Below, piece after piece: positions 1 through 64,000 of a stretch of DNA of 64,000 nt; within the stretch, counting starts at the first letter, position 1; each line of letters begins with the position of its first letter. The notes beneath the pieces are model-generated. The model searched no databases. It was not told the DNA's origin and was given only the letters and a program-made list of their open reading frames with translations. Position numbers and translations under genes: made by a program. The stretch is from a virus. The stretch is from positions 48,369 to 112,368 of the IMG/VR virus record IMGVR_UViG_3300028874_000010, one strand, 5' to 3'.

Positions 1-524
1 GCTTTATACTTACTCTCATCATACGATGGACTATAAAATGACCATGCTGCATATTTAAGATCATCAACTGGCATTAAATCAAGTTGAACAATTTTGTCTT
101 CTTGTTTGCCATCAGAGTTTGAAATAGGATAGGCTACACTGACGACATCAAGGCCAGGAAATGCTTTGACATCAGAGTAATCTTTTCCTATCTTGGTTAA
201 GAATTCAAAGACCTCGGCTTTGTCCTTGAGATTATTAGCTTTCATTAAAGCCTTCATTGATATCCCGAAATCAATATCCCCAGAGGATCCTTGTTCTGTT
301 CCATTTTTTTCTGGGTTTCTTTTACCAGTGGACCCGAGTAAAACAGTATCAGATTTCTTGAGGCCAAGTTTTGGAAGAAGTTCTGAATAGATAGAGGCTA
401 ATGTATCTTTAACATTAAGCTGATTAATCCTAGAAGAAGTCTTTATTGCGGCACCGCCCTCTAAAAGTTGGCGTCTGGTTGGAGTCTTTACTGACTCTTC
501 TAGGTATTGTTTAAATGTCTTCAT
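1..524 (-). CDS. Nucleotidyltransferase-like protein, 3' end outside window; head-targeting-like N-terminus
   Basis: The frame is open from an ATG that overlaps the stop of the SprT-like gene (TAATG) and runs off the window after about 174 codons. The middle carries a GS motif followed by G-x-I-D-F (GSSGDIDFG) and later QLDLMP. That order of GS, DxD-like and DLM residues is typical of the polymerase-beta-type nucleotidyltransferase fold, so it may transfer a nucleotide to an RNA or protein. The first residues, MKTFKQYLEESV, closely resemble the T4 internal-protein capsid-targeting peptide and contain an L-E-E prohead-protease-like site. The fold call is inferred from motifs only, and the C-terminus is unseen. 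Confidence 0.6.
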   Translation of the reverse strand, partial: MKTFKQYLEESVKTPTRRQLLEGGAAIKTSSRINQLNVKDTLASIYSELLPKLGLKKSDTVLLGSTGKRNPEKNGTEQGSSGDIDFGISMKALMKANNLKDKAEVFEFLTKIGKDYSDVKAFPGLDVVSVAYPISNSDGKQEDKIVQLDLMPVDDLKYAAWSFYSPSYDESKYK

Positions 525-961
525 TAGTCAAGCGTTTTTGATAGGGTTATTTTTGGTTCGAAATCTTTATACGCATTTTGATACGATTTGAACTTAGGCC
601 CATGACCAACTTTAAGCATCTCTTCATACCCAGATCGTTCAGCAATGGCTTCATGAACCATCTCATGACCAACGGTTTGCCAGAGATCAAATTTAGAATT
701 AATGTGCTTAGAGAAGCGCAGAACTATTTTGCCACCTTCATAATCACAGAACCCGAGGATCTGTGCAGCTGGATTCTTTTCAAGATACTCGGTGTCGCTA
801 GGAAAAGCCTTGTGATTTAAGCTATCTTCGATGACAAACGTTGGCTCTTCAAGTTCGCCATCATACACGCCTTTGTTGATCGCATGCCAGATGGCTTCGA
901 TATCATGTACAGATGGTGTGTACATCTGTTGTTCTTTCATAAATCCTTTAAAGCTGAGCAT
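524..961 (-). CDS. SprT-like zinc metalloprotease
   Basis: The protein has about 145 residues with a zinc-protease HExxH motif (HEMVHEAI near residue 99) followed by a Gly/His segment, the arrangement of SprT-like proteases. Such enzymes cleave proteins, often DNA-bound ones. It is the first gene behind a GATAAATA late-type promoter and overlaps the following nucleotidyltransferase by one base pair, so the two are probably co-expressed late. An alternative start at Met8 (position 940) has an AAAGGA ribosome site, so the true N-terminus is uncertain. Confidence 0.65.
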   Translation of the reverse strand: MLSFKGFMKEQQMYTPSVHDIEAIWHAINKGVYDGELEEPTFVIEDSLNHKAFPSDTEYLEKNPAAQILGFCDYEGGKIVLRFSKHINSKFDLWQTVGHEMVHEAIAERSGYEEMLKVGHGPKFKSYQNAYKDFEPKITLSKTLD

Positions 962-977
962 AATTTGTCCGGATGCG

Positions 978-1006
978 ATGATGGACGACCATTGCGTCGT
1001 CCATCT
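978..1006. repeat. Hairpin between late promoter and SprT-like gene
   Basis: Perfect 9-bp inverted repeat GATGGACGA / TCGTCCATC with an 8-11 nt loop. It lies in the leader of the SprT-like gene and just after the stop of the next gene upstream. It could be a weak terminator or a leader structure; no U-tract follows it. Confidence 0.4.
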
Positions 1007-1007
1007 G

Positions 1008-1015
1008 TATTTATC
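1008..1015 (-). promoter_or_regulatory. Late-type promoter (GATAAATA)
   Basis: One mismatch to the T4 late core TATAAATA, about 47 nt upstream of the SprT-like start and pointing into it. Confidence 0.5.
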
Positions 1016-1024
1016 ATCGAGTAC

Positions 1025-1354
1025 CTAATGCTTATGTTTTGTCAGTAATATGGAAGCTTGTCCTGCTTTGAATGCTTTTTTGATCGAACTGATCGGATAC
1101 GTAGCATGTTCACATGAAGCGATCGATCCGAGATGTTTAGCTCGATATTGAGCGAACGTCATGGCCGGTTCGCCTGCGATCATGACACACGGGAGTGCTG
1201 CATCAACCAGATCAAGGTCTTCTTGACGGATAGTGACTTGGAACTCGGTATCACCAGCCATCTTTCCTGCACGCCGATGGATTTCTTCCATGATAGGGTT
1301 CCAAGCGATTGGAACAAGCATATAACCTTCAGGGATTTTTATAGTTATGTTCAT
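1025..1354 (-). CDS. Hypothetical protein, 109 aa
   Basis: Not recognised. I start it at MNITIKIPEGYML because this ATG follows the upstream stop by a few bases; a longer reading would run into the upstream gene. The protein is soluble, begins with an MNITIKIPEGY segment, and ends in a basic His/Lys tail. Confidence 0.6.
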   Translation of the reverse strand: MNITIKIPEGYMLVPIAWNPIMEEIHRRAGKMAGDTEFQVTIRQEDLDLVDAALPCVMIAGEPAMTFAQYRAKHLGSIASCEHATYPISSIKKAFKAGQASILLTKHKH

Positions 1355-1358
1355 TGGG

Positions 1359-1775
1359 TTACTTTGTGTTAGATGTATACTTTGCAAGACTTATGATTGC
1401 ATCGACTGTGAACCGATATGTCTTGCCATCATTAGCAGACTTAGCCAAGACTGGTGTTTTCCACGCTTTTGCATTCCAGCCAACGATCATGATATCACCA
1501 AGAGTCCGATGCTTAAGAGGCTTCTTGATATCAATATCTTTGAGATAGATTGCTGCATAATCTTCAAGAGCATCAGTGGTTCGTTGTTGACGAACCGTAC
1601 CTGTTCCGGCGATGGTAACTTCCAGCTTCAAAGTGCAGGCGGTATCCGTTGCCAATTTACCGCCGTTTATGCGGAGAGCAATTCCGTATTTCTCTCCAAT
1701 AGCTTTCAGATCTTCATTAAGCAAACTGGTCAAATTCATCGTCGAAGTACGATCGAGAGAAGTAATCTTGGTCAT
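1359..1775 (-). CDS. Hypothetical protein, 138 aa
   Basis: Not recognised. The start has a good ribosome site (AGGAAA, 6-8 nt spacing). The protein is basic with no membrane segment or clear motif. It sits upstream of and almost abuts the 109-aa gene, so the two probably share a transcript. Confidence 0.6.
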   Translation of the reverse strand: MTKITSLDRTSTMNLTSLLNEDLKAIGEKYGIALRINGGKLATDTACTLKLEVTIAGTGTVRQQRTTDALEDYAAIYLKDIDIKKPLKHRTLGDIMIVGWNAKAWKTPVLAKSANDGKTYRFTVDAIISLAKYTSNTK

Positions 1776-1824
1776 GATTTTGTTTCCTAGCTGGTTGACG
1801 TTAGAATCATTTTAACCCAATCTT

Positions 1825-2586
1825 TTAAGTTTGTACACTATTTTCTTTAAGATTGGCATTATTTATTCTTTCGACCATTTCTTGGATTCGGTCTATTGCT
1901 TCAGAGGCTGGTTTAAACATACACACATCAAATAATCTAGTATCAATATGACCGCCTCGGTCATATTCTTTATTATTTAAGATAGTGTATGATTTGTTTG
2001 GTGAATATCTATTTCCGGCAATATACTTCAATGGAACAACTTCACCTGATGTTCCAATTACTATAATGATATCATTTCTGGATTTGCCGAAAGTTGAAAA
2101 CATTTCTGCATACTTAGGCGCGGGTTCACCGAAGAATACTACACCCGGTTTCACATCTTCTAGAGAACCGCACCTCAGGCAGGGCATATTTAGTTCATAT
2201 GGCGAATACCCTACATCCCAAGTATGCTCGCAGTTTAGACAAGTCATATCTGTAAATTTACCATGGACATGAACTACGTCTTCGCATCCAGCCCGTTCTA
2301 GAAAATCGTCAATGTTCTGGGTATAAATCTTGACATTGTCTTTACCATATTTCTTTTGGATCTCAGCTATCCCTAAGTGGGCCTTATTAGGACTTAAACT
2401 AGGTAACCCTATCCGACGTTCATTATAGAAATCAAATACCAAATTCCTATTTTTCTTGAATACATGGATATTACAAACTATGTCTGGATTATATTTCGTC
2501 CAAAGCCCATCTTCATTATCACGAAATGTAGAAATACCAGATTCAGCTGAAAGTCCAGCACCAGTAAAAATAAGAATTTTATTCAT
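1825..2586 (-). CDS. Sir2-family NAD-dependent protein deacylase
   Basis: Full-length sirtuin of 253 residues. It shows the NAD-binding GAGLSAESGISTFR at the N-terminus, TQNIDDFLERAG, the catalytic HVHG, a four-cysteine zinc ribbon (CLNC ... CLRC), KPGVVFFGE and GTSGEV. All key residues of the class are present, so it should remove acyl groups from lysines using NAD. Bacterial relatives are CobB; some Sir2 domains act as NADases in defence. In a phage it could reset host protein acetylation or act on NAD metabolism; the sequence cannot tell these apart. Confidence 0.93.
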   Translation of the reverse strand: MNKILIFTGAGLSAESGISTFRDNEDGLWTKYNPDIVCNIHVFKKNRNLVFDFYNERRIGLPSLSPNKAHLGIAEIQKKYGKDNVKIYTQNIDDFLERAGCEDVVHVHGKFTDMTCLNCEHTWDVGYSPYELNMPCLRCGSLEDVKPGVVFFGEPAPKYAEMFSTFGKSRNDIIIVIGTSGEVVPLKYIAGNRYSPNKSYTILNNKEYDRGGHIDTRLFDVCMFKPASEAIDRIQEMVERINNANLKENSVQT

Positions 2587-2597
2587 TATGTTTTAAG

Positions 2598-2789
2598 TTA
2601 TCCAAACAGAACCTGGGCGCCGCCTGGCGTCTTAGGGATGATTAGTGGAGGTGTATCACCCTCACTGAGTGGCATGGTCGCTGCGGAGATCCTAGCTTGT
2701 TCTGCCGACCCATATGGGCCAATTTCTTGGCCGCTTGATAACCTAACGAAGAATTGAACTGCTGCTTGATCTGAATTTGTGAGTAACAT
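2598..2789 (-). CDS. Hypothetical protein, 63 aa
   Basis: Small protein with an AGGAA ribosome site, preceded by a CATAAATA late-type promoter and so probably a late product. It contains a GQEIGPYGSAEQA segment like short phage accessory proteins that display per-residue parameters. Function unknown. Confidence 0.6.
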   Translation of the reverse strand: MLLTNSDQAAVQFFVRLSSGQEIGPYGSAEQARISAATMPLSEGDTPPLIIPKTPGGAQVLFG

Positions 2790-2814
2790 AAATATATTCC
2801 TGTTGATTTAAATA

Positions 2815-2822
2815 TATTTATG
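2815..2822 (-). promoter_or_regulatory. Late-type promoter (CATAAATA)
   Basis: One base off TATAAATA, 26 nt upstream of the 63-aa gene. Confidence 0.5.
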
Positions 2823-2826
2823 TTAC

Positions 2827-2860
2827 AAAAAAGGCCTCTTTAGATTAGAGGCCTTTTTTT
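2827..2860 (-). terminator. Intrinsic terminator, likely bidirectional
   Basis: GGCCTCT stem with an A-tract on one side and a T-tract on the other. It directly follows the stop of the 218-aa gene on the minus strand. Confidence 0.85.
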
Positions 2861-2862
2861 GT

Positions 2863-3519
2863 TTATTGCGGGTTTTGGATTTCGGTTGGGGTGTAGACGA
2901 AAGTTCCAGTATCTTTATCCTTTGTGATCGGCATAACAAATCGATCTTTTGGATTTCGGAGTATCGACAAGTAAACATGAACGATACGTTCAGATAGCTC
3001 CGAATTTTCTTTACTGCAGGTTTCCATGAGTTCCTTGACGGTCCACGGTTTGTAGTTCCCATTGGCATCTTTAACACGGAAAGCTGCCGCCATCCGTTGG
3101 AGCTTCGAGTCGCGAACTTTCCGGACTTTGGGGCCTGCGACTACTGGAGGAACTTGGTCAACCGCAGGTTGGATTTCGGCAGATGCAGCAATTTCTTGCT
3201 TATCGATCTCCAGAGCGGCTTCTTCGATTTTGGCTTCTTCAATCTTGTCCAATTGAACAAGAGCTGAAAGATCGAGTGCTTCGAGAGCCGACCAAACTTT
3301 CTGCATTGATTCTGTTTTGGAGGTCTTGAACAAATTCCGGGTTTCGCCGGTGATGGCGTTATATATTGATGTCAATTCGGCGCTCGAAAAATCATAGGCG
3401 GCCAAAGTATCAAGCGAAGAAACACAAAAATCTTTTGGATATTTCTCAGCGGCGATTGTCTGATCTTGGACATACCCGATGACCTTAGTCATATCTGCAT
3501 CAATAATAAACAATGACAT
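2863..3519 (-). CDS. Hypothetical protein, 218 aa, possible C-terminal winged-helix
   Basis: The start is MSLFIIDADM because of a strong AGGAG site 7 nt upstream; an in-frame extension of 16 codons lacks one. The middle is an Ala/Glu-rich, Val/Pro-rich linker. The C-terminal 80 residues are basic with a helical WTVKELMETCSKENSELSERIVH segment pattern (first part WTVKELMETCSKEN) that could be a nucleic-acid-binding helix-turn-helix. It is a monocistronic unit between a TTTACT/TATAAT promoter and a terminator. Function not known. Confidence 0.65.
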   Translation of the reverse strand: MSLFIIDADMTKVIGYVQDQTIAAEKYPKDFCVSSLDTLAAYDFSSAELTSIYNAITGETRNLFKTSKTESMQKVWSALEALDLSALVQLDKIEEAKIEEAALEIDKQEIAASAEIQPAVDQVPPVVAGPKVRKVRDSKLQRMAAAFRVKDANGNYKPWTVKELMETCSKENSELSERIVHVYLSILRNPKDRFVMPITKDKDTGTFVYTPTEIQNPQ

Positions 3520-3600
3520 TGCAACATCTCCTGAATAGGTAATCATATTGAACTTAACTCTCACCAAAACTTGGCAGCGACTAAATCCATCCAGTATTTT

Positions 3601-3632
3601 GAATCATGCCAGTTTATTTAAGTAGGCATGAT
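3601..3632. repeat. Leader hairpin
   Basis: Inverted repeat AATCATGCC / GGCATGATT with a 14-nt loop between the promoter and the 218-aa gene. It may be a leader structure for that gene. Confidence 0.5.
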
Positions 3633-3668
3633 TCTATATTGTTCTTGACTTCACAAGACCATGAGAAC

Positions 3669-3696
3669 ATTATACCAAGATCCTGATAATAGTAAA
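3669..3696 (-). promoter_or_regulatory. Sigma70-like (early/middle) promoter
   Basis: TTTACT and TATAAT hexamers separated by 16 nt, reading towards the 218-aa gene. Confidence 0.6.
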
Positions 3697-3720
3697 CAGT
3701 TTTAACCAAATAGACCAAAT

Positions 3721-5244
3721 TTAGTTATTTTTGGTCCCGTTGGCAATGTATTCAGTATCCATTTCACCAATGATTGTACTGGGTGACTCGATGACTACAT
3801 CAAATTCCCAGAGATTAGCAAGATGACCGATAGTCTCTTTAACCGAGTCATCATCAAGTGGCCTATTCAAATACGGAGTATGAACGATGGTTAGAGTTCG
3901 GTCACCAAGAATATCTACATTATCAACTTGAAGATCCGGAACCCAGTTTGCTCGGTTATAACTTTCAGAAAGTGAATTCCGGACTTTGATATAACCATCA
4001 TCATTATGGATTGCAGAAATCTCGACAAAATTCTCTTCTTGAATATCCGTAATAGAAAAGAATTTAAAATCACGAATTACTTTTGGAGACAAAAACTGTG
4101 CTATGAATGAATCATCTTTATAATTCTCCATTGCATCTTTAACAACAGGAAGCCATGGTGTCCCAGCAAACTTTGGAAACCAATGACGGTCTTCTTCTGT
4201 AGGGTTTTCACAGATTCGTTTGATATCCATGAAGATAGCAAACCCGAGTGCATACGGATTAATTCCGCTGAACCAGCGCTTATCAAATTCTGGTTGATAC
4301 ACCACATTGGTATGTGATGCTAAAAATTCTATATATGACCCAGATGAAACAAGACCTTTTTCATATAGCCGTGTCATAATGAAGTAATGCGTGAATGTTG
4401 CAAATCCTTCATTTAAGACTTTGGTTGATCCTTGTGGATAAAAGTACTGAGAGACTTTACGAACAATGCGGATGATTTCACGTTTCCAAGATGGTAAATC
4501 TGGTGCATATTTTTCAATGAAGTACAAGATATTATCTTCCCGATCTGCTGGGAATTTTTCATCTTTGGCGTTTTCTAACGTGTTATTTTTCGGGACTGTT
4601 TTATCCCAGATAGGATTGAAATCAATACGGGCTTGTTCAAGCCGTTCCATCGCCCGCTTTTCTTCATCACTTGCACTGATAGATGGAGGGCGCTTATATC
4701 GATCAATCCCATAATTCATTAATGCATGGCAACTATCTAAAAAGGCTTCAACTTCAGCAACCCCATATTTTTCTTCACACTTTGCAATATAGTTCTTGGC
4801 AAACAACAAATAATCAATAATTGCTGAAGCATCAGTAAATTGTTTGAACATGAAATTGTTCTTGAACACTGCTGAATGTCCAGCCGATGCGTGAGCCATG
4901 ACCAAACATTGCATAGTCATGTTGTTTTCTTCCATGAGATATGCGATACATGGATCTGAATTAATCACGATTTCATACGCTAGACCCATTTGGCCATGTT
5001 GGTATGATTTATAATTCTTCAGGAATTCTTTTCCAAACGACCAATGCTTATACATGATTGGAAGACCAGTTGATGCATAGGCATCAATCATTTGCTCGGC
5101 TGAAATGACTTCCATTTGAGGCCGATAATAATCAAGCTGAAGTTCTTCCTTAGCGATCTTTTCGATTTCAATCCAAGTCTTTTCAAGAAGATCAAAAGAC
5201 CAATCTTGACCTGGCCCAAACAGCGGTTTATTTTTCTTAGCCAT
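3721..5244 (-). CDS. SpoVR family protein
   Basis: 507 residues, the usual length for SpoVR/YcgB. It has the family's N-terminal W-x-F-x-DxxxKxW-like region, the HWSFGKEF block, a central MAHASAGHSAVFKNN and VLNEGFATFTHYFIM. The ATG is chosen over an upstream TTG because of the GGAAAG site. It is the last gene of the PrkA-YeaH-SpoVR operon, the same association as in bacteria where it is linked to stationary-phase and stress physiology. Biochemical role is unknown even in bacteria. Confidence 0.92.
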   Translation of the reverse strand: MAKKNKPLFGPGQDWSFDLLEKTWIEIEKIAKEELQLDYYRPQMEVISAEQMIDAYASTGLPIMYKHWSFGKEFLKNYKSYQHGQMGLAYEIVINSDPCIAYLMEENNMTMQCLVMAHASAGHSAVFKNNFMFKQFTDASAIIDYLLFAKNYIAKCEEKYGVAEVEAFLDSCHALMNYGIDRYKRPPSISASDEEKRAMERLEQARIDFNPIWDKTVPKNNTLENAKDEKFPADREDNILYFIEKYAPDLPSWKREIIRIVRKVSQYFYPQGSTKVLNEGFATFTHYFIMTRLYEKGLVSSGSYIEFLASHTNVVYQPEFDKRWFSGINPYALGFAIFMDIKRICENPTEEDRHWFPKFAGTPWLPVVKDAMENYKDDSFIAQFLSPKVIRDFKFFSITDIQEENFVEISAIHNDDGYIKVRNSLSESYNRANWVPDLQVDNVDILGDRTLTIVHTPYLNRPLDDDSVKETIGHLANLWEFDVVIESPSTIIGEMDTEYIANGTKNN

Positions 5245-5256
5245 TATTCTTTCCAA

Positions 5257-5463
5257 TTAACGTGCAAATTTTATTGCACTATCTACTTCATCACCAAAGG
5301 CCACTTTATCACAATCCGGATAAAACCACGCGATACACCCAGTAGGTAGTTCGATTTTGAATTCATCTATTTTATCAGCTATGAATTCATAACGAGCTAG
5401 AATTATTTCTAACTCTTCCTGAGTATATTTTGTGCTAAGCCTGTCATTTAGTTTTCTTTTCAA
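5257..5463 (-). CDS. Hypothetical protein, about 68 aa, in the PrkA operon
   Basis: Short acidic reading frame between the DUF444 and SpoVR genes. No ATG exists in frame outside the DUF444 gene; a TTG inside the end of that gene is the nearest start, giving MKRKLNDRLSTKYTQEELEI. Coupled translation from the overlapping upstream gene is likely. Function unknown, start uncertain. Confidence 0.5.
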   Translation of the reverse strand: MKRKLNDRLSTKYTQEELEIILARYEFIADKIDEFKIELPTGCIAWFYPDCDKVAFGDEVDSAIKFAR

Positions 5464-6751
5464 ACAATTTTTTGAACACTGGATAGATCTCAGCATCTTC
5501 ATAGACATTAGCCATTTGAAAATTCTCAAAATCTTTCTTTACATTTTCATAGGTCGTCCAAATATCACTTTGATATCCTGGTGTTGTTCCAACTTGGATG
5601 TACCCAAAATATTGGACATAAGGCATAATATCATCGCAGAGCAATTCATAGCACGTGCCATTGTCGGTGTCCCAATTATCACCGTCCGAACATTGGCAAA
5701 TATACACGTTTGTTGAATTATCAGAATAATCATCCTTGATAATCTTAGATGCCAAATCCAATGCAGACGAAACCATTGTCCCGCCACTATCTCGAGTATT
5801 AAAGAATGTATCTTCATCAACTTCAAAAGCTTCAGTGGTATGGTAAATAAACCTAAGTGAAACCTTTTCATACTTACGAACTAAAAACATATACAACAAA
5901 GCAAAGAATTTTCTAGACAATGTCTTTTCATGAGGGCCCATAGATCCAGAATTGTCCATAATGCAGATCATCACAGCATTTATTGCTGGGTGTTCAACTG
6001 CAACAGTTGAATGATACCTAAGATCCAATGGATCAAGAAATGGAACATTTTCCATCTTCACTTTATACCCAGTAATCTTCTTCTGAAGTTCTACTTTACG
6101 ATTCTGTAATTCTTGATCTTCTTCGGCAGATCTAACAACAGCTTGAATCAATATAGCTTCAATTTGATTCAATTCATCTTGCGCGGCCTTCAATCGTTTC
6201 TTATAAGGGGCACGCTGTGAGATCCTACGTGAATGTGAATTTCGGAGTGATTTACTCCGATCCAATTTTGCTGGCGTCCCATTTGTAGTGTGTCCAGCAT
6301 TATGATGTTTAATTTCAATAACTTCTTTTAGACCTTCCTTAACAAGATCTGGAAGCTCCAAATCTTCAAAGAAATATTCCAGAAATTCATCACGTGTAAT
6401 TTCTACTACAAAGTCATCTTCACCAGACCCATCAGGCGAACCCTTCTTGCCAAAGCCACCTCCAGTCTTTGGCGGCTTTCTGAATTTATCACCGGCATTA
6501 AAATCTTGGTTACCAGGTCTAACGGCTTCATATGTCCCGCCTTCACCATGCCTAAAATTTGGTTCGCTGATACTTTTTTGTGGGATATGGATTACTCCAC
6601 CATCAGAATCAATATCTTCAATTTTACGAGAATTGATAATATCCGGCAAAGATTTTTTAACAGATTCACGAATTCGTTTTAGAAACTTTTGACGGTTATC
6701 TAATGACTTTCCCTTACCGTTTGGGCGCCGATCTACAATAGAGAAGCTCAT
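5444..6751 (-). CDS. yeaH: DUF444 / YeaH protein with VWA domain
   Basis: 435 residues, normal for YeaH. The N-terminus (FLKRIRESVKKSLPD) and the GSGEDDF region match DUF444. The C-terminal half is a von Willebrand A fold with the metal-binding D-x-S-G-S of IMDNSGSMGPHEK and the later SGGTMVSSAL. In bacteria YeaH partners with the kinase PrkA (YeaG). Here it lies between the kinase and SpoVR with a GGAAAAG ribosome site and nearly abuts the small membrane gene upstream. Confidence 0.92.
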   Translation of the reverse strand: MSFSIVDRRPNGKGKSLDNRQKFLKRIRESVKKSLPDIINSRKIEDIDSDGGVIHIPQKSISEPNFRHGEGGTYEAVRPGNQDFNAGDKFRKPPKTGGGFGKKGSPDGSGEDDFVVEITRDEFLEYFFEDLELPDLVKEGLKEVIEIKHHNAGHTTNGTPAKLDRSKSLRNSHSRRISQRAPYKKRLKAAQDELNQIEAILIQAVVRSAEEDQELQNRKVELQKKITGYKVKMENVPFLDPLDLRYHSTVAVEHPAINAVMICIMDNSGSMGPHEKTLSRKFFALLYMFLVRKYEKVSLRFIYHTTEAFEVDEDTFFNTRDSGGTMVSSALDLASKIIKDDYSDNSTNVYICQCSDGDNWDTDNGTCYELLCDDIMPYVQYFGYIQVGTTPGYQSDIWTTYENVKKDFENFQMANVYEDAEIYPVFKKLFEKKTK

Positions 6752-6752
6752 A

Positions 6753-6977
6753 TTATTCTTTTCCTGAAGTAGGAGTTATTTTAATTCTACAAGCAAATAA
6801 CTGATTGGTGACGTTAGCTGATGGCCCATTATTTTCCAAGAGCACAGCTTGTTCACATGTCTGAGCATGAGCTATTGCATCATTTGCTTTGACATTGTAA
6901 CTCCAAATGAAGAAACCAAGCCCAAGAATAACACTTGCAACCGCTATCCAAAATGCGCACCAAACATTATCTCTCAT
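6753..6977 (-). CDS. Small single-pass membrane protein, 74 aa
   Basis: One N-terminal transmembrane segment (about residues 8-27) followed by a short extracytoplasmic domain with two cysteines that could pair. It lies within the PrkA operon immediately before yeaH. Not part of the bacterial operon as I know it; perhaps a membrane anchor for the trio. Confidence 0.65.
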   Translation of the reverse strand: MRDNVWCAFWIAVASVILGLGFFIWSYNVKANDAIAHAQTCEQAVLLENNGPSANVTNQLFACRIKITPTSGKE

Positions 6978-7084
6978 AATACTTTCTCATTATCAAATTA
7001 TATGCGATCTCTAGAAATTAATCTAGAGGCCTCTTCTCTCTACTTATATTAAATTTTAGGAAAATCTTTATAACATATATCTAA

Positions 7085-7115
7085 GAAGGTTACTCCGTAA
7101 TATGGAGTAACCTTC
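7085..7115 (-). terminator. Hairpin after prkA, weak terminator or processing site
   Basis: Perfect 12-bp inverted repeat GAAGGTTACTCC / GGAGTAACCTTC about 20 nt after the prkA stop. The U-tract is poor, so it may only reduce downstream expression of the operon. Confidence 0.6.
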
Positions 7116-7135
7116 CTCAAATTCTATTGCGAGAA

Positions 7136-9076
7136 TTACTGATTTTTACGGATACGTAGCCACCATTCAACAAGTAGACGGGTTTGGCGTTGCGTATAAC
7201 CCTTATCGGCCATCCGCTTGACAAATGATTCATGAGCTTCTTGATCCTTCTTTGATCCTTTAGAAGTGAAGCTGATCACTGGTAGAATTTCTTCTGTCCC
7301 AGCGAACATTTTCTTTTCAATAACTTGGCGCATCTTTTCAAAGTCGTTCCAGGCAGGCATATTGCCTTTATGGCCGGCTTTATGGCGAAGCACAAAGTTA
7401 ACAACTTCATTCCGGAAATCTTTCGGGTTCACAATACCTGCAGGCTTTTCAACTTTTTCTAGCTCAGCATTCAATGTCGAGCGATCAAATTGTTCGCCAG
7501 TATCAGCATCACGGAAATCTTCATCGCGGATCCAGAAATCTGCATATTGGACATATCGATCAAAAATGGTTTGGCCATAATCGCTGTATGAATCCATAAA
7601 GGCAATCCGGATTTCCTTTTCAACGAACTCAGCATACTTGTCGCCAAGTTGGTGCTTAATCAAATTGATCAGGTGTTCTTCACGATCTGATGGAAATTGT
7701 TCCTTGACGATTTCATTTTCCAAGACATACATCAAGTGAACCGGGTTAGCACCGATTTCTTCAGTATCAAAGTTAAATACCTTTGATAGGATCTTGAATG
7801 CAAATCGGGTCGAGATTCCGTCCATGCCTTCATTGACACCAGCAACATCCTTATATTCTTGGAGCGGCTTAGCACGTGGATCAACATCTTTGATATTTTC
7901 GCCATCATAGACGCGCATCTTGGAATATAGATTCGAATTGGCTGGTTCAACCAACCGGGACATGACTGCAAACTTGGCAAGCATTTCAAGAGTTTCTGGT
8001 GCAAATGGAGACTTGGCCAATTTACTTTTCGCCAACATCTTTTTATAGATGCCGACTTCTTCACTAGCACGTAGGCAATATGGAATCTTGACAATGTTAA
8101 CACGATCCAAGAACGCTTCATTGTTCTTGTTGTTACGGAAGGTCTTCCATTCACTTTCATTGGAGTGAGCAAGAACAATGCCATCGAAAGGAATACTGGA
8201 AATAGAATCTGTTCCGTTGTAATTCTTTTCTTGAGTTGCTGTCAAGAGTGGATGAAGCATCTTGATTGGGGCTTTGAACATTTCGACAAAGTCCAAGATC
8301 CCTTGATTAGCATTACATAGACCACCGGAGAAGCTATATGAATACGGGTTATCTGCAGCGTATTCTTCTAACATCCGGATATCAGTTTTACCAACCAGTG
8401 TCGTAATGTCTTGGTTGTTTTCATCACCAGGTTCTACTTTAGCAATCGCAATATTATTCAGAATGGAAGGATATTGCTTGATTACAGTCAATGACGAATG
8501 ATCACCTTTCAGGTCTTCAAGCTTTTGCGCCAGCCAAGGAGACATTTTGACTCGAAATGCACTTGCCGGAATATCATATTCTTCTTCAAGGGCAGCACTG
8601 TGAAGATCGACATCAAAGATGGAAAGAGGATTATCATGAATTGGAGAACCTTTGATGAAATAGATTGGTTCCTTTTCCATCAGTTCTTTCAACTTTTCGG
8701 CGATCGACGATTTACCACCACCGACGGGTCCGAGTAGATAAAGAATTTGTTTACTTTCTTCAAGGCCTTGAGCACTATGCCGGAAGTAAGAAACAATTGA
8801 TTCGATTGCATCTTCCATGCCAAAGAAATCTTTGAAGGCTGGATAGATTTTGATGATGCGATTTGAAAAAATGCGGCTGAGGCGAGCATCAGTTTTTGTA
8901 TCAACGAATTCCGGTTCGCCGATTGCCTTGAGCATACGCTCGGCTGGCGAAGCATAAACCGAAGGATCACTTTTGCAAAGATTCAAATATTCTTGAATCG
9001 ACATTTCTTCCTGGGTGTTACGCTTAGCGTAATCATTGGAAAATCTCGCCAGTACGCCCGAGTGTGCTTTGGACAT
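7136..9076 (-). CDS. prkA: PrkA family serine protein kinase (YeaG)
   Basis: 646 residues, full length for PrkA. The N-terminal AAA part has a Walker A motif (GPVGGGKSSIAEKL near residue 118), the conserved GGLCNANQG and PLLTATQEKNY blocks and DGIVLAHSNESEW. The C-terminal region is the kinase-related PrkA domain. The ATG has an AGGAG site 6 nt upstream. It is the first gene of the trio. In bacteria PrkA/YeaG responds to starvation and recent work describes AAA protease activity for a Bacillus PrkA; which applies here is open. Confidence 0.95.
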   Translation of the reverse strand: MSKAHSGVLARFSNDYAKRNTQEEMSIQEYLNLCKSDPSVYASPAERMLKAIGEPEFVDTKTDARLSRIFSNRIIKIYPAFKDFFGMEDAIESIVSYFRHSAQGLEESKQILYLLGPVGGGKSSIAEKLKELMEKEPIYFIKGSPIHDNPLSIFDVDLHSAALEEEYDIPASAFRVKMSPWLAQKLEDLKGDHSSLTVIKQYPSILNNIAIAKVEPGDENNQDITTLVGKTDIRMLEEYAADNPYSYSFSGGLCNANQGILDFVEMFKAPIKMLHPLLTATQEKNYNGTDSISSIPFDGIVLAHSNESEWKTFRNNKNNEAFLDRVNIVKIPYCLRASEEVGIYKKMLAKSKLAKSPFAPETLEMLAKFAVMSRLVEPANSNLYSKMRVYDGENIKDVDPRAKPLQEYKDVAGVNEGMDGISTRFAFKILSKVFNFDTEEIGANPVHLMYVLENEIVKEQFPSDREEHLINLIKHQLGDKYAEFVEKEIRIAFMDSYSDYGQTIFDRYVQYADFWIRDEDFRDADTGEQFDRSTLNAELEKVEKPAGIVNPKDFRNEVVNFVLRHKAGHKGNMPAWNDFEKMRQVIEKKMFAGTEEILPVISFTSKGSKKDQEAHESFVKRMADKGYTQRQTRLLVEWWLRIRKNQ

Positions 9077-9223
9077 TAACAACTCCTATTATTTTCAAAG
9101 TTTTGATTGAGAGAAACTACTGGTGAATCTACTACTATTATTTTGTGGTTCAGCATAAATACGATTTTTACACACAAGTTTTTTATTGTAAATCAAATTA
9201 GACTTGTTATTATGCTTTGCAGC

Positions 9224-9871
9224 TTATTGCATATAATCAAACTTCGATTTTTCTGTATTAAACATTTCCAAAAATCTTTCATACACTATCGAAGAATTCA
9301 ATGGCATCTCAAATTCTTGTAATTTCAATATTGAAACTTCTGGCGAATTAGACCAATTTTGTCCTCGCGAGACCATAAAATTATAAGCCTCTATTCTCTG
9401 TGCTAATACATCCGCAGCCTTAACAATTTGTTCTTCTATGTCATTAAGAGGAAGAAGTCCCAATGCTTCTAATATTGCATCTTGAATTTTCTTTTCTATT
9501 GTCTTAATGATAGGCCTGAACTCAGGAATCTTCTTTAGAGGCCCTGAAACATCCCCAGTGTACGCCTCACTGGCATCGTGAGTTAACCCTATTAGTTTCC
9601 ATCTCGCGACTTCAGGCGGCGTTAGAACGTATCCTTGAAACTGGTCTTGGTAATATTTGGCGGCTAGGTTAGCCGATTCATTGGCAACAACAATTGAATG
9701 TTGTGCTACGCTATATGGGATGGTGTTGATTGTATGGCCATTGAATCTAGCTAGGCGGGATAATGACCAAGCGATATCAATAAGGCAAATGTCGCTTGGG
9801 TTTGGATCAACCAGGTTGATAAACCGACCTGTGATGGTTTCTAGTGTTGTTTGGTTATTTGGGCTTGCCAT
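9224..9871 (-). CDS. HD-domain phosphohydrolase, YfbR-like 5'-deoxynucleotidase
   Basis: 215 residues with an early R-x-x-R-F-N-GH segment, SVAQHSIVVA, the HD pair in LIGLTHDASEAYTGD and a later KAADVLAQ aspartate. This order is that of HD nucleotidases of the YfbR type, which remove phosphate from dNMPs and feed dNTP pools. The start overlaps the end of the bactofilin gene by 17 bp, so the two are co-translated. Confidence 0.8.
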   Translation of the reverse strand: MASPNNQTTLETITGRFINLVDPNPSDICLIDIAWSLSRLARFNGHTINTIPYSVAQHSIVVANESANLAAKYYQDQFQGYVLTPPEVARWKLIGLTHDASEAYTGDVSGPLKKIPEFRPIIKTIEKKIQDAILEALGLLPLNDIEEQIVKAADVLAQRIEAYNFMVSRGQNWSNSPEVSILKLQEFEMPLNSSIVYERFLEMFNTEKSKFDYMQ

Positions 9872-10280
9872 TTTCTAGAGGAATTGGTGTTGTTGTGGTT
9901 TTACGTTTAACTAGGTGGCCATGAACTGTTGCACCTGGTTCGATCTTGAGAATATCATATGTGATAGTACAGCCTTCACTGAGTTCAGCATTACCAGAAA
10001 TACAAACCGATTTAGCTGAAATGTTTCCATTCACTGTCCCACTGATTATCACGTTATCAGCTTCGATGTTGCCGGTCACACCACCCGGAAATTCAATGTC
10101 GACTGTAGTCGGTGAATTTTTATCGATATCTTTACCGGTAATATCACCAATAACGGATCCAGAAATTTTCAATGAACCAGAAAAATCGATTGGGCCAAAT
10201 ACACTGGTCTTAGTTGCAATCAACGAATCGAAATGGTTGATTGTAGAAACCAATTTAACTTTCTTGTCAAAAATGCCCAT
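9855..10280 (-). CDS. Bactofilin (polymer-forming cytoskeletal protein)
   Basis: 141 residues starting at MGIFDKK with a CAGGA site; the longer frame upstream has no support. The core is a repetitive right-handed beta-helix pattern (IDFSGSLKISGSVIGDI, then GNIEADNVIISGTVNGNI, SVCISGNAELSEGCTI) typical of bactofilins, with short unstructured ends. Bactofilins polymerise without nucleotide at the membrane. A phage copy could scaffold an intracellular structure or interfere with the host's polymer. Confidence 0.88.
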   Translation of the reverse strand: MGIFDKKVKLVSTINHFDSLIATKTSVFGPIDFSGSLKISGSVIGDITGKDIDKNSPTTVDIEFPGGVTGNIEADNVIISGTVNGNISAKSVCISGNAELSEGCTITYDILKIEPGATVHGHLVKRKTTTTPIPLENGKPK

Positions 10281-10345
10281 GATGAAATCCTGAATGATTT
10301 GAGTGGATAAATAAACAGATTGAATCATACCAAACAAACCGATTT

Positions 10346-10370
10346 TTGTAAACAAACATTGTGGTATAAT
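10346..10370 (+). promoter_or_regulatory. Plus-strand promoter for the HNH gene
   Basis: Extended -10 sequence TGTGGTATAAT with a weak TTTTTG/TTGTAA -35, about 70 nt before the HNH start. It drives the only plus-strand gene of the window. Confidence 0.55.
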
Positions 10371-10439
10371 TTACTCCATGCGTGAAGTAGCAGAATCGCA
10401 CTCACTCAAAAATAAAAATAATAAAGAAGAGGAAATAAA

Positions 10440-11024
10440 ATGGAACGCCCATTTTCAAAAGTATTAGCACTAGATCCGGGCGGAACTCCAAAAGACTGGA
10501 TCTCATACAGACAAGCAATTCTTTATGCTGTCACTGATTCAATTTCTTGGGTACCCCCAACAGCACAAAAAGTCACGGTTTATGGTGGAACAAATTCCAA
10601 AACCGGAGAACTCTCATCAGTTGAAATCGCCTCAATGGTTGCGATCCATGGTCCTATGGCGGCCAAAATTGCTAATGGAGGGTATCGAACACCACGAGTC
10701 TCCAATAAAGCATTGTTTGCTAGAGACTTTCATAGATGTGCATATTGTGGAGAATATTTTGATATCGAATATTTAACCAAAGATCATATTCTTCCTAAGA
10801 AATTGAAAGGTAAAAACACTTGGCTAAATTTAATCACCTCGTGTAAACCATGTAACGGAAGGAAAGCTGATAGAACACCAGAAAAAGCAGGGATGAAACT
10901 AAAGTATCAACCCTATGTTCCATCAAGGATCGAATATCTTTGTTTTGCTAATAGAAAAATTTCAGATGACCAACTAGATTATATAGAAGCATTCACTACA
11001 AAAAGTGCTAAACGGAAAGCTTAA
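10440..11024 (+). CDS. HNH endonuclease
   Basis: 194 residues. The core has a zinc knuckle CAYCG, then LTKDHILPKKLKGKNTWLN and TSCKPCNGRK, that is CxxC-DHIxP-N-CxxC, a complete HNH nuclease. The N-terminal 80 residues are not recognised and may bind DNA. It has a strong GAGGAAA ribosome site, its own promoter and shares a bidirectional terminator with the converging CCA-adding gene. Its isolated orientation suggests a free-standing homing-type endonuclease. Confidence 0.9.
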   Translation: MERPFSKVLALDPGGTPKDWISYRQAILYAVTDSISWVPPTAQKVTVYGGTNSKTGELSSVEIASMVAIHGPMAAKIANGGYRTPRVSNKALFARDFHRCAYCGEYFDIEYLTKDHILPKKLKGKNTWLNLITSCKPCNGRKADRTPEKAGMKLKYQPYVPSRIEYLCFANRKISDDQLDYIEAFTTKSAKRKA

Positions 11025-11029
11025 TAAAA

Positions 11030-11060
11030 AAAAGGAGACTCATTGCGAGTCTCCTTTTTT
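11030..11060. terminator. Bidirectional terminator between convergent genes
   Basis: GGAGACTC / GAGTCTCC stem with flanking A- and T-tracts, serving both the HNH gene (+) and the CCA-adding gene (-). Confidence 0.92.
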
Positions 11061-12159
11061 ATAGTGCATTAATTCTGGCATTAAAGATTAAATCTTTAAT
11101 TTTTGTTTTATCTTCTGTTGATAACGCAATCTCGGCAACATCGACATTCAAAATCTTATCAATATCACTATAAATTAATTCATGCGGCATCAGCCCAACT
11201 CCTTTAACATGTTCGCCGATATATCGACAAGCAGTTAGAACAACTTTGAATCTTTCAGGTCTCCTGAATAAATCAACTCTATTAAACAATTGGACCCGTT
11301 CTCTCTTACTTAATATTTGATATTTAGCAAGAGCCCCGCATTCGTTATTTACCAATGTAGAGACTTGTTCACAATCAACTGAGATAGTCCAACGTTTGTA
11401 ATCTTCTTTATTTTTAAATCCATTTGCTATGATAGCAAATCGAACTTCAAGCGGAGCATTATTCTGAGCTGCTTCATTTAATGAGTGTAGCCCACTGTCA
11501 CGAAGCCACTGACCTGTTGTACGAGTTCCGCCCCCAAACCATTCATTTAAATGATGATTAGCGCCAACATACGACAGTATTACAAACATCGCTGAAGGTC
11601 TTGCTTCCATCAGACCTTTCTTAAATTCCATCCAAACTCGTTCCGGGGTTAATGACTTGAATTCGCCAGAATCTACTATTTGACGCATAAGTTCTATAGT
11701 ATCTTCGTGGATAGTGAACTCGGTATATCTTGCAGCAAATCTGGCGATTCTGAGAACCCGAACCGGATCTTCAGCAAAGGCTTCTGATGTGTGTCGAAGA
11801 ATTTTATTCTTTAAATCTTCTTGGCCACCATACGGGTCAATGACGTTATTGTTTTCATCCATCGCCATCGAGTTGATTGTTAAGTCGCGCCGAAAAAGAT
11901 CTTGCGCTAATGTAACAGTCGGATCAAAGTCAACTTTAAACCCGTTGTACCCAGGAGAAACCTTACGTTCATTTCTGGCTAATGCATATTCTTCACCAGT
12001 GATTGGATGGAGGAAGACCGGAAAGTCTGCACCAACTTGCTGGAAATTAAGTTCCAACATGGCTTCAGTTGTGGCGCCAGTTACCACATAATCTCGATCT
12101 CTGGATTCTATTCCGAGCAGCCGATCCCTAACTGCGCCACCAACTAAATATGTTTTCAT
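11059..12159 (-). CDS. cca: CCA-adding enzyme (tRNA nucleotidyltransferase)
   Basis: 366 residues. The class II nucleotidyltransferase head is clear: [19 protein letters not shown], the neck [26 protein letters not shown] and [15 protein letters not shown]. It adds or repairs the 3' CCA of tRNAs. At least four tRNAs of this phage lack a complete encoded CCA, so the enzyme is useful for them and for tRNA repair. The C-terminus is closer to the bacterial short form without an HD domain. Confidence 0.96.
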
Positions 12160-12169
12160 TATATCCCCT

Positions 12170-12352
12170 TTAATTTATTAATTCTTTAAATCCTGTAATT
12201 GGACCCCAAATACCGACCATTCGGTGATTAAAGCTAATGGCAGTTTCAAACCCTTTATCTTTTGAATATTGGATGGCTAGATCAATGGTATCGAATTCTT
12301 GATCGGCCCAATACCGCATGTTAGTATAATACACTCGGTATTTGTTAGACAT
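12170..12352 (-). CDS. Hypothetical protein, 60 aa
   Basis: Small protein rich in Tyr/Trp, beginning [15 protein letters not shown], with a pattern like a one-domain alpha/beta fold. It lies just upstream of cca, probably on the same transcript. Function unknown. Confidence 0.6.
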
Positions 12353-12422
12353 GATTTTATCCTAGTTCGTTGCCATTGACCCTATTATACTATAACTTTT
12401 TAGAAATATGAAATACTATATT

Positions 12423-12914
12423 TCAAGAATAATAAAGAACTTGGCCACGCACCATCTCAATTTGATCGCCATCTGGCAAGATCAAAAGCAAAGAATTTTT
12501 TCGGATGATTGGTTTGATCTGTGTTGGAATAAACTTTGATGTACAAACATGGCTATTCCATTCAACACATGGATAGAATAAAGTTTGGATTCCGCGAGGG
12601 AGAGTATGACTGTCGATGATAGTATCGATAGAAATTTCTTTAACTTGACTGGCTAAAAGCTGGAAAGCTTTTTCTGATTCTGGATCAACCAAGTTAAAGA
12701 ATTTACCTTTGTCTCGGATGAAACAAAAAGCTTGATACGCAGCAAGAATGCTGGTCTTAGTAATGCGGAAGGTGTGGGTCATGATATTAGTCAATGCTAA
12801 TTCAATTGGGCCTTCATAGAGTGTAAACCCTTGGCCAGGTTCTCCGATCTCCATATTCTTTACTTCGCAATGGAGATGTCCACCGATTTCCTTTACGCAT
12901 GACAATTCTAGCAT
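12423..12914 (-). CDS. Hypothetical protein, 163 aa
   Basis: Not recognised. Soluble, with an N-terminal LSCVKEIGGHLHCEV segment and several cysteines but no paired metal motif. A TATAAT-like element lies between it and the 60-aa gene (around 12385), so it may end a separate transcript. Confidence 0.6.
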   Translation of the reverse strand: MLELSCVKEIGGHLHCEVKNMEIGEPGQGFTLYEGPIELALTNIMTHTFRITKTSILAAYQAFCFIRDKGKFFNLVDPESEKAFQLLASQVKEISIDTIIDSHTLPRGIQTLFYPCVEWNSHVCTSKFIPTQIKPIIRKNSLLLILPDGDQIEMVRGQVLYYS

Positions 12915-12993
12915 ATGGCACCTTTCAAGTTGTTACAACGTTGAAAATCCCATCTGCACTTATCCTATCTCAAAAATGGCAATAAAGAAACAA

Positions 12994-13851
12994 TTATTTT
13001 GTGGTCTTTATTAATGAAACCAATTCAGCCATTACTTGTTTAAATTCTGGACCAACAAACTGTGGTGCTGCATTAATCTCCATAACATACCACTTACCAG
13101 TTTTGCTGTGCTGGATCAAATCAACACCAGTAATCCCAAACCCCATAGCCTTACAAGCTTTGTTAGCTAATGATTCAGCCTCTTTAGATAGGTCAATAAA
13201 TTCTTGAGATCCACCGAGCGAAACATTATTTCTAAATTCGCTCTTACTTGCAGTAATACGTTTAATTGAATAGATCAATTTATCTTTTAAGTAAAAAGTT
13301 CTGAAGTCACCATCATTAGGAATAAATTCCTGAAAGATAAAAGATTCATCTTTATTCTTGTTTAAGAAAGCAGATAAACTATCTTTGGTATCATGTTTGA
13401 CGATCCCTTTACCTTGAGACCCATTTACAATCTTTGAAACAATCGGAAGATTCAAAGCTTTAATAAGTTCGGAACAAGAAACTTTTCCTGCATGACCAAT
13501 GATTGTTTTTATTTGTGAGACCCCTTCCATTTTCATGATAACACTCTGAACTAATTTATTTTCTAGTTCATGAGGAGTTCCATATGAAAGAAATCCAATC
13601 TTGTATTTGTTAATGTATTTTATGACGCATGAATACATATCAGTATTATCATGAATTGCACCTGCCATGATAAATTTGAATTTGGATATAGGAATATTTT
13701 TAGCAAAGACTTCACCATCTTCAATAACTAACTCATTCCATGAAACAAAATATGGCCTATCAAGTTCTTTTTCTAGGAAAGCTTGTTTGCCTTCAGCTGC
13801 AAATCCTATGAATAGATATTTGAGACTGATTTCTTCTAAGAACATTGACAT
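12994..13851 (-). CDS. ATP-grasp ligase, RimK/glutathione-synthetase-like
   Basis: 285 residues from MSMFLEEISLKYL. A longer frame would run into tRNA-Ser, so this start is preferred. The C-terminal half has the ATP-grasp pattern: SKIVNGSQGKGIVKHD (glycine loop), ESFIFQEFIP, DFRTFYL and the metal-binding GVDLI ... VMEINAAPQF. Such enzymes join an amino acid or small molecule to a carboxylate, for example glutamates to ribosomal protein S6. The target here is unknown. Confidence 0.82.
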   Translation of the reverse strand: MSMFLEEISLKYLFIGFAAEGKQAFLEKELDRPYFVSWNELVIEDGEVFAKNIPISKFKFIMAGAIHDNTDMYSCVIKYINKYKIGFLSYGTPHELENKLVQSVIMKMEGVSQIKTIIGHAGKVSCSELIKALNLPIVSKIVNGSQGKGIVKHDTKDSLSAFLNKNKDESFIFQEFIPNDGDFRTFYLKDKLIYSIKRITASKSEFRNNVSLGGSQEFIDLSKEAESLANKACKAMGFGITGVDLIQHSKTGKWYVMEINAAPQFVGPEFKQVMAELVSLIKTTK

Positions 13852-13869
13852 TGTATTTTCTTTTAGATT

Positions 13870-13964
13870 TGGAGGAAGAAACGGGATTCGAACCCGTGGA
13901 CCTAGGGTTTGCCTAGATCTATAGCTTTCCAAGCTATCGCAATCGGCCGCTCTGCCACTCTTCC
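13870..13964 (-). tRNA. tRNA-Ser(GGA)
   Basis: Class II tRNA with long variable arm; anticodon loop TTGGAAA gives GGA. CCA is encoded. An AATAAATA element begins 7 nt upstream of its 5' end. Confidence 0.92.
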
Positions 13965-13976
13965 ATTTGTTATTTA

Positions 13977-14147
13977 TTAATCTAAAAACCTTTTATAAAA
14001 TGATTCGAATAATTTATCAAGGTCGAGTTCAACTCTTTGATATTCATCAGGTTTACCTTTCAAGGATTTCCGTCTAACCCGAATTGCTTCATATTCAACT
14101 AGCATCTTTTTATAGAATGTTTCATCGAAGAAATCTCTATTCTTCAT
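13977..14147 (-). CDS. Small hypothetical protein, 56 aa
   Basis: Frame beginning MKNRDFFDETFYKKMLVEYE and ending SFYKRFLD, highly charged and predicted helical. Its ATG overlaps the stop of the 2H phosphoesterase (ATGA), a strong sign of a real coupled gene. Function unknown. Confidence 0.65.
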   Translation of the reverse strand: MKNRDFFDETFYKKMLVEYEAIRVRRKSLKGKPDEYQRVELDLDKLFESFYKRFLD

Positions 14148-14539
14148 TCCATTCTTCCAATAGTAATATGAAAATTTTTATTAGTAGGCAAACCTAGTTC
14201 CTGCCTAATTTCTTTTAATCTTTTACTTTCTACTGGCAATACCCAAAACTTCCAATGCTGTTCAATCTCATTGTTATATTCAAAATGTATTCTTTCGTGT
14301 TGATGCTTATTCCATAAAGCCATTTGTTCTTTAGATAATGGCGTTTTACCATCGAACACCGTTATATGCGGAAGCCATGCAGTATTTTGTAGCTTTAAAT
14401 GAAGTTGTTTATCGACCCACCAACGATAATATTTCGCAATATTGGGATCAACATCTGCAACGATCAATGAACCAGGACGAATCTTGCGGAGACCAGGACG
14501 ATATGGATCGTACAGCACCTTAGCTGTAGATTTAAACAT
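14144..14539 (-). CDS. 2H phosphoesterase (2'-5' RNA ligase-like fold)
   Basis: 131 residues with two HxT-type motifs, HITVFDG near residue 58 and HITIGRM at the very C-terminus. This spacing fits the 2H superfamily, which hydrolyses 2',3'-cyclic phosphates or 2'-5' and cyclic oligonucleotide bonds. T4 Acb1, which destroys CBASS signals, belongs to the same superfamily, so an anti-defence or RNA-processing role is possible. The family level is inferred from motifs. Confidence 0.75.
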   Translation of the reverse strand: MFKSTAKVLYDPYRPGLRKIRPGSLIVADVDPNIAKYYRWWVDKQLHLKLQNTAWLPHITVFDGKTPLSKEQMALWNKHQHERIHFEYNNEIEQHWKFWVLPVESKRLKEIRQELGLPTNKNFHITIGRME

Positions 14540-14613
14540 AATATTTTTATTTTTTGTATACTTTACAAATATGGATACAGAGAATTCTCTATATCCATAT
14601 TATACTTTAGATA

Positions 14614-14904
14614 TTACGCGAGTTGCGTATAAGTGTTAGTAATTCCAGCAGCATTCCGACGTGCTGTTTCGTTAGCTAAAGCTGTTGCATATGTAATACC
14701 GAGTGCATCAATTGTAGGCTGAACTGAATCATCATAAGTCAATGTTCGTGTACGAGTCAATCCATCAGCTGAAACTGTTGTCACTGCCGACATGCCTGGG
14801 ATATTAGTAAATGCTGTTCCGTATGCACCCAGACCAACACCATCAACGAAATTAAGACCAACTGAAGGCAAAACTGTAACCATTTGGTATGAAACTGTAG
14901 TCAT
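14614..14904 (-). CDS. Hypothetical late protein, 96 aa
   Basis: Thr/Ala/Gly/Val-rich soluble protein starting MTTVSYQMVTVLPSVG. It sits 26 nt behind a perfect TATAAATA promoter, so it is probably a late, possibly virion-associated, product. Confidence 0.6.
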   Translation of the reverse strand: MTTVSYQMVTVLPSVGLNFVDGVGLGAYGTAFTNIPGMSAVTTVSADGLTRTRTLTYDDSVQPTIDALGITYATALANETARRNAAGITNTYTQLA

Positions 14905-14929
14905 GATAAAAATCCTTTATTGTTTTGTT

Positions 14930-14937
14930 TATTTATA
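14930..14937 (-). promoter_or_regulatory. Late promoter (perfect TATAAATA)
   Basis: Exact T4 late core upstream of the 96-aa gene, overlapping the stop of the QueC-like gene. Confidence 0.7.
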
Positions 14938-15556
14938 ATTCTGTAAATGCTTCATGTGTTTCATATTCTACACAATCTTGTAAACCTAATTTATTGAACG
15001 CCCACCATCTTTCTCTACATGCGAAACATAGACCACAGTGACTATCTATTTTTTCTGTGCATGTATGAGTTAGTTTAAGCAAATCAAATAATTGTTCTTG
15101 GTAATATAGATCAACTATATTTGTCTTTAAAGAAGTACCAAATGGCATATGCATATTTTTCCATTCAGTCTTGATATATCGATAAGGCTTTTGACCTTCC
15201 GGGATTTTATCGGCCCATTCTGGATTCATTGTTGTTCCAGTATAGAAGTAATCGACTTCATCCAAAGCTTTGGTAAATATTGGAGACAATACACCATTTG
15301 GATTCTTTGGATTATTAATTAATCTAACTTCACATATAACATTCAATTCATCCAAGATCCTATTGACATATTCATAACTGTTTCCTAAATCAACCGTATA
15401 CACTACAACTTTTTTATGATCGATTTCTTTAAGTAGATAATATGCAAGTAATGTACTATCCATTCCTCCGCTCATTGCAATTCCGATCTTGTTATATTTG
15501 ATCGGAATATGGATATGAAGAATTTTGTCTAACAGATGTAAATCAAGAGTTGTCAT
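14933..15556 (-). CDS. QueC-like PP-loop ATP pyrophosphatase
   Basis: 207 residues. The PP-loop signature GIAMSGGMDSTLLAYYLL is near residue 25, and the C-terminus has C-x7-C-x2-C-x2-C (CTEKIDSHCGLCFAC), the zinc site of QueC-type enzymes. QueC turns a carboxylate into a nitrile by adenylation and amidation in 7-deazaguanine synthesis. No QueD, QueE or FolE is seen here, so the substrate may differ. It overlaps the hydroxylase gene by 4 bp and is the last gene of the biosynthetic-looking operon. Confidence 0.75.
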   Translation of the reverse strand: MTTLDLHLLDKILHIHIPIKYNKIGIAMSGGMDSTLLAYYLLKEIDHKKVVVYTVDLGNSYEYVNRILDELNVICEVRLINNPKNPNGVLSPIFTKALDEVDYFYTGTTMNPEWADKIPEGQKPYRYIKTEWKNMHMPFGTSLKTNIVDLYYQEQLFDLLKLTHTCTEKIDSHCGLCFACRERWWAFNKLGLQDCVEYETHEAFTEL

Positions 15557-16377
15557 TTGAATAGTAATCCTCTTTTCAATAAATCAAATGGTTGAATTCC
15601 AAAGAATTCATTTTTACTAAATTCTTCTCCAACTACATTGATCCATGGCATAACACCAAGCACTATATGAATTCTAGGTAATTGCGAAGTAGGTTTTTCT
15701 TTAGCATAAACACGATGCGGAATTCTGGTGTTCCAAACATAGCACTTACCAACTTCTAAATGCTGTTCGTGGACTAATGCATTCCCGTTTTCATCTGATC
15801 CATTAATTTCTAAGACGTACGAAGGATCGCTTTGCAGTGGAATATTAATTCGTAAATTCTGAAACGTAAATTCATCTCGATGAAAATTGAATCCATGAAT
15901 CCCATCGTTAATTGGAAATATATAAGACACCCTAGAACGAGTTAATTGGCAATTCAATTTAGATAACAGAGATGAATAATGTTCTAGTACTAATGGATGA
16001 ACTTTAGAAAATCGATATGTGTCATGATACGAATTTTTAAGAACACTAATATTGCCAAGACCTTCGGCTCTTGAGAAATTTTGAGTTAGTTTTGGGTCGC
16101 CTAGAGTAGCATATGGATCAATGCCAAGATTAGGATTATATGTAAGACTAAATCCTTTATAGATTTCACTAGCTTTATTATTTGATCTCCAGCCTTGAAG
16201 ATGTCCTAATTCTTTTTCAATTTCTAATGTACTAACCAATAATTCTTCGGCTGTCGGAAGACCAAAATCAGAAAGATTAAATTCAAAAAATTGTTTTTCT
16301 ATTTTAGTATTGTAATACTTAGAAATCTGAAAAGCATTCTCGACTTCTTCAAGCATTGTTAGATCAGGCAATGACAT
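15553..16377 (-). CDS. 2OG-Fe(II) oxygenase, Asp/Asn beta-hydroxylase-like
   Basis: 274 residues. The C-terminal half shows the iron triad and 2-oxoglutarate residue: FHRDEF (HxD), LRINIPL, YVWNTRIPHRV (distal His) and RIHIVLGV (Arg). This is the cupin pattern of aspartyl/asparaginyl hydroxylases, which oxidise protein side chains or free amino acids. The N-terminal 100 residues are not recognised. It overlaps both neighbours and so belongs to the same translation-coupled operon. Confidence 0.75.
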   Translation of the reverse strand: MSLPDLTMLEEVENAFQISKYYNTKIEKQFFEFNLSDFGLPTAEELLVSTLEIEKELGHLQGWRSNNKASEIYKGFSLTYNPNLGIDPYATLGDPKLTQNFSRAEGLGNISVLKNSYHDTYRFSKVHPLVLEHYSSLLSKLNCQLTRSRVSYIFPINDGIHGFNFHRDEFTFQNLRINIPLQSDPSYVLEINGSDENGNALVHEQHLEVGKCYVWNTRIPHRVYAKEKPTSQLPRIHIVLGVMPWINVVGEEFSKNEFFGIQPFDLLKRGLLFK

Positions 16378-16822
16378 AATAATTAGTTTTGTTTTCGATT
16401 AGATCAAATATTGGTGATGATAATTCTATAAACCCAGCTCGTTTGTAAGTACTCAACGCTTCTTGTTTTGGATAACTCCAAATAACTTTACCCGGATACA
16501 AATCTCGAGTCATCTGTAATGTTAACTTTAATAAGCATTCACCAAGCTTGTGTCCTCTTTTTTCAGGGATAACATAAAGGCCTCGTGATCTAACTGTATT
16601 TTCTACCAAATGAAAACTATTAACAGCCACCATTTTCTTGGTACTATAATCATAAGTCCCAAGAAAAACAGGATCGGAATATTTGTCAGTAAAAGACATT
16701 GTCCAAGGTGGTTCTGGTAAGACCATCGCAGACATTGGCTCTATAGGAGAAACCCTATCCTTCCATAATTCTTTCCAATATGGTAAAATTTCTTCGTAAG
16801 TCAGAGCGAATGTATAAATCAT
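16364..16822 (-). CDS. GNAT family N-acetyltransferase
   Basis: 152 residues from MIYTFALTYEEILPYW; the ATG overlaps the stop of the upstream PP-loop gene (ATGA). The acetyl-CoA pattern is visible: SRGLYVIPEKRGHKLGECLL (R/Q-x-x-G-x-G/A-like), then a final YKRAGFIELSS. It presumably acylates the product or carrier of the operon. Confidence 0.75.
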   Translation of the reverse strand: MIYTFALTYEEILPYWKELWKDRVSPIEPMSAMVLPEPPWTMSFTDKYSDPVFLGTYDYSTKKMVAVNSFHLVENTVRSRGLYVIPEKRGHKLGECLLKLTLQMTRDLYPGKVIWSYPKQEALSTYKRAGFIELSSPIFDLIENKTNYYVIA

Positions 16823-17718
16823 TGTGCAGGCCCTATCATATGACATTCATCATACATGATTTTCAAATATTTATCAGATGAATAAGTGAACTCTCCGGCC
16901 TTCATATTTTCCAACATTTCATTTGCTGGAATATACATATGAACTTCACTGTGTTTATATTTGTCCCAAATCTTTTGTCGCATCCCATTATCTAAATCTT
17001 CACTACCTTCAAAACCATGATACTTAGGACGAGGTTTAACTTCAATATCAAAATATTCTTTGTATTGTTGAGGTTTTCTAGATCTACCATCAACTAAGCC
17101 ATATGTGTGAAAGTTTTTAAATTCATTAGAATTTAAAATTGATGCGATAATACCAGGTGATGATTTTAACGGCGAGACCAAAACATTACTTTTGCCAAAG
17201 GCTTGAGCTATGGCATAATCTTTTTCCCGTTCTTGAACAAATGTGGTATCACGAAAATGTTTTGGCTCTGGGTGAATAGATGGAAGAATAACTAATTTTT
17301 TAGATGTGGCTGCCCACCATCTAGCAATATATAAATGAATCGGGAGTTGAGGACTTGTACATTTGAAATTTTTAACAATCATATCAAATTCTTTACCTTC
17401 CCAGAACTCCTTTAAATTAAAATACTTATATTTTAGTTCACAGTGTCCACTAAGTTCTTCAACCCAAGCAATATCATGTTCATTGACTGTTTTATTTTCA
17501 TACCTCAAATTGTATGCTACTGCTGTTACATTCTTTCCAGCTTCAATAAGTAAACGAGCCATGACCTCACTATCTATGCCACCACTAGCCATAACAATCA
17601 AATCTTGCGGAAGTTTATCAAAAATCTTCTGAAGTTCTTCTTTGGGCGTTCCAAATGAATCAACCTTAGGATAGGAGACTGAAAAATCATGAGGGCCAAG
17701 GCTTGAATATTTAATCAT
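16819..17718 (-). CDS. PP-loop ATP pyrophosphatase, asparagine-synthase-like
   Basis: 299 residues. The ATP-binding loop IVMASGGIDSEVMARLLIEA is near residue 41, followed by AVAYNLRYENK. The rest lacks the glutaminase domain of asparagine synthetase. Such enzymes adenylate a carboxylate or oxo group for amide formation or thiolation. Start overlaps the lipoprotein stop (TAATG), end overlaps the GNAT start. Substrate unknown. Confidence 0.75.
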   Translation of the reverse strand: MIKYSSLGPHDFSVSYPKVDSFGTPKEELQKIFDKLPQDLIVMASGGIDSEVMARLLIEAGKNVTAVAYNLRYENKTVNEHDIAWVEELSGHCELKYKYFNLKEFWEGKEFDMIVKNFKCTSPQLPIHLYIARWWAATSKKLVILPSIHPEPKHFRDTTFVQEREKDYAIAQAFGKSNVLVSPLKSSPGIIASILNSNEFKNFHTYGLVDGRSRKPQQYKEYFDIEVKPRPKYHGFEGSEDLDNGMRQKIWDKYKHSEVHMYIPANEMLENMKAGEFTYSSDKYLKIMYDECHMIGPAQ

Positions 17719-17987
17719 TACTGTTTAATTGGCTTTTGTAAAGCATCTTTAATAATAACAGAGCCGTCAGACATGATTTGACATGATTGTGATTGCGGTG
17801 TAAATGGATCGGATTGGTGAGAAACCCGGCCATCTGAATACATTAAAATTATAGACATATGTCCGGTCTGATCACACCCAATGCCATATCCGTAATCAGT
17901 CCCAGTCACCCCATGTTGAGCGGTGCATCCTACTATAGATAAAATTACACTACATAGTAGTCCTATAAACAATGTAGACTTAATCAT
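17718..17987 (-). CDS. Small lipoprotein, 89 aa
   Basis: Signal peptide MIKSTLFIGLLCSVILSIVGC with a lipobox ending at Cys21, then a small beta-rich domain with two more cysteines. It is embedded in the biosynthetic operon. It would be anchored to the periplasmic face of a host membrane. Confidence 0.75.
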   Translation of the reverse strand: MIKSTLFIGLLCSVILSIVGCTAQHGVTGTDYGYGIGCDQTGHMSIILMYSDGRVSHQSDPFTPQSQSCQIMSDGSVIIKDALQKPIKQ

Positions 17988-18337
17988 GCTTCCCTCACAA
18001 ATTTGATAAAATATTTATTATTGGCCCTCTTAAATGTAAATCGTCCAGTGATCACACCAAACCTAAAGTATTGCATCATAGCTGGAAAATCTCTCATTGT
18101 GACATGATATGTTTTTCCAGTATCTTGATCTTTTAGTACCATCTTATCCGAATAAGGACCACGGTCAATACCAATATACACCATACTTGAATAAAATTCA
18201 TAGTTGGTCTTCCATTCGATCCCATGAGTACTATCGTAATCTTGTATCAATTGCGCCCAGTAAGGGCGCCTATATTGTTTGAGAAGATTGCCATCTTTAT
18301 CAAATGGGATCTGGATATTCTTTTGATTCTTTGACAT
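17984..18337 (-). CDS. Hypothetical protein, 117 aa
   Basis: Soluble, basic, not recognised. It abuts the MazG-like gene and overlaps the lipoprotein start by 4 bp, so it is translated with the operon. Confidence 0.65.
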   Translation of the reverse strand: MSKNQKNIQIPFDKDGNLLKQYRRPYWAQLIQDYDSTHGIEWKTNYEFYSSMVYIGIDRGPYSDKMVLKDQDTGKTYHVTMRDFPAMMQYFRFGVITGRFTFKRANNKYFIKFVREA

Positions 18338-18826
18338 TTATTTTTCCGTTAAAGTGTTAATCCATTTAACTAATTTTTTAGCTACGATTTCTTGTATTTG
18401 ATCTTCAGTGATTGAGTTGTCCATACCGTAAATCATATCTACCATACAAACTATGACATCAACTGCTTCACCAATCACACCATCTTTACCTTTAGGTTTG
18501 TAGTGATCACCTTCGTCAATCATCACCTCTTGGGCGAGCTCGCCCATTTCTTCCATGGCTTTAGATAATACTGCATATTTAGAACGGGGCCCACTGACCG
18601 CCCTAGATGTCGCCAGGATTTGCTTTACGACAGAACCCGGAGATGGTTCTTGGAATATTGCCCATTCATCACCAGGCATCATTCTAAACGGTTGGCTTCC
18701 GGCTGTTAAAAAATATTTACCGTCAAATGTTAGGAGTCCAATATACCCAGATGAAAATTTATATTGATAAATCCCTGGTTCAATCGGTGACTGATATTCT
18801 GGATCTCTCCATACAATTTCGGTCAT
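18338..18826 (-). CDS. MazG-like NTP pyrophosphohydrolase
   Basis: 162 residues from MTEIVWRDPEYQ; the ATG overlaps the radical SAM stop. The C-terminal helical part has KAMEEMGELAQEV and GEAVDVIVCMVDMIYG, the ExxE...ExxD metal-binding pattern of MazG-type enzymes that cleave NTPs to NMPs. The N-terminal 70 residues are an unrelated beta-rich part (YQYKFSSGYIGLLTFDGKYF). Confidence 0.75.
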   Translation of the reverse strand: MTEIVWRDPEYQSPIEPGIYQYKFSSGYIGLLTFDGKYFLTAGSQPFRMMPGDEWAIFQEPSPGSVVKQILATSRAVSGPRSKYAVLSKAMEEMGELAQEVMIDEGDHYKPKGKDGVIGEAVDVIVCMVDMIYGMDNSITEDQIQEIVAKKLVKWINTLTEK

Positions 18827-19902
18827 CTCCCGCAACCACCGCCACCAAAGGCTCCAGATCCACCGCAACCACCGCCGCCATAAGACACGTCTGGTTTCTT
18901 TTTAACAGTCTCTTTATAAGATGGGTCTTTGATGACTATACTTTCAGTAGGTAATAACTTGCTATTATTACTAACTGCTTCAGCCAATCCGGTTTGTTTT
19001 AACGGCGTCGTTTTTGGAACTATCTTCGGGATAGTAACCGGCATAGCTTTTGCAACATGCTGTTTAAGCGGCTGGTTTTTATATTCTTCTAAATACGTAT
19101 CATGTAAAACTTCATTAAATTCTATATTGCCTTCCCAATCAGTTGAAAGTTTGCCAGTGATATGATAGATTAATTCATACACATCAGAAATTGCCACTGA
19201 TGGTTCAGCATAACTAGCCTTAAATACAACAGGCATTCCATCAATCAAGATTGTATGATTTCGGCATACTGCGCAAGCTCCAGCTGAGATGATTGTATAA
19301 TCGGCATATAACTTTTCAAGATATGTATTACCCATCTGATTATTATTTTGATCATACCTAAAGCTCACACTTGATGCGCCAACAATTTTCGCATATTCGA
19401 TAAACTGAGAAACATAATCTTTGTTCAGAAGATCTTTATCGGTATAGACATGATTCAAATTCATATCTATACCGTTCCGATTTAATTCAGCCGCACAAAC
19501 TTTTAAAGCTTCATCTTTGATAATTTCTTTAGTCTGGAATACTGCCGTATTAGCTTCATACCCTATCGCGTGCCGACTGACATTCAGGTGATTAATCCCT
19601 CTACTAATCAAACCAAGTTTTTCTTCTAACTTGGTACCATTTGTAGTTAGAACAATCTTATCAAATCGGTTTGATAGTTTAAGCAATCCAAGAATAGCAG
19701 AAAGATCTGGTGATAATGTTGGTTCTCCACCGCTAATACTGACTTGTCTGAAATGCGATGGAAGACGATTGAATAAAACGTCTTCCAGATTTTTTAGATA
19801 ATTTGAACTAGCTTTCCGCTTGAACGGATCTGTGCAGAATGAACAAAAAGAATTACAGCCGCCCGATGTTATAATCGTGAAATTAGGATCTAAATATGTC
19901 AT
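18823..19902 (-). CDS. Radical SAM enzyme with Gly/Cys-rich C-terminal tail
   Basis: 359 residues. The N-terminal CxxxCxxC cluster (GGCNSFCSFCTDPF) and GGEPTLSPD mark a radical SAM core. A second short cysteine pair (GACAVCRNHTILIDG, near residue 210) may bind an extra cluster. After a Pro/Lys linker the protein ends in SYGGGGCGGSGAFGGGGC plus GR, which looks like a peptide substrate or metal-binding tail rather than a folded domain. It heads the operon of PP-loop, GNAT, MazG and hydroxylase genes. Confidence 0.85.
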   Translation of the reverse strand: MTYLDPNFTIITSGGCNSFCSFCTDPFKRKASSNYLKNLEDVLFNRLPSHFRQVSISGGEPTLSPDLSAILGLLKLSNRFDKIVLTTNGTKLEEKLGLISRGINHLNVSRHAIGYEANTAVFQTKEIIKDEALKVCAAELNRNGIDMNLNHVYTDKDLLNKDYVSQFIEYAKIVGASSVSFRYDQNNNQMGNTYLEKLYADYTIISAGACAVCRNHTILIDGMPVVFKASYAEPSVAISDVYELIYHITGKLSTDWEGNIEFNEVLHDTYLEEYKNQPLKQHVAKAMPVTIPKIVPKTTPLKQTGLAEAVSNNSKLLPTESIVIKDPSYKETVKKKPDVSYGGGGCGGSGAFGGGGCGR

Positions 19903-19910
19903 GTTTAACT

Positions 19911-20177
19911 TTATGGCCAGTTTGATGATGCATTATGTTGCATATTATGCATACAGTTTACAATATTTTGCATATTAGTAATATGTTTCTCGAGTGTAGC
20001 AAATTCGTCCCTGAGCAATTCATCTTCGGTAAACAAAGGGCCATTGATACCATGATGTCTAATTCGAGTCTTGTAAATACCTGATTGAATCCTAGATTGA
20101 AACAACAAAATATATGATTGGGAAATAGTCATTTGGCCCTGAAGAATGGCCAACTCAATAGACAGTTTTTCACTCAT
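19911..20177 (-). CDS. Hypothetical protein, 88 aa
   Basis: Helical protein with Met/His/Asn-rich C-terminus (NCMHNMQHNASSNWP). It precedes the radical SAM gene by 8 nt and is probably the first or second gene of that operon. Function unknown. Confidence 0.55.
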   Translation of the reverse strand: MSEKLSIELAILQGQMTISQSYILLFQSRIQSGIYKTRIRHHGINGPLFTEDELLRDEFATLEKHITNMQNIVNCMHNMQHNASSNWP

Positions 20178-20260
20178 GATGGATCACTCAAAGTTGGAAG
20201 ATTTGACGGTTACGTTAATCCGTCGTCACGAGGACCGTACATCGCGGCTAGACGATTTAT

Positions 20261-20734
20261 TCAAAATGGCATGATTAAATGTTCAACAATAGATTCGCCA
20301 GTCTCTTTATAATCAAGCTTTAAAACCAAATCAAATGTTTCGGAATTCCATGGCTTTGGATACTCACTAGACTTTGCGCCAAGTTCATGCATGAGATGTG
20401 GAATTCTTCCATGATGCCAACACACTACAACAATTTTGTTTTCATACACCGGGCTATGGCAAATAAGAGTAGCAAGTTTATCATACTCTGCATTTTCATA
20501 TCTCATATCGATTAGCTTATCAAATGCACTAGCTAGAGGCATCACTGTTTGGTACGGCCTCTGACTATTTTTATTTGGTTGAGCCGCAAAAATATAATCG
20601 GGAACACCTATATTAGTTCTAAACCAATCTACCAAAGCCTCAGCACGAGAAAAACCAGCAATAGATAAAAATGAATCTCTTTGATCTATTGGCTTTTCAG
20701 CATGCCTAAGAATGTAAATTGTTGGTGTATTCAT
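20261..20734 (-). CDS. Histidine phosphatase family protein
   Basis: 157 residues. The catalytic RHAEKP is near the N-terminus, and the second histidine is in VCWHHGRIPHL. This is the phosphoglycerate-mutase-like fold used for removing phosphates from small molecules or proteins. A second, divergent member lies near 42 kb. Confidence 0.85.
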   Translation of the reverse strand: MNTPTIYILRHAEKPIDQRDSFLSIAGFSRAEALVDWFRTNIGVPDYIFAAQPNKNSQRPYQTVMPLASAFDKLIDMRYENAEYDKLATLICHSPVYENKIVVVCWHHGRIPHLMHELGAKSSEYPKPWNSETFDLVLKLDYKETGESIVEHLIMPF

Positions 20735-20758
20735 ATTATTCTATTTTTAAATATCGGG

Positions 20759-20843
20759 CGGAAACAGTAGGATTCGAACCCACGGAGCTGTTACACTCTC
20801 CAGATTTCAAGTCTGGCGCATTAGACCACTCTGCCATGCTTCC
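20759..20843 (-). tRNA. tRNA-Ser(UGA)
   Basis: Class II tRNA with long variable arm; loop CTTGAAA gives TGA. The 3' end reads GCCC, so CCA is not fully encoded. A GATAAATA element begins 8 nt upstream, implying almost no leader. Confidence 0.92.
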
Positions 20844-20850
20844 ATATTTC

Positions 20851-20858
20851 TATTTATC
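20851..20858 (-). promoter_or_regulatory. Late-type promoter (GATAAATA) for tRNA-Ser
   Basis: One base off TATAAATA, positioned so that transcription would begin close to the first tRNA base. Confidence 0.5.
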
Positions 20859-21177
20859 CTATATACTTGCCATCAACAAAAATTCCATTTCCTCTATTGT
20901 AGAGTCGACTATTTCTTGCCAAGTTTCTTTTAAATTCGCCATCGAGATATAATGCTTTACTTTTGATTTCAATATCAGGAATTCGTTTACTTCCATACAC
21001 CAATCCAGATAATGAATAGTTTTCATTACCAATAAGTATAATAGAAGGACTCGCATTATCATTGATAGACTGTAGCTTAATTTTTTTAGCTACATTCCTA
21101 CGATTCATGATATACCAGACAACAATAAAAACACAAAGAAATCGTGAAAAACTTGGTGTTAAAAGCCAGTGTAACAT
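20854..21177 (-). CDS. Membrane-anchored hypothetical protein, 107 aa
   Basis: One N-terminal transmembrane helix (FLCVFIVVWYIM) followed by a basic domain with repeated LYLDGEFK / GIFVDGKYIG-like units. Function unknown. Confidence 0.55.
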   Translation of the reverse strand: MLHWLLTPSFSRFLCVFIVVWYIMNRRNVAKKIKLQSINDNASPSIILIGNENYSLSGLVYGSKRIPDIEIKSKALYLDGEFKRNLARNSRLYNRGNGIFVDGKYIG

Positions 21178-21186
21178 TTTTATTCC

Positions 21187-21525
21187 TTATACTATGATCA
21201 TGCCTTTACTTTCAATCCATCTTGCAAGTTTAATACAATCTTGCATTACGAAGTCTTCTGGTGTAACTAAAGCAAATCCCAAATACAGATTACCTTTACA
21301 TACATGTGCAAGATTCTGGGGCAATATTGAATCAACAATAATTTTATATGGAATCATGCACCAGTTCATCATCGAAATACAGGCATTATATCCATCATGC
21401 TCTGATAGATCTTCTTCTGTTTTAAATACCCGAATCAAAAATGGATTGTTTGGATAATCCGGATCTGCAAATCCGGTTGCAGCAACAAGTTCAATAGTCT
21501 TATTTTGTTCTTTTTGTAATACCAT
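21187..21525 (-). CDS. Hypothetical protein, 112 aa
   Basis: Soluble acidic protein of one domain, starting MVLQKEQNKTIELVAA, with no motif I recognise. Spaced 9 nt from the membrane-anchored gene downstream. Confidence 0.6.
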   Translation of the reverse strand: MVLQKEQNKTIELVAATGFADPDYPNNPFLIRVFKTEEDLSEHDGYNACISMMNWCMIPYKIIVDSILPQNLAHVCKGNLYLGFALVTPEDFVMQDCIKLARWIESKGMIIV

Positions 21526-21581
21526 ATCATTCTCTATTCGAGTTTCAATTATACAATAGTTTTATTATTTTTGCTCTTGAA

Positions 21582-21830
21582 TTAAATCAATGGAGTTATT
21601 TCATAAAATGGATATTCACTCCAATTATTTTTAATAACCTCACTATCAGACCCAAACCAAATTACAGCTTTAAGACCACGTTCAAAATCAATCTGACTTG
21701 AATCATATTCTGACTTTAACTCTACGACTTTACCAATTCCACCGGGAGTTCTAACGTCCATAAACATCTTAATCCATGTTGCTACATATCGGTTGTGATG
21801 AATCTGTTTATCAAAAAGTAAAGGGATCAT
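21582..21830 (-). CDS. Hypothetical protein, 82 aa
   Basis: Soluble protein beginning MIPLLFDKQIHHNRYVATW with a beta-rich pattern and an SSQIDFERGLKAVIWF block. Not recognised. Confidence 0.6.
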   Translation of the reverse strand: MIPLLFDKQIHHNRYVATWIKMFMDVRTPGGIGKVVELKSEYDSSQIDFERGLKAVIWFGSDSEVIKNNWSEYPFYEITPLI

Positions 21831-21878
21831 TAGAACACCGTATTAAAGAATTTTTCCTATAGTACCCGGAACATAATT

Positions 21879-22226
21879 TTATTGTCGTGTATTAATTTTA
21901 ACAGCAAACTCGAATCGGGCAACCCGGCCTGGATAACCTTCAGCTGGTAGATATTCGACGAGCCACCCGGCTTTACGATAGAAATGTTCGATATCAAGAT
22001 AGCAGCCATCAATAATATCTTGGCTTGTGATACGCGTTGGTGAACGTTGTTGTATTTCTAAAATTATTTCTTCTTGTGTAAAAACAGAAGAAGCACCAGT
22101 CCGATCTTCAAACTTAATCAAATTATCCGAAATCAGTTTATTGAATGCTTGAATCACAAAGCCCGGCAAATGTAAACCATTTTCTTTTGATGCTAATGCT
22201 TCCTGAGGTGTTATTGCTTTTTCCAT
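21879..22226 (-). CDS. Hypothetical protein, 115 aa (tandem paralogue A)
   Basis: Shares the layout of the following gene: a TPQEALA / TPAEAKS start, a GFVIQAFNKLI / DFVFEAFNEVI helix, a VF/MIT-EEI block, D-IEHFYRKAGWLVEY / DIEPHYQQAGWDVKF and a final R/P-rich beta strand. Tandem duplication is clear. The family is common in phages; its role is unknown to me. Confidence 0.65.
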   Translation of the reverse strand: MEKAITPQEALASKENGLHLPGFVIQAFNKLISDNLIKFEDRTGASSVFTQEEIILEIQQRSPTRITSQDIIDGCYLDIEHFYRKAGWLVEYLPAEGYPGRVARFEFAVKINTRQ

Positions 22227-22235
22227 ATATTCCTA

Positions 22236-22550
22236 TTATTGTGTTTTAAACATGAAGTAATGCGGCTGACGCTCCGGATGAGGTTGCTTGATGAACTTTA
22301 CATCCCATCCAGCTTGTTGATAGTGTGGTTCGATATCAAGCATATTCTCGTTGAAGATTTTATTGCGATCTACTAAATCCCCGCCATGCTTAAGAATCAC
22401 TGGAACGATTTCATCAAACGTAATCATAAATGAACAATGCTGGCTACCTTTCTTACCAATGACTTCATTAAAAGCTTCAAAAACGAAATCTGGAATATTG
22501 GCGCCATAAAGAGATTTTGCTTCTGCTGGAGTAATGGGCTTAACTGTCAT
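22236..22550 (-). CDS. Hypothetical protein, 104 aa (tandem paralogue B)
   Basis: Second copy of the duplicated family, 9 nt from copy A. Divergence is high, so the duplication is old. Confidence 0.65.
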   Translation of the reverse strand: MTVKPITPAEAKSLYGANIPDFVFEAFNEVIGKKGSQHCSFMITFDEIVPVILKHGGDLVDRNKIFNENMLDIEPHYQQAGWDVKFIKQPHPERQPHYFMFKTQ

Positions 22551-22551
22551 A

Positions 22552-22839
22552 TTATCCTTTATTTTCAGAATTCTTTCCTATATGAAAGCCATCGCAATGA
22601 ACACATTTATAATTGCTAAAATATAAATCACGTTTCTTCATCATTGCTTTTGCGGCTTTCTCTGCGGACACCTTAGTATTATACTTCACTTTAGGTTTGC
22701 CGTTTGCATTATAATGCGACCGTTTACTAAACAATCCAACAAAATGGCCTTTGAAAAGATTGCGAATAAACCGAGTAAATGGGCCTTGATCAAGTAATAC
22801 AAACCATAAATTTCTCAGTTTTATATTATTCCATTTCAT
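22552..22839 (-). CDS. Hypothetical basic protein, 95 aa, C-terminal CxxC
   Basis: Starts at MKWNNIKLRNLWFVLL because that ATG overlaps the end of the small gene upstream. It is basic and ends with YKCVHCDGFHIGK, a likely zinc knuckle. May bind nucleic acid. Confidence 0.6.
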   Translation of the reverse strand: MKWNNIKLRNLWFVLLDQGPFTRFIRNLFKGHFVGLFSKRSHYNANGKPKVKYNTKVSAEKAAKAMMKKRDLYFSNYKCVHCDGFHIGKNSENKG

Positions 22840-22966
22840 ATTTTGGTGTTGCATATTTCGGCGGCGCATTTTCAAGCTGATTCAAGAGTCGAAGGAGTTG
22901 GCTCTTTGGGGTATTTACCGCATGAACAATCTCACTTCGTTTTTCTTGACTTTTGGTCATGATCAT
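22826..22966 (-). CDS. Small hypothetical protein, 46 aa
   Basis: Frame MIMTKSQEKRSEIVHAVNTP ... ending PKYATPKYEME. It overlaps the start of the CxxC gene by 14 bp and fills an otherwise empty gap. Start could also be the third codon. Confidence 0.5.
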   Translation of the reverse strand: MIMTKSQEKRSEIVHAVNTPKSQLLRLLNQLENAPPKYATPKYEME

Positions 22967-23025
22967 TCTCTAGAACATATTGAACATGAAAACCATTATA
23001 TACCAAACTTAAAGTAAGTGAACAA

Positions 23026-23250
23026 TTATTGACGACGTTTCTTCCAATCATAATCAGGACCGGTTTCATCAACACCCGGATGTCCTACCGAATTTGGATT
23101 TTCTGAACATATAGTGACAAATGAAATATTACACCCTATTTGTTTTAGTTTACGAAGCTCTTCACTATATGTCAAAGCAAACTTCATTTCATCTGATCCG
23201 AATTTCTTTGATTTGGGACCTTGTTCATCAGTCCAATAAACTACATACAA
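23026..23250 (-). CDS. Hypothetical protein, about 74 aa
   Basis: The reading frame is open much further upstream but inside another gene. A TTG with an AAGGA site gives MYVVYWTDEQGPKSKKF, overlapping the DUF551 gene by 10 bp. Function unknown; start by inference. Confidence 0.5.
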   Translation of the reverse strand: MYVVYWTDEQGPKSKKFGSDEMKFALTYSEELRKLKQIGCNISFVTICSENPNSVGHPGVDETGPDYDWKKRRQ

Positions 23251-23552
23251 AGTGAATTTTCCTTTTCTTCGAATGATTTTGGACGTATTGGCATAGGCTG
23301 CCAATGAGTTACGTTTCGATATGTTCCCGCTGGTCCTCCACCAACATAACAAAGATACCAATCAGGATATCCCTCGCTATCTATGGATCGCATCTTAGCT
23401 GGTTTGACCCGATAATTATCACATGGCGGATTAACCATACTGTTGATGAATTTGGTTTGCAGACTCTCTGTATCATCTTCAAACACTATGACCCATTGAT
23501 TAATTTCCGGCAATCGATCATCAACGGAAATCCATTCAGGTGAATTTGACAT
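23241..23552 (-). CDS. DUF551-like protein, 103 aa
   Basis: Contains WISVDDRLPEINQWVIVF at the N-terminus and VTHWQPMPI near the end, the two hallmarks of DUF551 phage proteins. Biochemical role unknown. Confidence 0.75.
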   Translation of the reverse strand: MSNSPEWISVDDRLPEINQWVIVFEDDTESLQTKFINSMVNPPCDNYRVKPAKMRSIDSEGYPDWYLCYVGGGPAGTYRNVTHWQPMPIRPKSFEEKENSLCM

Positions 23553-23573
23553 ATTTTATCGGTGAATTTGGGA

Positions 23574-23649
23574 TGGAGTCTCGAGACGGAATCGAACCGC
23601 CATAGATGGGTTTGCAAGCCATTGCCTAATGCCATTCGGCCATCGAGAC
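23574..23649 (-). tRNA. tRNA-Cys(GCA)
   Basis: 76 nt, loop TTGCAAA, encoded CCA and discriminator U73 as expected for Cys. The base of the anticodon loop has a C-C mismatch at 31-39. Confidence 0.9.
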
Positions 23650-23684
23650 ATTTTCTAAGGTAGATGATAACCCACCTTAGAATT

Positions 23685-23692
23685 TATTTATC
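23685..23692 (-). promoter_or_regulatory. Late-type promoter (GATAAATA) for tRNA-Cys
   Basis: Upstream of tRNA-Cys; a CTAAGGT / ACCTTAG hairpin lies between promoter and tRNA. Confidence 0.45.
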
Positions 23693-23705
23693 TTATATTC
23701 CCGTA

Positions 23706-24236
23706 TTACCGAGAAATTTTATTAGCGGTCATGCGTTGAATTGGGCCACCTGGTGGTTTGCCACTTGCTGCTTTAATTGGTGGCGTGATGGTCTTTGCAA
23801 TACCATCATTGACTTTCTTGACTCGTTGAATAGGCAATTGCGAAACCAGTGCATTTGTTGTTTCTGGTTTCTTTGGATCGACCTTACCTATCACAAAAAA
23901 AGCAACACATCCGTTCATATATGTGATCTTTTCGATTGCGGTGCCAATCATGCCGGTCACGATATCTTCAACAGTATTACCGATAATCACATCAGTCGTT
24001 GCAGTCACTTCAGTAACACGGTCCGATTGACCTTTTCCAACAACATCTAAAACATGTTGATCGATTGCTATACAGTCTGGATAACGACCAGATTCATCAG
24101 GCACACAAGCGGGTTGAACTCCATATTGCGTATTGCCATTAAGCTGTTCGACTTTTGATGTTGCAATGCCTCGGAACCCGGTTGTCACATCAATGACTTC
24201 CATGCCAAGCCCAAGTTCCAATTTTTTACTAGCCAT
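23706..24236 (-). CDS. Hypothetical protein, 176 aa, internal duplication
   Basis: Two copies of a beta-rich unit are visible: MEVIDVTTGFRGIATSKVE with NG-YGV, and VEDIVTGMIGTAIEKIT with NG-AFFVIG. Each has D-x-x-TG-x-x-G-x-A. This repeat occurs in many phage proteins of unknown role. The C-terminus is a Pro/Lys-rich tail. Confidence 0.65.
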   Translation of the reverse strand: MASKKLELGLGMEVIDVTTGFRGIATSKVEQLNGNTQYGVQPACVPDESGRYPDCIAIDQHVLDVVGKGQSDRVTEVTATTDVIIGNTVEDIVTGMIGTAIEKITYMNGCVAFFVIGKVDPKKPETTNALVSQLPIQRVKKVNDGIAKTITPPIKAASGKPPGGPIQRMTANKISR

Positions 24237-24284
24237 GATGATATCCTTTTATATTGCGTTAACTACGGTTGAAATCTAATAAAA

Positions 24285-24470
24285 TTATTTAACATGCCAA
24301 GGCCCATCACAACCAGTTTGTTCTTGTATACTATCAGAATGTCGCATACAAAAACTATAGATTGGATAAAGCCAATATGCAATAAAATCAAACCTACAGA
24401 AAAATTTCGAAACAAAATCGCCTATCCAGTATAAGGACCAAGATAAAACATAACCCGCCATTTTCGACAT
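24285..24470 (-). CDS. Small membrane protein, 61 aa
   Basis: Starts at MSKMAGYVLSWSLYWIGD with an AAAGGA site. One or two hydrophobic segments and several Trp/Tyr/Cys; conserved-looking phage membrane protein of unknown role. Confidence 0.6.
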   Translation of the reverse strand: MSKMAGYVLSWSLYWIGDFVSKFFCRFDFIAYWLYPIYSFCMRHSDSIQEQTGCDGPWHVK

Positions 24471-24471
24471 A

Positions 24472-25107
24472 TTATCCTTTTTTCTTTGTATAAACAAGTA
24501 AAACAAATTTCTTTAGGTCTGAATTATCGCTCCAGATTTCTTCTTCTGGAACATTCTCACCGTCATACAAAACCGGTTTGCCATCTTTATCTAGTATCAG
24601 ATGACCATGATCAAGAATATAGACTGCTTCGTTTGCCAAATGAGAACGAGCAATTTTCTTCCAAAGCTTGTATCCACCTTCATATTGCAAAGTATCCGAG
24701 ATGATTGTATAACCATCCTGAACCAAAGATGAATACAGAAAGGTTCCAAGGCCTTCGAATTTATTTTGTCTTGCTACTTCAACGAGATCAACTTGTAAAA
24801 TCTTATCCATCAATGGCTTAACATCAGCCCCAATCTTCAAGGTCAACTTAAATAATAGTTGACCGAAAATCATGATTCCATCAGTCCCATCATGGCGCTT
24901 TTGTCTTGTCCCAATAATTGCTGTTTCCAGATCGTTGGTCAACTGAACTTCAACATCGCCTCGCTTAGCAACAAGTTTATATCCTCGTTCTTTCAAGGCA
25001 TCATTGGAAGAAAAGAAAGGTTCCATTGGACCTTCTTCCTCAGTATCAGCAAGTTCAGCACGACTTCGGTGTGGCATTTCATTAAGATATAATTCTTCTA
25101 GTTTCAT
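24472..25107 (-). CDS. Putative internal head protein, GNAT-like fold, 211 aa
   Basis: Begins MKLEELYLNEMPHRS: amphipathic lead followed by an L-N-E site, like the T4 capsid-targeting peptide. The body contains LGTFLYSSLVQDGYTIISD and YEGGYKLWKKIARS, shared with three other genes here (near 29.5, 30.5 and 32.5 kb); the pattern resembles degenerate acetyltransferases. A GATAAATA promoter lies 30 nt upstream. Late expression and packaging are inferred. Confidence 0.65.
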   Translation of the reverse strand: MKLEELYLNEMPHRSRAELADTEEEGPMEPFFSSNDALKERGYKLVAKRGDVEVQLTNDLETAIIGTRQKRHDGTDGIMIFGQLLFKLTLKIGADVKPLMDKILQVDLVEVARQNKFEGLGTFLYSSLVQDGYTIISDTLQYEGGYKLWKKIARSHLANEAVYILDHGHLILDKDGKPVLYDGENVPEEEIWSDNSDLKKFVLLVYTKKKG

Positions 25108-25136
25108 GGCAAATTCTCCTAAGATTCTTCTGAGGC

Positions 25137-25144
25137 TATTTATC
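25137..25144 (-). promoter_or_regulatory. Late-type promoter (GATAAATA)
   Basis: 30 nt upstream of the MKLEELYLNE gene. Confidence 0.55.
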
Positions 25145-25187
25145 TCTCTCTCATAGTACTCCAGGAGTGAAGGCTAGTACATTATTA

Positions 25188-25673
25188 TTACTTTATACTT
25201 CTATGATATGCAGCCGATAAAAAATCTGGATCTTTTGCAGTCTTTGTACATAGGAATTGCGGGTCTGGGATAATTCCAACTCGCCCAAGATCTAATCTAT
25301 CAGCATCCCAACATGTTCTAATTGTTAGGCTTGATTGTGTTAACCCATCACTATGATAAGACATTGCGTAACATAGTTCATCAAACCCAGCATCATCAAT
25401 TCTAAAATATCCACCATGGCGTCTAAGCCATATTGCATTTTCTTTAGCTAATAAGCCATGTTCAAAATCTTCACCTTCATGAGTTCGTTTATGATCATGA
25501 AGAAAAGAAAATAGCCAAACTACATCTTCGCGGGCACCTTCAGATCTAGCAATTAAGAGGCCATTCTTTAACACTCTTGACCAATGCCCCGCACCATGAA
25601 TACCTTTCCAATCGAGTTCAAAATTATCTCTAAGGTAATTGAATATTGCTCGTTTGTTGATTTGTGTTTCCAT
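25188..25673 (-). CDS. HD-domain phosphohydrolase, 161 aa
   Basis: H-x-x-x-HW in IHGAGHWSRVLKN, HD in FSFLHDHKRTHEG, a later SYHSDG and WDADRLDLGR supply the H...HD...D pattern. It is one of five HD-type proteins in the window. Substrate unknown. Confidence 0.75.
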   Translation of the reverse strand: METQINKRAIFNYLRDNFELDWKGIHGAGHWSRVLKNGLLIARSEGAREDVVWLFSFLHDHKRTHEGEDFEHGLLAKENAIWLRRHGGYFRIDDAGFDELCYAMSYHSDGLTQSSLTIRTCWDADRLDLGRVGIIPDPQFLCTKTAKDPDFLSAAYHRSIK

Positions 25674-25677
25674 TGAC

Positions 25678-26121
25678 CTATTTTACTTCCTTTGCGTCAG
25701 AACCAGCCTGGAATTTGTACAACAAAGTCGTGGTGCGATGGCCATAAAACCCGTTATCGATAATTTCAGTGATTGCATCGTCGAACAATACTTCAAACGC
25801 ATCAAATGCATCAACGTAAAATTCTGGGATTTGTGCCAATACTTCAGCAATCGTAGGCTTGAAAAATCCATGATACGCACACGTATGAAATGTCGGGATG
25901 CACCCAATCAATTTCAAACTGTTCATATCTACTTTTTCAGTGAATTTAGGACCCCAGTGAAATGAATCAGTGAACAGATTCGGAAGCTCAATCTTCCACA
26001 AAAGTCCATCCGTACCCCGAACTAACGGAGTGTATTTCCGGATCCTCTCATTAGCAGCTTCTTCAGATATTTCAAGAAGCTCATTTATTTCTTCTTTAGA
26101 TTTAAGACGGAACCAGGTCAT
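25678..26121 (-). CDS. Hypothetical protein, 147 aa
   Basis: Starts at MTWFRLKSKEEINELLEI with an AAAGGA site. N-terminal coiled segment, then a beta-rich domain with GPKFTEKVDMNSLKLIG and TFHTCAYHGFFKPT. Function unknown. Confidence 0.6.
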   Translation of the reverse strand: MTWFRLKSKEEINELLEISEEAANERIRKYTPLVRGTDGLLWKIELPNLFTDSFHWGPKFTEKVDMNSLKLIGCIPTFHTCAYHGFFKPTIAEVLAQIPEFYVDAFDAFEVLFDDAITEIIDNGFYGHRTTTLLYKFQAGSDAKEVK

Positions 26122-26220
26122 TATCTTTCCTTTTACGTTCATCCGCAAGTTTATCAAAAAACCCTTTATTCGTAGCGTCAGACCAGGTATCAAGACGTTG
26201 CTCTACAGTCAGAGAACCTC
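26098..26220 (-). other. Possible small gene without a canonical start
   Basis: A frame reading ...EQRLDTWSDATNKGFFDK... ends PS-stop inside the next gene. A GGAGG ribosome site precedes it but the nearest codons are CTG and ACT, with no ATG, GTG or TTG. It may be a decayed gene or use a CTG start. Confidence 0.25.
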
Positions 26221-26244
26221 CAGTATTAATCCGCCAGCCTCATA

Positions 26245-26288
26245 ATCAATTAGGTAATTAAAGAATATTATATTCCAATTACCTAATC
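26245..26288. repeat. Long inverted repeat after VWA gene
   Basis: ATTAGGTAATT / AATTACCTAAT arms around an AT-rich centre. No U-tract follows on either strand. Possibly a processing site or weak terminator. Confidence 0.4.
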
Positions 26289-26337
26289 ATGTACAATCAA
26301 TTATGCAGCTTTTTTGATGGTGTGACCTTTAGAATCA

Positions 26338-27633
26338 TCAAACCATGTAGATTAATGTAGCTTTCTTACCACGCTTTGCCTTTTCGATTTCTTGGATAGC
26401 TTCAGAAATAGAATCAACTTCTTTTACAAATACGCCATCTTTCTTTCGAAGCAAACGAATTTTACCAGGAATAGTAATAGGACTGAGTACTTGTGCAATT
26501 GCTGGGCTATGTGCTTGAACAACTGGGGCTACTGCAGCCGCTTGAGCAGCAACTACAGCTTTTGGTTGATATGAAGGACCTTCAGTAAAGGCCTTACCAA
26601 CATGTGGCCAATACATCACACAGGAACCCGTCACGAGCTTCCGATTGACCGAGGTTGATTGGATATAAATCTCCCAATTGCCATGGGCGCCTGGAACGAC
26701 TCGCGCATTCCCAACAGTAGGAAGACCAATCATCTGGCGAGCAGCAGGGCCATAATAAACGGTTCCATCTTTTGAATCACGAATGATAATCAGTTTGTTT
26801 TCTTGGACCTTACTTTCCGTTTTATTCAACAGATAGAAAGCCGAACCTTTAAGCATAGGCTTGTTCAAACGCTTTTCAACGAATGGACGAATTTCTGCGC
26901 CATTTTCATTGTGAAGAACCGGCCACATTGTGATTTCAGCCGAAATATCTTTTAGCTGAGCTTTTGCTTCGGCCACAGTAACATTAGCCGCGCTTGCATA
27001 GAAGGTCGAAGTGCTTTTTACGCCGCGCGACCGTTCTGTGTAATAATCATTGAACGCTGCTGTTGTGGCTTGTGTAGAGACTGTTACACCATGAGCGGTT
27101 TGGTCCCATTCTTGAATATTACCAGACGGGATTCCGAAACGTGTTAGGTTTCGTGTTTCGCCACGAGGAACTCGAAATACGAAAGTCCAACGATCGGTAT
27201 TTTGAAGTTCACGAATTTTGTTGCTGAGAGAAACACCAGTCCATTTCTTAGACGAATTTTCGCCGCCATCTGTTGTTACAATGATTAAGAAAGAAACATC
27301 TGGATCATTCGCATCCGGAACCGATTGAAGCAAATCGATTAGTTCACCAACAGAGTCGAATAGAGGAGTTGAACCGCCAGTTGTTGCATATTCATTTACA
27401 GCAATTGGCTTGATGATATGGATATTCGAATTAACGATTTGGCGCTTGACACCAGTCGATCCACTAGGAAGACGAAGACCGCATTGAATAACACTGACGA
27501 TAGTGTCGAGATTATTCATTCTTGCTGCTTGTTGAATTGCTGAGATATTTGTGTTGAAGTCTTTAGCCGCGTAACGACCGATACCACTCATTGAACCAGA
27601 ATGGTCATTGGAAAAGCCGATATAATTTTTCAT
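26338..27633 (-). CDS. VWA-domain protein, 431 aa
   Basis: Starts MKNYIGFSNDHSGSMSG: the metal-binding D-x-S-x-S of a von Willebrand A domain is in the first 15 residues, with TGGSTPLFDSVGELID and IIVTTDGGENSS completing it. The last 80 residues are Ala/Val-rich, then a basic helical region. A TATAAATA promoter is 83 nt upstream, so it is a late protein. Role unknown. Confidence 0.8.
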   Translation of the reverse strand: MKNYIGFSNDHSGSMSGIGRYAAKDFNTNISAIQQAARMNNLDTIVSVIQCGLRLPSGSTGVKRQIVNSNIHIIKPIAVNEYATTGGSTPLFDSVGELIDLLQSVPDANDPDVSFLIIVTTDGGENSSKKWTGVSLSNKIRELQNTDRWTFVFRVPRGETRNLTRFGIPSGNIQEWDQTAHGVTVSTQATTAAFNDYYTERSRGVKSTSTFYASAANVTVAEAKAQLKDISAEITMWPVLHNENGAEIRPFVEKRLNKPMLKGSAFYLLNKTESKVQENKLIIIRDSKDGTVYYGPAARQMIGLPTVGNARVVPGAHGNWEIYIQSTSVNRKLVTGSCVMYWPHVGKAFTEGPSYQPKAVVAAQAAAVAPVVQAHSPAIAQVLSPITIPGKIRLLRKKDGVFVKEVDSISEAIQEIEKAKRGKKATLIYMV

Positions 27634-27715
27634 AAAATTGATGCTCCAAAATATTATTTTTTTAAAGGTACTACAAATTATTTTCAAAGTCGTCGCTTCG
27701 TAATCGCGACATACT

Positions 27716-27723
27716 TATTTATA
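27716..27723 (-). promoter_or_regulatory. Late promoter (TATAAATA)
   Basis: Exact core upstream of the VWA gene; a GTCGC / GCGAC hairpin follows in the leader. Confidence 0.65.
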
Positions 27724-27787
27724 GTACAAAAAAGTCACCGCGATTGCAGTGCCTATCATAATGCAAATGACAAATTTTTAAACTGGA

Positions 27788-27985
27788 TTATTTCCGACCT
27801 AACGCTTGATTAATCATTTGTTGGCTACGTGATATTTCTGGCTGCCGAAAATAATCCAACATTGCGGTCATGATTTCCTGAGGACGAACCATATAATGGA
27901 ACGCACGAATCTCATCGCCTTTCTCGTCGACCAATGAAAGGAATTCTTTATTCCGTCCATTGTGATGCACATAGACCTTGAGCAT
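27788..27985 (-). CDS. Hypothetical protein, 65 aa, paralogue of the 106-aa protein near 31.8 kb
   Basis: KVYVHHNGRNKEFLSLVDEK, GDE and FHY match KFYVHHQGRSKQFMTILDDK, GDE, FHY in the 106-aa protein, and both end LDYFR. This copy lacks the first 50 residues of the other. An upstream frame overlaps it by 118 bp in another register, so the locus may be a frameshifted relic. Confidence 0.55.
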   Translation of the reverse strand: MLKVYVHHNGRNKEFLSLVDEKGDEIRAFHYMVRPQEIMTAMLDYFRQPEISRSQQMINQALGRK

Positions 27986-28143
27986 CTAGCCGCCTGTGAC
28001 ATCACTGACATCGCGTGAAATACCTGTGAATCTGTATCTACATCAGTGTCCCACTCGCCGAATGGCGTGACTTCATTGTTGGGGATCTTGATAGGGCTAG
28101 TGCCTAGAAATAACTGTGCTTGATCGAACTTGAGCTTTGGCAT
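27868..28143 (-). CDS. Uncertain protein, 91 aa, possibly frameshifted
   Basis: Begins MPKLKFDQAQLFLGTS with an acidic middle. Its last 39 codons run across the KVYVHH gene in a different frame, which looks unnatural. The N-terminal half may be real and the tail a product of a frameshift. Confidence 0.35.
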   Translation of the reverse strand: MPKLKFDQAQLFLGTSPIKIPNNEVTPFGEWDTDVDTDSQVFHAMSVMSQAARCSRSMCITMDGIKNSFHWSTRKAMRFVRSIIWFVLRKS

Positions 28144-28218
28144 ATTGAGTCTCAAAAATTACGATGGATGCGTTTGACCGCAATATCAATCTATCACGCC
28201 CATCCATCATGGTACACC

Positions 28219-29424
28219 TTAATAAGCTAAAAGTTTGAAAGCATTATCCCGATTCATTTTAAGAACCTTGCCATAGGTTAATCCAAGTGCACTGCACGAT
28301 TGAACATAGTTATTAGGACTTTGGCCATCCATTCCTAAAAGATCAAACGTATTAATGATTGTGTTTAATGCTGCCAAACCAGTCGGCGATTCGTAAAATA
28401 CTTTACTGGCATAATACATCCGAGCACGATTAGGCATAATGCCTGTTTCGTTAAGTTGCTTAATCAGGAAATCTAGATCCTGATCACCAGTATCGCTAAT
28501 TTTTACTTTATCCCAGGTAACCTTGCCATCAGGATTTCTGTGAGCCATCATGTTATCGAATGCAGAACTATGCATTAAAGCTTTAGCCCATTTGACAGGT
28601 TCATCCTCGAGAGTGAGGCCAGTCCGACGAGCACGGATGATTGATATCTCCCGGAATGCTTGCTGGCGTAGTATAGCGGCGAGAGGGCTTCCCGAGTTGC
28701 TGCCATCATCAGAACCATCACCGAACGATGTCTCGATATCGTAGAACGTATTACACGGATCTAGGACGCCGTTATGCAACGCAGTGGACATACGAGTTTG
28801 ACCATCGTGCCGATCTCTGGTAAGATGGTAATCATAGATCTTGCTTTTCATGTAATGATTGACGAGGCCAGTATCCACGAGACTCGGAACATTAACCAAT
28901 GGATAAAGATCGCCGCCCATATAGGCATGCATTTTGAAAGGCTTGATGGTTTTAGAAAAGCGATTAAAGATGACATTGCGATTGTCGAGGTGCGCGGTGT
29001 ACCTGGACTTTGCTGTCATTTTAGTATTGGCTGGATCAATAAGATCCGAATCAACGAATTCGACGCGTGTTTGAATGTCGTTAACATTGATGCCATGCCA
29101 CATAGAAAATAGTGGTTGGTCAATAACAACTTTATCGAATTTGAATTGGCGAATCAGCATGTTGATATGCTCAATGACTTTAAAGCCACGATAGATGTAA
29201 AGCTTTACGCCGAGTTTGTTTTTGAGCATGGCATCGAATGAGTTGATGCTGCTATAGAAGGCGTTGAGGTTGTCTTGAGAACAAGCGCGATAGATTTCGA
29301 GTTCGCGTTGTCCAGCAAAATAGAATGGAGAGTAATAGACGAATGCACATTCGTCATTGAGGCTGGAGGTTAATCTTGAATCTTCACGGAACGAATGCGT
29401 CATCCATACAAGAGTGCGCGACAT
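28219..29424 (-). CDS. Divergent photolyase/cryptochrome-like protein
   Basis: 401 residues. The N-terminus TLVWMTHSFREDSRLTSSL matches the W-x-R-x-D-LR-x-x-DN region of DNA photolyases, followed by a Rossmann-like part. The C-terminal half has LAAILRQQAFREISI and ETGIMPNRARMYYASKVF, the latter matching the FAD-site TGYMHNRxRMxxASF. Gaps and substitutions are many, so it may repair UV damage or have lost activity. It is monocistronic with a TATAAT-bearing inverted repeat upstream. Confidence 0.65.
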   Translation of the reverse strand: MSRTLVWMTHSFREDSRLTSSLNDECAFVYYSPFYFAGQRELEIYRACSQDNLNAFYSSINSFDAMLKNKLGVKLYIYRGFKVIEHINMLIRQFKFDKVVIDQPLFSMWHGINVNDIQTRVEFVDSDLIDPANTKMTAKSRYTAHLDNRNVIFNRFSKTIKPFKMHAYMGGDLYPLVNVPSLVDTGLVNHYMKSKIYDYHLTRDRHDGQTRMSTALHNGVLDPCNTFYDIETSFGDGSDDGSNSGSPLAAILRQQAFREISIIRARRTGLTLEDEPVKWAKALMHSSAFDNMMAHRNPDGKVTWDKVKISDTGDQDLDFLIKQLNETGIMPNRARMYYASKVFYESPTGLAALNTIINTFDLLGMDGQSPNNYVQSCSALGLTYGKVLKMNRDNAFKLLAY

Positions 29425-29440
29425 GATATGCCTCCAAGAA

Positions 29441-29466
29441 TTGGTGTAATTGATTATACACCAATT
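29441..29466 (-). promoter_or_regulatory. Inverted repeat with TATAAT upstream of photolyase-like gene
   Basis: TTGGTGTAAT / ATTATACACCAA palindrome. The minus strand reads GGTGTATAATC, so a -10 element sits within a possible operator. Confidence 0.45.
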
Positions 29467-29477
29467 CTATAAAGACA

Positions 29478-30068
29478 TTACTTAAAGATTACAACGATCA
29501 TACGTTGGAACCAATTTGCGTTGCCCCAAGTAGATGGAATTTGTTTCTTAAACTCGGCATTTGATTTAACATCAATAAATGTTTTGTCATTGGTATTAAT
29601 GACGCGAACAGTTAATTTTTTGTCAAGTGCTTCTTTCACGACAAATGACCAAAAATTCTTACCTTTTTCAGTTTGTTGACTGTCGCTAGCCAAACATTTA
29701 TATTTTGGCCAAAGAATATCCCAAAATACTTTGTTAGCTACTTTTGTTGAAGCATGGTTATCTTTATTACGCCATACTAAAACCTGTCTAATAGCTTTCG
29801 ACGGGGATAGTGATTGGTCAAACTCGACTACATGGTACTTCACAAAATATACAACCCGAGATTTAACTGGTTCTGAAATATCATATACAAAATAATATCC
29901 AGTCCCGCCATCCTCTAATTGGTACAAACTTGCATCATCATCTAGTTTTTCTATTTCTTTTGCAGAGTTAATGTTCTGCAAACAATAATTAGATGCTTTT
30001 TGTACCTCATTTCTATCCAGTGAAGGAATGCTTTGAGGTTCTTCTTCAAGTACTTCAGCAAGTTTCAT
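29478..30068 (-). CDS. Putative internal head protein, 196 aa
   Basis: Begins MKLAEVLEEEPQS with an L-E-E site at residues 7-9. The C-terminal half aligns in pattern with the GNAT-like family (VFWDILWPKY, ASDSQQTEKGKNFWSFV), with the same closing hydrophobic strand. Packaging role inferred from the N-terminus. Confidence 0.6.
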   Translation of the reverse strand: MKLAEVLEEEPQSIPSLDRNEVQKASNYCLQNINSAKEIEKLDDDASLYQLEDGGTGYYFVYDISEPVKSRVVYFVKYHVVEFDQSLSPSKAIRQVLVWRNKDNHASTKVANKVFWDILWPKYKCLASDSQQTEKGKNFWSFVVKEALDKKLTVRVINTNDKTFIDVKSNAEFKKQIPSTWGNANWFQRMIVVIFK

Positions 30069-30112
30069 GATATGCTCCTTTTTACTATAGTATCACAGGA
30101 TGTGATAGAGCA

Positions 30113-30376
30113 TTAATTCTTTGGCTTCTGTCCCTTGACAACGATACAGCAATCAAGTTCCTTTGGATCCCATTCCTTGACCTTACCGTTTTGACCAATC
30201 AATCCAATGAGTGAGCCATCATCAGAGACCTTGATAAACTCTCCGGCAAAATTGCCGTCTTCATCAGTCAAAACGACACCACGTTCGATTGGTTCTTTTT
30301 CCCAACCATTACCGTATGGGTCTTGAGCGTACACGTCGTAGCTTTGCTTGTTTGGTGCGAATTCTTGAAGTTTCAT
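30113..30376 (-). CDS. Hypothetical late protein, 87 aa, CTS-like start
   Basis: Begins MKLQEFAPNKQSYDVYAQD. The lead matches the shared pattern but no (L/I)xE site follows. Beta-rich domain with VLTDEDGNFAGEFIKV. A CATAAATA promoter is 24 nt upstream. Confidence 0.6.
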   Translation of the reverse strand: MKLQEFAPNKQSYDVYAQDPYGNGWEKEPIERGVVLTDEDGNFAGEFIKVSDDGSLIGLIGQNGKVKEWDPKELDCCIVVKGQKPKN

Positions 30377-30399
30377 GTTAAATCCTTAGATTGTTTCTC

Positions 30400-30407
30400 T
30401 ATTTATG
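30400..30407 (-). promoter_or_regulatory. Late-type promoter (CATAAATA)
   Basis: 24 nt upstream of the MKLQEF gene. Confidence 0.5.
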
Positions 30408-30415
30408 CCGAACAC

Positions 30416-30682
30416 TTATTTCTTTTTCAACATTAACAAAACATACCGAGTTGCTTCTTTTGCATTTTTCGCTGGCGCCTTCCAAATCTTTTCATCGGCT
30501 AGATTTTTGCCATTGTATTTCAATGGCTTATCTCCATCCATCACTACATTGCCGTTATCGATCACATACACATCAAAGTGAGATGCTTCAGATAATTTAG
30601 CAAGCTTTTCCCACAATTTCTTTCCGCCAATGTATTGCGTGTGATAGGAAATTAAAACATATCCAAATTCAATCAAACTCAA
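30416..30682 (-). CDS. Truncated GNAT-like paralogue, 88 aa
   Basis: Begins at a TTG within the sequence that reads LYLSLIEFGYVLIS, homologous to residues about 125-213 of the 213-aa protein near 32.6 kb. A strong AAAGGAG site and TATAAT element are fused directly in front, so the N-terminal two thirds are deleted while expression signals remain. It lacks the head-targeting start. Confidence 0.65.
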   Translation of the reverse strand: MSLIEFGYVLISYHTQYIGGKKLWEKLAKLSEASHFDVYVIDNGNVVMDGDKPLKYNGKNLADEKIWKAPAKNAKEATRYVLLMLKKK

Positions 30683-30726
30683 ATATAGATTACTCCTTTA
30701 ATTCTTATTTTTATTATACCACAATT

Positions 30727-31488
30727 TTAGCACCAAATTCCTTGGCCCAAGAATAACTTTTCAAGTATGCTAGGATTCTTTTCGTATTTAGACCAGGCAT
30801 TTTCTAGTTGAGCCAATCTATCAGTAACTATTTTTAATGCTGAAATATTCAAGACCATGCCCAAATGACTTGAAAAAATTTCAATGTTTTCAGATTGACT
30901 TGATTCTTTTTCTTGACTCGATACCCAAGGAACAACACCATCAGTTTTGCTATACACCGAAGTCGTAGGAACCGGAGGAGTATTGTGTGGATAATATTGT
31001 TCGTGACGCCCAGATTCTTTTGACACTAAATTAAATAAAGCGGTTGCTTTAGTACATTCGGTAATGTCAGAGAAAGGAGTTCCTAAAGTAATAACTAAAC
31101 GAGTTTCGTCTGGACATAACTTAGATAATTCCCTAGCAAATACTCCGCCAAGAGAATGACCAACCAATGAAACTTTGCGACCGGTTTGTTGATATGTTGT
31201 GTTGATTAGTTGGATGCATTTTTCTACGACACCTGGCTCTGGTCCTTTATTAATACCAAGACCCCAAGGAATAACCTGATACCCGAGACTCTTTAAAAGA
31301 GAACGAAGATAGATAGTAGAAAAATCGCCGTATCCATATCCAGGAAATACTATAACTGGATGACCATCGCCTATTTGATAATCTGTATAAGGACGTAGAA
31401 TTAAAGATGTGATGAATTCAAACATCAATCTTGATTCTAGTAGAATAGGAATAATCCCTGGTGTGGAAACTTCTTTTGTATCATTCAT
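30727..31488 (-). CDS. Alpha/beta-hydrolase, lipase-like
   Basis: 253 residues. The nucleophile elbow GHSLGG (LVGHSLGGVFAREL), the oxyanion region VFPGYGYGD, a catalytic-acid candidate in YSKTDGVVPW and histidine in SSHLGMV form a full triad. It resembles triacylglycerol lipases or PHB/PGAP1-like esterases. No signal peptide is seen, so it acts in the cytoplasm or as a virion component. Unusual cargo for a phage. Confidence 0.82.
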   Translation of the reverse strand: MNDTKEVSTPGIIPILLESRLMFEFITSLILRPYTDYQIGDGHPVIVFPGYGYGDFSTIYLRSLLKSLGYQVIPWGLGINKGPEPGVVEKCIQLINTTYQQTGRKVSLVGHSLGGVFARELSKLCPDETRLVITLGTPFSDITECTKATALFNLVSKESGRHEQYYPHNTPPVPTTSVYSKTDGVVPWVSSQEKESSQSENIEIFSSHLGMVLNISALKIVTDRLAQLENAWSKYEKNPSILEKLFLGQGIWC

Positions 31489-31606
31489 ATAATCCCGAAG
31501 GTAATAAACCGTGTTAGATATTTATTACTTTAACCCCGTTCATACTTGATCAAATAATCAATCCGATTTTAGCTTCATTCAATGCAGAAACTATAGCTGA
31601 AAATGT

Positions 31607-31640
31607 TATTATTCTCTAATATGGTGTTAGAGAATAATAA
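31607..31640. repeat. Inverted repeat
   Basis: ATTATTCTCTAA / TTAGAGAATAAT with a 7-nt loop between the lipase and the 106-aa gene. No clear U-tract; may be a weak terminator. Confidence 0.45.
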
Positions 31641-31665
31641 CATAGGGTGTTTATATAGAGTAAGA

Positions 31666-31986
31666 TTAGCTTCGGAAGTAATCGAGAATTTTTTGTTTGA
31701 TTTCTTGAGTTGTTGCAGTGTAATGAAATGTAGCGAGTTCATCACCCTTGTCATCGAGAATCGTCATGAATTGCTTTGAACGGCCTTGATGATGGACGTA
31801 AAACTTAATTCGCTTACCCATACATCGCATATACACCACAGATCGACCAACCTCGATAGTGGACATTCGTTTCAAATCTTGATCTTCAAACAAAGCTTTT
31901 GCATGTTCAAAGAATAAAGAAGAAGACCAACCACCAGCTTGAAGATACTCATCGATTGATTTTGTGAGTTGCATGAGAATTTTCAC
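31666..31986 (-). CDS. Hypothetical protein, 106 aa
   Basis: Begins MKILMQLTKSIDEYLQAGGW and ends KILDYFRS; shares its C-terminal half with the 65-aa protein near 27.9 kb. Driven by a clear TTTACA-17-TACAAT promoter, so probably early or middle. Confidence 0.65.
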   Translation of the reverse strand: MKILMQLTKSIDEYLQAGGWSSSLFFEHAKALFEDQDLKRMSTIEVGRSVVYMRCMGKRIKFYVHHQGRSKQFMTILDDKGDELATFHYTATTQEIKQKILDYFRS

Positions 31987-32009
31987 CTCTAGTACAATAA
32001 GTTAAGTTA

Positions 32010-32038
32010 ATTGTACCACATTCTGTGAAAAGTGTAAA
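32010..32038 (-). promoter_or_regulatory. Sigma70-like promoter (TTTACA-17-TACAAT)
   Basis: Good hexamers with 17-nt spacing, 24 nt upstream of the 106-aa gene. The extended form TTTACACTTTTC recurs near 54.8 kb. Confidence 0.7.
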
Positions 32039-32046
32039 ACTATAAT

Positions 32047-32124
32047 TGGTACCCAATCTCGGATTCGAACCGAGAACATTAAGCTTTTGAAGCTTACGCG
32101 TCTACCAGATTGCGCCAATTGGGC
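32047..32124 (-). tRNA. tRNA-Leu(CAA) with short variable loop
   Basis: 78 nt; loop TTCAAAA gives CAA. The D-arm (GGCGCAATCTGGTAGACGCG) is leucine-like, A73 and CCA are encoded, but the variable loop is only 5 nt (ATGTT) instead of the long arm expected for bacterial Leu tRNAs. Confidence 0.85.
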
Positions 32125-32212
32125 AGTGTAATACGAAAAATTATTTCAATTCTTTAGAAGTCCCAACCAATAGAATTGGCTTATGTAATTATTCATGAAA
32201 TTAATTTGGCAG

Positions 32213-32304
32213 CGGAGGAAGATATGGGATTCGAACCCATGGGCCACCATAAGGCGACCTCCTGTTTAGCAAACAGGTATAATTAACCGCTCTACCAATC
32301 TTCC
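32213..32304 (-). tRNA. tRNA-Ser(GCU)
   Basis: Class II tRNA with long variable arm; loop TTGCTAA. The 3' end reads TCCG, so CCA is incomplete. Confidence 0.92.
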
Positions 32305-32308
32305 TTTG

Positions 32309-32950
32309 TTACTTCTTTTTCATAGCTAGTAATACATATCTGGTTGAATCTTTAGCTGACTTTGCTGGAGTCTTCCAAATCTTTTCATCTGTAATATTCT
32401 TGCCATCATATTTCAATGGACTTCCGGAATCATCAAGGATTACATTTCCGTTGTCAATCACGTATACATCAAATTTATCACCAGAGAACCTCGCTAACTT
32501 TTCCCACAACTTCCTACCACCAATATATTGAGTGTGATCAGAAATCAAAACAAAACCATATTCGACTAAACTTAAATACAAATTGTAGCCGAAGCCATTG
32601 GCTTTTTCTTTACTGTATACTTCAACTACATCTACTTGAAGTACATTCTTAGAAGTTAAAATTTCTTCATCATAAGACAAATCCAGCTTACTTTTAAATT
32701 CTAATTTTCCAATTAGGTTAAGGCCGATTTTTTTATCTTCCTTACGAACAGATAATATGCCAATTACAGCAAAGCTTTTATCTTTTTTCAGGATAGACCA
32801 TACTTCTTCATCATTGACTTTGACCTTCCCGATACTATCAAAATCTCGTTTGATAGTATCTTCAGAATAAAATCGCATAGTACCAGACATTACAACAGGC
32901 ATTTCTTTGTCGATAAATTCTGGCATTTCAAATAGCTCTTCTATTTTCAT
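32309..32950 (-). CDS. Putative internal head protein, GNAT-like fold, 213 aa
   Basis: Starts MKIEELFEMPEFID with an L-F-E site; the upstream in-frame Met lies in the preceding gene. The C-terminus YNLYLSLVEYGFVLISDHTQ and RKLWEKLARFSG defines a family with genes near 24.8, 29.7 and 30.5 kb. It overlaps no neighbour and is followed by tRNA-Ser(GCU), probably on one transcript. Confidence 0.65.
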   Translation of the reverse strand: MKIEELFEMPEFIDKEMPVVMSGTMRFYSEDTIKRDFDSIGKVKVNDEEVWSILKKDKSFAVIGILSVRKEDKKIGLNLIGKLEFKSKLDLSYDEEILTSKNVLQVDVVEVYSKEKANGFGYNLYLSLVEYGFVLISDHTQYIGGRKLWEKLARFSGDKFDVYVIDNGNVILDDSGSPLKYDGKNITDEKIWKTPAKSAKDSTRYVLLAMKKK

Positions 32951-32954
32951 AATC

Positions 32955-33395
32955 TTATAGTTTCTTGGTTTCAGACAATAGAAGTTTATCAATATAAATC
33001 ACAACTTCTTGTTCATCACCATAACCTTCTTCTAATTCTTGATCGGCTAATTTATGTAATTCTTCAGGAGTGAATTCATTTACACCTTTAACAAATTCCA
33101 ACCAATCTTCTTTATCCATCCCAGTCACATGGACTAATAATGAATTTTTTTCAAGCCAATCAAGATTGTATTCGACCTTCACAATCTTAGCGTGTCGTTT
33201 CAATAATTTTTTGACATTAAGCTCTAATAAAATATTGCCGAAATCTTCTGTCTGATTTGCTTCTTTATCTGGAGTCGCACACAATGTACCGCGTTTAAAA
33301 GTCAATTCTCCTGTACTAGTTAATGTATGATATTGAGCATCACCCATGCGATGGTACAATTTAGTATACGGCGAAGCAAGTTCATATAATTTCAT
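32955..33395 (-). CDS. Hypothetical protein, 146 aa, CTS-like start
   Basis: Starts MKLYELASPYTKLYHRMG. Contains GDAQYHTLTSTGELTFKRG and a final acidic helix. The HRMG-x-A-x-YH opening is a common phage motif resembling ADP-ribosyltransferase-like folds, but I cannot confirm active residues. It lies between tRNA-Ser(CGA) and the GNAT-like gene. Confidence 0.55.
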   Translation of the reverse strand: MKLYELASPYTKLYHRMGDAQYHTLTSTGELTFKRGTLCATPDKEANQTEDFGNILLELNVKKLLKRHAKIVKVEYNLDWLEKNSLLVHVTGMDKEDWLEFVKGVNEFTPEELHKLADQELEEGYGDEQEVVIYIDKLLLSETKKL

Positions 33396-33429
33396 TTTAT
33401 ACATCTGATTTCATTTTATTGATATGAAC

Positions 33430-33524
33430 TGGCGGAGGACCGGGGTCTCGAACCCCGACGTCTTATTAGGGACACACTACGTTCGAAGTAGTTTCCGCTA
33501 GGCCAAAACTCGGATAAGTCCTCC
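33430..33524 (-). tRNA. tRNA-Ser(CGA)
   Basis: Class II with long variable arm; loop TTCGAAC. Encoded GCCA end. Confidence 0.9.
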
Positions 33525-33529
33525 AATCT

Positions 33530-33787
33530 TTAATCTTCAATGAAAATCGTAAGGTCATCACTGCTCCAATCGAAATTCAAAAGCTCGACTTTATACTTCT
33601 TAGCCAATGTCCTTGCATCGGCTTCAAATGCATCCATATCATGTTCAGCAGCTTGGTTAGTGAGATATAGCTTAATTTCATCGTCACTGGTTTCAGCTGT
33701 ATCGGCTGGGATATGATGCTTCTTTGCTAACTCTTCAAGAGCCACAACAAAACTCTTTTTACCTTCAAAAATCTCTGCTATTTTCAT
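33530..33787 (-). CDS. Putative internal head protein, 85 aa
   Basis: Starts MKIAEIFEGKKSF with an I-F-E site at residues 6-8, then an acidic helical/beta body. A GATAAATA promoter is 28 nt upstream. Followed directly by tRNA-Ser(CGA). Confidence 0.6.
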   Translation of the reverse strand: MKIAEIFEGKKSFVVALEELAKKHHIPADTAETSDDEIKLYLTNQAAEHDMDAFEADARTLAKKYKVELLNFDWSSDDLTIFIED

Positions 33788-33814
33788 TACTATCCTTGAA
33801 ATAAATGGTTACTT

Positions 33815-33822
33815 TATTTATC
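33815..33822 (-). promoter_or_regulatory. Late-type promoter (GATAAATA)
   Basis: 28 nt upstream of the MKIAEIFE gene; probably drives the mixed tRNA and protein unit down to 32 kb. Confidence 0.55.
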
Positions 33823-33847
33823 TCCATTCTATCATAAAAACAAGGTA

Positions 33848-33924
33848 TGGTCCCCATCCTCAGCTTCGAACTGAGAACATTATCCTTTTAAGGGATACGC
33901 GTCTTCCAATTGCGCCAGATGGGG
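33848..33924 (-). tRNA. tRNA-Leu(UAA) with short variable loop
   Basis: 77 nt; loop CTTAAAA. Leucine-type D-arm GGCGCAATTGGAAGACGCG, A73, CCA encoded, 5-nt variable loop. Confidence 0.85.
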
Positions 33925-33925
33925 A

Positions 33926-34017
33926 TGGAGGAAAAGATGGGATTCGAACCCATGGACCCACTTTCGCGAGCCGTTAGTTTTCAAGACTAATGCAATAACC
34001 CGCTCTGCCACTCTTCC
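33926..34017 (-). tRNA. tRNA-Ser(UGA), second copy
   Basis: Class II with long variable arm; loop CTTGAAA; encoded CCA. Same anticodon as the gene at 20.8 kb but different body sequence. Confidence 0.9.
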
Positions 34018-34142
34018 ATTTGTTATAATAAATACCGTCTATGACGGCACCTCACTTCTATTCACTGCAGCTATCACTTATGAAGGCCTTGGTGAAATGT
34101 ATAAAGAGTTTTTGAAGTAATATCAATACTTCATAAAACATT

Positions 34143-34228
34143 TGGTGCACGTTATAGGATTCGAACCTATTCAGGCACAAGGCCCACGCGTTTACAGCGC
34201 GCTTATCTCTCCAGAGGATTGAACGTAC
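34143..34228 (-). tRNA. tRNA-Tyr(GUA)
   Basis: Class II; loop CTGTAAA; A73 and CCA encoded. Confidence 0.9.
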
Positions 34229-34238
34229 ATTATAAAAC

Positions 34239-34266
34239 TGGTGGACCACCTAGGTAACGATCCTTC
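34239..34266 (-). other. Orphan 3' half of a tRNA
   Basis: T-arm with loop ATCGTTA followed by GGTGGTCC-ACCA. No matching 5' half (GGACCAC) lies upstream. A 15-nt stretch is identical to the T-arm of the Met-like tRNA near 54.3 kb. Confidence 0.5.
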
Positions 34267-34276
34267 CATTTATTAC

Positions 34277-34366
34277 TGGTGAATGTCGATAGGAATTGAA
34301 CCTTCTTTGGCCTATTAAGGCATCAGCTTATCGGCTGACCGCGCTACCATTACGCACTACACATTC
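34277..34366 (-). tRNA. Abnormal class II tRNA, anticodon undetermined (GAU-like)
   Basis: 90 nt with acceptor GAATGT / ACATTC, encoded ACCA, D-arm GTGCGTAATGGTAGCGC and a GCCT/AGGC variable hairpin. The anticodon stem TCAGC / GCTGA closes a 6-nt loop CGATAA that lacks U33. The closest reading is an Ile GAU with one base missing. Could be a degenerate or specialised tRNA. Confidence 0.55.
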
Positions 34367-34395
34367 ATTACTTCTTATCTACAACTTAGCAATTT

Positions 34396-34470
34396 TGGAG
34401 ACGCTACGGAGAATTGAACTCGCGATTTATTCCTTGAAAGGGAATTTTCCTACCTTTAGAAGATAGCGTC
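34396..34470 (-). tRNA. tRNA-Glu(UUC)
   Basis: 75 nt; loop CTTTCAA; perfect acceptor GACGCTA / TAGCGTC, CCA encoded. The T-stem has two mismatches. Confidence 0.82.
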
Positions 34471-34482
34471 ATAATAAAACTT

Positions 34483-34556
34483 TGGCAGGCTTGCGGGGAA
34501 TCAAACCCCAGTCAGCGGTTTTGGAGACCGTTATGTTATCACTACACTACAAACCT
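34483..34556 (-). tRNA. tRNA-Trp(CCA)
   Basis: 74 nt; loop CTCCAAA; G73 and encoded CCA as expected for Trp. Confidence 0.9.
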
Positions 34557-34568
34557 ATTAAAACATTT

Positions 34569-34659
34569 TGGTGGGTTGGAAAGGAATTGAACCTATACAG
34601 ACTTATTGACATCGCGTCGCGTTTACAGCGCGGGGAGCTCACCAGTGCTCAGCCAACCC
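34569..34659 (-). tRNA. tRNA-Tyr(GUA), second copy
   Basis: Class II with a long variable arm; loop CTGTAAA; perfect acceptor GGGTTGG / CCAACCC; CCA encoded. Confidence 0.9.
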
Positions 34660-34726
34660 ATTTACTAAGTGCATTCAGATAAAAACTCTGGCATGTATTC
34701 CTATTCCATCACATGTGCATTCGTAA

Positions 34727-34916
34727 TTAATTTAAAGTTGAAGTCTACAAAATTTGTATGAGGATTCGAACCCATGTCTCCGACTTTCAAGATCGGCGCC
34801 TTACCACTTGGCCAACAAATTCAGAAATTTCAAATCTTGGCGCGTCAACACCAAGATCACTTATTCAGGTAGACTCAACTGTCGAAACAGTTGACGCTAT
34901 TTCAACTTTAAATTAA
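34727..34916 (-). ncRNA. Structured RNA enclosing a tRNA-like domain
   Basis: Leader and trailer of the tRNA-like gene inside are complementary: a perfect 16-bp pair (34727-34742 with 34901-34916) continued by GTCTAC / GTAGAC (34743-34748 with 34869-34874). The leader arm carries an extra CAACTGT-CGAA-ACAGTTG hairpin, and a further ATCTTGG / CCAAGAT hairpin lies next to the tRNA. The whole looks like one folded RNA of about 190 nt. Confidence 0.5.
34750..34821 (-). tRNA. Class I tRNA with UGA anticodon (Ser-like anticodon, Gln-like D-arm)
   Basis: About 71 nt; acceptor AATTTGT / ACAAATT; loop CTTGAAA gives UGA; variable loop is short; no CCA encoded. The D-arm GGCCAAGTGGTAAGGC resembles tRNA-Gln. 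Charging identity is unclear. Confidence 0.7.
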
Positions 34917-34923
34917 CTACTCG

Positions 34924-35000
34924 TGGTGGCCATCCTCGGACTCGAACCGAGAACATTTACGCTCTAAACGTAACGCGTCTTCCAATTGCGCCAGACGGCC
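34924..35000 (-). tRNA. tRNA-Leu(UAG) with short variable loop
   Basis: 77 nt; loop TTTAGAG; leucine-type D-arm, A73, CCA encoded; 5-nt variable loop ATGTT. Confidence 0.85.
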
Positions 35001-35032
35001 AAAATATTACATTTACCGGATTCAGAAAACAA

Positions 35033-35064
35033 AAAAGGCGAATCGTTTAGGATTCGCCTTGATG
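35033..35064 (-). terminator. Intrinsic terminator after small late gene
   Basis: GGCGAATC / GATTCGCC stem followed by six T on the minus strand. Confidence 0.88.
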
Positions 35065-35086
35065 TTAGGATCTGAAGAGTATGTAT

Positions 35087-35185
35087 TTACATACTGTGTC
35101 CAGCTCTTACATTCAAGGCGTGTGCCCACTCATACGATAAACTCTCGTATGAATAAGACAACAGGCTGAGTGATGAACTGAACAT
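35087..35185 (-). CDS. Very small late protein, 32 aa
   Basis: ATG with an ideal AAGGA-TTTAAA-ATG ribosome site gives MFSSSLSLLSYSYESL ... AGHSM. Ser/Tyr/Leu-rich, uncharged. It sits alone between a perfect TATAAATA promoter and an intrinsic terminator. Two hairpins (TACGA-type and AGTATGTA / TACATACT) overlap it, so an RNA function is the alternative. Confidence 0.5.
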   Translation of the reverse strand: MFSSSLSLLSYSYESLSYEWAHALNVRAGHSM

Positions 35186-35220
35186 TTTAAATCCTTAATT
35201 AGTGTTTTGTGCTACAAAAG

Positions 35221-35228
35221 TATTTATA
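35221..35228 (-). promoter_or_regulatory. Late promoter (TATAAATA)
   Basis: Exact core 36 nt upstream of the 32-aa gene. Confidence 0.65.
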
Positions 35229-35310
35229 GCAGGTTTTGAATCAATATGAAGATTATATGCTGTTTTTTGATATTTTAATACTACCAAATTGTAACAACAT
35301 ATTACGAGGC

Positions 35311-35991
35311 TTATTCTAGGTATAACCAGTTTGCTACTTCGATGCTGAGTTCCATCTCTTTGACTGCAGCCGGAATATTCTTAGCTACATTGATAAGTTT
35401 TTGTAGGCTGTCTTGTTTAGTTCCAACAAATTCTGACGAAGTGAACCAATATTCTTCGGAAGCAAAGTCATCATTGGCAATCAATGCGATTGCTTCTTCA
35501 CGATTTTTAGCTTTTGGTTTCTTCATAAAGCCAAAGAACCCTTTTTGTGGTGTCATATAATAAGCGATAAGCCTATCTTGACACGTTTTTTTAGAAACTT
35601 CAATTTGTTCTAGGGCCAAAATAGATTTACTAATAACAAGTTCTTTTGGAATTAATACAAAGCCTAGTTTAGTGGAGGACATATATTTTTCTACGTTATT
35701 TTTAGGTGGGTAATCATCGAAATGATCTATATTTAATGTGAAGATGTCGGGGCACGATGGATCATATGCGGTGACCCAAACACCAAATAACTTAATATCT
35801 TCTACAACATATTCTAACAACTTTGGGCTTGGCAAAGGTAAGAGTGAGCCCATCCATTCTTCAAGGTCCTTAATTCGACTAATGAAAAATTCTCTAGTCG
35901 CAAGATCATCTTCGCAATCTATAATGATAGGATTATTAATCCCATGAGGCGCCCCTCTTGTTTTGCTAGGCCTAACTACAAATTTTGTCAT
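35311..35991 (-). CDS. Hypothetical protein, 226 aa
   Basis: Not recognised. Starts MTKFVVRPSKTRGAPHG; mixed alpha/beta with a basic FFGFMKKPKAKNREEA region and an acidic end. The GC-rich CGTCCTGGCGGCG element lies 20-40 nt upstream. Confidence 0.65.
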   Translation of the reverse strand: MTKFVVRPSKTRGAPHGINNPIIIDCEDDLATREFFISRIKDLEEWMGSLLPLPSPKLLEYVVEDIKLFGVWVTAYDPSCPDIFTLNIDHFDDYPPKNNVEKYMSSTKLGFVLIPKELVISKSILALEQIEVSKKTCQDRLIAYYMTPQKGFFGFMKKPKAKNREEAIALIANDDFASEEYWFTSSEFVGTKQDSLQKLINVAKNIPAAVKEMELSIEVANWLYLE

Positions 35992-36010
35992 TGTTTTATA
36001 TTGTGCTGTA

Positions 36011-36029
36011 CGCCGCCAGGACGTTTAGT
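36011..36029 (+). repeat. GC-rich 19-nt repeat, copy 1
   Basis: CGCCGCCAGGACGTTTAGT, present exactly (inverted) at 56633-56651. An 8-nt inverted part (CGTCCTGG) recurs at 36082-36089, and TTTAGTGG is tandemly repeated next to it. Confidence 0.7.
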
Positions 36030-36123
36030 GGTGTTTAGTGGTCTTGGATATATCCAGCTAATATCTTGATCACACTCGCGGCGTCCTGGTTATTATAGCG
36101 AGGACTATACGATTCTTTCTATG

Positions 36124-36402
36124 TTATTGCCTGGTTGCTCTTTTCAGGTACACATAAAATGGAGCTAAGAGATGGGTTGACTTTAATTTTTCAATCCACT
36201 CTGGAGTCCAGATAAAATCTGGATTTGTGTTTATGCATTTTCGCCACCCAAGCCTAACTAATTCGGCTTCCATTTCATATGACATGTGGGTGCCAAAAAT
36301 TAGTTTAAGCAAATCGCCTTGATCGAGACGTTCATATATTTCGACTTGGGCGTCAGATAAATCTGTTGCAATGGACTGAAACTCATGAGCTTGGGTATTC
36401 AT
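36124..36402 (-). CDS. Hypothetical protein, 92 aa
   Basis: Helical acidic N-terminus (MNTQAHEFQSIATDLSDAQ), then a GWRKCINTNPDFIWTPEW segment. Directly follows the 93-aa gene. Function unknown. Confidence 0.6.
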   Translation of the reverse strand: MNTQAHEFQSIATDLSDAQVEIYERLDQGDLLKLIFGTHMSYEMEAELVRLGWRKCINTNPDFIWTPEWIEKLKSTHLLAPFYVYLKRATRQ

Positions 36403-36405
36403 GGT

Positions 36406-36687
36406 TTATTCTCCCGGTACATTTAAAACAGGGAGGACTGCATAGGCCTCCCAATTAGCCCACCATTGATATCGACACTGGACTTGATTTCTACCATGGC
36501 CTGAAACATAATCACCAAATTTAGTTGAATCAATTCGCCAATGATCAACATCAATTTTTGACATAGTCCCAATCATCTCACCATCAAGATAGATTTCAAA
36601 CATTTCGAGAATTGAGCAATTCCGACTAACTGGAATAGAAACAAACTTGATGTTAGTTGGAAAATCTATGTCAGGTGTCGCCATCAT
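36406..36687 (-). CDS. Hypothetical protein, 93 aa
   Basis: Beta-rich with ILEMFEIYLDGEMIGTMSK and a tryptophan-rich end. A GTAGTATAAT element lies about 35 nt upstream. Function unknown. Confidence 0.6.
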   Translation of the reverse strand: MMATPDIDFPTNIKFVSIPVSRNCSILEMFEIYLDGEMIGTMSKIDVDHWRIDSTKFGDYVSGHGRNQVQCRYQWWANWEAYAVLPVLNVPGE

Positions 36688-36751
36688 GGTGTCCTGAATG
36701 AAGACGTAGTTAATCTGATTATACTACCAACTCATTAAACCAATACTTGAA

Positions 36752-37267
36752 TTAGCGTCGTTTACTAAACCCACCGTAACTGGCTGTTGGCCGTGGCGCC
36801 GAAAAACTTGTAGGACGTGGTGCTACATAACTTGGCTTTGGAGGGATATACATCGAGGTCGATGGCCGCACTGGTACTGCAATAATAGGAGCCGGATGAT
36901 TGTGAACATTGATGATTGTCCGATTATCATGGTAACTTCCAGAACCACCATAATATCCATTATTCATTGGATGTGCGAGCATTCCAATTGCAACACCGGT
37001 TGCAAGAGCTGCGCCAGAATTATCAACCACTACTGGTTGTTGAACAATAACTGGAGATGATTGATACACTTGTTGAGGTTGTTGATATTGCGGTTGTTGA
37101 ACTTGTTGAGCGATTTGGCTTTGCGGGACCATAACGCAATTAGCGTTTCCATTTTGGTCTTGGCCACATTGCTGAACCATCGGTTGTTGATACGCTTGTT
37201 GCTGATGATTATTACACGCGGCCAAAGCAAAAGTTGCAACAATAGCTAATGCAAATTTGTAATTCAT
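36752..37267 (-). CDS. Gln/Pro-rich lipoprotein, 171 aa
   Basis: Signal peptide MNYKFALAIVATFALAAC with a lipobox Cys18, a long Gln-rich stretch, then a Gly-containing hydrophobic segment (ALATGVAIGMLAHPM) and a Pro/Ser-rich basic tail ending in SKRR. Similar in layout to the lipoprotein near 39.2 kb and the small one near 38.7 kb. Would sit on a host membrane, extended into the periplasm. Confidence 0.75.
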   Translation of the reverse strand: MNYKFALAIVATFALAACNNHQQQAYQQPMVQQCGQDQNGNANCVMVPQSQIAQQVQQPQYQQPQQVYQSSPVIVQQPVVVDNSGAALATGVAIGMLAHPMNNGYYGGSGSYHDNRTIINVHNHPAPIIAVPVRPSTSMYIPPKPSYVAPRPTSFSAPRPTASYGGFSKRR

Positions 37268-37341
37268 TATGTTTCCTTTTATTTGTGTAGAAGCATTTTA
37301 TAATAAATCCTATCGAGATATCCTGGATATTACCAAATCGA

Positions 37342-37749
37342 TTATTGGAATAGCTTAGATCCTTCTGGAGTATTATGTTCATCACATAATACACGAATCC
37401 AGCCAGTCGGTGCGCTAGATATACCCGGAACTCCACAAACCTCGCAGGCCACACCAGATTTGATTTCTGCTATACTAACAAATTCACTTATTTGATCTGA
37501 ACAATTTTGGTCTGATCCTTCATATTGATAATATACACGAAGACACCCAAATTTTTCTTTGATCTGATGCCATGTAAAATTGCTATCATTGGTCTTACTT
37601 TTATTTAAAGCCCCTTGGATAGACTCACATAATTCTTCAAATAATCCAAGCCAACCAGGCCCAATACCTAAATAGGCTCTAGAAGTAAATTGGTTAGGAT
37701 ATTTTTGTTTTATTTCAAGTTCTTTATTTCTAAATTCTTCATTAATCAT
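37342..37749 (-). CDS. Hypothetical protein with zinc-like cysteines, 135 aa
   Basis: C-terminal CEVCG ... WIRVLCDEH looks like a zinc site; the middle has WHQIKEKFGCLRVYY, a segment recurrent in phage and bacterial small proteins. Function unknown. Confidence 0.65.
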   Translation of the reverse strand: MINEEFRNKELEIKQKYPNQFTSRAYLGIGPGWLGLFEELCESIQGALNKSKTNDSNFTWHQIKEKFGCLRVYYQYEGSDQNCSDQISEFVSIAEIKSGVACEVCGVPGISSAPTGWIRVLCDEHNTPEGSKLFQ

Positions 37750-37750
37750 T

Positions 37751-38119
37751 TTATTTTTTACTTCTAAAATATGATGTCAAGTACCCATTAATATTTAAGG
37801 CGCCAGCGGGATTACTTGAATGAACACTCCAAGTAAAATTATTTGGCAGTTCATGAAGGCCATCCAATTCACCATCAACTAGCCACTTAGCGAAATCATA
37901 TCCGGATTTCGCTTCTTGACCGAGATCTGTGATCAAACCTTCGGGACCCGGTTGAAGCATATCCCACCCCAAATCATGATCGAATGCAACATGCAATGGC
38001 GGGCCGTAATTTTTACAGAACATAACGGCTTCATCAAAACTTCTAGCGACTAGATATTTCCGGCCATCATTAACATATTCCGGATTTCGTATGTCGTCAA
38101 TAAATAAATTCCAGTTCAA
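37751..38119 (-). CDS. cREC (cyclic-phosphate-processing receiver-like) protein
   Basis: 122 residues from a TTG start overlapping the upstream stop. NLFIDDIRNP (receiver acid pair), ARSFDEAV, VAFDHDLG and VHSSNPAGALNI match the cREC domain, a receiver-like fold linked to RNA-repair and nucleotide-signal operons. Its substrate is not established. Confidence 0.75.
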   Translation of the reverse strand: MNWNLFIDDIRNPEYVNDGRKYLVARSFDEAVMFCKNYGPPLHVAFDHDLGWDMLQPGPEGLITDLGQEAKSGYDFAKWLVDGELDGLHELPNNFTWSVHSSNPAGALNINGYLTSYFRSKK

Positions 38120-38120
38120 A

Positions 38121-38360
38121 TTAGCCGCCCAATACCAAAAATGTTTTGTTGTAATGCAGTTGACCTGGCTTAATGAATCTGGAGCCACGAAGATCAGTAA
38201 ATTCGACATTGCTATCATCGCCATCAAGAATCAAATCTACAGTAGAAACAGAAGTATGCCAGTCACCGCGGTGTTCTTTGAGAACTTCCAAGATCACATC
38301 TTCCGGAAGTGTTTGAAGATATGCGATCAATTCATCACGAGTTGCTCTTTTATTTTTCAT
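38121..38360 (-). CDS. Hypothetical protein, 79 aa
   Basis: Starts MKNKRATRDELIAYLQTLPED by ATGA overlap with the upstream stop. The RxELIxxLQxLPxD opening followed by a beta-rich domain is common in small phage proteins. Function unknown. Confidence 0.65.
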   Translation of the reverse strand: MKNKRATRDELIAYLQTLPEDVILEVLKEHRGDWHTSVSTVDLILDGDDSNVEFTDLRGSRFIKPGQLHYNKTFLVLGG

Positions 38361-38644
38361 GATTTTCCGACCCATGTCCCAGGAAGATGTAGATAAGCCA
38401 TGACGCGCTCAAAAAGAGATTCTTTAAGATCGCTGCATTCATTTTGTGTATGGAATAAAACTTCATCCATGTCCGTAGTTCTGATTGTGATCGAGAACCA
38501 CTCTCCAGTCCTATTGTCATAATTTGGATGAACATACTTAACGGCTTTAAGCTGGGACCTTGGAAAAACTTTAAGCGGGTTGTGGTACTTCTGGATATGC
38601 TCCATTAGCTTGTTAAGCTCTTCCTGTGACATTGGTCGACTCAT
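38357..38644 (-). CDS. Hypothetical protein, 95 aa
   Basis: Begins MSRPMSQEELNKLMEHIQK with helical lead then beta strands. Same transcript as its neighbours. Function unknown. Confidence 0.6.
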   Translation of the reverse strand: MSRPMSQEELNKLMEHIQKYHNPLKVFPRSQLKAVKYVHPNYDNRTGEWFSITIRTTDMDEVLFHTQNECSDLKESLFERVMAYLHLPGTWVGKS

Positions 38645-38656
38645 TTTATTTTCCTT

Positions 38657-38830
38657 TTACCGACGACGAAACCCGCCACTAATAATCACAGATGGGGCTA
38701 CGTAATACGGCGTTGCATAATATGGAGCTGCATAATATGGTGTTGCATAGACATTACCATATGGAACAGGTGCGACAACGCAACCACTCATGGTTGCTAG
38801 TAAAGCTAATGTGATTAAAATACGTTTCAA
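38657..38830 (-). CDS. Small lipoprotein with TTG start, 57 aa
   Basis: TTG behind an AAAGGA site gives MKRILITLALLATMSGC, a lipobox signal, followed by repeated ATPYYAAPYYATPYYVAP units and a basic GGFRRR end. The tail matches that of the larger lipoproteins on either side. The non-ATG start hides it from simple gene calls. Confidence 0.65.
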   Translation of the reverse strand: MKRILITLALLATMSGCVVAPVPYGNVYATPYYAAPYYATPYYVAPSVIISGGFRRR

Positions 38831-38852
38831 AATTTAATTCCTTTGTAAGTTA

Positions 38853-38880
38853 ATGGATCAGGCTATAATTAGCCTGATCC
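38853..38880. terminator. Hairpin terminator after Pro-rich lipoprotein
   Basis: GGATCAGGCTA / TAGCCTGATCC with a 4-nt loop, right after the stop of the 220-aa lipoprotein. U-tract is weak. Confidence 0.65.
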
Positions 38881-38888
38881 ATTTGTCA

Positions 38889-39551
38889 TCACCAGACTCC
38901 ACCTTGGCGAATTATGGTCGGTTGATAATATGATACACGGCGAGGTGCATATGTTCTGGTATAATCTTGGGTGTATCCGCGAGGTGCACCATATGATCCC
39001 GGTTGAACATAACCTTGCGGCAATGGAGGCTGAACCGGAGTCGGAACATAAACTGGTGGCGGTGGCGCATATTGTGGTGGCTGCACATACACTTGTGGCT
39101 GAACAATATGCGGTTGCACATACACATTTGTACTGGGTGGCGGATCATCAGAAGAGTCTTCTGATGAATCCGAATCATGTTTGGCGGCCAATTCAGCATC
39201 GATTCTGGCATTCAACTTGTTCATCGCCGCATCCATTTTGTCAAACAACTCTTGTGCACTCGGGCCAGGAGGCGGTTCATATCGTTGTGGCTGATATCCA
39301 CCAATGACATTGTTAATGATCACTGGTGTCGGTGGCGCAGGCATATTGTTATTGATGACGACTACGGGTTGTTGTGCAGGCTGTTGAACTTGCACATATT
39401 GTGGCTGTTGAATCGGTTGAGCCGAAACGTATTGCTGTTGTGCCTGTGTGGTCTCTTGATCCGGATGTATTCTGGTGTAAGCTTGTTGTGGTTGAACTGC
39501 ACACCCTGACAAAATTGCGATGAATCCAAACACGGCAAATATCTTTTTCAT
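38889..39551 (-). CDS. Pro/Gln/Tyr-rich lipoprotein, 220 aa
   Basis: Signal peptide MKKIFAVFGFIAILSGC with lipobox Cys17. The rest is low-complexity: Gln/Val/Pro repeats, a short helical segment (LFDKMDAAMNKLNARIDAEL), a Ser/Asp cluster, then PPVYVPTPVQPPLP-type repeats. It would extend from the outer or inner membrane. A GC-skewed, repetitive reading frame typical of fast-evolving surface proteins. Confidence 0.75.
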   Translation of the reverse strand: MKKIFAVFGFIAILSGCAVQPQQAYTRIHPDQETTQAQQQYVSAQPIQQPQYVQVQQPAQQPVVVINNNMPAPPTPVIINNVIGGYQPQRYEPPPGPSAQELFDKMDAAMNKLNARIDAELAAKHDSDSSEDSSDDPPPSTNVYVQPHIVQPQVYVQPPQYAPPPPVYVPTPVQPPLPQGYVQPGSYGAPRGYTQDYTRTYAPRRVSYYQPTIIRQGGVW

Positions 39552-39648
39552 GTTTTTCTCCTCGATCGGTATGTGATCACTTTTAGTTATAATGCATAAA
39601 AGTGGACAGTTTTACTATAACACAGAAAGCTCCAACAGTAAATAACTA

Positions 39649-39996
39649 TTATACGGATTTATTGTTAAGGCGGTGCATCAACTCAAAACCGACAAAGGTA
39701 TGCCGAGTGTCAGCATGAAAATATTGCTGCAATTGGTCATCCCACGGAACTCGATAAAAATCAAAATATCCCGGATATGCTTTTTCAATCTCTTCTTCAA
39801 ATTGAACTTGAAGCTCAGTGCGGTCTTTTAAAGCTATAACACGACTAATAAATGCATCCTCTTGGCCATGAATGACTTTATTAATCAATGGATCTTTTTC
39901 ATCTTGGCCCAATTCGGTCCATTGATTATAACTATCGGCCTCGGCATTCCAGGCTGCACTTGCAATAACTTCTGCTTCTTCTCTAGAAATAGACAT
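39649..39996 (-). CDS. Hypothetical protein, 115 aa
   Basis: Acidic, mostly helical, begins MSISREEAEVIASAAWNAE. Function unknown. Confidence 0.6.
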   Translation of the reverse strand: MSISREEAEVIASAAWNAEADSYNQWTELGQDEKDPLINKVIHGQEDAFISRVIALKDRTELQVQFEEEIEKAYPGYFDFYRVPWDDQLQQYFHADTRHTFVGFELMHRLNNKSV

Positions 39997-40053
39997 GATA
40001 TCTCTCCACAGTTATAGTACAGTTAAAAGCGCCATTTCCAGTGTTTCATTTCC

Positions 40054-40395
40054 TCAATCGTTGATGATAAGCACATGAGTACCTTTGCATTCCGGAACCC
40101 GGCGGATCGAATCACGAGTCGGGACGAGGCGCCAACCTAGAATTTCATTTTCGCCATCACGATCTTCATTTTCGCCATCACGATCTTCACTATCGACGAC
40201 GTAGTACACTGCTTTGCCAGTCGCCTTCGAAATCATCTTGAAGCCTTCATCACAAGCATCGTCATACACTTGGGAGAAGACTTGGCGTTTGCCACCTTTA
40301 TCTAACATCGACATTTCCTGAGAAAACATTTTGTTTTCAGCCGAGTAATCAAAGTCTTTACTGGAGAAGGTTGTGTTTGCGATATCCATTTTCAT
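40054..40395 (-). CDS. Hypothetical protein with tandem DRDGENE repeat, 113 aa
   Basis: Contains two adjacent copies of DRDGENE from a perfect 21-bp tandem duplication (about 40148-40189). ATG at 40395 or 40389. A TATAAT element is upstream. Function unknown. Confidence 0.6.
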   Translation of the reverse strand: MKMDIANTTFSSKDFDYSAENKMFSQEMSMLDKGGKRQVFSQVYDDACDEGFKMISKATGKAVYYVVDSEDRDGENEDRDGENEILGWRLVPTRDSIRRVPECKGTHVLIIND

Positions 40396-40468
40396 TACTC
40401 TGCATGTTTGTTGACGTTAGAGTAATTATATCAAGTTCCTAGGAAATGTACATCTTTCTTAAAGAAAT

Positions 40469-40750
40469 TTATCCATTTCGTCTAGCAATATACCCAACTG
40501 GTTCATCATCACCGGATTGCAATTTATTCACTTCAGCTATAGCTAGTTCTTTATCTTGAAAACAAAATCTCTTTTCCCAGCCGTGTCTATTTAAGTCTAT
40601 GTACACGGCCGTGGTGTACAAGAGCTTTGAAGTTCCTACGATTGTTCCATCATCAAGCATCCGGAGATTCTCATACCCATCATCACTGAGGACTTCAATC
40701 AAACTGCCGGAATGTTCGTCTATTTTATAAGTCATATCTTTAATATTCAT
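40469..40750 (-). CDS. Hypothetical protein, 93 aa
   Basis: Acidic beta-rich protein with GYENLRMLDDGTIVGTSKLL. Not recognised. Confidence 0.6.
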   Translation of the reverse strand: MNIKDMTYKIDEHSGSLIEVLSDDGYENLRMLDDGTIVGTSKLLYTTAVYIDLNRHGWEKRFCFQDKELAIAEVNKLQSGDDEPVGYIARRNG

Positions 40751-40780
40751 CGATCTACGGTAGAATGAAAATAAATTATA

Positions 40781-41221
40781 TCACTTTTGGTGAAGTGTAT
40801 CCCAAAACTTTTCCATGATTTTCATTGAGGCTTCATCTGGGTGAACCCACTCTGGTACCGCTGGATGATTTACTTCCCACAATCGATATGTGTTTCTAAT
40901 CGTTCTTCCAACAGTCGAATGCAATTTAATCAAATCTTCTTTTTTAATACTAGTCCAAGCCTCTATACCTTTATCATCCATATTATTTTTTAAATCGGCC
41001 ACAATTTCGTCGACCGTCATAAAGGCTTTCTCTTCAATAACTTCTTCGTATGGTTCTAAATCTTCATCACTAAGCTTCTTATCAGCCACATCATAAATAT
41101 CACTGACAAATTGTGAAATTTCAATATAGTCACCACTCCAGCCATATCTCTTAGCTACTTCAAGAAGTGTTGTTAAGAATTCCGGAGTTGCTAAAGTTTT
41201 AATTATTGCTGTATTATTCAT
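40781..41221 (-). CDS. Hypothetical protein, 146 aa
   Basis: Acidic helical protein; its start overlaps the RNA ligase stop by 4 bp. Function unknown, but co-translation suggests a partner of the ligase or phosphatase. Confidence 0.6.
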   Translation of the reverse strand: MNNTAIIKTLATPEFLTTLLEVAKRYGWSGDYIEISQFVSDIYDVADKKLSDEDLEPYEEVIEEKAFMTVDEIVADLKNNMDDKGIEAWTSIKKEDLIKLHSTVGRTIRNTYRLWEVNHPAVPEWVHPDEASMKIMEKFWDTLHQK

Positions 41222-41898
41222 CCTTCCCTCAATGTGTTTTTGTCAGTTTTAAAAAACCAATGGCCATCTTCAGTCTTAACATGATTTGCTCTAACACATT
41301 TCGCCGCATTCTTTTTCATATCATTGTAATGAAAAGATTGAGCATTAGAGATAACATACCCTTCATCTTTTTCTGGATCTAATCCAAACCCAAGATGCTT
41401 GACTGGAACTATACTCAAAGCAAGATGCATCAAGTTCAAATCTTTGAATGATCCTCTTTTTAAAACAGGGACCATACTCAAATCAAGACATTCACAAAAT
41501 TCTTGCATATCATCTAGTGACAATCTAGTATTTGTTTCATCCCAGATGGCAAACACATAAAAGAAAGACTCTAGATCATGATAAGGAATTGAGTGAAGAG
41601 CTAACATATTCTCGCCGCAGATTCTCCAACCATCGGGAATATCTCTATAAAGTAATGCAGCTAGTTGTTTGATATGATGGCGTGACCAATGATCTTTTGA
41701 ATCTAATGATCTTGCGTGGGAATATCCTCTGCCAATAGTGGTATTCTCACCATCCATTTTTAAGGATGCATAACAGTCTTCCATCGGAATGAAATATTCT
41801 ATCAATTCTTGATTAGTCAGAATTTTGTCATCTGATGTAGAAGATTGAGTCCATGGCAAATGGAAAGTCGTTGGGAATTTATATTCTGGTGTATTCAT
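41218..41898 (-). CDS. RNA ligase (nucleotidyltransferase family)
   Basis: 226 residues. The adenylation motif KMDGEN (K-x-D-G) near residue 47, RICGENMLALHSIPY, FFYVFAIWD (motif III), EGYVIS (motif IV) and KCVRANH (motif V) are all present. It should seal RNA, for example tRNA cut in the anticodon loop. Its partner genes (histidine phosphatase downstream of its start by 4-bp overlap, 2H phosphoesterases elsewhere) could supply end-healing. Confidence 0.85.
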   Translation of the reverse strand: MNTPEYKFPTTFHLPWTQSSTSDDKILTNQELIEYFIPMEDCYASLKMDGENTTIGRGYSHARSLDSKDHWSRHHIKQLAALLYRDIPDGWRICGENMLALHSIPYHDLESFFYVFAIWDETNTRLSLDDMQEFCECLDLSMVPVLKRGSFKDLNLMHLALSIVPVKHLGFGLDPEKDEGYVISNAQSFHYNDMKKNAAKCVRANHVKTEDGHWFFKTDKNTLREG

Positions 41899-42383
41899 GC
41901 TTGTATGTTGATCATCTCAATAAAATCATTGCGGTCATATTTTCTAATTTCGCAATTAAGTGCATTACCTTTTTTATAATCTAAATTACCCATAAACATC
42001 CCGTGTGTAAAACATACCAAATTAAATGGGTACGTGTACAACACTGATCTCATTCGTTCCAGAGCCGATAAAACTGGTTCAATTGGACCTGTCAAATCAT
42101 GAACAATTTCATTGATCCGTCTATCTTCAATAACCTGATGGGCCATTTCAGCCATAACAATCTGAGCTGTTAATTTTGCTCGTTGATATACCGATGAAAG
42201 TATTGTTGTATGAGTATTATGAAAATCCTCTGACATCATTTCCCTAAGAGGTTCAATGATGTCTATACATTGATCAACGCCTTTTTTAGAAAGAATATTT
42301 GCTGCATCCGGCAAACCGTAATACGCTGGATCTGTATTTCCTAAACTTTCACCGTGTCTAATTAATATAATGCTATTTTTCAT
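41895..42383 (-). CDS. Histidine phosphatase family protein
   Basis: 162 residues. IILIRHGES near the N-terminus is the catalytic motif; VCFTHGMF is the second histidine. Overlaps the RNA ligase gene by 4 bp. Confidence 0.88.
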   Translation of the reverse strand: MKNSIILIRHGESLGNTDPAYYGLPDAANILSKKGVDQCIDIIEPLREMMSEDFHNTHTTILSSVYQRAKLTAQIVMAEMAHQVIEDRRINEIVHDLTGPIEPVLSALERMRSVLYTYPFNLVCFTHGMFMGNLDYKKGNALNCEIRKYDRNDFIEMINIQA

Positions 42384-42393
42384 TTTTCTTATT

Positions 42394-42798
42394 TTATTTT
42401 TGTGTTGATGCTAGCGCAGCTAACCCTTTTTCTGTGATATTCCACATCCCATCGATTGCTATAATCAATCCGCGTTTTTCCAAGAAAAATTCACATCCAG
42501 TGTAAGTCATAACTCCACTAGGCATAGTTCCGGTCTCGGAGAATATTGCAACTGCTCCCAATGCGGCAATTTCATCTTTCCTGTGGGTACCTTGTTCTTT
42601 AACAATACCAAACTCATCTAAAGGCGTTTGGCGTCTGTATGCAAGGCTCATAAAGAAATGTCCAGATCTGTTACTATTGATCTGGCACATCTCATAACCC
42701 TGTTGTTCCATTTCATACTGGAATTCTCTAGCTGCCAAATCACTATAGAAAGATCCAACTTCATATTCAAATGGAGATAGCAAAATTTCAGTAGTCAT
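42394..42798 (-). CDS. Hypothetical protein, 134 aa
   Basis: Beta-rich start then a C-terminal helical WNITEKGLAALASTQK with winged-helix appearance. Overlaps the 244-aa gene by 4 bp. Confidence 0.55.
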   Translation of the reverse strand: MTTEILLSPFEYEVGSFYSDLAAREFQYEMEQQGYEMCQINSNRSGHFFMSLAYRRQTPLDEFGIVKEQGTHRKDEIAALGAVAIFSETGTMPSGVMTYTGCEFFLEKRGLIIAIDGMWNITEKGLAALASTQK

Positions 42799-43529
42799 TT
42801 ATGTTTACTCTTTGGTTTACGAAATGAGAATTTGTCGAAGCCATGTTGTGGAATTCTGTACTTATCTTCGATTTCTATAGGCATCTGTGTACTTGTCGGC
42901 AAGACACCAGAAATAAACATATCAAGTTCTTGATATGCCATTTGATGATCAAACATTTTATAAAACTGAAAATCTTTTAAATTCGAACCATTCAAAATAA
43001 TCTGGTATTCAAAATATCCTTCATGACTAGAAGTTGAAACAATCCAACGATTCTCAATACAGAAATCCATCAACTCTGAAGTTCCTTGTTTTTCAAGAAA
43101 ATCATGAATTTTTAAACTCTTAAGACATTCAACAATCTTTAAAGTCTTTGGCTTCCAATATCGATCGCTAAGAACTTCTTCATGCCCATATGACACCAAA
43201 AAATCTACAAGCTCATCAAAATTATAGAATGTTTTAAATTCATGTCTAACGCCATAAAACTGAGAAGAATCCTGGACTGTTATTTTAGCTCTAATCCCAT
43301 GATACAAATTGCCACAAAAAAGAATATTGACACCATCAATTTTGATTTCAATATCATTTTTCTTAAATGTTTTTGTACACTTATTACCTGTTGTAAGTAT
43401 ATTAGCAACGAAACCTGGTAATTGGGCTGCATACAATTGTTCACCAAGGCGCATGAAAGTCACAGACATGTCTTGTCCGTGTTGCATCATGCAATCATAA
43501 TAATCTCGAACTTTCGCGATGATATGCAC
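42795..43529 (-). CDS. Hypothetical protein, 244 aa
   Basis: Not recognised. Aromatic-rich, with repeated short YEY/FYKMF segments; two similar halves (around YHGIRAKITVQ and YFEYQIILNGS) suggest a duplication. Confidence 0.6.
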   Translation of the reverse strand: MHIIAKVRDYYDCMMQHGQDMSVTFMRLGEQLYAAQLPGFVANILTTGNKCTKTFKKNDIEIKIDGVNILFCGNLYHGIRAKITVQDSSQFYGVRHEFKTFYNFDELVDFLVSYGHEEVLSDRYWKPKTLKIVECLKSLKIHDFLEKQGTSELMDFCIENRWIVSTSSHEGYFEYQIILNGSNLKDFQFYKMFDHQMAYQELDMFISGVLPTSTQMPIEIEDKYRIPQHGFDKFSFRKPKSKHK

Positions 43530-43532
43530 AAT

Positions 43533-44888
43533 TCACCTCTTAAATTTATACTCATGTCCATTATACCCAACTTTTAGGAATGCAGGCCTGGCAATATTTG
43601 ATATGCTATATAATGTTCTAACCATCTCGTAATCTTGGGCACGACTCCATGAATAGCGTGAAGAATCTGATCCGTATTTTGGATTTTTCTCTAATCTGAT
43701 CCGCTCACCACACTTGAGTCTAGTAACGGCAGTTTCATCTTGAATAATCTTTACAATCGAAAGTGGTGGAACAGGACCTTTTCCATCAAGCCATTCTGGA
43801 TATGGAAAAGAGTCAGGCCAATCTTTAGCATTATACCCGTACTTATTAAATTGCGCACGATTTCCATACCAATGATTTGTATTGGTATTAGCATCAGGAA
43901 AAGCTTTTAACTTTGATAATGACCCATCAGTGTGAATCAATACAATCGGCCCAAAGTAATATTCTAAATCACCACCATGACTATAATCAGTATTTTTCTT
44001 TTTAGTTAATAGATCATCTCGAAGTTCATCAAAAGTAAAACTATCAATAATAAATTCCATTTTGACTTCTGTAGGTTCTTTACAAGTGAAGAACAAAAGA
44101 TCATTAGGATTATCTGAATTGCCAGCCACAGTAATACTACAATTTTTTCTAGCTTTACTATTTAAGAATTCTTCTGCTTCTTCAGAAGTATAAATCTTTT
44201 TGCCATCTGATGCATTGATAATCTTAGGCCCAGCAACAAAATACAATTGGCCAGAATCGGTGAAAATGATATATGAAGAATCAAACTTGATTTCCGCATA
44301 TGTTTCAGGTTCTAAACTGGTATATGCATAATAAAATTTACCGAAGAAAGTTCCTTTTATACCATTCTTAAGATCAACATGATCACCAAGTTTCAAATCT
44401 TTAAGAGATAAAGACTTCGCATAATGCCGTTCTGTTGTCTTTTGAGATGCTGTATAAATTTCCGAATTGACCGGAAGTAAAACAATTTTAGATCCATTTC
44501 CTTTATCCCAACCAAAGACACATTCGCCTTGAATTTCGCCTTTTAGAATATCAGTATACTGAAATAATTTTGCTACATTACCAGACGAGATTTCGATTTC
44601 AAACCCACGAGGATCAACAACACGCCACCAAGTCGTTGTATCATTCCACCCACCGCCATGTGTAACGTTCTTAGACATCCGGTATCCAGAACGAGACTCA
44701 TTGTCAAAAATATCGGACGGCTTCTTGGTCTTATGATTTGACCATCCATCTATTGTAGATTGGCGTTTGCGAAAAGCCGCATTGTCTTCCTTGTATGTTG
44801 CAAAACCAAGATACTTGGCTTCCGTATTAGGAAGAATTGAGTAGCCGACATAAAGCTCGGCTGGTACAACAATATTTTCTTTGCCCAT
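43533..44888 (-). CDS. Large hypothetical protein, 451 aa
   Basis: Soluble, rich in Gly, Tyr, Trp, with beta-type blocks such as LGDHVDLKNGIKGTFFGK (KOW/SH3-like) and two LYFVAGPKI / YYFGPIVLIHTDGS units. Could be a virion or binding protein. No recognised family. Confidence 0.65.
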   Translation of the reverse strand: MGKENIVVPAELYVGYSILPNTEAKYLGFATYKEDNAAFRKRQSTIDGWSNHKTKKPSDIFDNESRSGYRMSKNVTHGGGWNDTTTWWRVVDPRGFEIEISSGNVAKLFQYTDILKGEIQGECVFGWDKGNGSKIVLLPVNSEIYTASQKTTERHYAKSLSLKDLKLGDHVDLKNGIKGTFFGKFYYAYTSLEPETYAEIKFDSSYIIFTDSGQLYFVAGPKIINASDGKKIYTSEEAEEFLNSKARKNCSITVAGNSDNPNDLLFFTCKEPTEVKMEFIIDSFTFDELRDDLLTKKKNTDYSHGGDLEYYFGPIVLIHTDGSLSKLKAFPDANTNTNHWYGNRAQFNKYGYNAKDWPDSFPYPEWLDGKGPVPPLSIVKIIQDETAVTRLKCGERIRLEKNPKYGSDSSRYSWSRAQDYEMVRTLYSISNIARPAFLKVGYNGHEYKFKR

Positions 44889-44898
44889 TTTATAATGA

Positions 44899-45279
44899 TC
44901 AATATGTCTCTAACAATTTTTTAATCCGAATAGCTTCTTTAGCTTCTTTAATTCGGATGCCTTCGTCTTTTACTTCTAGACGTTTTTTCTCTTCTGCTAT
45001 TTTTTCTTGGAGTAATACTTCAAAATCGTCAGCCCATTTACCTAAATGGAGCCAACCGTATTCTTCAGACCACCCTGGTTGACCACTGATAACGCCATAT
45101 ACTTCGATAGCATCAGTGTTCAGCGGAGGATTGTTTGGGCCATTAAAGATCGCATCCTCACCTTTAGGCAAGATGAAAATCCTGAACGTCTTGCCTCGAG
45201 CATGAAACCCGGAAACAATACATAGTCTTCCATATTGTCCAGTCTTAAAAAGACCAGCATATTCACATGCACCTTTCAT
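44899..45279 (-). CDS. Hypothetical protein, 126 aa, coiled-coil tail
   Basis: N-terminal beta domain with GRLCIVSGFHARGKTFRIF and C-terminal 40-residue charged coiled coil (EKKRLEVKDEGIRIKEAKEA). Function unknown. Confidence 0.6.
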   Translation of the reverse strand: MKGACEYAGLFKTGQYGRLCIVSGFHARGKTFRIFILPKGEDAIFNGPNNPPLNTDAIEVYGVISGQPGWSEEYGWLHLGKWADDFEVLLQEKIAEEKKRLEVKDEGIRIKEAKEAIRIKKLLETY

Positions 45280-45280
45280 A

Positions 45281-45838
45281 TTATCCTTTTATTAAATTCA
45301 AAAGTTGTCGACCACGTTTATCAATATGCTTAAATTTGATCTTAAAGGATGTCGATTCTATCCCGCCAAACATAGCAGCGTTGGAATGAATCTCACACAA
45401 TCCAGTGATCATCAACGAGATAGCTTCAGGACGTCGCGAGAACTCTTCCAGGGCCTCTGCCTTGAGAAGATGAATATCCATATCCATTCTAATCAGGCGC
45501 CCTATAGCGGCGTTCCTGGGGTTCTGGACGGTATGTAAAGTCCATTGATCGTATGAGGCTTCTGCATGATTTGGAAAGCGTTGTTTTCCATCAGCATCTA
45601 TCGTAACACAAATCGGTTTCCCTGAATCGTGAAAGGTGTGGTAGTCACGCATAATATCCAATTCAAATAAATTAGCTTTGATGAATTCTTTGTTAGCGAT
45701 TAACCAATCTGGTAATCTCCATTCATACGATAATGGTTGATCATCAAAAAGATAGTTATGAAGATCAAGATAATAATTATGAACTGATTGACCATGTTCC
45801 AAGATCGATTGACCTTTAGATTGGAAACATGTCTTCAT
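45281..45838 (-). CDS. HD-like phosphohydrolase, 185 aa
   Basis: LEHGQSVHNYYLDL, DYHTFHDSGKP and CEIHSNAAMFGG supply the histidine and HD residues of an HD fold. Substrate unknown. Confidence 0.65.
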   Translation of the reverse strand: MKTCFQSKGQSILEHGQSVHNYYLDLHNYLFDDQPLSYEWRLPDWLIANKEFIKANLFELDIMRDYHTFHDSGKPICVTIDADGKQRFPNHAEASYDQWTLHTVQNPRNAAIGRLIRMDMDIHLLKAEALEEFSRRPEAISLMITGLCEIHSNAAMFGGIESTSFKIKFKHIDKRGRQLLNLIKG

Positions 45839-45865
45839 TGGTTCTTCAAGCAGGGCGTAATTAAC

Positions 45866-46264
45866 TCATGACATGATACTCTCCAATTCGATTTTAAGTT
45901 TAGCAATAGCCTCTTCTTTATATGTCACGTTCTTCTTTGCATCTTCAAGTTCAAATTCATACTTCGTAATTTGTTTCTCCACACCCCATATTTTTACAGC
46001 TTTGATAGGGTCTTCAGATCTGATAAGCTTCATTGGGATTCTGTATGAACTAGAATTAGAACAGCCTCTGGCTGACCAACTAGTTTCAATGTGTAATATG
46101 TCATGATCTATTTCTAGAGATTCTATCTGGTCATTCATGAGACCACCATAGCCTGCAGCTTCCACAAGTTCAGAAAGTTTGCGTTGGCACTCGTTGATAT
46201 CGGGGTTTTTGTATTTGCTGATATCAAATGATGCTTGTTCTATAAGTTCGATGATGGTAGTCAT
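45866..46264 (-). CDS. Hypothetical protein, 132 aa
   Basis: Begins MTTIIELIEQASFDISKYK; ends in a long coiled coil. Function unknown. Confidence 0.6.
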   Translation of the reverse strand: MTTIIELIEQASFDISKYKNPDINECQRKLSELVEAAGYGGLMNDQIESLEIDHDILHIETSWSARGCSNSSSYRIPMKLIRSEDPIKAVKIWGVEKQITKYEFELEDAKKNVTYKEEAIAKLKIELESIMS

Positions 46265-46273
46265 TTATTCACC

Positions 46274-46570
46274 TCAGTAGGATAAAAGTTTATTGGTGTA
46301 TTTCTTGGTAAGCTTAATTAAAACATCGCCATGGCAACGGGATGGTGAGCACCAACACCCAAGAGTTTTGCCTAGCAATTCCGGCAAACTACTTAAAAGT
46401 TCTGGCATCATTTCAATATATTCTTCATACATCGAAATGACTTCTTCTCTGGTACCATCTATTCCAATAACGAATGGATTAGCCTACTTAGAGGCAGGAA
46501 GATTGTGATGGTCATTCTTCCTACCTATGTAGACATCATATGGATGTTTAAGGCAATGAACTACTTTCAT
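46274..46570 (-). pseudogene. DUF4326 gene interrupted by an in-frame TAG
   Basis: Frame reads KHPYDVYIGRKND, then LPASK-stop-ANPFVIGIDGTREEVI and GCWCSPSRCHGDVL. The TAG (46484-46486) falls exactly at the conserved Trp of the SKWANPF motif, a single G-to-A change. The rest is intact and typical of the DUF4326 family, so loss is recent or the codon is read through. Overlaps the Pth2-like gene end by 23 bp. Confidence 0.75.
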
Positions 46571-46892
46571 AGGTTGGTTTATAAAGGTTATACTTAGTCA
46601 TGATTCTTCGTGTCTTCATATCTTTGATAGGCATTGTCGCAATTGCAGAATGTCCCATATCAAAATCCGGTTCTTTGAACATTGTATACTTGATGTCATA
46701 CCGTTCAAGCCGTTGTGCAATCTCATGGAGTTCAGCTTTGTTTTTAGCTGGCAACATAATGATGCTAGAGATCGGATCATCAGAACCATGAAGAGTTTTT
46801 CCGGCTTCTAGCGCGGCATGAGAAAGCTGAACCATTTGCTGAGCGAGAGAAAGATCGGTTCGGATGAACACATAAGTGTATGGGTGATCCAT
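46548..46892 (-). CDS. Peptidyl-tRNA hydrolase 2-like protein
   Basis: 114 residues. YVFIRTDLSLAQQMVQLSHAA, MLPAKNKAEL and the closing AIATMPIK fit the small Pth2 fold, which frees tRNA from stalled peptidyl-tRNA. Fits the translation-support theme. Confidence 0.7.
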   Translation of the reverse strand: MDHPYTYVFIRTDLSLAQQMVQLSHAALEAGKTLHGSDDPISSIIMLPAKNKAELHEIAQRLERYDIKYTMFKEPDFDMGHSAIATMPIKDMKTRRIMTKYNLYKPTYESSSLP

Positions 46893-46894
46893 GA

Positions 46895-47245
46895 TTATGC
46901 ACCTCCAAGCTTGGTCAGATCATGATGGAGACTATCAAGGATCAATAGGAATCGGGTCCATTGCTCTGGTGTCAATTCAAGCCCATATGTCCAAGTATTG
47001 GATTTCTGTTTAGTCCAATAGATCAGACCTCGGAGTGCAGCATCATACGCGTTAAACGGAGGAGTTTTGTGCTTGCAAGGAGAGAATGCTTTGGTAGCTT
47101 TAGCCTTAATATCAGGCACAGCCGAAGCAAAGATTGCGTGAGTGAGATAATCAGCAGAGTCAAATGTATGTTTGTCTGCGTGCGATTTTTTCCAGGCAGC
47201 GATGAAAGATTCGTGCTGGGTCTTGCTAAGAATAAAGTCGAACAT
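46895..47245 (-). CDS. Hypothetical protein, 116 aa
   Basis: Starts MFDFILSKTQHESFIAAWK with an AAAGGA site. Contains TPPFNAYDAALRGLIYWTKQ and a helical end; family common in phages, role unknown. Confidence 0.65.
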   Translation of the reverse strand: MFDFILSKTQHESFIAAWKKSHADKHTFDSADYLTHAIFASAVPDIKAKATKAFSPCKHKTPPFNAYDAALRGLIYWTKQKSNTWTYGLELTPEQWTRFLLILDSLHHDLTKLGGA

Positions 47246-47365
47246 GATATTTCCTTTGAATGTATTTTGTGGGTACTGTGAATAATTGCTATTCTGGATG
47301 TAGCCACACATTCAAGGAGATTGGGATTTAACTCATAACATGATAGTATTTCCTTTTAAAATAAT

Positions 47366-47388
47366 TACTGGTGAAATGGCACCAGTAC
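47366..47388 (-). terminator. Hairpin terminator
   Basis: TACTGGTG / CACCAGTA stem followed by ATTATTTT on the minus strand, after the stop of the 76-aa gene. Confidence 0.65.
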
Positions 47389-47394
47389 CAAAAG

Positions 47395-47402
47395 TATTTA
47401 TA
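47395..47402 (-). promoter_or_regulatory. Possible late promoter (TATAAATA)
   Basis: Exact core but overlaps the 76-aa stop and precedes a hairpin; next start is 150 nt away. Confidence 0.35.
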
Positions 47403-47628
47403 AGCGTTTTAGATCATTAATACAAATCCCAAACGCTGTACCTATGAACCAATTGTATAACACTTCATCATCGCCATACAACTTTTTTTTCTTGAAATTT
47501 ATCACAAGTTCTTCTTTCAAGTTTGGATCCGATTTAAGATTCATAACTATTGGTTTATCCCAAGACAACATTTGGATTGTCTTGGACCATAGCGAATCAA
47601 TCAAATCTTGATAAGTACCAACACACAT
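47398..47628 (-). CDS. Hypothetical protein, 76 aa
   Basis: Small soluble protein; overlaps the stop of the secreted 225-aa protein. Function unknown. Confidence 0.55.
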   Translation of the reverse strand: MCVGTYQDLIDSLWSKTIQMLSWDKPIVMNLKSDPNLKEELVINFKKKKLYGDDEVLYNWFIGTAFGICINDLKRL

Positions 47629-48305
47629 TATTGAACTACCAAATTGATACCGTATTTTTGTTTTGCATCAAGTTGAATAGCTCGGAGTTCAGCTTGTGAA
47701 GCGCGATTTGTTGTAGCCACAGTTAGTATAGGCTGAACCACAACTGGTTCAATTGGTGTCACAAGAATATTAAGCTTGGCTGGTTGATTAGTGATGATAT
47801 CAATAACCGGTCGACCTGCAGCAATCCATTCTTTTTCAGTCATTGGACATCCAACCATATAATATGAACCTTTAGTTGGTCCCGGAATTTGAATGCCACC
47901 AGCCATACTGATTGCATATCGATAATGATCATTAGTACAAACCATCACAACAGCAGCGCGATATTGACCCATGTTCCAAAGTTGACTGGAGTCTTTGACC
48001 AACTTACAATCCTCATCAGACCAAGTTGTTCCCATTGAGAAACTAAACATTGAACTGCCACCGCCTACACTTGAGGATCCCATACATGGCGCGGAAGCAG
48101 TTAAAGCTGGTGCGATTGCAGTTGATGCCGGATATTTAACAGTGCTATTTGTCACTGGGTCATATTCAAGAGCACCACCTAGAGCCTGTGATGTCGAACC
48201 AACTGTTTGTGTTTGGGCTGTATTTGTTGCCGCGGATTGAGCAATTACACTTCCGGAAAACAACAAAGTAATGCATACCAATGATGCAGAAATAAACTTT
48301 TTCAT
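47628..48305 (-). CDS. Secreted protein, 225 aa
   Basis: Signal peptide MKKFISASLVCITLLFSGSVIA (cleavage after VIA). Mature part has Ser/Thr/Ala-rich stretches and a Cys-containing domain with DEDCKLVKDSSQLWNMGQY. Would be exported to the periplasm. Role unknown. Confidence 0.75.
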   Translation of the reverse strand: MKKFISASLVCITLLFSGSVIAQSAATNTAQTQTVGSTSQALGGALEYDPVTNSTVKYPASTAIAPALTASAPCMGSSSVGGGSSMFSFSMGTTWSDEDCKLVKDSSQLWNMGQYRAAVVMVCTNDHYRYAISMAGGIQIPGPTKGSYYMVGCPMTEKEWIAAGRPVIDIITNQPAKLNILVTPIEPVVVQPILTVATTNRASQAELRAIQLDAKQKYGINLVVQ

Positions 48306-48381
48306 TATTATCTTTTAGAGAAATTCTAGGAGTCAAGTAAAACAGAAACTGTTTTACTTGACTTAATTACTTCAATATCGA

Positions 48382-49194
48382 TTACTGAGCAATCGACGCA
48401 ACAGCGGGATCGTTGAACGCGCCATCAACATTAACAGAGTTATTAGCAGAAGCATTACCGCTAACATTGTTGGTGTTTGTTTGGAACGGTGTTACACCTG
48501 CACCCATGCCAACGGATAGGGTATTGGTCACATCAACATTCGACACCGAAGTCTTGGTGTCATTGATTTGGCCAACAACATTAACACCGGTCGTTGTACC
48601 ATCATTTGTCGTATCAGCACCAATGGAACCATTGACATTGAATGCATCAGCAGTATTGGCTGTTACAGCACCACCGCCATTTGTTGTAGCGTTTACACCA
48701 ATACTTGTACCTTGGCTACCGGTTCCCTTGCCACCATCAAGACTTGTTCCGATTGAACCATTTAGGGTCAATGTTTGTTCAGTTTGATAACCATTGCCGA
48801 TGTTGGCTCCAGCATTATTATATGAACCCGCTACATCAAGTCCAGCTGCAGCCGAACCATTTGTGCTTGCCGAACCAACGCCATTACCAGTAGAAACGTT
48901 GAACGCATTACCGGAATTAGCTGTTGCGGTTTGACCAGAAAGATTGATCGAAGCACCAACACCGCCAGCACCTGGAGCAACTTGGTTGAATGAAGCTTGG
49001 CCATTCGACATTGTACTTGCAATGCCGGTTGCCGAACTGTATGAACTACCAGCTTGACCAAGATTGGTTTGTGCCGATGTTGAGATTGTATTGTTGATCG
49101 AACCAACGTTTGTCAAATTGACTGTTGGGGCACCAGCAAAAGCTGATGTCGAAAAAATGAGTGCAGCCGATACAGCGAAAAGAGTCTTATTCAT
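48382..49194 (-). CDS. Secreted repeat-rich Asn/Gly/Ser/Thr protein, 270 aa
   Basis: Signal peptide MNKTLFAVSAALIFSTSAFA. The mature protein repeats units such as ATANSGNAFNVSTGNGVGS, VTANTADAFNVNGSIGAD and VSGNASANNSVNVDGAFND, with no Cys and no charged core. The repeat looks like a beta-solenoid or curlin-like fibre. Encoded next to another secreted protein. Export from an infected cell, or incorporation in a fibre, would be novel for a phage. Confidence 0.7.
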   Translation of the reverse strand: MNKTLFAVSAALIFSTSAFAGAPTVNLTNVGSINNTISTSAQTNLGQAGSSYSSATGIASTMSNGQASFNQVAPGAGGVGASINLSGQTATANSGNAFNVSTGNGVGSASTNGSAAAGLDVAGSYNNAGANIGNGYQTEQTLTLNGSIGTSLDGGKGTGSQGTSIGVNATTNGGGAVTANTADAFNVNGSIGADTTNDGTTTGVNVVGQINDTKTSVSNVDVTNTLSVGMGAGVTPFQTNTNNVSGNASANNSVNVDGAFNDPAVASIAQ

Positions 49195-49372
49195 ATGGTC
49201 TTATTAATAGTTTGAAAAGTGTAAACGGAATGTTTACATGAGTTAGAACTTAATCAGTTGGACGTAAAACGTCTCTTGACTTAAGAGATGATATTCTACT
49301 TCATTGATAGGAAATGTACATTGATATTTTGCAAAATCATCAATATTGAGTTAAATATTCTCTAGATAAAAA
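49195..49372. other. Intergenic stretch
   Basis: No gene seen. Contains a TTTACACTTTTC element near 49220 and small hairpins TCTCTT / AAGAGA and GACGT / ACGTC. Confidence 0.4.
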
Positions 49373-49774
49373 TCAGTGAGTACTGATTACACAAACCTGC
49401 TGGACATGCGTAGTAATGATAATTTTATGGTTTGGGAATCTATCTTTAAATTGATGTTCAATTTTACCGATACTAAAGTCGCTTAGATCTGGATCCACTT
49501 TAACCCAGATAACATCGTTTGGAAGAAGTGGCCCAATTACATTTTGATTGTCATATAGTTATAAGATGGTAGCAATTAAAGTAATTTGTCTTGGTTGATC
49601 ACCATCTTCTGTTGTTTTGGTGTAGCGAATATCAAATTTAACTTTACTGGTATCAGTAGGATCTAAATCTTCAATAGCATAACTAGTAACTTGGTTGTTG
49701 CTTTGATCTACCAGAATAGCAAGAAGAGCATCAAGAGTTTCTTGACCTAAAGTGAATTGGTATTTAGTTGTCAT
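49373..49774 (-). pseudogene. Two-part frame split by TAA (71 aa + 61 aa)
   Basis: The first 71 codons give an intact small protein starting MTTKYQFTLGQETLDALLA. Directly after its TAA (49559-49561) the same frame continues for 61 codons with a typical phage pattern PLLPNDVIWVKVDPDLSDFS and FKDRFPNHKIIITTH, but no start codon. Either one gene is broken, or the second part lost its start. Confidence 0.5.
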
Positions 49775-49799
49775 TTTATGAAGTTGTTGTTCTATTACT

Positions 49800-49916
49800 T
49801 GGTGGGTGGTTAGGAAATCGAATCCATTTGCAGTTTATGTAGTATCAGGAAGAACCGACGCCTGTTTGATAGCTTCCCTGCATCACCTATACTATGGCCA
49901 CCTTCGGCAACCACCC
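49800..49916 (-). ncRNA. 117-nt RNA with tRNA-like ends
   Basis: Perfect 7-bp acceptor GGGTGGT / ACCACCC followed by ACCA, and a T-arm-like GGATTCGATTTCC near the 3' end. The body is about 40 nt too long for a tRNA and contains GGTTGCC / GGTGGCC and GGAAG / CTTCC hairpins. It could be an intron-bearing or degenerate tRNA, or a tRNA-like RNA. Confidence 0.5.
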
Positions 49917-49927
49917 AGTGTTTTAAA

Positions 49928-50215
49928 TTACCAACCAGCAATAGCTGTTACATCTTTATAATGTCGTTTTCTAAGGCGTGTTGGTTTTGCTGGACCGACC
50001 ATGATTGGATACACAAAACAATTGAAAAATGTTTTATGGACCTTCCAGCCTACGACCCAAACACCAGGTTTAAGTTGATATGGGAGTTTTTCGTTGTTCC
50101 ATGCATCCTCTACATACTTCTTAACTACCTCTTTGGTCTGTGTATCGGGATCACCAAATGCAAACCTAACACTATTTAGAGCAGACAGTAGGCCGCCCGA
50201 TAATTCAGCAATCAT
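49928..50215 (-). CDS. Hypothetical protein, 95 aa
   Basis: Helical N-terminus and a beta-rich W/V block (VWVVGWKVHKTFFNC). Overlaps the ferritin-like gene by 4 bp. Function unknown. Confidence 0.55.
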   Translation of the reverse strand: MIAELSGGLLSALNSVRFAFGDPDTQTKEVVKKYVEDAWNNEKLPYQLKPGVWVVGWKVHKTFFNCFVYPIMVGPAKPTRLRKRHYKDVTAIAGW

Positions 50216-50736
50216 GCAACTAACCCGAGTGCGGCTCGACCAAGTTCATGATTGCCATAAGTCTTTGACAATGCATCCGATGTTGTCATACTCCGAAATG
50301 CACGTTCATGAAATTGTTCATCTACTAAAATTTTAGTAAACACTTCGCGAATATCCCGAGGAGCTGTTTGATCTTCACTAATAACTTGAATGCGTTCTAG
50401 ACGCATTGCTTCAGCATGAGTAGTGACAGCAGTACCGGTTTCGAAACTATCAATTCCTGGTAGTGTAGAAGCCCAATAGCGGTTCTCTGCATTCTCGGTT
50501 GAAGGTGTTATACCACGAGATGTTAAAAGCCCTAGGACCCATGAAGCATGAGTTTCTTCTTGTTGCGCAATAACAGAAAGAGTTTTAAGGTCATGACCGT
50601 TAACGTTAAACTGAAGTGCTAATTTGCGAATTCTAGAGGCAGCGGTAAGTTCACCCCGGTATTGTTTGACTAGCCATTCCTTCAGCAATGAAGGAGAAGC
50701 TTTAACTTCATTCCACCAAGTTTGAGATGTTTTCAT
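50212..50736 (-). CDS. Ferritin-like diiron protein
   Basis: 174 residues, four-helix pattern with metal ligands YRGELTAASR (Glu), QQEETHASWV (ExxH), a third Glu in AEAMRLERI and DEQFHERAF (ExxH). This is a rubrerythrin/ferritin-like diiron site. It might detoxify peroxide, oxidise a substrate or store metal. Confidence 0.78.
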   Translation of the reverse strand: MKTSQTWWNEVKASPSLLKEWLVKQYRGELTAASRIRKLALQFNVNGHDLKTLSVIAQQEETHASWVLGLLTSRGITPSTENAENRYWASTLPGIDSFETGTAVTTHAEAMRLERIQVISEDQTAPRDIREVFTKILVDEQFHERAFRSMTTSDALSKTYGNHELGRAALGLVA

Positions 50737-50755
50737 ATTCTATATTTGTTATTGT

Positions 50756-51020
50756 TTAAAATGGCACATCGTATTTAAAAATAGATAGGGGTTCACCGAA
50801 TTCATTAAGCAGCTACACTTCTAGGTTGGCTCGATAATATTCATAGAAACGTAGCCGGCCTAAAGAGACTAAATCTTTAATTAACCTATGAATATCGCCA
50901 ACGTCTGCCCCACTTACCAGTTGTACATCTTAGGCATCTTGCTGATCTATTTTATTTCTGGTAAAGTTTTATCGAGAGCTTATCCTGAGAAGGATTTACG
51001 GTTAACCAGCTCTCATCATG
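50756..51020 (-). pseudogene. Degraded gene with frameshift and two stops
   Basis: One frame reads KIDQQDA-stop-DVQLVSGADVGDIHRLI ... GRLRFYEYYRANLEV-stop-LLNEFGEPLSIFKYDVPF-stop (stops at 50930 and 50813). A neighbouring frame upstream reads ESWLTVNPSQDKLSIKLYQ. No start is left. The region otherwise holds no gene. Confidence 0.45.
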
Positions 51021-51044
51021 ATATTAAGTAGGTTATCACACTTT

Positions 51045-51323
51045 TTATTTTAATGCTAAGATTGTTAATGCTTGAATTAGTTTTTCACGAGCGAGTTCGA
51101 TTGATCTATCGGTATCTGTAGTCCATCTAGCATCGTTATAGCTTAGTGCTGCACTAAGCTCCCGATTTGCTTGTTCTAAACAGCCACAGAGTTTCTTAAT
51201 AACAGAATCATGATCTGGTTTTGATTCAGCATTCTTACCTAACAACAAACCAAGTTTAGCTTCGCCGATCCCAGACTCAGCTAATCGCTCAAGCACTTGC
51301 TTATAAATCTGTTCTGCCGTCAT
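51045..51323 (-). CDS. Hypothetical protein, 92 aa
   Basis: Helical, acidic, MTAEQIYKQVLERLAESG. Resembles a small two- or three-helix phage protein. Function unknown. Confidence 0.6.
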   Translation of the reverse strand: MTAEQIYKQVLERLAESGIGEAKLGLLLGKNAESKPDHDSVIKKLCGCLEQANRELSAALSYNDARWTTDTDRSIELAREKLIQALTILALK

Positions 51324-51416
51324 AAATTAGAACTCACAAAATGTAATAAAAATTATTCTTTCGAAGAACCAATTGTAAACTCAATTTTGCCCATTGAATA
51401 CATATCATTTTCGGAA

Positions 51417-51776
51417 TTAGAACTTTGCCGCAAGAGCTTCCATGATGTCAAGTTCTTCGTTTCTCAAATCACGGACTTGTCCTTCGCGAACTGCTTGACA
51501 GAAGGCCATCATATTGACAACAGCCCGAACAGTCGATGCATCAAACTTCTCAACCTTGTGAGCGGTTGACCCATTATTGAACCAACCATCTGCGCCATCT
51601 GGTCCCTTGATTTCTTCATCATCATCATTCGGACCATAGATAATTTCAAGATTGTCATCTGTCAAACCCTTGAGAGCTTGAACGATTTGGATAACCTGGT
51701 CCTTCTTGATCGATTCTGTAATCGTGGGTTTGGCTAGCTTAACACCAGCCAGTTGGGCAATACGCTTGATGTCCAT
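51417..51776 (-). CDS. Hypothetical protein, 119 aa, possible head-protein lead
   Basis: Starts MDIKRIAQLAGVKLAKPTIT with an AGGAAA site; a longer frame would overlap tRNA-Gly. An I-T-E site follows at residues 19-21, like the prohead protease signal, though the lead is longer than in other members. Acidic middle (NDDDEEIKGPDG). Confidence 0.6.
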   Translation of the reverse strand: MDIKRIAQLAGVKLAKPTITESIKKDQVIQIVQALKGLTDDNLEIIYGPNDDDEEIKGPDGADGWFNNGSTAHKVEKFDASTVRAVVNMMAFCQAVREGQVRDLRNEELDIMEALAAKF

Positions 51777-51796
51777 TATATTTCCTATGCATTGGG

Positions 51797-51871
51797 TGGC
51801 GCGGGGATGGGAATTCGAATCCCATACTCCTGGGTGGAAGCCAGACATGTAACCGTCAACACTTTCCCCGC
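51797..51871 (-). tRNA. tRNA-Gly(UCC)
   Basis: 75 nt; loop CTTCCAC; perfect acceptor GCGGGGA / TCCCCGC; CCA encoded. Confidence 0.9.
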
Positions 51872-51902
51872 AATAATTTGATACTGTAAAATATTACATT
51901 TC

Positions 51903-51910
51903 TATTTATA
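51903..51910 (-). promoter_or_regulatory. Late promoter (TATAAATA) for tRNA-Gly
   Basis: Exact core 32 nt upstream of the tRNA and likely also of the 119-aa gene. Confidence 0.65.
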
Positions 51911-51946
51911 TCACTTTACAGTATCATGTATAGCTTTTTGCCAAAC

Positions 51947-52318
51947 TTATCTCGTAGGCCTATCTTTATATTCAGCCTTCAAATCTTTAGTAAGTTTTTT
52001 TGCTTCTTTATCAGTTAATTCGCGAGTTAGAAAAATATCATATCCAACACCAAATTCAATTCCTTTTTTCCAATCATAACCTTTCTGAACTTCTACTTTC
52101 TTAATGATTGGTTGGCCGGCTTTCTTTACCACTGATCCAAGAACCAAATGTTCCGGGAATTCGAATGTTACTTCAAATATTACCGTATCACGATTGACTT
52201 CAATAAGGTTAAAAGCAGAATGCCTAACGTTAGTAATCTCTCTAATCGCAGTCTTGATTAACTCAATTACGTCTATTTAGTCAGAAGCGGCCGCTTCAAA
52301 TAATTCTTTGATTTTCAT
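51947..52318 (-). pseudogene. Putative internal head protein split by TAA after its targeting peptide
   Basis: Starts MKIKELFEAAASD by TAATG overlap with the upstream gene. The next codon is TAA (52277-52279) and the same frame then runs 110 codons (IDVIELIKTAIRE ... KDLKAEYKDRPTR). The lead has the L-F-E site of the other head-type proteins. Either a nonsense mutation, or readthrough / separate translation from an internal TTG near 52147. Confidence 0.7.
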
Positions 52319-52716
52319 TACATTGGTCCCATTGCACATGTAGCCAATGATTGAAGAGTTTTTGCCAAAGTTTCAGTAATGCTAGGATTTTTTGCTAATA
52401 TCGTAGCAGGTTTAGCAACTCGTTTTAATACTCCGCCATCACCTTCATGTTCAAATATAGAACCCATGTAAAGCAAAGCAAGTTTCATATTTGCTGGAGT
52501 ATTTAAAAATTCTTTCAACTCCGATTTGGCTTTACCTCGAATCAAGTCTGCGGAACTTTTTGCTTGTTCAAGATTTTCCTTTCTTACTTCTTCATCTTTT
52601 TTATCTCTGGTATCAGAGGCCAAATAATATTGGAACATCATATCAACAATTTTATTACTAGATGTCATTGTCGCTACACCTTCATTCAACTGTAGCAATT
52701 CTTGAATTAGACTCAT
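52318..52716 (-). CDS. Putative internal head protein, 132 aa
   Basis: Starts MSLIQELLQLNEGVATM: amphipathic lead with an L-N-E site at 10-12. Body helical with KSELKEFLNTP and EHEGDGGVLKRVAKPAT. Two GATAAATA elements precede it. Confidence 0.65.
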   Translation of the reverse strand: MSLIQELLQLNEGVATMTSSNKIVDMMFQYYLASDTRDKKDEEVRKENLEQAKSSADLIRGKAKSELKEFLNTPANMKLALLYMGSIFEHEGDGGVLKRVAKPATILAKNPSITETLAKTLQSLATCAMGPM

Positions 52717-52742
52717 AAATAACCTTTAAGTGGATGGTATCT

Positions 52743-52759
52743 TATTTATCTTATTTATC
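52743..52759 (-). promoter_or_regulatory. Tandem late-type promoters (two GATAAATA)
   Basis: Two copies 9 nt apart, 27 nt upstream of the MSLIQELL gene. Confidence 0.6.
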
Positions 52760-53171
52760 TAACAATGATCCACTTACGATCATTATGACGTGCTTTCATT
52801 TTATCCCAGAAGGTCGAACTCAAGCTTGCCTTTCCATCACTAACTTTAGTATGATCTTTAACTTTGATGGTTAAGTGTTCTGGAAGACTAGCAACAATGC
52901 ATTCTACAAAAGATGTGCCAAGGCCTTTATCTTTAAGACTTTCATCTAGATAAAAATTATCCAGATAGACATATGTTTCGTGTAGCCATAGATCGAATTC
53001 AATCTGGTCATTGGTATGATGACGTGTAAAGATATGGTCTATCTTGCCAGAGATATCGACAGGCTTTTCAAAAGATTTATGACAGAAATCCTTAATGTTC
53101 TTCACTACTTGCTTGCGCAGAGCATTAAGTTGATCTGGAGATAATTCTTGTTTAATTTCTTTGAGAAGCAT
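52755..53171 (-). CDS. Putative internal head protein, 138 aa, GNAT-like
   Basis: Starts MLLKEIKQELSPDQ, a lead of the shared type but with no clean cleavage site. Middle has NFYLDESLKDKGLGTSFVECI, an acetyl-CoA-binding-like G-x-G pattern. TATAAATA lies 26 nt upstream. Confidence 0.6.
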   Translation of the reverse strand: MLLKEIKQELSPDQLNALRKQVVKNIKDFCHKSFEKPVDISGKIDHIFTRHHTNDQIEFDLWLHETYVYLDNFYLDESLKDKGLGTSFVECIVASLPEHLTIKVKDHTKVSDGKASLSSTFWDKMKARHNDRKWIIVR

Positions 53172-53196
53172 TTCGTTACAGTCCTTGTGTTTTTAG

Positions 53197-53204
53197 TATT
53201 TATA
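53197..53204 (-). promoter_or_regulatory. Late promoter (TATAAATA)
   Basis: Exact core 26 nt upstream of the MLLKEIKQ gene. Confidence 0.7.
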
Positions 53205-53270
53205 AGCACGAGAACTGTAACGGTATAAAAAGGGAGGCAGCAAAGGGGTTGCGCCAGTCCCATAAACTTG

Positions 53271-53348
53271 TGGTAGTCTGTATCGGATTCGAACCGATGA
53301 CCTACTGTTTTGAAGACAGATGCTCTAACCAGACTAAGCTAACAGACC
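53271..53348 (-). tRNA. tRNA-Glu(UUC), second copy
   Basis: 78 nt; loop CTTCAAA gives UUC; A73, CCA encoded; G1-U72 pair. Confidence 0.85.
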
Positions 53349-53389
53349 ATAGAAGCATTATACACAAACAAAACAACATTGTACATCTT

Positions 53390-53710
53390 TTAATAATTAA
53401 TCGTTTCACCAAGATGTTCGAGCATACACGCCAAAGTAAAAAACAGAGTGCTCAACTTTGCTGTTGCCTTTCCGTGGCCAATTGCATGAATAGCCAGAGA
53501 ATCCGACATGTTTATAAAAAACTGGCCTTCATTTTCAATTTTATTGCAATTATCATACATATTACCAATAGGTATAAGGTATGATAATTGTTGGGATTTT
53601 GCTTCATCAATAGCGGTTAATAAAGTTTTGAGTTCATACGAAGATCCGTATTTTTTGTGTGCCAAATTATAAAGATCTGAAGCAGTAGTTATTCCAGTAT
53701 TGGATAACAT
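53390..53710 (-). CDS. Hypothetical protein, 106 aa
   Basis: Mostly helical, start MLSNTGITTASDLYNLAHK, with SLAIHAIGHGKATAKLS. Lies 12 nt after the Cys-rich gene. Function unknown. Confidence 0.6.
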   Translation of the reverse strand: MLSNTGITTASDLYNLAHKKYGSSYELKTLLTAIDEAKSQQLSYLIPIGNMYDNCNKIENEGQFFINMSDSLAIHAIGHGKATAKLSTLFFTLACMLEHLGETINY

Positions 53711-53722
53711 GTCAAAACTCCA

Positions 53723-53956
53723 TTAATAAGCCATTGCGTAAGCATGGAATCCGGTATCTTTATATCCAGATGTTCCCCAGCACACTCGACGATTGCAACA
53801 ATCGCAACGATGGCTCCATCCATCCCAGCCTCGGCAATTCGCCTCAGGATTTACCTCATCGCAATTATGTCCTTCAAACTCAATAAATTCGCCAGGACCA
53901 ACACTAAGTGACGAGTGGGTTATTGCTGCTTCTGGTGTTGAAAAATGAGGTGTCAT
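53723..53956 (-). CDS. Cys/Trp-rich small protein, 77 aa
   Basis: Seven cysteines incl. CRGWDGWSHRCDCCNRRVC, likely a zinc or disulphide module. Preceded by two mutually exclusive hairpins in its leader. Function unknown. Confidence 0.6.
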   Translation of the reverse strand: MTPHFSTPEAAITHSSLSVGPGEFIEFEGHNCDEVNPEANCRGWDGWSHRCDCCNRRVCWGTSGYKDTGFHAYAMAY

Positions 53957-53975
53957 TTTACTATCTCGGAATTAG

Positions 53976-54021
53976 GTCCTGCCAAAAGTACTATGTATAT
54001 ATGGCAGGACTATATACATAG
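53976..54021 (-). promoter_or_regulatory. Mutually exclusive leader hairpins
   Basis: Interleaved perfect repeats: GTCCTGCCA (53976-53984) with TGGCAGGAC (54002-54010), and CTATGTATATA (53991-54001) with TATATACATAG (54011-54021). The second pairing partner of each lies inside the other's loop, so only one can form fully. It is 20 nt upstream of the Cys-rich gene start. Confidence 0.55.
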
Positions 54022-54278
54022 GATCCAAAACGACGATCATGGATCACTAGCCGATTTTATTACGTCGATTACAACTTCAAGGTCCCGGCTTTTGGTGCTG
54101 GTTTTAAGTAGCTATATCGGGAGAAAGCCAGCAAAAGTCCGATACACGTATCCAAGTCAATAGATATTTCGATGGATCATCCGGTGATGTAAATCATACC
54201 TAAAGAGATTTCTCTCCTCACCGCAAAACCATTGTATTCCAACATAACGAGTTTGTAAACAACAATTTTCACATACGA
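54022..54278 (-). other. Stretch with gene fragments, no intact gene
   Basis: Short coding-like pieces occur in three minus-strand frames, for example LLKTSTKSRDLEVVIDVIKS with flanking stops. None has a start plus ribosome site. Probably a decayed gene or spacer. Confidence 0.35.
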
Positions 54279-54308
54279 AAAAGCCTCTCAAAAAGAGAGG
54301 CTTTTTAT
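54279..54308. terminator. Bidirectional terminator
   Basis: AAAAAGCCTCTC / GAGAGGCTTTTT with 4-nt loop; terminates the Met-like tRNA transcript. Confidence 0.92.
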
Positions 54309-54313
54309 TGTAA

Positions 54314-54386
54314 TGGATGCGACCGAAGGTAACGATCCTTCTCCCATCATGGATTATGAGCCCAGAGTCTGCCATCAGAAGTCGCA
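54314..54386 (-). tRNA. tRNA-Met(CAU)-like with tiny D-loop
   Basis: 73 nt; acceptor TGCGACT / GGTCGCA; loop CTCATAA gives CAU; TCCA end. The D-stem TCTG / CAGA closes a 4-nt loop and the T-loop is ATCGTTA rather than TTCRANN. Transcribed almost leaderless from the TATAAATA just upstream. Confidence 0.7.
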
Positions 54387-54390
54387 ACTG

Positions 54391-54398
54391 TATTTATA
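54391..54398 (-). promoter_or_regulatory. Late promoter (TATAAATA) for Met-like tRNA
   Basis: Exact core 4 nt before the tRNA 5' end. Confidence 0.65.
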
Positions 54399-54800
54399 GC
54401 AGGAAAAAAGTTTCGTATAGGAATTGGTCTTCACCAATGACATTTTTTATAGGCTGTCTGACCTTAAATTGCAACATACTCCGACCTATACCTCAGATGA
54501 CATTTCAGGAAGTCATCTCCTTGCCTCTTTATTCATGATGTTTAGACCTACCGTTTATCCAGTTTATGGTGACGATAACCCGTACGCATCACAACGCTTC
54601 ATTGAAGGATCCTCAGTTATGAGAATCCTTCTCCACTTCTAAAGAATCCCACGGCTCTATTTTCATCCATTGAACAATTGGGAACTACCATTCAACTTCA
54701 GTGTAGCACTTATAAAGGATCAATATCAAAAATTTAATGAACCTTCACTAATGGTCTACAAGCATTACGTTAGAGGTTTGTACCACAACCAACGTGAGAT
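54399..54800 (-). ncRNA. Candidate non-coding RNA, about 400 nt
   Basis: No start with a ribosome site and no long frame. Several hairpins are visible: GAAGGATCCTCA / TGAGAATCCTTC, GATGAC / GTCATC and ATTGGT / ACCAAT. A good TTTACA-18-TATAAT promoter points into it. It ends at the Met-like tRNA and terminator. Confidence 0.45.
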
Positions 54801-54802
54801 GA

Positions 54803-54832
54803 ATTATATATCAATTCTAGGAAAAGTGTAAA
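54803..54832 (-). promoter_or_regulatory. Sigma70-like promoter (TTTACA-18-TATAAT)
   Basis: Carries the same TTTACACTTTTC block as the 32-kb promoter. Directed into the gene-free stretch. Confidence 0.6.
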
Positions 54833-54833
54833 A

Positions 54834-55247
54834 TTATTTAATCAATGCCCAATTACGAATATATGAACGAGCACCAGTACAATCACATAAGTACTTGGAG
54901 TTTGTAAATTCCACAACAAACATACCTTCCTTAGGAAGATCCGCATCACCTAGAGGGCCTTCTGGTCTCTTATCAGACCCAAATATTTCTTTGCCTTTAT
55001 ATACTTTAAGTTCATAACCAGATTTCTTTAGTTCACTCTCAACTTTTTTAAAAGTTGCTGCACTAATAGGCTTATATTTTGTATCTGGTTCTGGAGTATC
55101 TATTTCTTCCCAATAGCTCGGTTTCTCAATCAAACTAACTCCGGCATCTTTTAATATATTAAGTTGTGCCGATCCAAATGCTTGCGTTCCGGTAATAGGT
55201 TTAGCACTGGTGGTAAGGTGCTCTTTAAAAATATCTTTTACTTTCAT
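54834..55247 (-). CDS. Putative internal head protein, 137 aa
   Basis: Starts MKVKDIFKEHLTTSAKP, shared lead pattern, cleavage site unclear. Body Lys/Glu-rich with FKKVESELKKSGYELKVYKG and CDCTGARSYIRN. Late promoter 24 nt upstream. Confidence 0.6.
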   Translation of the reverse strand: MKVKDIFKEHLTTSAKPITGTQAFGSAQLNILKDAGVSLIEKPSYWEEIDTPEPDTKYKPISAATFKKVESELKKSGYELKVYKGKEIFGSDKRPEGPLGDADLPKEGMFVVEFTNSKYLCDCTGARSYIRNWALIK

Positions 55248-55270
55248 AATAATCCTTTATATGTGCTTTA

Positions 55271-55278
55271 TATTTATA
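55271..55278 (-). promoter_or_regulatory. Late promoter (TATAAATA)
   Basis: Exact core 24 nt upstream of the MKVKDIF gene. Confidence 0.65.
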
Positions 55279-56608
55279 CCAATTCTAATAATGCTTTGTA
55301 TTCATCAAAATATACCGATTTCTTATGTGTTCCAGCCATGATTGATTCCCAAGAATTATCTCTGAGATAAGCCATTTCATTCCAAATCCCGCCAGATAAA
55401 GAATTGCCATTCATTTCTTTATTTAGCTCTGTTGCTTTTTTGGTAACATCATCAAAGGTAAATAAATCTTTGTATTTCCAAGAGGCATCCAGATTTAATT
55501 CATATCCATATTTGTCTGCATTATTCGCAAACTCGGATCCATATTCTTTATTTGGATTTAGAAATAATGGATAGAACATTGCAAAACTTAATGTATCATT
55601 TGACTTGATCCATTCCACTGTAGCATGATGTTCATCAAGAGTAGAATGAGGAAGCCCAACAATAAAAATCGACATAAGTCTGGTTAAAGGCCATTCTTTC
55701 TGTAACTTAAATAATAATTCTTTAACTTTATCTGGATGCATTCCTTTTCCAATCGCTTTTCCGGATTGATGGTTGAATGTTTCAAGTCCAAATTGAGCAC
55801 CTCGCAGCCCCATATCCCTGAGAATAGGAATTTGCTCAGGAAAAGCATGGAGTAAATCATGCCTGAGATAGCAAACAAAAGAAATTTTTAGATTTCTTTT
55901 AGAAAGCATATTGGCGATCCCTTCTATTTTAGAAGTAGTATCATTAAAGGTATCACATGTAATGTAATAATTGGTCGATCCAAATTTATCTCTATTATAT
56001 TCTATCTGGTCTCCAATCAGTTTAGGATCCCTGTTATAATCAAATTTGTCTCGGCCTCTTAAACTGAAAGAACAGAATTTACAGTTAAAGATACATCCAC
56101 GAGAAATTTCTAATGGGAGTGTTTCTCTAGGTAAAATGAAATCATCATTGGTGTACCTATGTTCCAGTGTTTGGATATCACTTCTGTATTTAGGAACCAA
56201 GATATCAAATGCTTTAAAAATATCTTCTTCATTTTTACCGTTTACATATCTTGCATTTCCGAGTGGGAGCTCTATTGCATTCCCTCCAACTACCACTTTA
56301 CCTGGATTGACTTGTTTTATAAAATGATGAAGCTTAGCAATCTTAGGAGTATTGTAATCAACATCAGAAACATTCAATCTATTAGAGATAGCTTTGAACA
56401 TCCAAGCTGCAGAAATTCCTAAGTAATCAATGTTCTTATATCTTGATGCTAATTGATCAAGTTCGTCATAACTGAAATGTCCAAACCGATCTAGTGTGTA
56501 CGCCCGAAATCCATTCTTTCTTAATAAGAAAGCAATATACGAAGCCGCATAAGTTTTATAATGAATATCTGGTGTATACGTATCCTGGAGGATTAAAGCA
56601 GTCTTCAT
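55274..56608 (-). CDS. B12-binding-type radical SAM protein
   Basis: 444 residues from MKTALILQDTYTPD. The N-terminal half is a cobalamin-binding-like Rossmann region (YLGISAAWMFKA, KVVVGGNAIELP); the radical SAM cluster is SRGCIFNCKFCSFS (CxxxCxxC), followed by RGAQFGLETFNHQS and IFIVGLPHSTLDEHH. This class methylates or modifies complex substrates. No ribosome site is clear; a TATAAC element lies close to the start behind a GC-rich repeat. Confidence 0.85.
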   Translation of the reverse strand: MKTALILQDTYTPDIHYKTYAASYIAFLLRKNGFRAYTLDRFGHFSYDELDQLASRYKNIDYLGISAAWMFKAISNRLNVSDVDYNTPKIAKLHHFIKQVNPGKVVVGGNAIELPLGNARYVNGKNEEDIFKAFDILVPKYRSDIQTLEHRYTNDDFILPRETLPLEISRGCIFNCKFCSFSLRGRDKFDYNRDPKLIGDQIEYNRDKFGSTNYYITCDTFNDTTSKIEGIANMLSKRNLKISFVCYLRHDLLHAFPEQIPILRDMGLRGAQFGLETFNHQSGKAIGKGMHPDKVKELLFKLQKEWPLTRLMSIFIVGLPHSTLDEHHATVEWIKSNDTLSFAMFYPLFLNPNKEYGSEFANNADKYGYELNLDASWKYKDLFTFDDVTKKATELNKEMNGNSLSGGIWNEMAYLRDNSWESIMAGTHKKSVYFDEYKALLELV

Positions 56609-56632
56609 ATATGGTTGTATTAGGTAGGTTAT

Positions 56633-56651
56633 ACTAAACGTCCTGGCGGCG
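56633..56651 (-). repeat. GC-rich 19-nt repeat, copy 2
   Basis: Exact copy of the element near 36.0 kb, lying at the -35 position of the radical SAM gene. Possible operator or activator site. Confidence 0.7.
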
Positions 56652-56680
56652 AACAAGGGCGGCCAGCGTACTTCTAAATG

Positions 56681-56713
56681 CAAAATGGGCTCACTAATAT
56701 AGTGAGCCCATTT
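56681..56713. terminator. Bidirectional terminator
   Basis: AAAATGGGCTCACTA / TAGTGAGCCCATTTT with 3-nt loop, after the 72-aa gene. Confidence 0.9.
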
Positions 56714-56727
56714 TAATCAAGAAAGAT

Positions 56728-56946
56728 TTATTCTTTTGGGATATATCTTGTATTCATGGTTTCAAATTCACCAGTTACAACATCATAAGATATAACTTTG
56801 GTTGTTATGACTGGTAAATAATTACAAACATAACGGCTTGGGTGATCTATAGGACAGATCACCGCTCGTTCCCCAACTTTGATGAATACATTTTTCAACG
56901 GATCATATTGGACGAGCAGTTTCATAATTATACTTCGGTTTTGCAA
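56728..56946 (-). CDS. Hypothetical protein, 72 aa
   Basis: Small beta-rich protein; start may be the internal MKLLVQYDPLKNVF (56925) rather than the first Met. Function unknown. Confidence 0.55.
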   Translation of the reverse strand: MQNRSIIMKLLVQYDPLKNVFIKVGERAVICPIDHPSRYVCNYLPVITTKVISYDVVTGEFETMNTRYIPKE

Positions 56947-57326
56947 AGTGGAGTAAAGCCAAAATTATCTACAACATACACCTGATAACCATCACGGTCG
57001 GTTTCAAAAATATCACCAACCGACATTGATGTATGTGACAACCCAAGTCTTTGAATCAGATCGTGGGCTTCACCGCGAGGAGACCAAACTTCTCCTTGAA
57101 GGGAAGAATACATTTCTTCCATCGTAAAGCTCGAAGAAATCTCACCTAGCAAAATATGAGTCTTACTGAGATCATTTGGATTTATAAAATATCCATTTGA
57201 TGCAGCATCTTTCAAACCAAAACCAAAGTGGCGGAAATATTCAGGCTTGACATACCAAACCTTGACATTACCTTTAGCTAAACCTGGAAGAACCTCGTAG
57301 TTCGCATCATTCAGAGAAGTGTACAT
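56928..57326 (-). CDS. Hypothetical protein, 132 aa
   Basis: Begins MYTSLNDANYEVLPGLAKGN; beta-rich with TSMSVGDIFETDRDGYQVYVVDNFGF. This MSVGD-x-x pattern recurs in phage proteins of unknown role. Driven by TTTACA-17-TATAAT. Confidence 0.65.
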   Translation of the reverse strand: MYTSLNDANYEVLPGLAKGNVKVWYVKPEYFRHFGFGLKDAASNGYFINPNDLSKTHILLGEISSSFTMEEMYSSLQGEVWSPRGEAHDLIQRLGLSHTSMSVGDIFETDRDGYQVYVVDNFGFTPLCKTEV

Positions 57327-57359
57327 TTTGAAAACTCCATTAAGTTAGACCATGGAATC

Positions 57360-57388
57360 ATTATATCAAAACTTTCAAGATATGTAAA
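57360..57388 (-). promoter_or_regulatory. Sigma70-like promoter (TTTACA-17-TATAAT)
   Basis: Near-ideal hexamers and spacing, 34 nt upstream of the 132-aa gene. Confidence 0.75.
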
Positions 57389-57470
57389 ATTTTTATTTTA
57401 TATTGTTCCTAACTCTATCAATAAGTTTTACACCAGTAAATACCTCATATTTTTTGAGCTGGTTTATTGC

Positions 57471-57517
57471 TTTTTGCTATAATACTCTCAGAATCATGAG
57501 AGTATTTATAGCAAAAA
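57471..57517. repeat. 20-bp inverted repeat carrying TATAAATA
   Basis: TTTTTGCTATAATACTCTCA pairs with the following arm across GAATCA with one bulge. The right arm contains a late-promoter core on the minus strand. Lies just after tRNA-Met. Confidence 0.6.
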
Positions 57518-57526
57518 TGGTGCGGG

Positions 57527-57600
57527 TGGGCCATACTGGGTTCGAACCAGTAACCTTAGAATTATGAGTTCTCTGCTCTAACCAATTGAGCTAATGGCCC
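57527..57600 (-). tRNA. tRNA-Met(CAU)
   Basis: 74 nt; loop CTCATAA; perfect acceptor GGGCCAT / ATGGCCC; CCA not fully encoded (ACCC). Could be Ile(CAU) if modified with lysidine. Confidence 0.9.
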
Positions 57601-57606
57601 TATTCA

Positions 57607-57813
57607 TTACTTGACTGATTTTAAATGATTCTTTTTGATTGGAATCGGTGCAACAACTTCTACTACTATTTGTTTTTCTGGTGATAAGAACTCGGGTCTT
57701 TTACCACCTAAAGGATTGTCCATATCATTAATTGGAAGAATTCCCATCCATGCAGGATTAATCATTTCAAAAAACGGTGGTGTAATTCTCACAGAATAAC
57801 TTAGAATTTTCAT
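57607..57813 (-). CDS. Hypothetical protein, 68 aa
   Basis: Pro-rich, MKILSYSVRITPPFFEM. TATAAATA lies 10 nt before the start codon. Function unknown. Confidence 0.55.
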   Translation of the reverse strand: MKILSYSVRITPPFFEMINPAWMGILPINDMDNPLGGKRPEFLSPEKQIVVEVVAPIPIKKNHLKSVK

Positions 57814-57823
57814 CAATACGTCC

Positions 57824-57831
57824 TATTTATA
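57824..57831 (-). promoter_or_regulatory. Late promoter (TATAAATA)
   Basis: Exact core back-to-back with the terminator of the His-rich gene. Confidence 0.6.
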
Positions 57832-57833
57832 TT

Positions 57834-57863
57834 CCAGAGGTTCTTTAACTAAAGAACCTCTGG
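57834..57863 (-). terminator. Hairpin terminator after His-rich gene
   Basis: Perfect 14-bp inverted repeat CCAGAGGTTCTTTA / TAAAGAACCTCTGG. U-tract is weak. Confidence 0.75.
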
Positions 57864-57892
57864 AGGTCTACCACGAATCGTATTAAAGCTTA

Positions 57893-58153
57893 TTAGACAC
57901 CTTTATAGGTTGCGGCCTGAGCAGGTGTCAACTTCTGAATCGAAGGCGTTGTAACCTTCTTAATTGCATGGTGCTTTGCATGCTTCTTAGCATGATGCTT
58001 ACTATGGAAAAAGTGATGATGCTTCTTCACAACCTTCTTGACGACTGGTGCCGAAGAAGCTGCAACTGGTGCTGATGCAACGACCGGAGCTTGAGCGAAT
58101 GCTGTAGCAGACATGAACATAGCTGCGAAAATTGCTAATAGGGTTTTCTTCAT
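57893..58153 (-). CDS. Secreted His/Lys-rich protein, 86 aa
   Basis: Signal peptide MKKTLLAIFAAMFMSATAFA, an Ala/Val/Pro linker, then HHHFFHSKHHAKKHAKHH and a KLTPAQAATYKGV end. Overall layout is that of acid-shock (Asr-like) periplasmic proteins. May buffer protons or bind metal. TATAAT lies upstream near 58205. Confidence 0.7.
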   Translation of the reverse strand: MKKTLLAIFAAMFMSATAFAQAPVVASAPVAASSAPVVKKVVKKHHHFFHSKHHAKKHAKHHAIKKVTTPSIQKLTPAQAATYKGV

Positions 58154-58240
58154 GGTATTCCTTATGATTATGTTTTATGAGTTCCGTGATTCATTCACAG
58201 AGAAATATTATACTATATGTTTACAACAAGTGTACTGATT

Positions 58241-59176
58241 TTACTTATTTATTGCTACAGGAACATTGACATTTACCTTACCATCGCTGGATACAACAAA
58301 CAAAGGCATAATCCCGTGTCCGTCCCATTTTTGAGCCATGATCATAGTAATTTCAACTTCTTTCATTTGGATTTCAAGTTGCTGTTTGATCTTAACTGCA
58401 TCAGATGCTTCAGAAATCTTCTTCGCGGCTTGAAGTTGTGCATCAGCAATACTAACTTGTTGATCAGCTTCAAACTTTGCATTGATCGCATCTTGGATCT
58501 TCTTGTCATGAGGAGTCATGCCTTCGGTATACCCAAGTGTATCAATAGTGATCCCCATGGGAGCATAAGCGGCACGAGTTTCTGCTAAAGCAATAGCAAA
58601 GACATCATTCTTTTCTGCTCGACACTGATCATATGTACGTTTACCAAATTCCCGAGCGAGAATTCCGCCGATCGTAGTCTTGATATTAGTATCCATTATT
58701 TCATCAAGCTGCTTACCGGAATACCAATACAAGAATTTAGCAGTGTCTGCTTCAGCAACATGAGCAGTAATCATTCCGCCGATATCAAAATCGATAGACT
58801 CAATAGATTCAACTGAGAAAGCTTGATTTTGTGCAGAGGTTCCGGTTGTGGTAGAAGAAGTCCATTCACGAGAGACCGGTGACCGAGAAATTTTATACAA
58901 TGTCAGAGTCGCAACATCTTGTTGATGGTTATATCCACTACAATCAGGACAGAGATCAATAATCTTGTGCGGAATCAAAACTCTCTTTGCACTGATTTTA
59001 TCAGCTTCAAGAAAATCAACAGAGCCAAGTTTATCTTGATTCTTTTTTGTGTTGCCATCCAGAGCAACAAGAAATGCAGTTTCACTAGGGCCGATATATT
59101 GGACTTCATCAACTGCATGAGCCCCGCAACCGGCAAGTGTAATAGCCAACAACGAGGCCGCAATAATTTTATACAT
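58241..59176 (-). CDS. SPFH/band-7-like lipoprotein, 311 aa
   Basis: Signal peptide MYKIIAASLLAITLAGC (lipobox Cys17). The middle matches SPFH proteins: ALTLYKISRS, VAEADTAKFLYWYS, TTIGGILAREFGKRTYDQC, ALAETRAAYAPMGITIDTLGYTE. A long coiled coil (KIQDAINAKFEADQQVSIAD) follows. It would form a ring on the periplasmic side of a membrane. Confidence 0.8.
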   Translation of the reverse strand: MYKIIAASLLAITLAGCGAHAVDEVQYIGPSETAFLVALDGNTKKNQDKLGSVDFLEADKISAKRVLIPHKIIDLCPDCSGYNHQQDVATLTLYKISRSPVSREWTSSTTTGTSAQNQAFSVESIESIDFDIGGMITAHVAEADTAKFLYWYSGKQLDEIMDTNIKTTIGGILAREFGKRTYDQCRAEKNDVFAIALAETRAAYAPMGITIDTLGYTEGMTPHDKKIQDAINAKFEADQQVSIADAQLQAAKKISEASDAVKIKQQLEIQMKEVEITMIMAQKWDGHGIMPLFVVSSDGKVNVNVPVAINK

Positions 59177-59417
59177 CTTTTACATCCTTTTCGGGTTTCC
59201 ACATCAAATACAATGCGGTTAATACAATTAAAGAAATACAAAGGTCCACCCAGAAAATACCTATTGCTGGCATTTGAACATTTGCAGCTGCAATATTCCC
59301 ACCGCTTAACTGAGCTATGGATATTGAGTTTGCTGCGATAGCTACATACGTGTGTAAATACGAATGGAGTTTTAATCCGCATGCTACAATCAAAACACTA
59401 ATGATAAATTTCTTCAT
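59169..59417 (-). CDS. Small membrane protein, 82 aa
   Basis: Two hydrophobic segments (residues 3-22 and 52-72). Overlaps the SPFH gene start by 8 bp, so may be its membrane partner. Confidence 0.65.
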   Translation of the reverse strand: MKKFIISVLIVACGLKLHSYLHTYVAIAANSISIAQLSGGNIAAANVQMPAIGIFWVDLCISLIVLTALYLMWKPEKDVKDV

Positions 59418-59429
59418 GTTTTACTCCAT

Positions 59430-60110
59430 TTAATATTGCAGTGGAATGAGATTATCTTCATTCGATTCAGACAAGATAGATTTTTGTTCGTCAAACTCTT
59501 TTTCCTGCATAGCACCAATAAAAAGCATGATTAATTCATGTTGACTCTTAAGCATGTTTTCAATGTTGTAATATGCGTCCATCTGTTTAGGAAAGTTCTT
59601 TCTGGCTTTCTTGAGCATAGGAAGAAAATAAACTACGACTTCGTCGGCATACTTGATCTGTTTCGAGATAGTAAACTTGCCACGATTCATAGACTGGAAA
59701 TTGTTGATCCTATCCACGCCCTTAACAAGTGACGCTAGCATATTACCAGCTAGTGAACTAAAATACTGATCGTAATTATCATGGCGATGTTTATTCAACA
59801 TATGGATGGCAAGCATCCTGGGTTCGCCAAAGGCCATCAACACACCAATAGATAGTAGATGCGGGTAATCTTCATCTGTATCATGTAAAAGTGCACAGAT
59901 TATAGAACCTTCTAAATCCTGAACATCTTTCAACGTCATGATGTATAAAGCTATTTCAAGTTGATGCTGGAATTCTGGAGTCTTTCCATCTTTACGAAAC
60001 CCATCATGAATGTCTTTTGCGAGTTCAAGAGCTCGCAAAGCATCATAAAATTCCATTCCTTTAAGACGAAATTTTAATGCAATATACAGCTTATCAAAAT
60101 TAGATGTCAT
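59430..60110 (-). CDS. SpoT/MESH1-like (p)ppGpp hydrolase (HD)
   Basis: 226 residues from MTSNFDKLYIALKF (ATGA overlap). RKDGKTPEFQHQLEIAL, CALLHDTDEDYP (HD plus ED) and KGVDRINNFQSM match the R..H..HD..ED..N residues of the SpoT hydrolase domain. No synthetase or regulatory domains. It would remove the stringent-response signal during infection. Confidence 0.8.
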   Translation of the reverse strand: MTSNFDKLYIALKFRLKGMEFYDALRALELAKDIHDGFRKDGKTPEFQHQLEIALYIMTLKDVQDLEGSIICALLHDTDEDYPHLLSIGVLMAFGEPRMLAIHMLNKHRHDNYDQYFSSLAGNMLASLVKGVDRINNFQSMNRGKFTISKQIKYADEVVVYFLPMLKKARKNFPKQMDAYYNIENMLKSQHELIMLFIGAMQEKEFDEQKSILSESNEDNLIPLQY

Positions 60111-60592
60111 TTTGCAAGCGTACATTTGTTTAGTTTACGAACCAAATCTTCTTCCCACAAAGTCAATGTTGGTCTTGTTGGTTGTAGAAAACTTTCTACA
60201 GAATTACGAGGCAGTCGATCATATTCTGCAGTCTCATAGATATAAGCCGGTAAAACAATCGCAACAGATGTGGCTGCCCCATTCAGTGACTTATGGTCTT
60301 CATGGAAGATTGCATACGGAAACTTACCATGACCTTGTTCAATGAAATGATGAAGATCAACCAAGTCTTGATGATTGCCGCCATTGAGTAAAATCACAGT
60401 TTTATGATTTTTTCGCCAATCATCTAATGCATCCCAAGCTTGATACAATGGCGATGTTGTTTCAATCTGACCTTGTTCCGCTAATTCCCTATATCGCGAA
60501 TAGTGAATTTCCAATTCATCGCCGGAATGCTTGGCTTGTAAACCTTGCTGGAGTGATGAAAGATAATAATTTCCAAAAGCGTAAAAACGCAT
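60107..60592 (-). CDS. Conserved phage hypothetical protein, 161 aa
   Basis: MRFYAFGNYYLSSLQQGLQA is a recurrent opening in phage proteins. Contains VILLNGGNHQDLVDL and SVAIVLPAYIYETAEYDRLP. Overlaps the SpoT-like gene by 4 bp. Role unknown. Confidence 0.65.
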   Translation of the reverse strand: MRFYAFGNYYLSSLQQGLQAKHSGDELEIHYSRYRELAEQGQIETTSPLYQAWDALDDWRKNHKTVILLNGGNHQDLVDLHHFIEQGHGKFPYAIFHEDHKSLNGAATSVAIVLPAYIYETAEYDRLPRNSVESFLQPTRPTLTLWEEDLVRKLNKCTLAK

Positions 60593-60600
60593 GATTTTCC

Positions 60601-60783
60601 TTATTTGACTTTAACTGTATTGCAGCTAACAACACCAATTCCATAGTGCTGGGTATCTGCATCGATTTCGATTGTTTTACCAGATTCTGTTAGAATAGTA
60701 ACAATATTAATAGCGGTAGCATCTATCTTTTTTATTGTTTCGCCAATCAAGGAATCAAATCCACGGTCTGGTTTATTTTTCAT
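60601..60783 (-). CDS. Hypothetical protein, 60 aa
   Basis: Small beta-rich protein; overlaps the DUF1523-like gene by 4 bp. Function unknown. Confidence 0.6.
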   Translation of the reverse strand: MKNKPDRGFDSLIGETIKKIDATAINIVTILTESGKTIEIDADTQHYGIGVVSCNTVKVK

Positions 60784-61133
60784 TTGACTCTCATTGCGGA
60801 AGTGATATTCGGGTAATGCGAGAGAAACGGAATGCGGAACCCATAATACGAAATATCAAATGTTCCGCCTTGCATCAGTTGGCCCTGAATATCTGATGAA
60901 TTAAATTTCAGATACGCAAAGGTATCGGTGTTTTCAAATACTCCAGAATTAGTGAAGACTAAATATTTTGATTGGCCTTCGGAGCCGTATTGTTTAACTA
61001 CTGTTCCTGTCACTGTAACAGTTTCTGTTGAGTGAGTCCAGTATGGTAAACTGATCTCAGCAACGGACAACAAAGCCGTTACTACAAAAATCAAAGTAGC
61101 TAAAGATTTAATTGATAAAGATTTCAACATCAT
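60780..61133 (-). CDS. DUF1523-like membrane-anchored protein, 117 aa
   Basis: Starts MMLKSLSIKSLATLIFVV (GGAAC site). One N-terminal helix, then VTVTGTVVKQYG, VFENTDTFAYLKFNSSDIQ and YYGFRIPFLSHYPNI, the core of DUF1523. Role unknown. Confidence 0.7.
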   Translation of the reverse strand: MMLKSLSIKSLATLIFVVTALLSVAEISLPYWTHSTETVTVTGTVVKQYGSEGQSKYLVFTNSGVFENTDTFAYLKFNSSDIQGQLMQGGTFDISYYGFRIPFLSHYPNITSAMRVK

Positions 61134-61602
61134 TGATTGTTCCGTTAAGATGGGTTCTAAGTAACATAAGAAGCTGCCCAAGATGATTTTCACCTACGCC
61201 ATTACATACACCCCAGAAAGTATCACTCCAAGTATTTCCTTCTTCGAGGTATCTATTTCCTGTTGCTAATAGTAAAGCTTTGAGATATGCATTTTGGGAA
61301 AACTTAGCATGCAATATTTCATACATTATTCCGATTTTGACATCTTCCCAATCATCTCGGAGAGCAATATTCCTACCAAGACGTTTAACTTGTCCTGGAG
61401 TTATAGCTGCTTTTATTTGATCTCTAAGATTTTGATCTAATGTCTTTTGTGCTACATATGCGTGTTCGGAGCTATTGTATACCACTCCGTCATATTCAAC
61501 ACTAGAAATCCAAAAATTTGACAGGAAGTCATAGTCATTTTTGAAAAATAATATCGGTTCCTTTAATGAACACCCAAACGCCATTGCTAAATCGATTCTC
61601 AT
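61108..61602 (-). CDS. NADAR (YbiA-like) domain protein
   Basis: 164 residues. NDYDFLSNFWISSVEYDGVVY, SSEHAYVAQKTLD, ALRDDWEDVKIGIMYEILHAKF and GNTWSDTFWGVCNGVGENHLG are the hallmark blocks. NADAR enzymes hydrolyse N-glycosidic bonds and some remove ADP-ribose from guanine, countering DarT-type toxins. A role against such a defence is plausible. Confidence 0.85.
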   Translation of the reverse strand: MRIDLAMAFGCSLKEPILFFKNDYDFLSNFWISSVEYDGVVYNSSEHAYVAQKTLDQNLRDQIKAAITPGQVKRLGRNIALRDDWEDVKIGIMYEILHAKFSQNAYLKALLLATGNRYLEEGNTWSDTFWGVCNGVGENHLGQLLMLLRTHLNGTINDVEIFIN

Positions 61603-62183
61603 GCTAACTCTAATAGTTCTCTTGTTATGTTTGCTCTTGCGGCTTGTTCATAAATCTGATACATCTCCGGAGTTTGAAATATTCTCGGCTGAGCTAGAAA
61701 ATGATTTAACGCTTTAGTTCTACCGAGCTGCCATTGTCGATCACTATATACCGAATATTCTTTTCTAGTATTTGAAACATAAGAGTCATAAACATCTTGT
61801 GACCGACCTAAGATCATTAAATCCAAATCAACAATACGTAAGGCATCCGGGTTATTGATAATGGCACCACCCAAATGTTTGGTTGATAGAACAAGAACTT
61901 TAGCTTTATCAACCGTCTCTCTTTTCAGAGTTTTGAAATACTTGGGATAATCTTGTTCAATTAAAGCCGCACTATTTTCTTCGTTCAAATCGCTAAAAGT
62001 GTCATGTATTGCATCATGATACAAAATCGCAATATATTCTTCAATAGAAATATCCCCAAAATGGGTTTCATATCCAGAGAGCATAGCATCAATATGATCC
62101 ATTGTATGATAGAACCTATTTTGATCTATGTAATATGGTTTAACCAAAGTCCATAAAGCAATTTTGAACGAAGAAAAATTCAT
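61599..62183 (-). CDS. HD-domain metal-dependent phosphohydrolase, 194 aa
   Basis: Starts MNFSSFKIALWTLVKPYY. FYHTMDHIDAMLSG and AILYHDAIHDTFSDLNEENSAA match the RxYHxxxH...FHDxxY...NE-SA family. The longer frame upstream lies in the neighbouring gene. Substrate unknown. Confidence 0.8.
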   Translation of the reverse strand: MNFSSFKIALWTLVKPYYIDQNRFYHTMDHIDAMLSGYETHFGDISIEEYIAILYHDAIHDTFSDLNEENSAALIEQDYPKYFKTLKRETVDKAKVLVLSTKHLGGAIINNPDALRIVDLDLMILGRSQDVYDSYVSNTRKEYSVYSDRQWQLGRTKALNHFLAQPRIFQTPEMYQIYEQAARANITRELLELA

Positions 62184-62184
62184 A

Positions 62185-62637
62185 TTATTTACTTTGGAGT
62201 GATTCAAATAATGCGGTTTGGCGTGATTCAAATAATGCGGTTTGAAATACTTGGGCGCGCAGCACTTCATTTTTAGGTTCAACTTGACAATCATGAATAG
62301 GCAATGCACCTTCCAAACCAAGCGGATTTATGAATTCAAAAATTCCGGCAATAATGTCGTCGGATTTATTTGCAAATTCGATCTGTTCATCTTCTGCAAC
62401 CATTTCTTCATGTAATGCAAGACAATATGCCTTACCAATATCGTCTTCACCAGCAAGCCAATTATCATAAATGTGTCTAGTGATATGTGGATTCATATTC
62501 ATGAGCTTCATTACATAAACCGAATCGTACAACGGAACTTCGGTTTCGCCAATCATAACTTTATCATCTTTAATGATAGCTGTAGTATCAATACATTGCT
62601 GAAGTAAATGCTGCCAAATTGTTAAATCATTGTGCAT
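62185..62637 (-). CDS. Hypothetical protein, 150 aa, tandem repeat at C-terminus
   Basis: Acidic helical protein ending in two copies of TALFES(R/L)Q from a tandem DNA duplication of about 21 bp (62201-62245). Function unknown. Confidence 0.6.
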   Translation of the reverse strand: MHNDLTIWQHLLQQCIDTTAIIKDDKVMIGETEVPLYDSVYVMKLMNMNPHITRHIYDNWLAGEDDIGKAYCLALHEEMVAEDEQIEFANKSDDIIAGIFEFINPLGLEGALPIHDCQVEPKNEVLRAQVFQTALFESRQTALFESLQSK

Positions 62638-62648
62638 AATAAATCCTT

Positions 62649-62858
62649 TTATTTTAAACTGTTAATAAATGCATCGAGTATTGCTACCCGGCCATTTATG
62701 CTTTGGAGAACACCATGACATCGTGTGGAGTCAAGAGTTTTATATGGATAAGCAAAGTCATAATCTTTTTTAACGCCAATAATAAACGCATTGATAAATT
62801 TTATAGTATCAAGAGTCATTCCGGTATTAACACCAGGGAATAGTTGAGGGTCAGACAT
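62649..62858 (-). CDS. Hypothetical protein, 69 aa
   Basis: Starts MSDPQLFPGVNTGMTLDTI; the ATG overlaps the upstream gene end. Function unknown. Confidence 0.55.
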   Translation of the reverse strand: MSDPQLFPGVNTGMTLDTIKFINAFIIGVKKDYDFAYPYKTLDSTRCHGVLQSINGRVAILDAFINSLK

Positions 62859-63075
62859 TATCTTTGGTCTCGTAAAGTTCTTCAATCTTTTCAATAATGA
62901 GGTCAACAAGCTTTACCTTATTAGTAACAATGAATTTTTGGTTAATAAACTTTGGTTCTATCTGAACACCAAAGTTTCCAAGTTCGATAGTTGAATCAAC
63001 CGGAAGTGTCACAATAATACCACCATGACAGAGTTCAAGATTGATATTTAACTGCAATGAATGTTTTAATTTCAT
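62851..63075 (-). CDS. Hypothetical protein, 74 aa
   Basis: Beta-rich with VPVDSTIELGNFGVQIEP-type strands. Overlaps both neighbours by a few bases. Function unknown. Confidence 0.55.
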   Translation of the reverse strand: MKLKHSLQLNINLELCHGGIIVTLPVDSTIELGNFGVQIEPKFINQKFIVTNKVKLVDLIIEKIEELYETKDNV

Positions 63076-63563
63076 AAGCCATATGCCTTAAGCTGTCCGA
63101 TCGTTTCTACTGTACTGCGATGCAAAATAGCAAGGCCGCCAGCATCACGAAAACCAGACACCATATCAGTCCGGTCATCAATCAAGAGTTTGCCTGGGCC
63201 AGCGTGCAAACGCTTTTCCTTCGAAGGCAACACAATTACTTCAACTGTATCACTGAGATGCTTAGCAACAGAACGCCGCTTTTGATTTGCACCATCATTG
63301 ATTGTAGGCAAGCCAGTCAACACACTAGTCTTGATTTGGCCAGACTTAACAAGCTCATGGCCATGAACAAAGTTCCAGAGTTCCAATGCGTCAGGGAGCA
63401 AATCAAGATCTTCAAAAAAAGATCCTGATTTTGAAATGGCTTTCCACATTTCCTTCTTACCTATCTCTTTTGGAAACCCACCGGTCAATTTCTTGACTCC
63501 GCCCTCGAAGTCAAATAAGACTCCATCCAAGTCGAATTTTATTTCAATTATTTTTGTTTTCAT
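63072..63563 (-). CDS. HAD-family phosphatase, 5'(3')-deoxyribonucleotidase-like
   Basis: 163 residues. FDLDGVLFDFEGG (catalytic D-x-D), TSVLTGLPT (Thr motif) and LLIDDRTDMVSGFRDAGG (acidic motif) match the HAD nucleotidase pattern. Suits nucleotide recycling or RNA end-healing. Confidence 0.8.
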   Translation of the reverse strand: MKTKIIEIKFDLDGVLFDFEGGVKKLTGGFPKEIGKKEMWKAISKSGSFFEDLDLLPDALELWNFVHGHELVKSGQIKTSVLTGLPTINDGANQKRRSVAKHLSDTVEVIVLPSKEKRLHAGPGKLLIDDRTDMVSGFRDAGGLAILHRSTVETIGQLKAYGL

Positions 63564-63566
63564 TTT

Positions 63567-63971
63567 TTAGTATAGTAATGCTGGTACCGTTTCAATTTCA
63601 AACGGTTCACAAGCTTTGTATTTTTTAGTGCTCAACACTTTATTAGAATCAACAGGACTCCGCCCTTTGGATCGATCCAATGACAGAGTAATATGATACA
63701 GCTTTCCGTCGGGACGGACACTCTCGCCGTTTACGTGTACGACAAGCGCTTCTAATGATTCATCTTCGATGTGTCCAACAACAGTCACAATAGAAGGTAA
63801 TGGTTTTGGGGATGTCCTAGGAAGACCAAATTCAATAGTGACGTGATGTGCAATCACATCCGGAAATTTAGCCGGAAATTTGCTAAGCACAATAGCTCTA
63901 GCTTTATCAGTAAGTACATGAGCAGAAAAGGTCATTTTGTTTTTATTTTTATTTTTGTTTTTGTTTTCCAT
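63567..63971 (-). CDS. 2H phosphoesterase-like protein, 134 aa
   Basis: HHVTIEFG near residue 40 and YHITLSLD near 92 give the paired HxT signature. Starts either MENKNKNKNKNK, encoded by an (AAAAA-C/T)n repeat, or at MTFSAHVLTD. May hydrolyse cyclic phosphates or ligate/trim RNA ends. Confidence 0.6.
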   Translation of the reverse strand: MENKNKNKNKNKMTFSAHVLTDKARAIVLSKFPAKFPDVIAHHVTIEFGLPRTSPKPLPSIVTVVGHIEDESLEALVVHVNGESVRPDGKLYHITLSLDRSKGRSPVDSNKVLSTKKYKACEPFEIETVPALLY

Positions 63972-64000
63972 ATGAACATAGATCATATGGAGGAATACAA

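Follow-up and report, generated by a model that had tools for sequence, protein, structure and literature searches.

Introduction

The internal proteins IPI-IPIII of phage T4 carry the capsid-targeting sequence MKTYQEFIAE, which is cut by gp21. The propeptides of gp24 and the internal proteins were termed CTS (PMC5694885), and even foreign proteins are packaged when they bear the T4 tag (PMC3012670). One of the internal proteins, IPI, acts as a block to a restriction enzyme (PMC3012670), and IPIII is required for the infection of one E. coli strain (PMC9391042). The principle of the CTS is already known from T4 and, by analogy, from P1. Moreover, the T4 gp21-type protease (S77) was already known to occur in T4-like jumbo phages (PMC7824862). 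Two further systems are comparable. The inner-body ejection proteins of phiKZ and SPN3US are numerous head proteins that are packaged together with the DNA and matured by a prohead protease of the S80 type, and their propeptides are mostly much longer (PMC5694885). The Dar proteins are defence-related proteins sent into the head by an N-terminal signal which has no common consensus (PMC9024508).

The window analysed here is the whole stretch of 64,000 bases at positions 48369-112368 of a virus record spanning 112,368 bases, i.e., the final 64 kb of a 112-kb fragment. Proteins of this window and its relatives, called tagged below, start with a short lead. Like the T4 internal proteins, some carry leads of the same pattern and site (MKTFKQYLEE, MKTFKQFLSE, MKPTFKSFLTE), their diverse bodies share the tag only, and they stand behind late promoters. 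Unlike in T4, the more frequent lead in this set is MK(L/I)xE(L/I)xxE, and up to ~20 tagged proteins were counted in 360 kb of Atu_ph07, compared with three internal proteins and Alt in T4. This second class of leads (MKIEELFE, MKIAEIFE, MKVNEILSE/S) most resembles those of T4 Alt (MELITELFDE) and gp24 (MAKINELLRE/S), while the bodies differ from Alt, an ADP-ribosyltransferase, and gp24, the vertex protein. The battery also resembles the phiKZ/SPN3US set in its size and predicted processing, whereas the short tag was not found in phiKZ. A signal on possibly defence-related proteins recalls the Dar proteins, from which the shared pattern sets it apart.

Results

Origin of the Window

At the DNA level, 20 kb of the window searched by megablast matched no phage record. 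A closer relative was found in IMG/VR contig 3300028588_000819 (184,871 bases; G001), which has ~50 proteins related to those of this contig in largely conserved order (for example, PrkA, 81% identical). The proteins encoded on G001 include a tail tube protein and a terminase of the T4 gp17 type. The best cultured matches of this terminase were the jumbo phages XacN1 (43%), RAS14, CM1, Phosso, PA5oct, and Atu_ph07, which indicates that the window is a piece of a T4-superfamily jumbo phage, apparently without its head genes. Head genes were found neither on the 112-kb contig nor on the 185-kb G001, both of which are fragments. Most tagged proteins of the window had no relative in G001, which carries a tagged set of its own, and no IMG/VR relative of the protein at 24472-25107 was found.

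Tagged Genes of the Window

The sequence-only reading of this DNA had claimed at least ten unrelated proteins with a common lead. All eleven leads listed there were present, ten of them on intact ORFs; the proteins at 24472 and 32309 are paralogues (42% identical), and the eleventh gene is broken. All genes described here lie on the minus strand, and a slash marks the predicted cut. The nucleotidyltransferase-like gene at 1-524, which runs off the window (313 aa total), has the T4 internal-protein-type lead MKTFKQYLEE/S, with the cut after E; the lead was present as claimed and lies outside the span 24472-55278 assigned to the battery. Its upstream neighbour at 524-961 encodes an SprT-like metalloprotease (PF10263, E 3e-5, just below the cut-off) with the lead MLSFKGFMKE/Q.

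The protein at 24472-25107 (MKLEELYLNE/M) belongs to body family phrog_7522, and an ATAAATA late-promoter element lies at 25137-25143 on the same strand, 29 nt ahead of its start. Its paralogue at 32309-32950 (MKIEELFE/M) weakly matched phrog_25121, a virion structural family (E 0.0014), and the protein at 29478-30068 (MKLAEVLEE) belongs to phrog_1349/phrog_3307. ATAAATA was also located 27 nt upstream of 33530-33787 (MKIAEIFE/G; about 33815-33821), 23 nt upstream of 54834-55247 (MKVKDIFKE/H; about 55271-55277), and 25 nt upstream of 52755-53171 (MLLKEIKQE; about 53197-53203), and two copies lie ~25 and ~35 nt upstream of 52318-52716 (MSLIQELLQLNE/G). The G001 relative of 52755-53171 is 59% identical and starts with MLLQEIKDLS. 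Inspection of the leads left two weak members without a cleavage site, at 30113-30376 (MKLQEF; ATAAATA 23 nt upstream, about 30400-30406) and 32955-33395 (MKLYEL). The gene at 51947-52318 (MKIKELFE/AAASD; start 52318) reads MKIKELFEAAASD and then TAA after 13 codons, beyond which the same frame stays open for ~110 codons; therefore, either the gene is broken or the assembly contains an error.

Most of these leads had been said to contain an (L/I)xE site. The strict form, with Glu at residues 7-13, was found in 7 of the 11 leads (MKTFKQYLEE, MKLEELYLNE, MKLAEVLEE, MKIEELFE, MKIAEIFE, MKIKELFE, and MSLIQELLQLNE); MKVKDIFKE has FKE in its place, and MLLKEIKQE, MKLQEF, and MKLYEL have no such site at all. 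The claim that several leads lie behind late promoters was confirmed, with ATAAATA ahead of six genes (24472, 30113, 33530, 52318-52716, 52755, and 54834) at a spacing of 23-35 nt, compared with the 24-30 nt proposed.

Coupling of the Lead to the (L/I)xE Site

The leads are real and above chance: of the 217 gene starts of the contig, 8 fitted the motif "M, [KRNQHST], hydrophobic, x, [EDQKN], hydrophobic, then E", compared with 2 of 610 internal Met residues (p = 5e-4). If the leads were T4-type capsid-targeting propeptides, a gp21 site would be expected after the hydrophobic lead, and this was the rationale of the coupling test. The lead was defined by the hydrophobic pattern alone, and the presence of (L/I)xE, its Glu placed at residues 7-13, was then scored in seven genomes: this contig, G001, a second fragment (G002), XacN1, RAS14, PA5oct, and 360 kb of Atu_ph07. 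The site followed the lead pattern in 65 of 144 genes (45%) compared with 242 of 2919 other genes (8%; p = 1.5e-29), and the coupling was significant in each of the seven genomes alone. In the contig itself, the values were 7/14 with the lead pattern and 15/203 without it (p = 9e-5); two of these seven genes are doubtful (a 43-aa ORF and 15553-16377). Among internal Met controls, the lead pattern was followed by the site in 15 of 105 cases. When each body family was represented by a single gene, the coupling held (41/114 versus 158/2154, p = 7e-17), so paralogy is not its cause. The short amphipathic lead of 10-20 aa was common to proteins with unrelated bodies, covering 45 body families in the seven genomes, and the residue after the site was small (A, S, G, T, or N) in 33 of 65 cases compared with a background of 30%.

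In T4 the coupling was present (7/19, p = 0.005; the hits include ipII and ipIII), and in phiKZ, which has another type of protease, it was absent (1/8, p = 0.41). Four of the seven T4 hits look like chance (dda, mobB, lysozyme e, and uvsY). Since the motif is short and gives such hits, single tag predictions can be wrong. The first regex trials gave little signal in the Mahaphage-like genomes because the leads differ there (MKYIKLFE, MKKFTEYIKES).

Late Promoters and the Prohead Protease

Across six genomes, ATAAATA was present 8-45 nt upstream of 19 of the 65 tagged genes and 162 of 2385 other genes (odds ratio 5.7, p = 8e-8). Tagged genes are thus enriched behind predicted T4-type late promoters of the TATAAATA type.

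The S77 protease was found in 5/5 complete cultured relatives (XacN1, RAS14, PA5oct, Atu_ph07, and Phosso) with E values of 1e-20 to 1e-27. In XacN1 and PA5oct its gene lies near that of the portal protein, and the His and Ser residues were invariant in the three sequences aligned. The more distant Mahaphage-like genomes gave a weak protease match within a long ORF. The protease was absent from this contig (112 kb), G001 (185 kb), and G002 (102 kb), all three of which are fragments; the PF03420 search of the contig and G001, without a match, was uninformative for the same reason. Scanning IMG/VR for the protease yielded so many relatives that none could be assigned to this phage.

Virion Data of Relatives

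In the record of the Pseudomonas phage PA5oct, 93 of 445 coding genes (21%) are marked "ESI-MS/MS". Since the marked products are mostly named structural, the mark was read as the virion proteome, which could include tail or co-purified proteins. Seven of the 10 tagged proteins (lead followed by E) were marked, compared with the 93/445 overall (p = 0.001; length-stratified permutation p = 5e-5); the 10 include the unmarked gene 262106-262300. The test was not fully blind, as the pattern was written after the marked N-termini had been seen, and the narrower K/R-only variant still held (6/7, p = 4e-4). The strict (L/I)xE form was weaker (5/7, p = 0.005), and (L/I)xE without the lead did not predict the mark (p = 0.22).

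The Agrobacterium phage Atu_ph07 was compared at the level of gene blocks. Its gp053-gp063 all start with M(K/R)WxQL(T/N)E or similar and lie within CDS 31-76, a block from which 29 virion proteins, mostly unrecognised before, were detected (PMC6102473). This block holds 13 of the 19 tagged genes, most of which are paralogues.

Tags and Bodies

Comparison of homologues indicates that tag and body are separate modules. In body family phrog_11975, the lead is MRLFQLLETAE or MKWHQLTE in Atu_ph07 and MKSFKQFISEE, MRVLEILCED, or MKTFKQYITE in G001/G002. The nucleotidyltransferase of G001 is 74% identical to that of the window and starts with MRTFKEFLVE/A; residues 1-16 are identical at 6 of 16 positions, and the body at 120 of 158. 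The SprT-like relative in G001 starts with MKRTFKQFLE/S. Moreover, the family that joins 24472 and 32309 with a G002 protein has a leaderless homologue in the P1-like phage RCS47.

Some bodies had been proposed to be enzyme-like. The nucleotidyltransferase has some tool support: it contains a Gly-Ser...Asp-x-Asp core, and its fold hits, although weak, were without exception polymerase-beta-type nucleotidyltransferases, while the 52755-53171 protein is GNAT-like only in the look of its sequence. The structure models were of low confidence (mean pLDDT 51 for the nucleotidyltransferase and 53 for the 32309 protein), and a fold search with the latter returned nothing usable. The tagged bodies of G001 include an AAA ATPase and a phosphoribosyltransferase-like protein, and those of Atu_ph07 gave weak acetyltransferase matches and, for one protein, a weak ADP-ribosyltransferase match. 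Pfam and PHROGs scans of the window proteins gave no match to the IPI, IPII, or IPIII body families, and PADLOC gave no match to a defence family. Two candidate readings, a kinase at 72641-73303 of G001 and an ADP-ribosyltransferase at 32955-33395 of the window, were dropped for want of family support.

Discussion

By analogy with T4, the leads are likely to be capsid-targeting propeptides on fast-changing, head-packaged proteins, and the tag is probably a signal for head entry that is then removed. The tagged proteins would be made late, from TATAAATA promoters, and the short amphipathic N-terminus would carry each of them into the prohead core. There the gp21-type (S77) prohead protease would cut after (L/I)xE and trim off the tag, and the mature protein would remain beside the DNA inside the head and probably enter the host together with it. 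The type of tag is kept and the bodies change between phages, as would be expected of a fast-changing host-takeover or anti-defence set. We infer head location, cleavage, and injection from the T4 analogy, and the functions of the bodies are likewise predictions. Within the sequence-only reading the capsid-targeting interpretation has good support, and the reading as a whole is partly supported: the coupling in seven genomes, the protease in all five complete relatives, the late promoters, and the PA5oct enrichment speak for it, and on the other side stand a 112-kb fragment without protease or head gene, four of eleven leads without the strict site, and one broken gene.

The tags might instead mark scaffold proteins of the prohead core, like T4 gp67, gp68, and gp22, which take part in head assembly and are for the most part degraded afterwards, rather than injected effectors. 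The PA5oct protein starting with MKINDIITEG sits between portal and protease, which is the place of gp67 in T4, and the XacN1 protein starting with MKIQNILSED adjoins the protease, so that core proteins are among the tagged ones. As an account of the whole set this is unlikely, because the majority of the tagged proteins are encoded at a distance from the head cluster and the proteins change between phages, enzyme-like domains occur in some of them (SprT, nucleotidyltransferase, AAA, phosphoribosyltransferase), and several are retained in the PA5oct virion data.

We consider it very improbable that the leads arise as a side effect of translation initiation or of composition, such as MK-rich and AT-rich starts, with no targeting. 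The lead is short, MK starts are common in phage genes, and the strict motif gives false hits in T4; this account would nevertheless have to explain two separate features coupled over 45 families and uncoupled in phiKZ, as well as the enrichment among MS-marked proteins and behind late promoters. Targeting to the tail, baseplate, membrane, or a replication compartment, with a secondary association with the virion, is similarly hard to credit. The MS marks cannot separate head from tail, but (L/I)xE followed by a small residue fits a prohead protease, and head proteins of T4 start likewise. Capsid targeting remains our preferred explanation of the leads.

A short tag shared by a large battery of jumbo-phage proteins was not described in the open-access literature searched. 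What appears to be new is the commoner second class of leads, gp24/Alt-like, and the many more cargo proteins per genome, under a signal of the same kind. A broader proposal, to which we give even chances, is that giant phages encoding gp21 share a general N-terminal "zip code", a hydrophobic lead combined with (L/I)xE, by which the whole packaged and injected set could be read in the sequence. This set would comprise ~10-20 or more proteins per genome and include nucleotidyltransferase, SprT protease, acetyltransferase-like, and ADP-ribosyltransferase-like enzymes.

Injected proteins are prime candidates for acting against first-line defences, because they are active before any phage gene is expressed. 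For jumbo phages, a 2026 review states that no more than a single anti-defence protein has been described (PMC13282480). A tag predictive of packaging would rank anti-defence candidates in many giant phages, mostly among proteins of unknown function. It would also make the head content of giant phages directly testable, and, if the reading is true, the proteins delivered into the host would be predictable from sequence.

A Tagged Gene with an In-Frame Stop and a Partial Copy of Another

The gene at 51947-52318 of the window carries the perfect tag MKIKELFEAAASD. A TAA stop interrupts its reading frame a few codons past the predicted cleavage site, and about 110 codons remain open in the same frame downstream of this stop. 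A truncated copy lacking the tag was located at 30416-30682. It corresponds to the C-terminal half of the tagged protein encoded at 32309-32950, and the stretch FGYVLISxHTQYIGGxKLWEKLA is common to both.

Other Genes Carried in the Window

The window also carries a full SpoVR - DUF444 (YeaH) - PrkA trio (3721-9076), a bacterial stress/sporulation module. Genes 41-60% identical to those of the trio occur in 630-kb Mahaphage-like genomes, and Thermus phages have relatives of SpoVR. A Sir2-family protein is encoded at 1825-2586, near the SprT and nucleotidyltransferase genes, and the Sir2-family gene of the closer relative G001 (IMG/VR contig 3300028588_000819) likewise lies near these two genes.

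Tagged Proteins in Other Phages

In the cultured relatives PA5oct and XacN1, small tagged proteins are encoded near the prohead protease gene, namely MKINDIITEG (PA5oct, 32921-33142), which occupies the position of T4 gp67, and MKIQNILSED (XacN1, 174593-175045). About 11 genes of Atu_ph07 (gp053-gp063) lie in tandem with starts of M(K/R)WxQL(T/N)E or similar; most share one body family, and the run is enclosed in a virion-protein-rich block.

The Mahaphage-like genomes (LR756502, LR756504, and LR745206) have tags of their own: MKYIKLFE, MKYLKLFED, and MKKFTEYIKES. Many of these tagged genes have TAATATATA just a few bases 5' of the start codon, and because of this spacing their messages would be expected to be leaderless.

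T4 gp61.1 (18966-19130 of the T4 record) starts with MKTFKEFIKE, a textbook capsid-targeting lead; gp61.1 is possibly an internal protein of T4 that has gone unrecognised.

Follow-up and report, generated by a model that had tools for sequence, protein, structure and literature searches.

Leucine tRNA genes without the long variable arm in a phage tRNA cluster, and their recurrence in other phages and in bacterial tRNA arrays

The 64,000-nt stretch of phage DNA analysed here (the window) carries three leucine tRNA genes, with anticodons CAA, UAA and UAG, that lack the long variable arm and have a class I structure. This form recurs in other phages and in bacterial tRNA arrays, retains the leucine determinants, is shifted at position 13, and is restricted to leucine. 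Judging from sequence, we think it probable that these genes encode working leucine tRNAs which passed from a class II to a class I frame and are charged by the leucyl-tRNA synthetase (LeuRS) of the host.

According to ARAGORN, the three genes constitute the full leucine tRNA set of the window, each 77-78 nt in length (Table 1). Hand parsing gave perfect acceptor (7 bp), anticodon (5 bp) and T (5 bp) stems in all three, G-U pairs counted. With the 5-nt variable loop ATGTT they fall within the definition of class I (intact anticodon and T stems of 5 bp with 4-5 nt of variable loop between them) and outside that of class II (variable region of at least 10 nt forming an arm). Covariance scores against Rfam RF00005 all exceeded the gathering score of 29 bits, and in the Rfam alignments of the CAA and UAG copies only 5 nt separate the anticodon stem from the T stem. 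Structure prediction revealed no hidden longer arm: the variable loop was single-stranded both in the thermodynamic fold computed for the UAA copy and in the centroid fold of the CAA copy; folding energies were only mildly below those of shuffled sequences (z about -1.7 to -2.3). ARAGORN, covariance alignment and parsing thus bear out an earlier note on this DNA, which had described three leucine tRNAs with the loop ATGTT, A73 and an encoded CCA end, and had proposed covariance-model folding as a check. The departure from the rule it cited, that bacterial leucine tRNAs are class II with a long arm, is real.

The earlier note had also pointed to a bacterial leucine D-arm. The likeness holds, but the letters had to be amended: the D-arm reads GGCGCAAT...AGACGCG, with C13 at the site where class II leucine tRNAs have G13, and the UAA and UAG genes carry GGAAGACGCG instead of GGTAGACGCG. 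The canonical 13-22 pair, which is usual though not universal in class I, is absent, all three genes having C13 and A22, and this position was flagged as non-standard in the Rfam alignment. Leaving out variable loop and anticodon, pairwise identity among the three genes is 73-76%; a nearest-neighbour comparison with leucine tRNAs of other phages gave 70-76% identity for each. Given these similar values, and given that ATGTT is frequent among short loops in general, the single origin suggested in the earlier note is no more than possible.

Leu(UAG) is the first gene of the tRNA cluster, and directly upstream of it lies a terminator-like hairpin that is likely the boundary of the predicted tRNA transcription unit. 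Ser(GCU), with its long variable region, provides an internal contrast to the short leucine tRNAs. The serine and tyrosine tRNAs of the window are long-armed, with the sole exception of a Ser(UGA)-like gene that has a short variable region and a T-stem mismatch, lacks CCA and folds no better than shuffled sequences (z +0.45), and is probably degenerate. The Ser(CGA)-like gene, called neither by ARAGORN nor by Rfam at its gathering score, was recognised from stems ACTAC/GTAGT, loop TTCGAAC, acceptor GGAGGAC/GTCCTCC and a GCCA end. Elsewhere in the window, a UCA tRNA at 53271 hinted at UGA recoding; wholesale recoding was ruled out, as TGA ends 24 of the 66 long minus-strand open reading frames.

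Table 1. Features of the window, with position, strand and supporting evidence.
Feature	Position	Strand	Details	Evidence
CCA-adding/repair tRNA nucleotidyltransferase	11059..12159	-		Pfam PF01743 3e-21; NCBIfam PRK10885 377 bits, under cut-off 451
tRNA-Leu(CAA), class I	32047..32124	-	variable loop ATGTT, A73, CCA encoded	ARAGORN, Rfam 58.4 bits, parse
tRNA-Ser(GCU), class II	32214..32304	-	20-nt variable region	ARAGORN, parse, Rfam
tRNA-Ser(CGA)-like	33430..33524	-	long variable region	read by eye
tRNA-Leu(UAA), class I	33848..33924	-	variable loop ATGTT, A73, CCA encoded	ARAGORN, Rfam 49.6 bits, parse
tRNA-Ser(UGA), class II	33926..34017	-		ARAGORN, parse, Rfam
tRNA-Tyr(GUA), class II	34143..34228	-		ARAGORN, parse
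tRNA with anticodon UUC (Glu)	34396..34470	-	missed by ARAGORN	Rfam 47.9 bits; anticodon by eye
tRNA-Trp(CCA)	34483..34556	-		ARAGORN, Rfam
Second tRNA-Tyr(GUA), class II	34569..34659	-		ARAGORN, parse
Short Ser(UGA)-like tRNA gene	34749..34822	-	probably degenerate	ARAGORN, Rfam, sequence reading
tRNA-Leu(UAG), class I	34924..35000	-	variable loop ATGTT, A73, CCA encoded	ARAGORN, Rfam 51.4 bits, parse
Intrinsic-terminator-like hairpin, strong	35035..35060	-	10 bp + T tract	consensus scan
cREC receiver-like domain protein	37751..38227	-	predicted cyclic-phosphate processing	Pfam PF20274 1.3e-19
RNA ligase	41218..41898	-		Pfam PF09414 1.1e-23

A search for the same form in other phages, likewise proposed in the earlier note, found it in many that are unrelated to one another, including cultured phages of Klebsiella (phage Sugarland), Salmonella, Pectobacterium and Vibrio, and the huge-phage records W01 and G001. 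Among the bacterial genomes of GTDB, 77 stretches contained it as well, for the most part tRNA arrays, spread over many bacterial phyla. The exact form of the window had no match in IMG/VR, nor was DNA similarity found between the window and phage genomes. T5 was ruled out as a relative with the short form, its sole leucine tRNA being class II. Among phage loci picked regardless of leucine tRNA type, 10 of 45 leucine tRNAs were short-armed, versus none of 28 serine and none of 11 tyrosine tRNAs. Across the surveys the long arm was kept by serine tRNAs in 28/28 and 30/30 phage copies and 70/71 copies in GTDB loci, and by tyrosine tRNAs in 11/11, 6/6 and 28/28 copies, respectively. Arm loss is therefore restricted to leucine. 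Retention in serine fits the dependence of SerRS on the long arm, which it reads, recognising class II tRNAs only (PMC7609411); tyrosine tRNAs keep the arm as well.

The survey yielded 213 short-armed leucine tRNAs, of which 103 were non-seed copies, unmatched by the search patterns. The figures for the latter are preferred, since the patterns imposed part of the determinant set (G18G19 and A20a) on the seed copies. Published work on E. coli LeuRS gives A73, A15-U48, G18G19 and A20a as required, and tRNA-Leu truncated to remove the long arm as still active (PMC9976931). All three window genes have A73, the A15-U48 trans Levitt pair, G18 G19, A20a and U8-A14. The set A14, A15-U48, G18G19, A20a and A73 was complete in 88 of the 103 non-seed copies (A15-U48 in 98, A73 in 101), compared to 94 of 1490 other class I tRNAs. 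The earlier suggestion of a possibly altered synthetase recognition thus finds no support in the sequence: none of the published determinants of E. coli LeuRS is missing, and variants without the arm are charged by that enzyme (PMC9976931). The determinants scored are those of the E. coli enzyme; LeuRS of other lineages, that of the phage's host perhaps among them, may require the arm.

Outside the determinants, the core has changed. C13 was found in 52 of 68 viral short-armed leucine tRNAs versus none of 142 viral class II leucine tRNAs, and C13 combined with A22 was the commonest state overall (161/213). About a quarter of the short-armed copies have G, A or T at position 13, and C13 is a strong tendency, not a requirement. 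The loop was 5 nt long in 189 of the 213 copies and varied freely in sequence except for U48, ATGTT being the most frequent (22/213). Acceptor, anticodon, T and D10-12 pairs were formed in 93-100% of the copies, with three to six pair types at every paired position save one, which points to real, selected tRNAs. That the window genes are pseudogenes, or tRNA-like RNAs with a non-leucine or regulatory role, is accordingly very improbable: at least one degenerate tRNA-like gene does lie in the same cluster, along with a weak Rfam match (25.3 bits) near 34283, but intact stems, CCA, A73, the determinant set and the broad covariation all speak against it. The short-armed copies also retain G21 and A22, which are typical of class II leucine tRNAs and uncommon among other class I tRNAs, indicating a leucine tRNA as source; together with A15-U48 this rules out an anticodon change in another class I tRNA as origin.

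The explanation we favour, working leucine tRNAs in a new frame, would run as follows. A class II tRNA-Leu ancestor would have lost its long variable arm, after which the core readjusted, most clearly from G13 to C13, while the arm-independent LeuRS determinants were retained through the rebuilding. The short-armed genes would be transcribed, their products presumably charged by host LeuRS and used on phage mRNAs to read the codons UUA, UUG and CUN, the cluster supplementing or perhaps replacing host tRNAs. UUA, UUG and CUA together make up 59% of the leucine codons in the window. A dedicated phage LeuRS partnering the short-armed tRNAs is most improbable and is ruled out as a general explanation, since most records searched had no LeuRS match. 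G000, G001, W01 and W04 gave none, and among carriers of short-armed leucine tRNAs the record containing the window, W01, G001 and Sugarland had none; W03 gave only weak paralogous matches (MetRS). The related huge phage W02 (LR745206) does have a reduced LeuRS-like gene (best match NCBIfam leuS_bact, 390 bits, under cut-off), but it contains an in-frame TAA; given this gene, a phage LeuRS may matter in some cases.

Two accounts address why the arm was lost, each compatible with host-charged, working tRNAs. In the first, to which we give about an even chance, LeuRS tolerates the loss, fast-evolving phage and array tRNAs drop the arm without specific benefit, and the core compensates later. Arm-independence of LeuRS would explain why the change is limited to leucine, and both the loop sequence, free apart from U48, and mixed loci, which are common (e.g. 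short CAA beside long UAA/UAG within one phage array), are consistent with it. Against this, the recurrent C13, the tight 5-nt loop and persistence in many lineages argue for a class I fold maintained by selection, but not for a benefit from it. In the second account, which we regard as unlikely, the arm was shed under pressure from tRNA-cleaving or -modifying effectors, so that readers of class II leucine tRNAs cannot bind while LeuRS can; the altered nuclease recognition that the earlier note thought possible would belong here. The window encodes an RNA ligase, a CCA-adding enzyme and a cREC protein, plausibly a context of tRNA damage though no proof regarding the arm, and ligase and CCA enzyme both recur in 4/4 related huge-phage records (W01-W03 and G001). 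Within 8 kb of the bacterial short-armed arrays, RtcB occurred at 7, RNA ligase at 5 and a band-7/SPFH protein at 12 of the 77 loci, counts that come from short-armed arrays alone. In the four genomes with a pattern match (two Flavobacterium, Minicystis and Thiodiazotropha) the short genes look accessory, because long-armed leucine genes exist elsewhere. However, an effector that reads the leucine variable arm is hypothetical, neither RNA ligase nor CCA enzyme was found in Sugarland despite its short form, and serine tRNAs are unchanged despite the same long arm. It is similarly doubtful, and slightly more so, that arm-less leucine tRNAs form a distinct selected class in a tRNA-damage response, unseen by arm-reading effectors yet still LeuRS substrates, and co-travelling with RNA ligase, RtcB and the CCA-adding enzyme.

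No earlier report of short-armed phage or bacterial leucine tRNAs was found in the open-licence literature, although an older or subscription report is possible; a 2023 review admits short-armed tRNA-Leu for animal mitochondria only. Bacterial class II tRNA-Leu shares with the short form the leucine anticodons, A73, A15-U48, G18G19, A20a, G21, A22 and the D-arm sequence, but has a variable region of about 11-18 nt and G or A at position 13, as opposed to 5 nt and mostly C13. Animal mitochondrial tRNA-Leu(UUR) likewise lacks the long arm and is charged by mitochondrial LeuRS mainly via A73 and A14 (PMC9976931), whereas the present genes are phage and bacterial ones whose cloverleaf is of full strength and whose D-arm is that of bacterial leucine tRNAs. 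The truncated laboratory version of E. coli tRNA-Leu (Larkin et al. 2002, cited in PMC9976931) is described there as lacking the arm, keeping A73 and the D/T-loop contacts, and retaining charging; compared with that account, the change in phages and bacteria is natural, recurrent and paired with C13. Allo-tRNAs (PMC7609411) are also natural bacterial tRNAs off the standard class layout, yet they have a longer variable arm and an altered acceptor/T branch (8/4 or 9/3), while the short-armed leucine tRNAs have a 7/5 branch and have lost the arm.

The rule that every bacterial leucine tRNA has a long arm is contradicted, roughly one fifth of phage leucine tRNAs in the unselected sample being without it. 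Programs and curators keyed to the long arm for leucine would misjudge such genes. Short natural leucine scaffolds could serve in tRNA engineering, and arm-less and arm-bearing tRNA-Leu form a ready pair for asking if tRNA-targeting defences read the arm. Short-armed leucine tRNAs are a natural counterpart of the arm-independence of E. coli LeuRS seen in the laboratory.

Each of the three Leu tRNAs of the window (anticodons CAA, UAA and UAG) carries the variable loop ATGTT, A73 and CCA, as the earlier note had proposed, and covariance folding left no space for an arm in the CAA and UAG alignments. "Short-armed" or "class I" denotes here a variable loop of ≤6 nt where sequences were parsed and, in quick counts, a gene length of ≤80 nt. 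Ser and Tyr genes of the same cluster retain long arms, and the shortening is thus not general to this phage's tRNAs. A strong terminator-like hairpin suggests that the cluster may form a transcription unit of its own. The Ser(UGA)-like gene did not fold better than shuffled sequences, and the weak tRNA-like match, with an anticodon loop lacking U33, is probably a decayed class II tRNA. The tRNA with anticodon UCA was labelled SeC by ARAGORN but has the class I loop AGGTC; since TGA still terminates 24 of the 66 long minus-strand ORFs of the window, it would confer at most partial UGA suppression.

Features of the window, of phage LR745206 and of a Thiodiazotropha locus
Feature	Location	Strand	Remarks
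tRNA-Leu(CAA)	window 32047-32124	-	
tRNA-Leu(UAA)	window 33848-33924	-	
tRNA-Leu(UAG)	window 34924-35000	-	
Terminator-like hairpin	window 35035-35060		directly upstream of Leu(UAG)
Ser(UGA)-like tRNA gene	window 34749-34822	-	short variable region, T-stem mismatch, no CCA
tRNA-like weak match	window 34280-34366	-	25.3 bits, long variable region
tRNA, anticodon UCA (would read UGA)	window 53271-53348	-	78 nt, A73
SIR2 protein	window 1825-2586	-	
LeuRS-like gene, reduced	L380 (stretch of LR745206) 1537-3318		best family leuS_bact
tRNA, anticodon UUA (would read UAA stop)	L137 (Thiodiazotropha locus) 1286-1358		ARAGORN call

The IMG/VR record is 112,368 bp long and probably a fragment; its tRNAs (Rfam) are confined to the window (positions 48369-112368). 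Window proteins have matches in huge phages, 634-642 kb in size (LR756502, LR745206, LR756504), with 58-60% identity for the YeaG-like kinase, as well as in a virus record of 184,871 bp (G001) with 51 tRNA matches. Both Leu forms occur in the related huge phages. The 634-kb phage LR745206 (W02) also encodes an IleRS (above the curated cut-off), a ValRS-like protein and the LeuRS-like gene, which an in-frame TAA splits into 422 and 169 codons and whose match omits profile positions ~222-410, the editing-domain region. The window further encodes a NADAR domain protein; this and the SIR2 protein may be products of NAD or ADP-ribose conflict genes.

Scanning IMG/VR for the exact D-arm GGTAGACGCG yielded 34 stretches in all with class I spacing and at least 120 matches with class II spacing. 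Among approximately 120 phage loci picked by an Asn/Lys tRNA pattern, so that Leu type did not enter the selection, ARAGORN found 10 short and 35 long Leu tRNAs, while all Ser (28) and Tyr (11) tRNAs were long. Cultured carriers include Klebsiella phage Sugarland and its relatives, SPLA5a (Salmonella), My1 (Pectobacterium) and VH7D (Vibrio, two copies), several copies being labelled plainly "tRNA-Leu" in GenBank; T5 has class II Leu only. A pattern scan of 84,980 GTDB genomes detected the form in 77 stretches, nearly all with full cloverleafs on reading. Some lie on large contigs (Flavobacterium, Streptomyces) or on complete chromosomes (Limnoglobus roseus, Minicystis rosea). Many copies are part of dense tRNA arrays, in which short Leu isoacceptors number up to five; Ser was long in 70/71 and Tyr in 28/28 cases at these loci. 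Long-armed Leu genes occurred elsewhere in four of six bacterial genomes checked with a narrow pattern, which does not imply absence from the other two.

In a set of 213 short-armed Leu tRNAs, each stem position is paired in 93-100% of copies, nearly all positions showing several pair types. A15-U48 was present in 145/145 GTDB and 63/68 viral copies, and A73 in 143/145 and 67/68, respectively. The full determinant set was found in 88 of 103 copies outside the search patterns; among class I tRNAs of other amino acids the figure was 94 of 1490. None of the 142 viral class II Leu tRNAs has C at position 13 (all have G, A or T), against 52 of 68 viral class I copies, in which C13 faces A22. In a first scan leaving this position unconstrained, C stood in 27 of 29 distinct class I sequences and G in one, the last being truncated. 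As C13 is combined with various D stems (GCG, GCC, GTC, TCC, CCC), it is not hitch-hiking on one D-arm. All these counts are raw, with relatedness ignored, and a Fisher value computed from them is therefore no true probability. The C13/A22 core is unusual among class I tRNAs. By every sequence determinant tested, the form is a tRNA-Leu, yet one outside class II. Searches of the open-licence literature yielded no previous account of short-armed tRNA-Leu from phages or bacteria, which does not prove that none exists.

Tolerated loss of the arm requires no extra assumption. Alternatively, the arm may have been lost in the context of tRNA damage: the window encodes an RNA ligase, a CCA-adding enzyme and a cREC protein, the former two recurring in the related huge-phage records W01-W03 and in G001. 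Among the 77 bacterial loci, RtcB lies within 8 kb in seven and band-7/SPFH proteins within the same distance in 12, and an RNA ligase adjoins the short Leu gene in five Flavobacterium loci, only short-Leu loci having been counted. Arrays beside such genes (Flavobacterium L126, L136, L112, L074, L096; Thiodiazotropha and relatives L128, L097, L133; further loci L106, L087, L084, L077) resemble islands for the repair or replacement of tRNAs. However, Sugarland has short Leu without RNA ligase or CCA enzyme, and a damage response is therefore a lead. In L137, the UUA-anticodon tRNA lies close to a short-armed Leu tRNA.

E. coli LeuRS relies on A73, A15-U48, G18G19 and A20a; long-arm sequence and fold do not correlate with charging, arm-less variants remain active, and sequence-specific reading of the long arm is confined to archaea (PMC9976931). 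Bacterial SerRS reads the long arm and accepts class II tRNAs only (PMC7609411). Loss in Leu with retention in Ser is a pattern these rules permit; Tyr likewise retains its arm. Because the rules fit this pattern, the simplest mechanism would be a leucine tRNA that is transcribed and still charged by the host LeuRS.

Follow-up and report, generated by a model that had tools for sequence, protein, structure and literature searches.

A tRNA-like gene enclosed in a leader-trailer helix within the tRNA cluster of a putative large phage

The tRNA cluster and the enclosed unit

The window analysed here is the whole stretch of 64,000 nucleotides spanning bases 48369-112368 of virus record IMGVR_UViG_3300028874_000010, which holds 112,368 bases in all. 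It looks like part of a large phage, carrying among others a PrkA-type kinase gene with relatives in phage records as large as 642 kb. The Rfam tRNA family RF00005 yields 15 matches in the window at E ≤ 0.001, one of them under the family cut-off. The unit under study, a tRNA-like gene with its leader and trailer, lies in a minus-strand tRNA cluster, straight after tRNA-Leu(tag) and ahead of tRNA-Tyr, Trp and Glu. The features are given below, those of the cluster in minus-strand order, followed by two genes elsewhere in the window.

35035-35060 (-): intrinsic-terminator-like hairpin upstream of the cluster
34924-35000 (-): tRNA-Leu(tag), first tRNA of the cluster, directly upstream of the unit
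34901-34920 (-): 5' (leader) arm of P1, the outer leader-trailer helix, RNA GTAGTTAATTTAAAGTTGAA, beginning 3 nt past the CCA of tRNA-Leu(tag)
34875-34894 (-): leader hairpin P2, UCAACUGU-UUCG-ACAGUUGA, an interruption of the 5' strand located between P1 and P1b
34869-34874 (-): 5' arm of P1b, the 6-bp inner extension, GUCUAC (DNA as given GTAGAC)
34833-34858 (-): second leader hairpin P3, 11 pairs, UGAC loop
34749-34822 (-): tRNA-like gene, called tRNA-Ser(tga) by ARAGORN, RF00005 47.9 bits
34743-34748 (-): 3' arm of P1b, GUAGAC (DNA as given GTCTAC), beginning 2-3 nt after the acceptor stem
34723-34742 (-): 3' (trailer) arm of P1, UUCAACUUUAAAUUAAUUAC
11059-12159 (-): CCA-adding-enzyme-like protein (PolyA_pol head and RNA-binding domain), phage-encoded
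41218-41898 (-): RNA ligase (PF09414), phage-encoded

The CCA-adding-enzyme-like protein could complete tRNAs that lack an encoded CCA. The RNA ligase possibly serves in tRNA repair, and its connection to the unit is conjectural. Three further tRNA-related sequences were observed on the minus strand of the window. One is a tRNA of ordinary class-I shape with a UCA anticodon (53271-53348, 68.4 bits for RF00005), which ARAGORN labels SeC and which could read UGA stop codons. The other two, a class-II Ser(cga)-like sequence (33420-33526) and a degenerate Ile-like sequence with a 6-nt anticodon loop (34260-34345), are not called by ARAGORN.

Fold of the unit and its odds by chance

The tRNA-like gene scores well above the RF00005 gathering score of 29 and folds into a cloverleaf with a 7-bp AU-rich acceptor stem, a 3-bp D stem, a CUUGAAA anticodon loop, a 4-nt variable loop and one extra base in the T-arm. 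An earlier note, made from the sequence of the window, had described a UGA (Ser) anticodon and a missing encoded CCA, both of which are confirmed. It had also called the D-arm Gln-like, which does not hold: when the core was aligned against 435 other tRNAs, the best match was another gene of this phage, tRNA-Ser(tga) at 20756, once its variable arm had been removed, by a small margin over a tRNA-Thr. Against the phage records, the gene gave short matches to other tRNAs only.

The window holds two other tRNA-Ser(tga) genes. Serine identity in bacteria depends on the shape of tRNA-Ser, including its variable arm, on G73 and on acceptor pairs (PMC9976931). The tRNA-like gene has the anticodon loop of bacterial tRNA-Ser(UGA), yet it differs in lacking CCA and the long variable arm, and in carrying A1-U72 and U73 in place of G1-C72 and the G73 discriminator. 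Given the absence of the long arm and of G73, serylation and ordinary serine decoding by this gene appear unlikely, judging from the sequence.

The leader-trailer pairing that had been noted, a perfect 16 bp (34727-34742 / 34901-34916) with a 6-bp extension, is present as described, and at 95% complementarity the arms reach 20 nt (34723-34742 / 34901-34920). Together they make up a 26-nt inverted repeat that is collinear apart from one leader-side insertion, and this insertion lies between AGTTGA direct repeats. With 20-nt arms and 6 further bp, the helix reaches the length of about two turns looked for in the substrate of a double-strand nuclease. The CAACTGT-CGAA-ACAGTTG hairpin of the leader was likewise found (34876-34893), its loop reading UUCG on the transcribed, minus strand. 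The earlier note had one leader hairpin; P3, which it did not have, is the stronger of the two. About 10 nt, mostly unpaired in the prediction, separate P3 from the tRNA, and a 46-nt stretch of leader lies between the unit's helix and the acceptor stem.

The 200-nt fold has a predicted energy of -64.8 kcal/mol (z = -5.87), equalled by none of 200 shuffles. Predicted pair probabilities are high for P1, P2 and P3 (P1 pairs mostly above 0.97, P3 pairs mostly above 0.9), about 0.65 for P1b, and lower in this context for the cloverleaf, at about 0.1-0.5. As a separate observation, GUUGACGC, which caps P3, shows 8 nt of complementarity with GCGUCAAC, which precedes P2 in the leader (window 34840-34900, minus strand), a possible alternative pairing or pseudoknot.

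Under a Markov-3 model built on the window, the expected number of perfect inverted repeats with at least 16 bp and a span of at most 400 nt is 0.02 per 64 kb, and 4 of 300 simulated windows (about 1%) held a 16-bp inverted repeat with a span of at most 260. Among 432 surveyed phage tRNAs, a perfect leader-trailer match of at least 16 occurs on the window tRNA alone, the next best being 12. Since the repeat encloses a tRNA and carries a nested extension, which by our estimate, made outside the simulation, lower the probability by further orders of magnitude, a chance origin of the helix is very unlikely. A 15-bp inverted repeat at 61975-62177, located within an ORF, was discounted as chance. 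Readings of the unit as an integron attC site or as a terminator were dropped after inspection of the sequence.

Relatives of the unit and helices on other phage tRNAs

The closest relative found is record G001 (184,871 bases), whose PrkA is 81% identical and whose tRNA cluster is syntenic. Its tRNA-Leu(tag) and upstream stretch, including the terminator-like hairpin, align to the window at 68%; a similar hairpin with a T-run stands at the same place. The unit is absent from that cluster, where the gene after tRNA-Leu(tag) is Leu(gag). Given that the spacers of G001 do not align with those of the window, a clean empty site is not demonstrable there. The earlier note had set against its own reading an RNA that is processed to an ordinary tRNA and has flanks varying freely among relatives; the half that concerns relatives does go against it, as the unit is missing from G001, the sole syntenic relative compared. 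Two tRNAs of G001, Trp(cca) and Glu(ttc) (L127:1752-1839 and 1936-2019), are 84-88 nt, long for these isotypes.

The unit occurs once in the 112-kb record. Its arm-plus-hairpin pattern matched none of 2.9 million viral contigs. Searching 28 related phage records with the 200-base unit returned nothing beyond short pieces, tRNA-sized or due to chance, and strict patterns for a class-I UGA tRNA had no match in viral and genome contigs. The search with the flanking 226-aa protein found no relatives, and that with a 401-aa protein matched G001 only.

Leader-trailer helices were also sought on the tRNAs of other phages. The survey covered 432 tRNAs with flanks in related records, and later 672 called tRNAs in an enlarged set with control phages. 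Perfect matches between the last 20 leader bases and the first 20 trailer bases were counted, and the expectation was taken from swapped leaders and trailers of different tRNAs. These counts, together with 30-nt flank scores and swapped controls, replaced wide duplex scores (120 x 60 nt), in which neighbouring tRNAs interfered.

One related record, G015 (415,409 bases), presents perfect helices of 8-12 bp on 10 of its 47 tRNAs, with 0.7 expected at 7 bp or more; under the looser 30-nt score the excess shrinks to 13 against 5.5 expected. The other 20 surveyed records have at most one case each in 19 instances and two in the remaining one (2.26 expected). The G015 tRNAs concerned (L139:6570-6747 and 11893-13224; L140:12074-12247; L141:15088-15731) are mostly first or second in their cluster or follow a gap. 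Single cases of a similar extended acceptor helix occur on tRNA-Met(cat) of G011 (L155:6460-6534) and on tRNA-Gln(ttg) of G019, which lacks CCA (L145:9745-9830). No report of helices of such kind on phage tRNAs was found in the literature searched.

The G015 helices continue the acceptor stem and in most of them the leader pairs with N73, C74, A76 and nucleotides beyond, C75 being mismatched in seven of eight and missing in the other two. Their sequences differ among tRNAs while the pairs covary: 98 of 110 cells are Watson-Crick, a count inflated by the choice of ten tRNAs with strong helices and one that concerns these abutting helices, not the window unit. Permutation (20,000 shuffles) gave a mean of 52.5 and a maximum of 84 Watson-Crick cells, so that shuffling among the same ten tRNAs fails to reproduce the observed value. 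In pairing the leader with the 3' side as a continuation of the acceptor, these tRNAs resemble pre-tRNAs with extended acceptor stems, in which the leader pairs with RCCA. The known cases described in PMC10731613 involve one or a few nucleotides and slow RNase P, whereas the G015 helices have 8-12 bp and a mostly unpaired C75, and the RNase-P-proximal leader of the window unit is itself unpaired.

Given the 46-nt leader gap in the window unit, as opposed to helices that abut the acceptor in G015, the two may not be the same thing. The regularity in G015 is the stronger lead of the two.

Processing helix, masking, stable RNA or decay

The feature observed at the locus is real and in part explained, and its stem is probably a processing or protection device and not the product of chance. 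The earlier note's suggestion of a structured RNA built around a tRNA-like domain fits the results, as the helix goes beyond chance and the arrangement recurs with covarying sequence in other huge phages. RNase III cuts the leader-trailer helices of pre-rRNA, and two leader hairpins interrupt that of pre-16S rRNA (PMC10250234). As in the bacterial pre-16S and pre-23S stems around stable RNAs, leader and trailer of the unit pair into a long helix with hairpins breaking the leader strand, and its 20 + 6 pairs are within their working range (more than 17 bp being required for active 30S). Unlike those stems, it encloses just one tRNA-like gene, in an operon of phage tRNAs, and RNase III cleavage of it is putative. 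This likeness leads us to favour, with a probability of roughly 0.45, a structured tRNA precursor whose leader-trailer helix, working as the pre-16S helix does, keeps the tRNA insulated and guides its processing.

We infer the course of events, from transcription of the unit through the RNases involved and its maturation to any role of the product, as follows. The unit would come second among the genes of a polycistronic tRNA operon of the phage. Its leader would fold on the trailer into a helix of about 26 pairs, interrupted by the leader-strand hairpins and with the cloverleaf at its end, insulating the tRNA domain from its neighbours and marking it to be excised. A compact precursor might then be left either by an RNase specific for double strands, host RNase III being the obvious candidate, or by exonuclease trimming to the helix. 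As the leader beside the tRNA is unpaired, RNase P could cut this precursor directly, a short way upstream of the tRNA; the 3' end would next be trimmed and the phage enzyme would add CCA. The reading as a processing helix is tempered by the non-conservation of the unit, which the syntenic cluster of G001 lacks, and by the missing CCA and a cloverleaf that the folding model predicts weakly in context.

A tentative alternative, possible though on the doubtful side, is that huge phages place a chosen subset of tRNAs in leader-trailer helices as a phage-specific module for maturation or masking. The helix would then keep RNase P from entering in the ordinary way and the 3' end from being exposed, until it is opened by another nuclease. 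The G015 helices, mostly at cluster heads, continuous with the acceptor and with C75 unpaired, would be its usual form, and the window unit an elaborated version with leader hairpins.

Two other explanations are serious rivals. The first, which we consider unlikely, is a stable structured RNA in which the stem is retained and the tRNA-like fold serves as one domain (a decoy, a bait for a protein or nuclease, or another role), comparable to T4 rnaC (species 1) and rnaD (species 2). The high predicted probability of the closed helix, the non-standard, CCA-less tRNA-like gene and its redundancy with two other tRNA-Ser(tga) genes all speak for it. The T4 species are likewise RNAs of a phage tRNA cluster larger than a tRNA, and rnaC has a T-arm-like hairpin, CCGGGUUCGAAUCCCGG. 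In computed folds, however, the T4 species differ, with no leader-trailer helix around a complete cloverleaf. The unit, moreover, scores as a tRNA, having a complete cloverleaf and an anticodon loop of the ordinary 7 nt, and no relatives keeping the whole of it were found.

The second, slightly less likely, is neutral decay: a degenerate tRNA-Ser copy caught in a recent inverted duplication by template switching, its stem functionless. The lost variable arm, the extra T-arm base, the missing CCA and the lack of conservation agree with this, as do collinear arms with one leader insertion between direct repeats, which template switching can leave. Against it, perfect 16-bp arms coexist with an intact cloverleaf, and such helices recur around tRNAs elsewhere.

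The earlier note had also proposed a small mobile element with inverted ends, and had suggested a search for other copies. A non-autonomous, MITE-like element with tRNA cargo would account for arms in the form of terminal inverted repeats and for a closest relative without the unit, but the search turned up no second copy in the record, the 28 related records or the 2.9 million viral contigs, and the flanks (...CATTC / TCGTGG) have just TC, 2 bp, in common, which is no convincing target-site duplication; we regard this reading as very improbable. An equally improbable one is a chance inverted repeat or assembly artefact. Roughly 1% of simulated windows do hold such a repeat somewhere, but the one observed surrounds a tRNA, is joined by a nested collinear 6-bp extension, sits mid-contig and has arms separated by unique sequence.

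At stake is why large phages carry dozens of tRNAs, how these are matured, and how they are kept from host defences that cut tRNAs. If the favoured reading is true, processing stems of the rRNA type are used on tRNAs as well, and a helix that locks the ends of precursor tRNAs, recurring with unrelated sequence, would be a concrete, testable step in phage tRNA biology.
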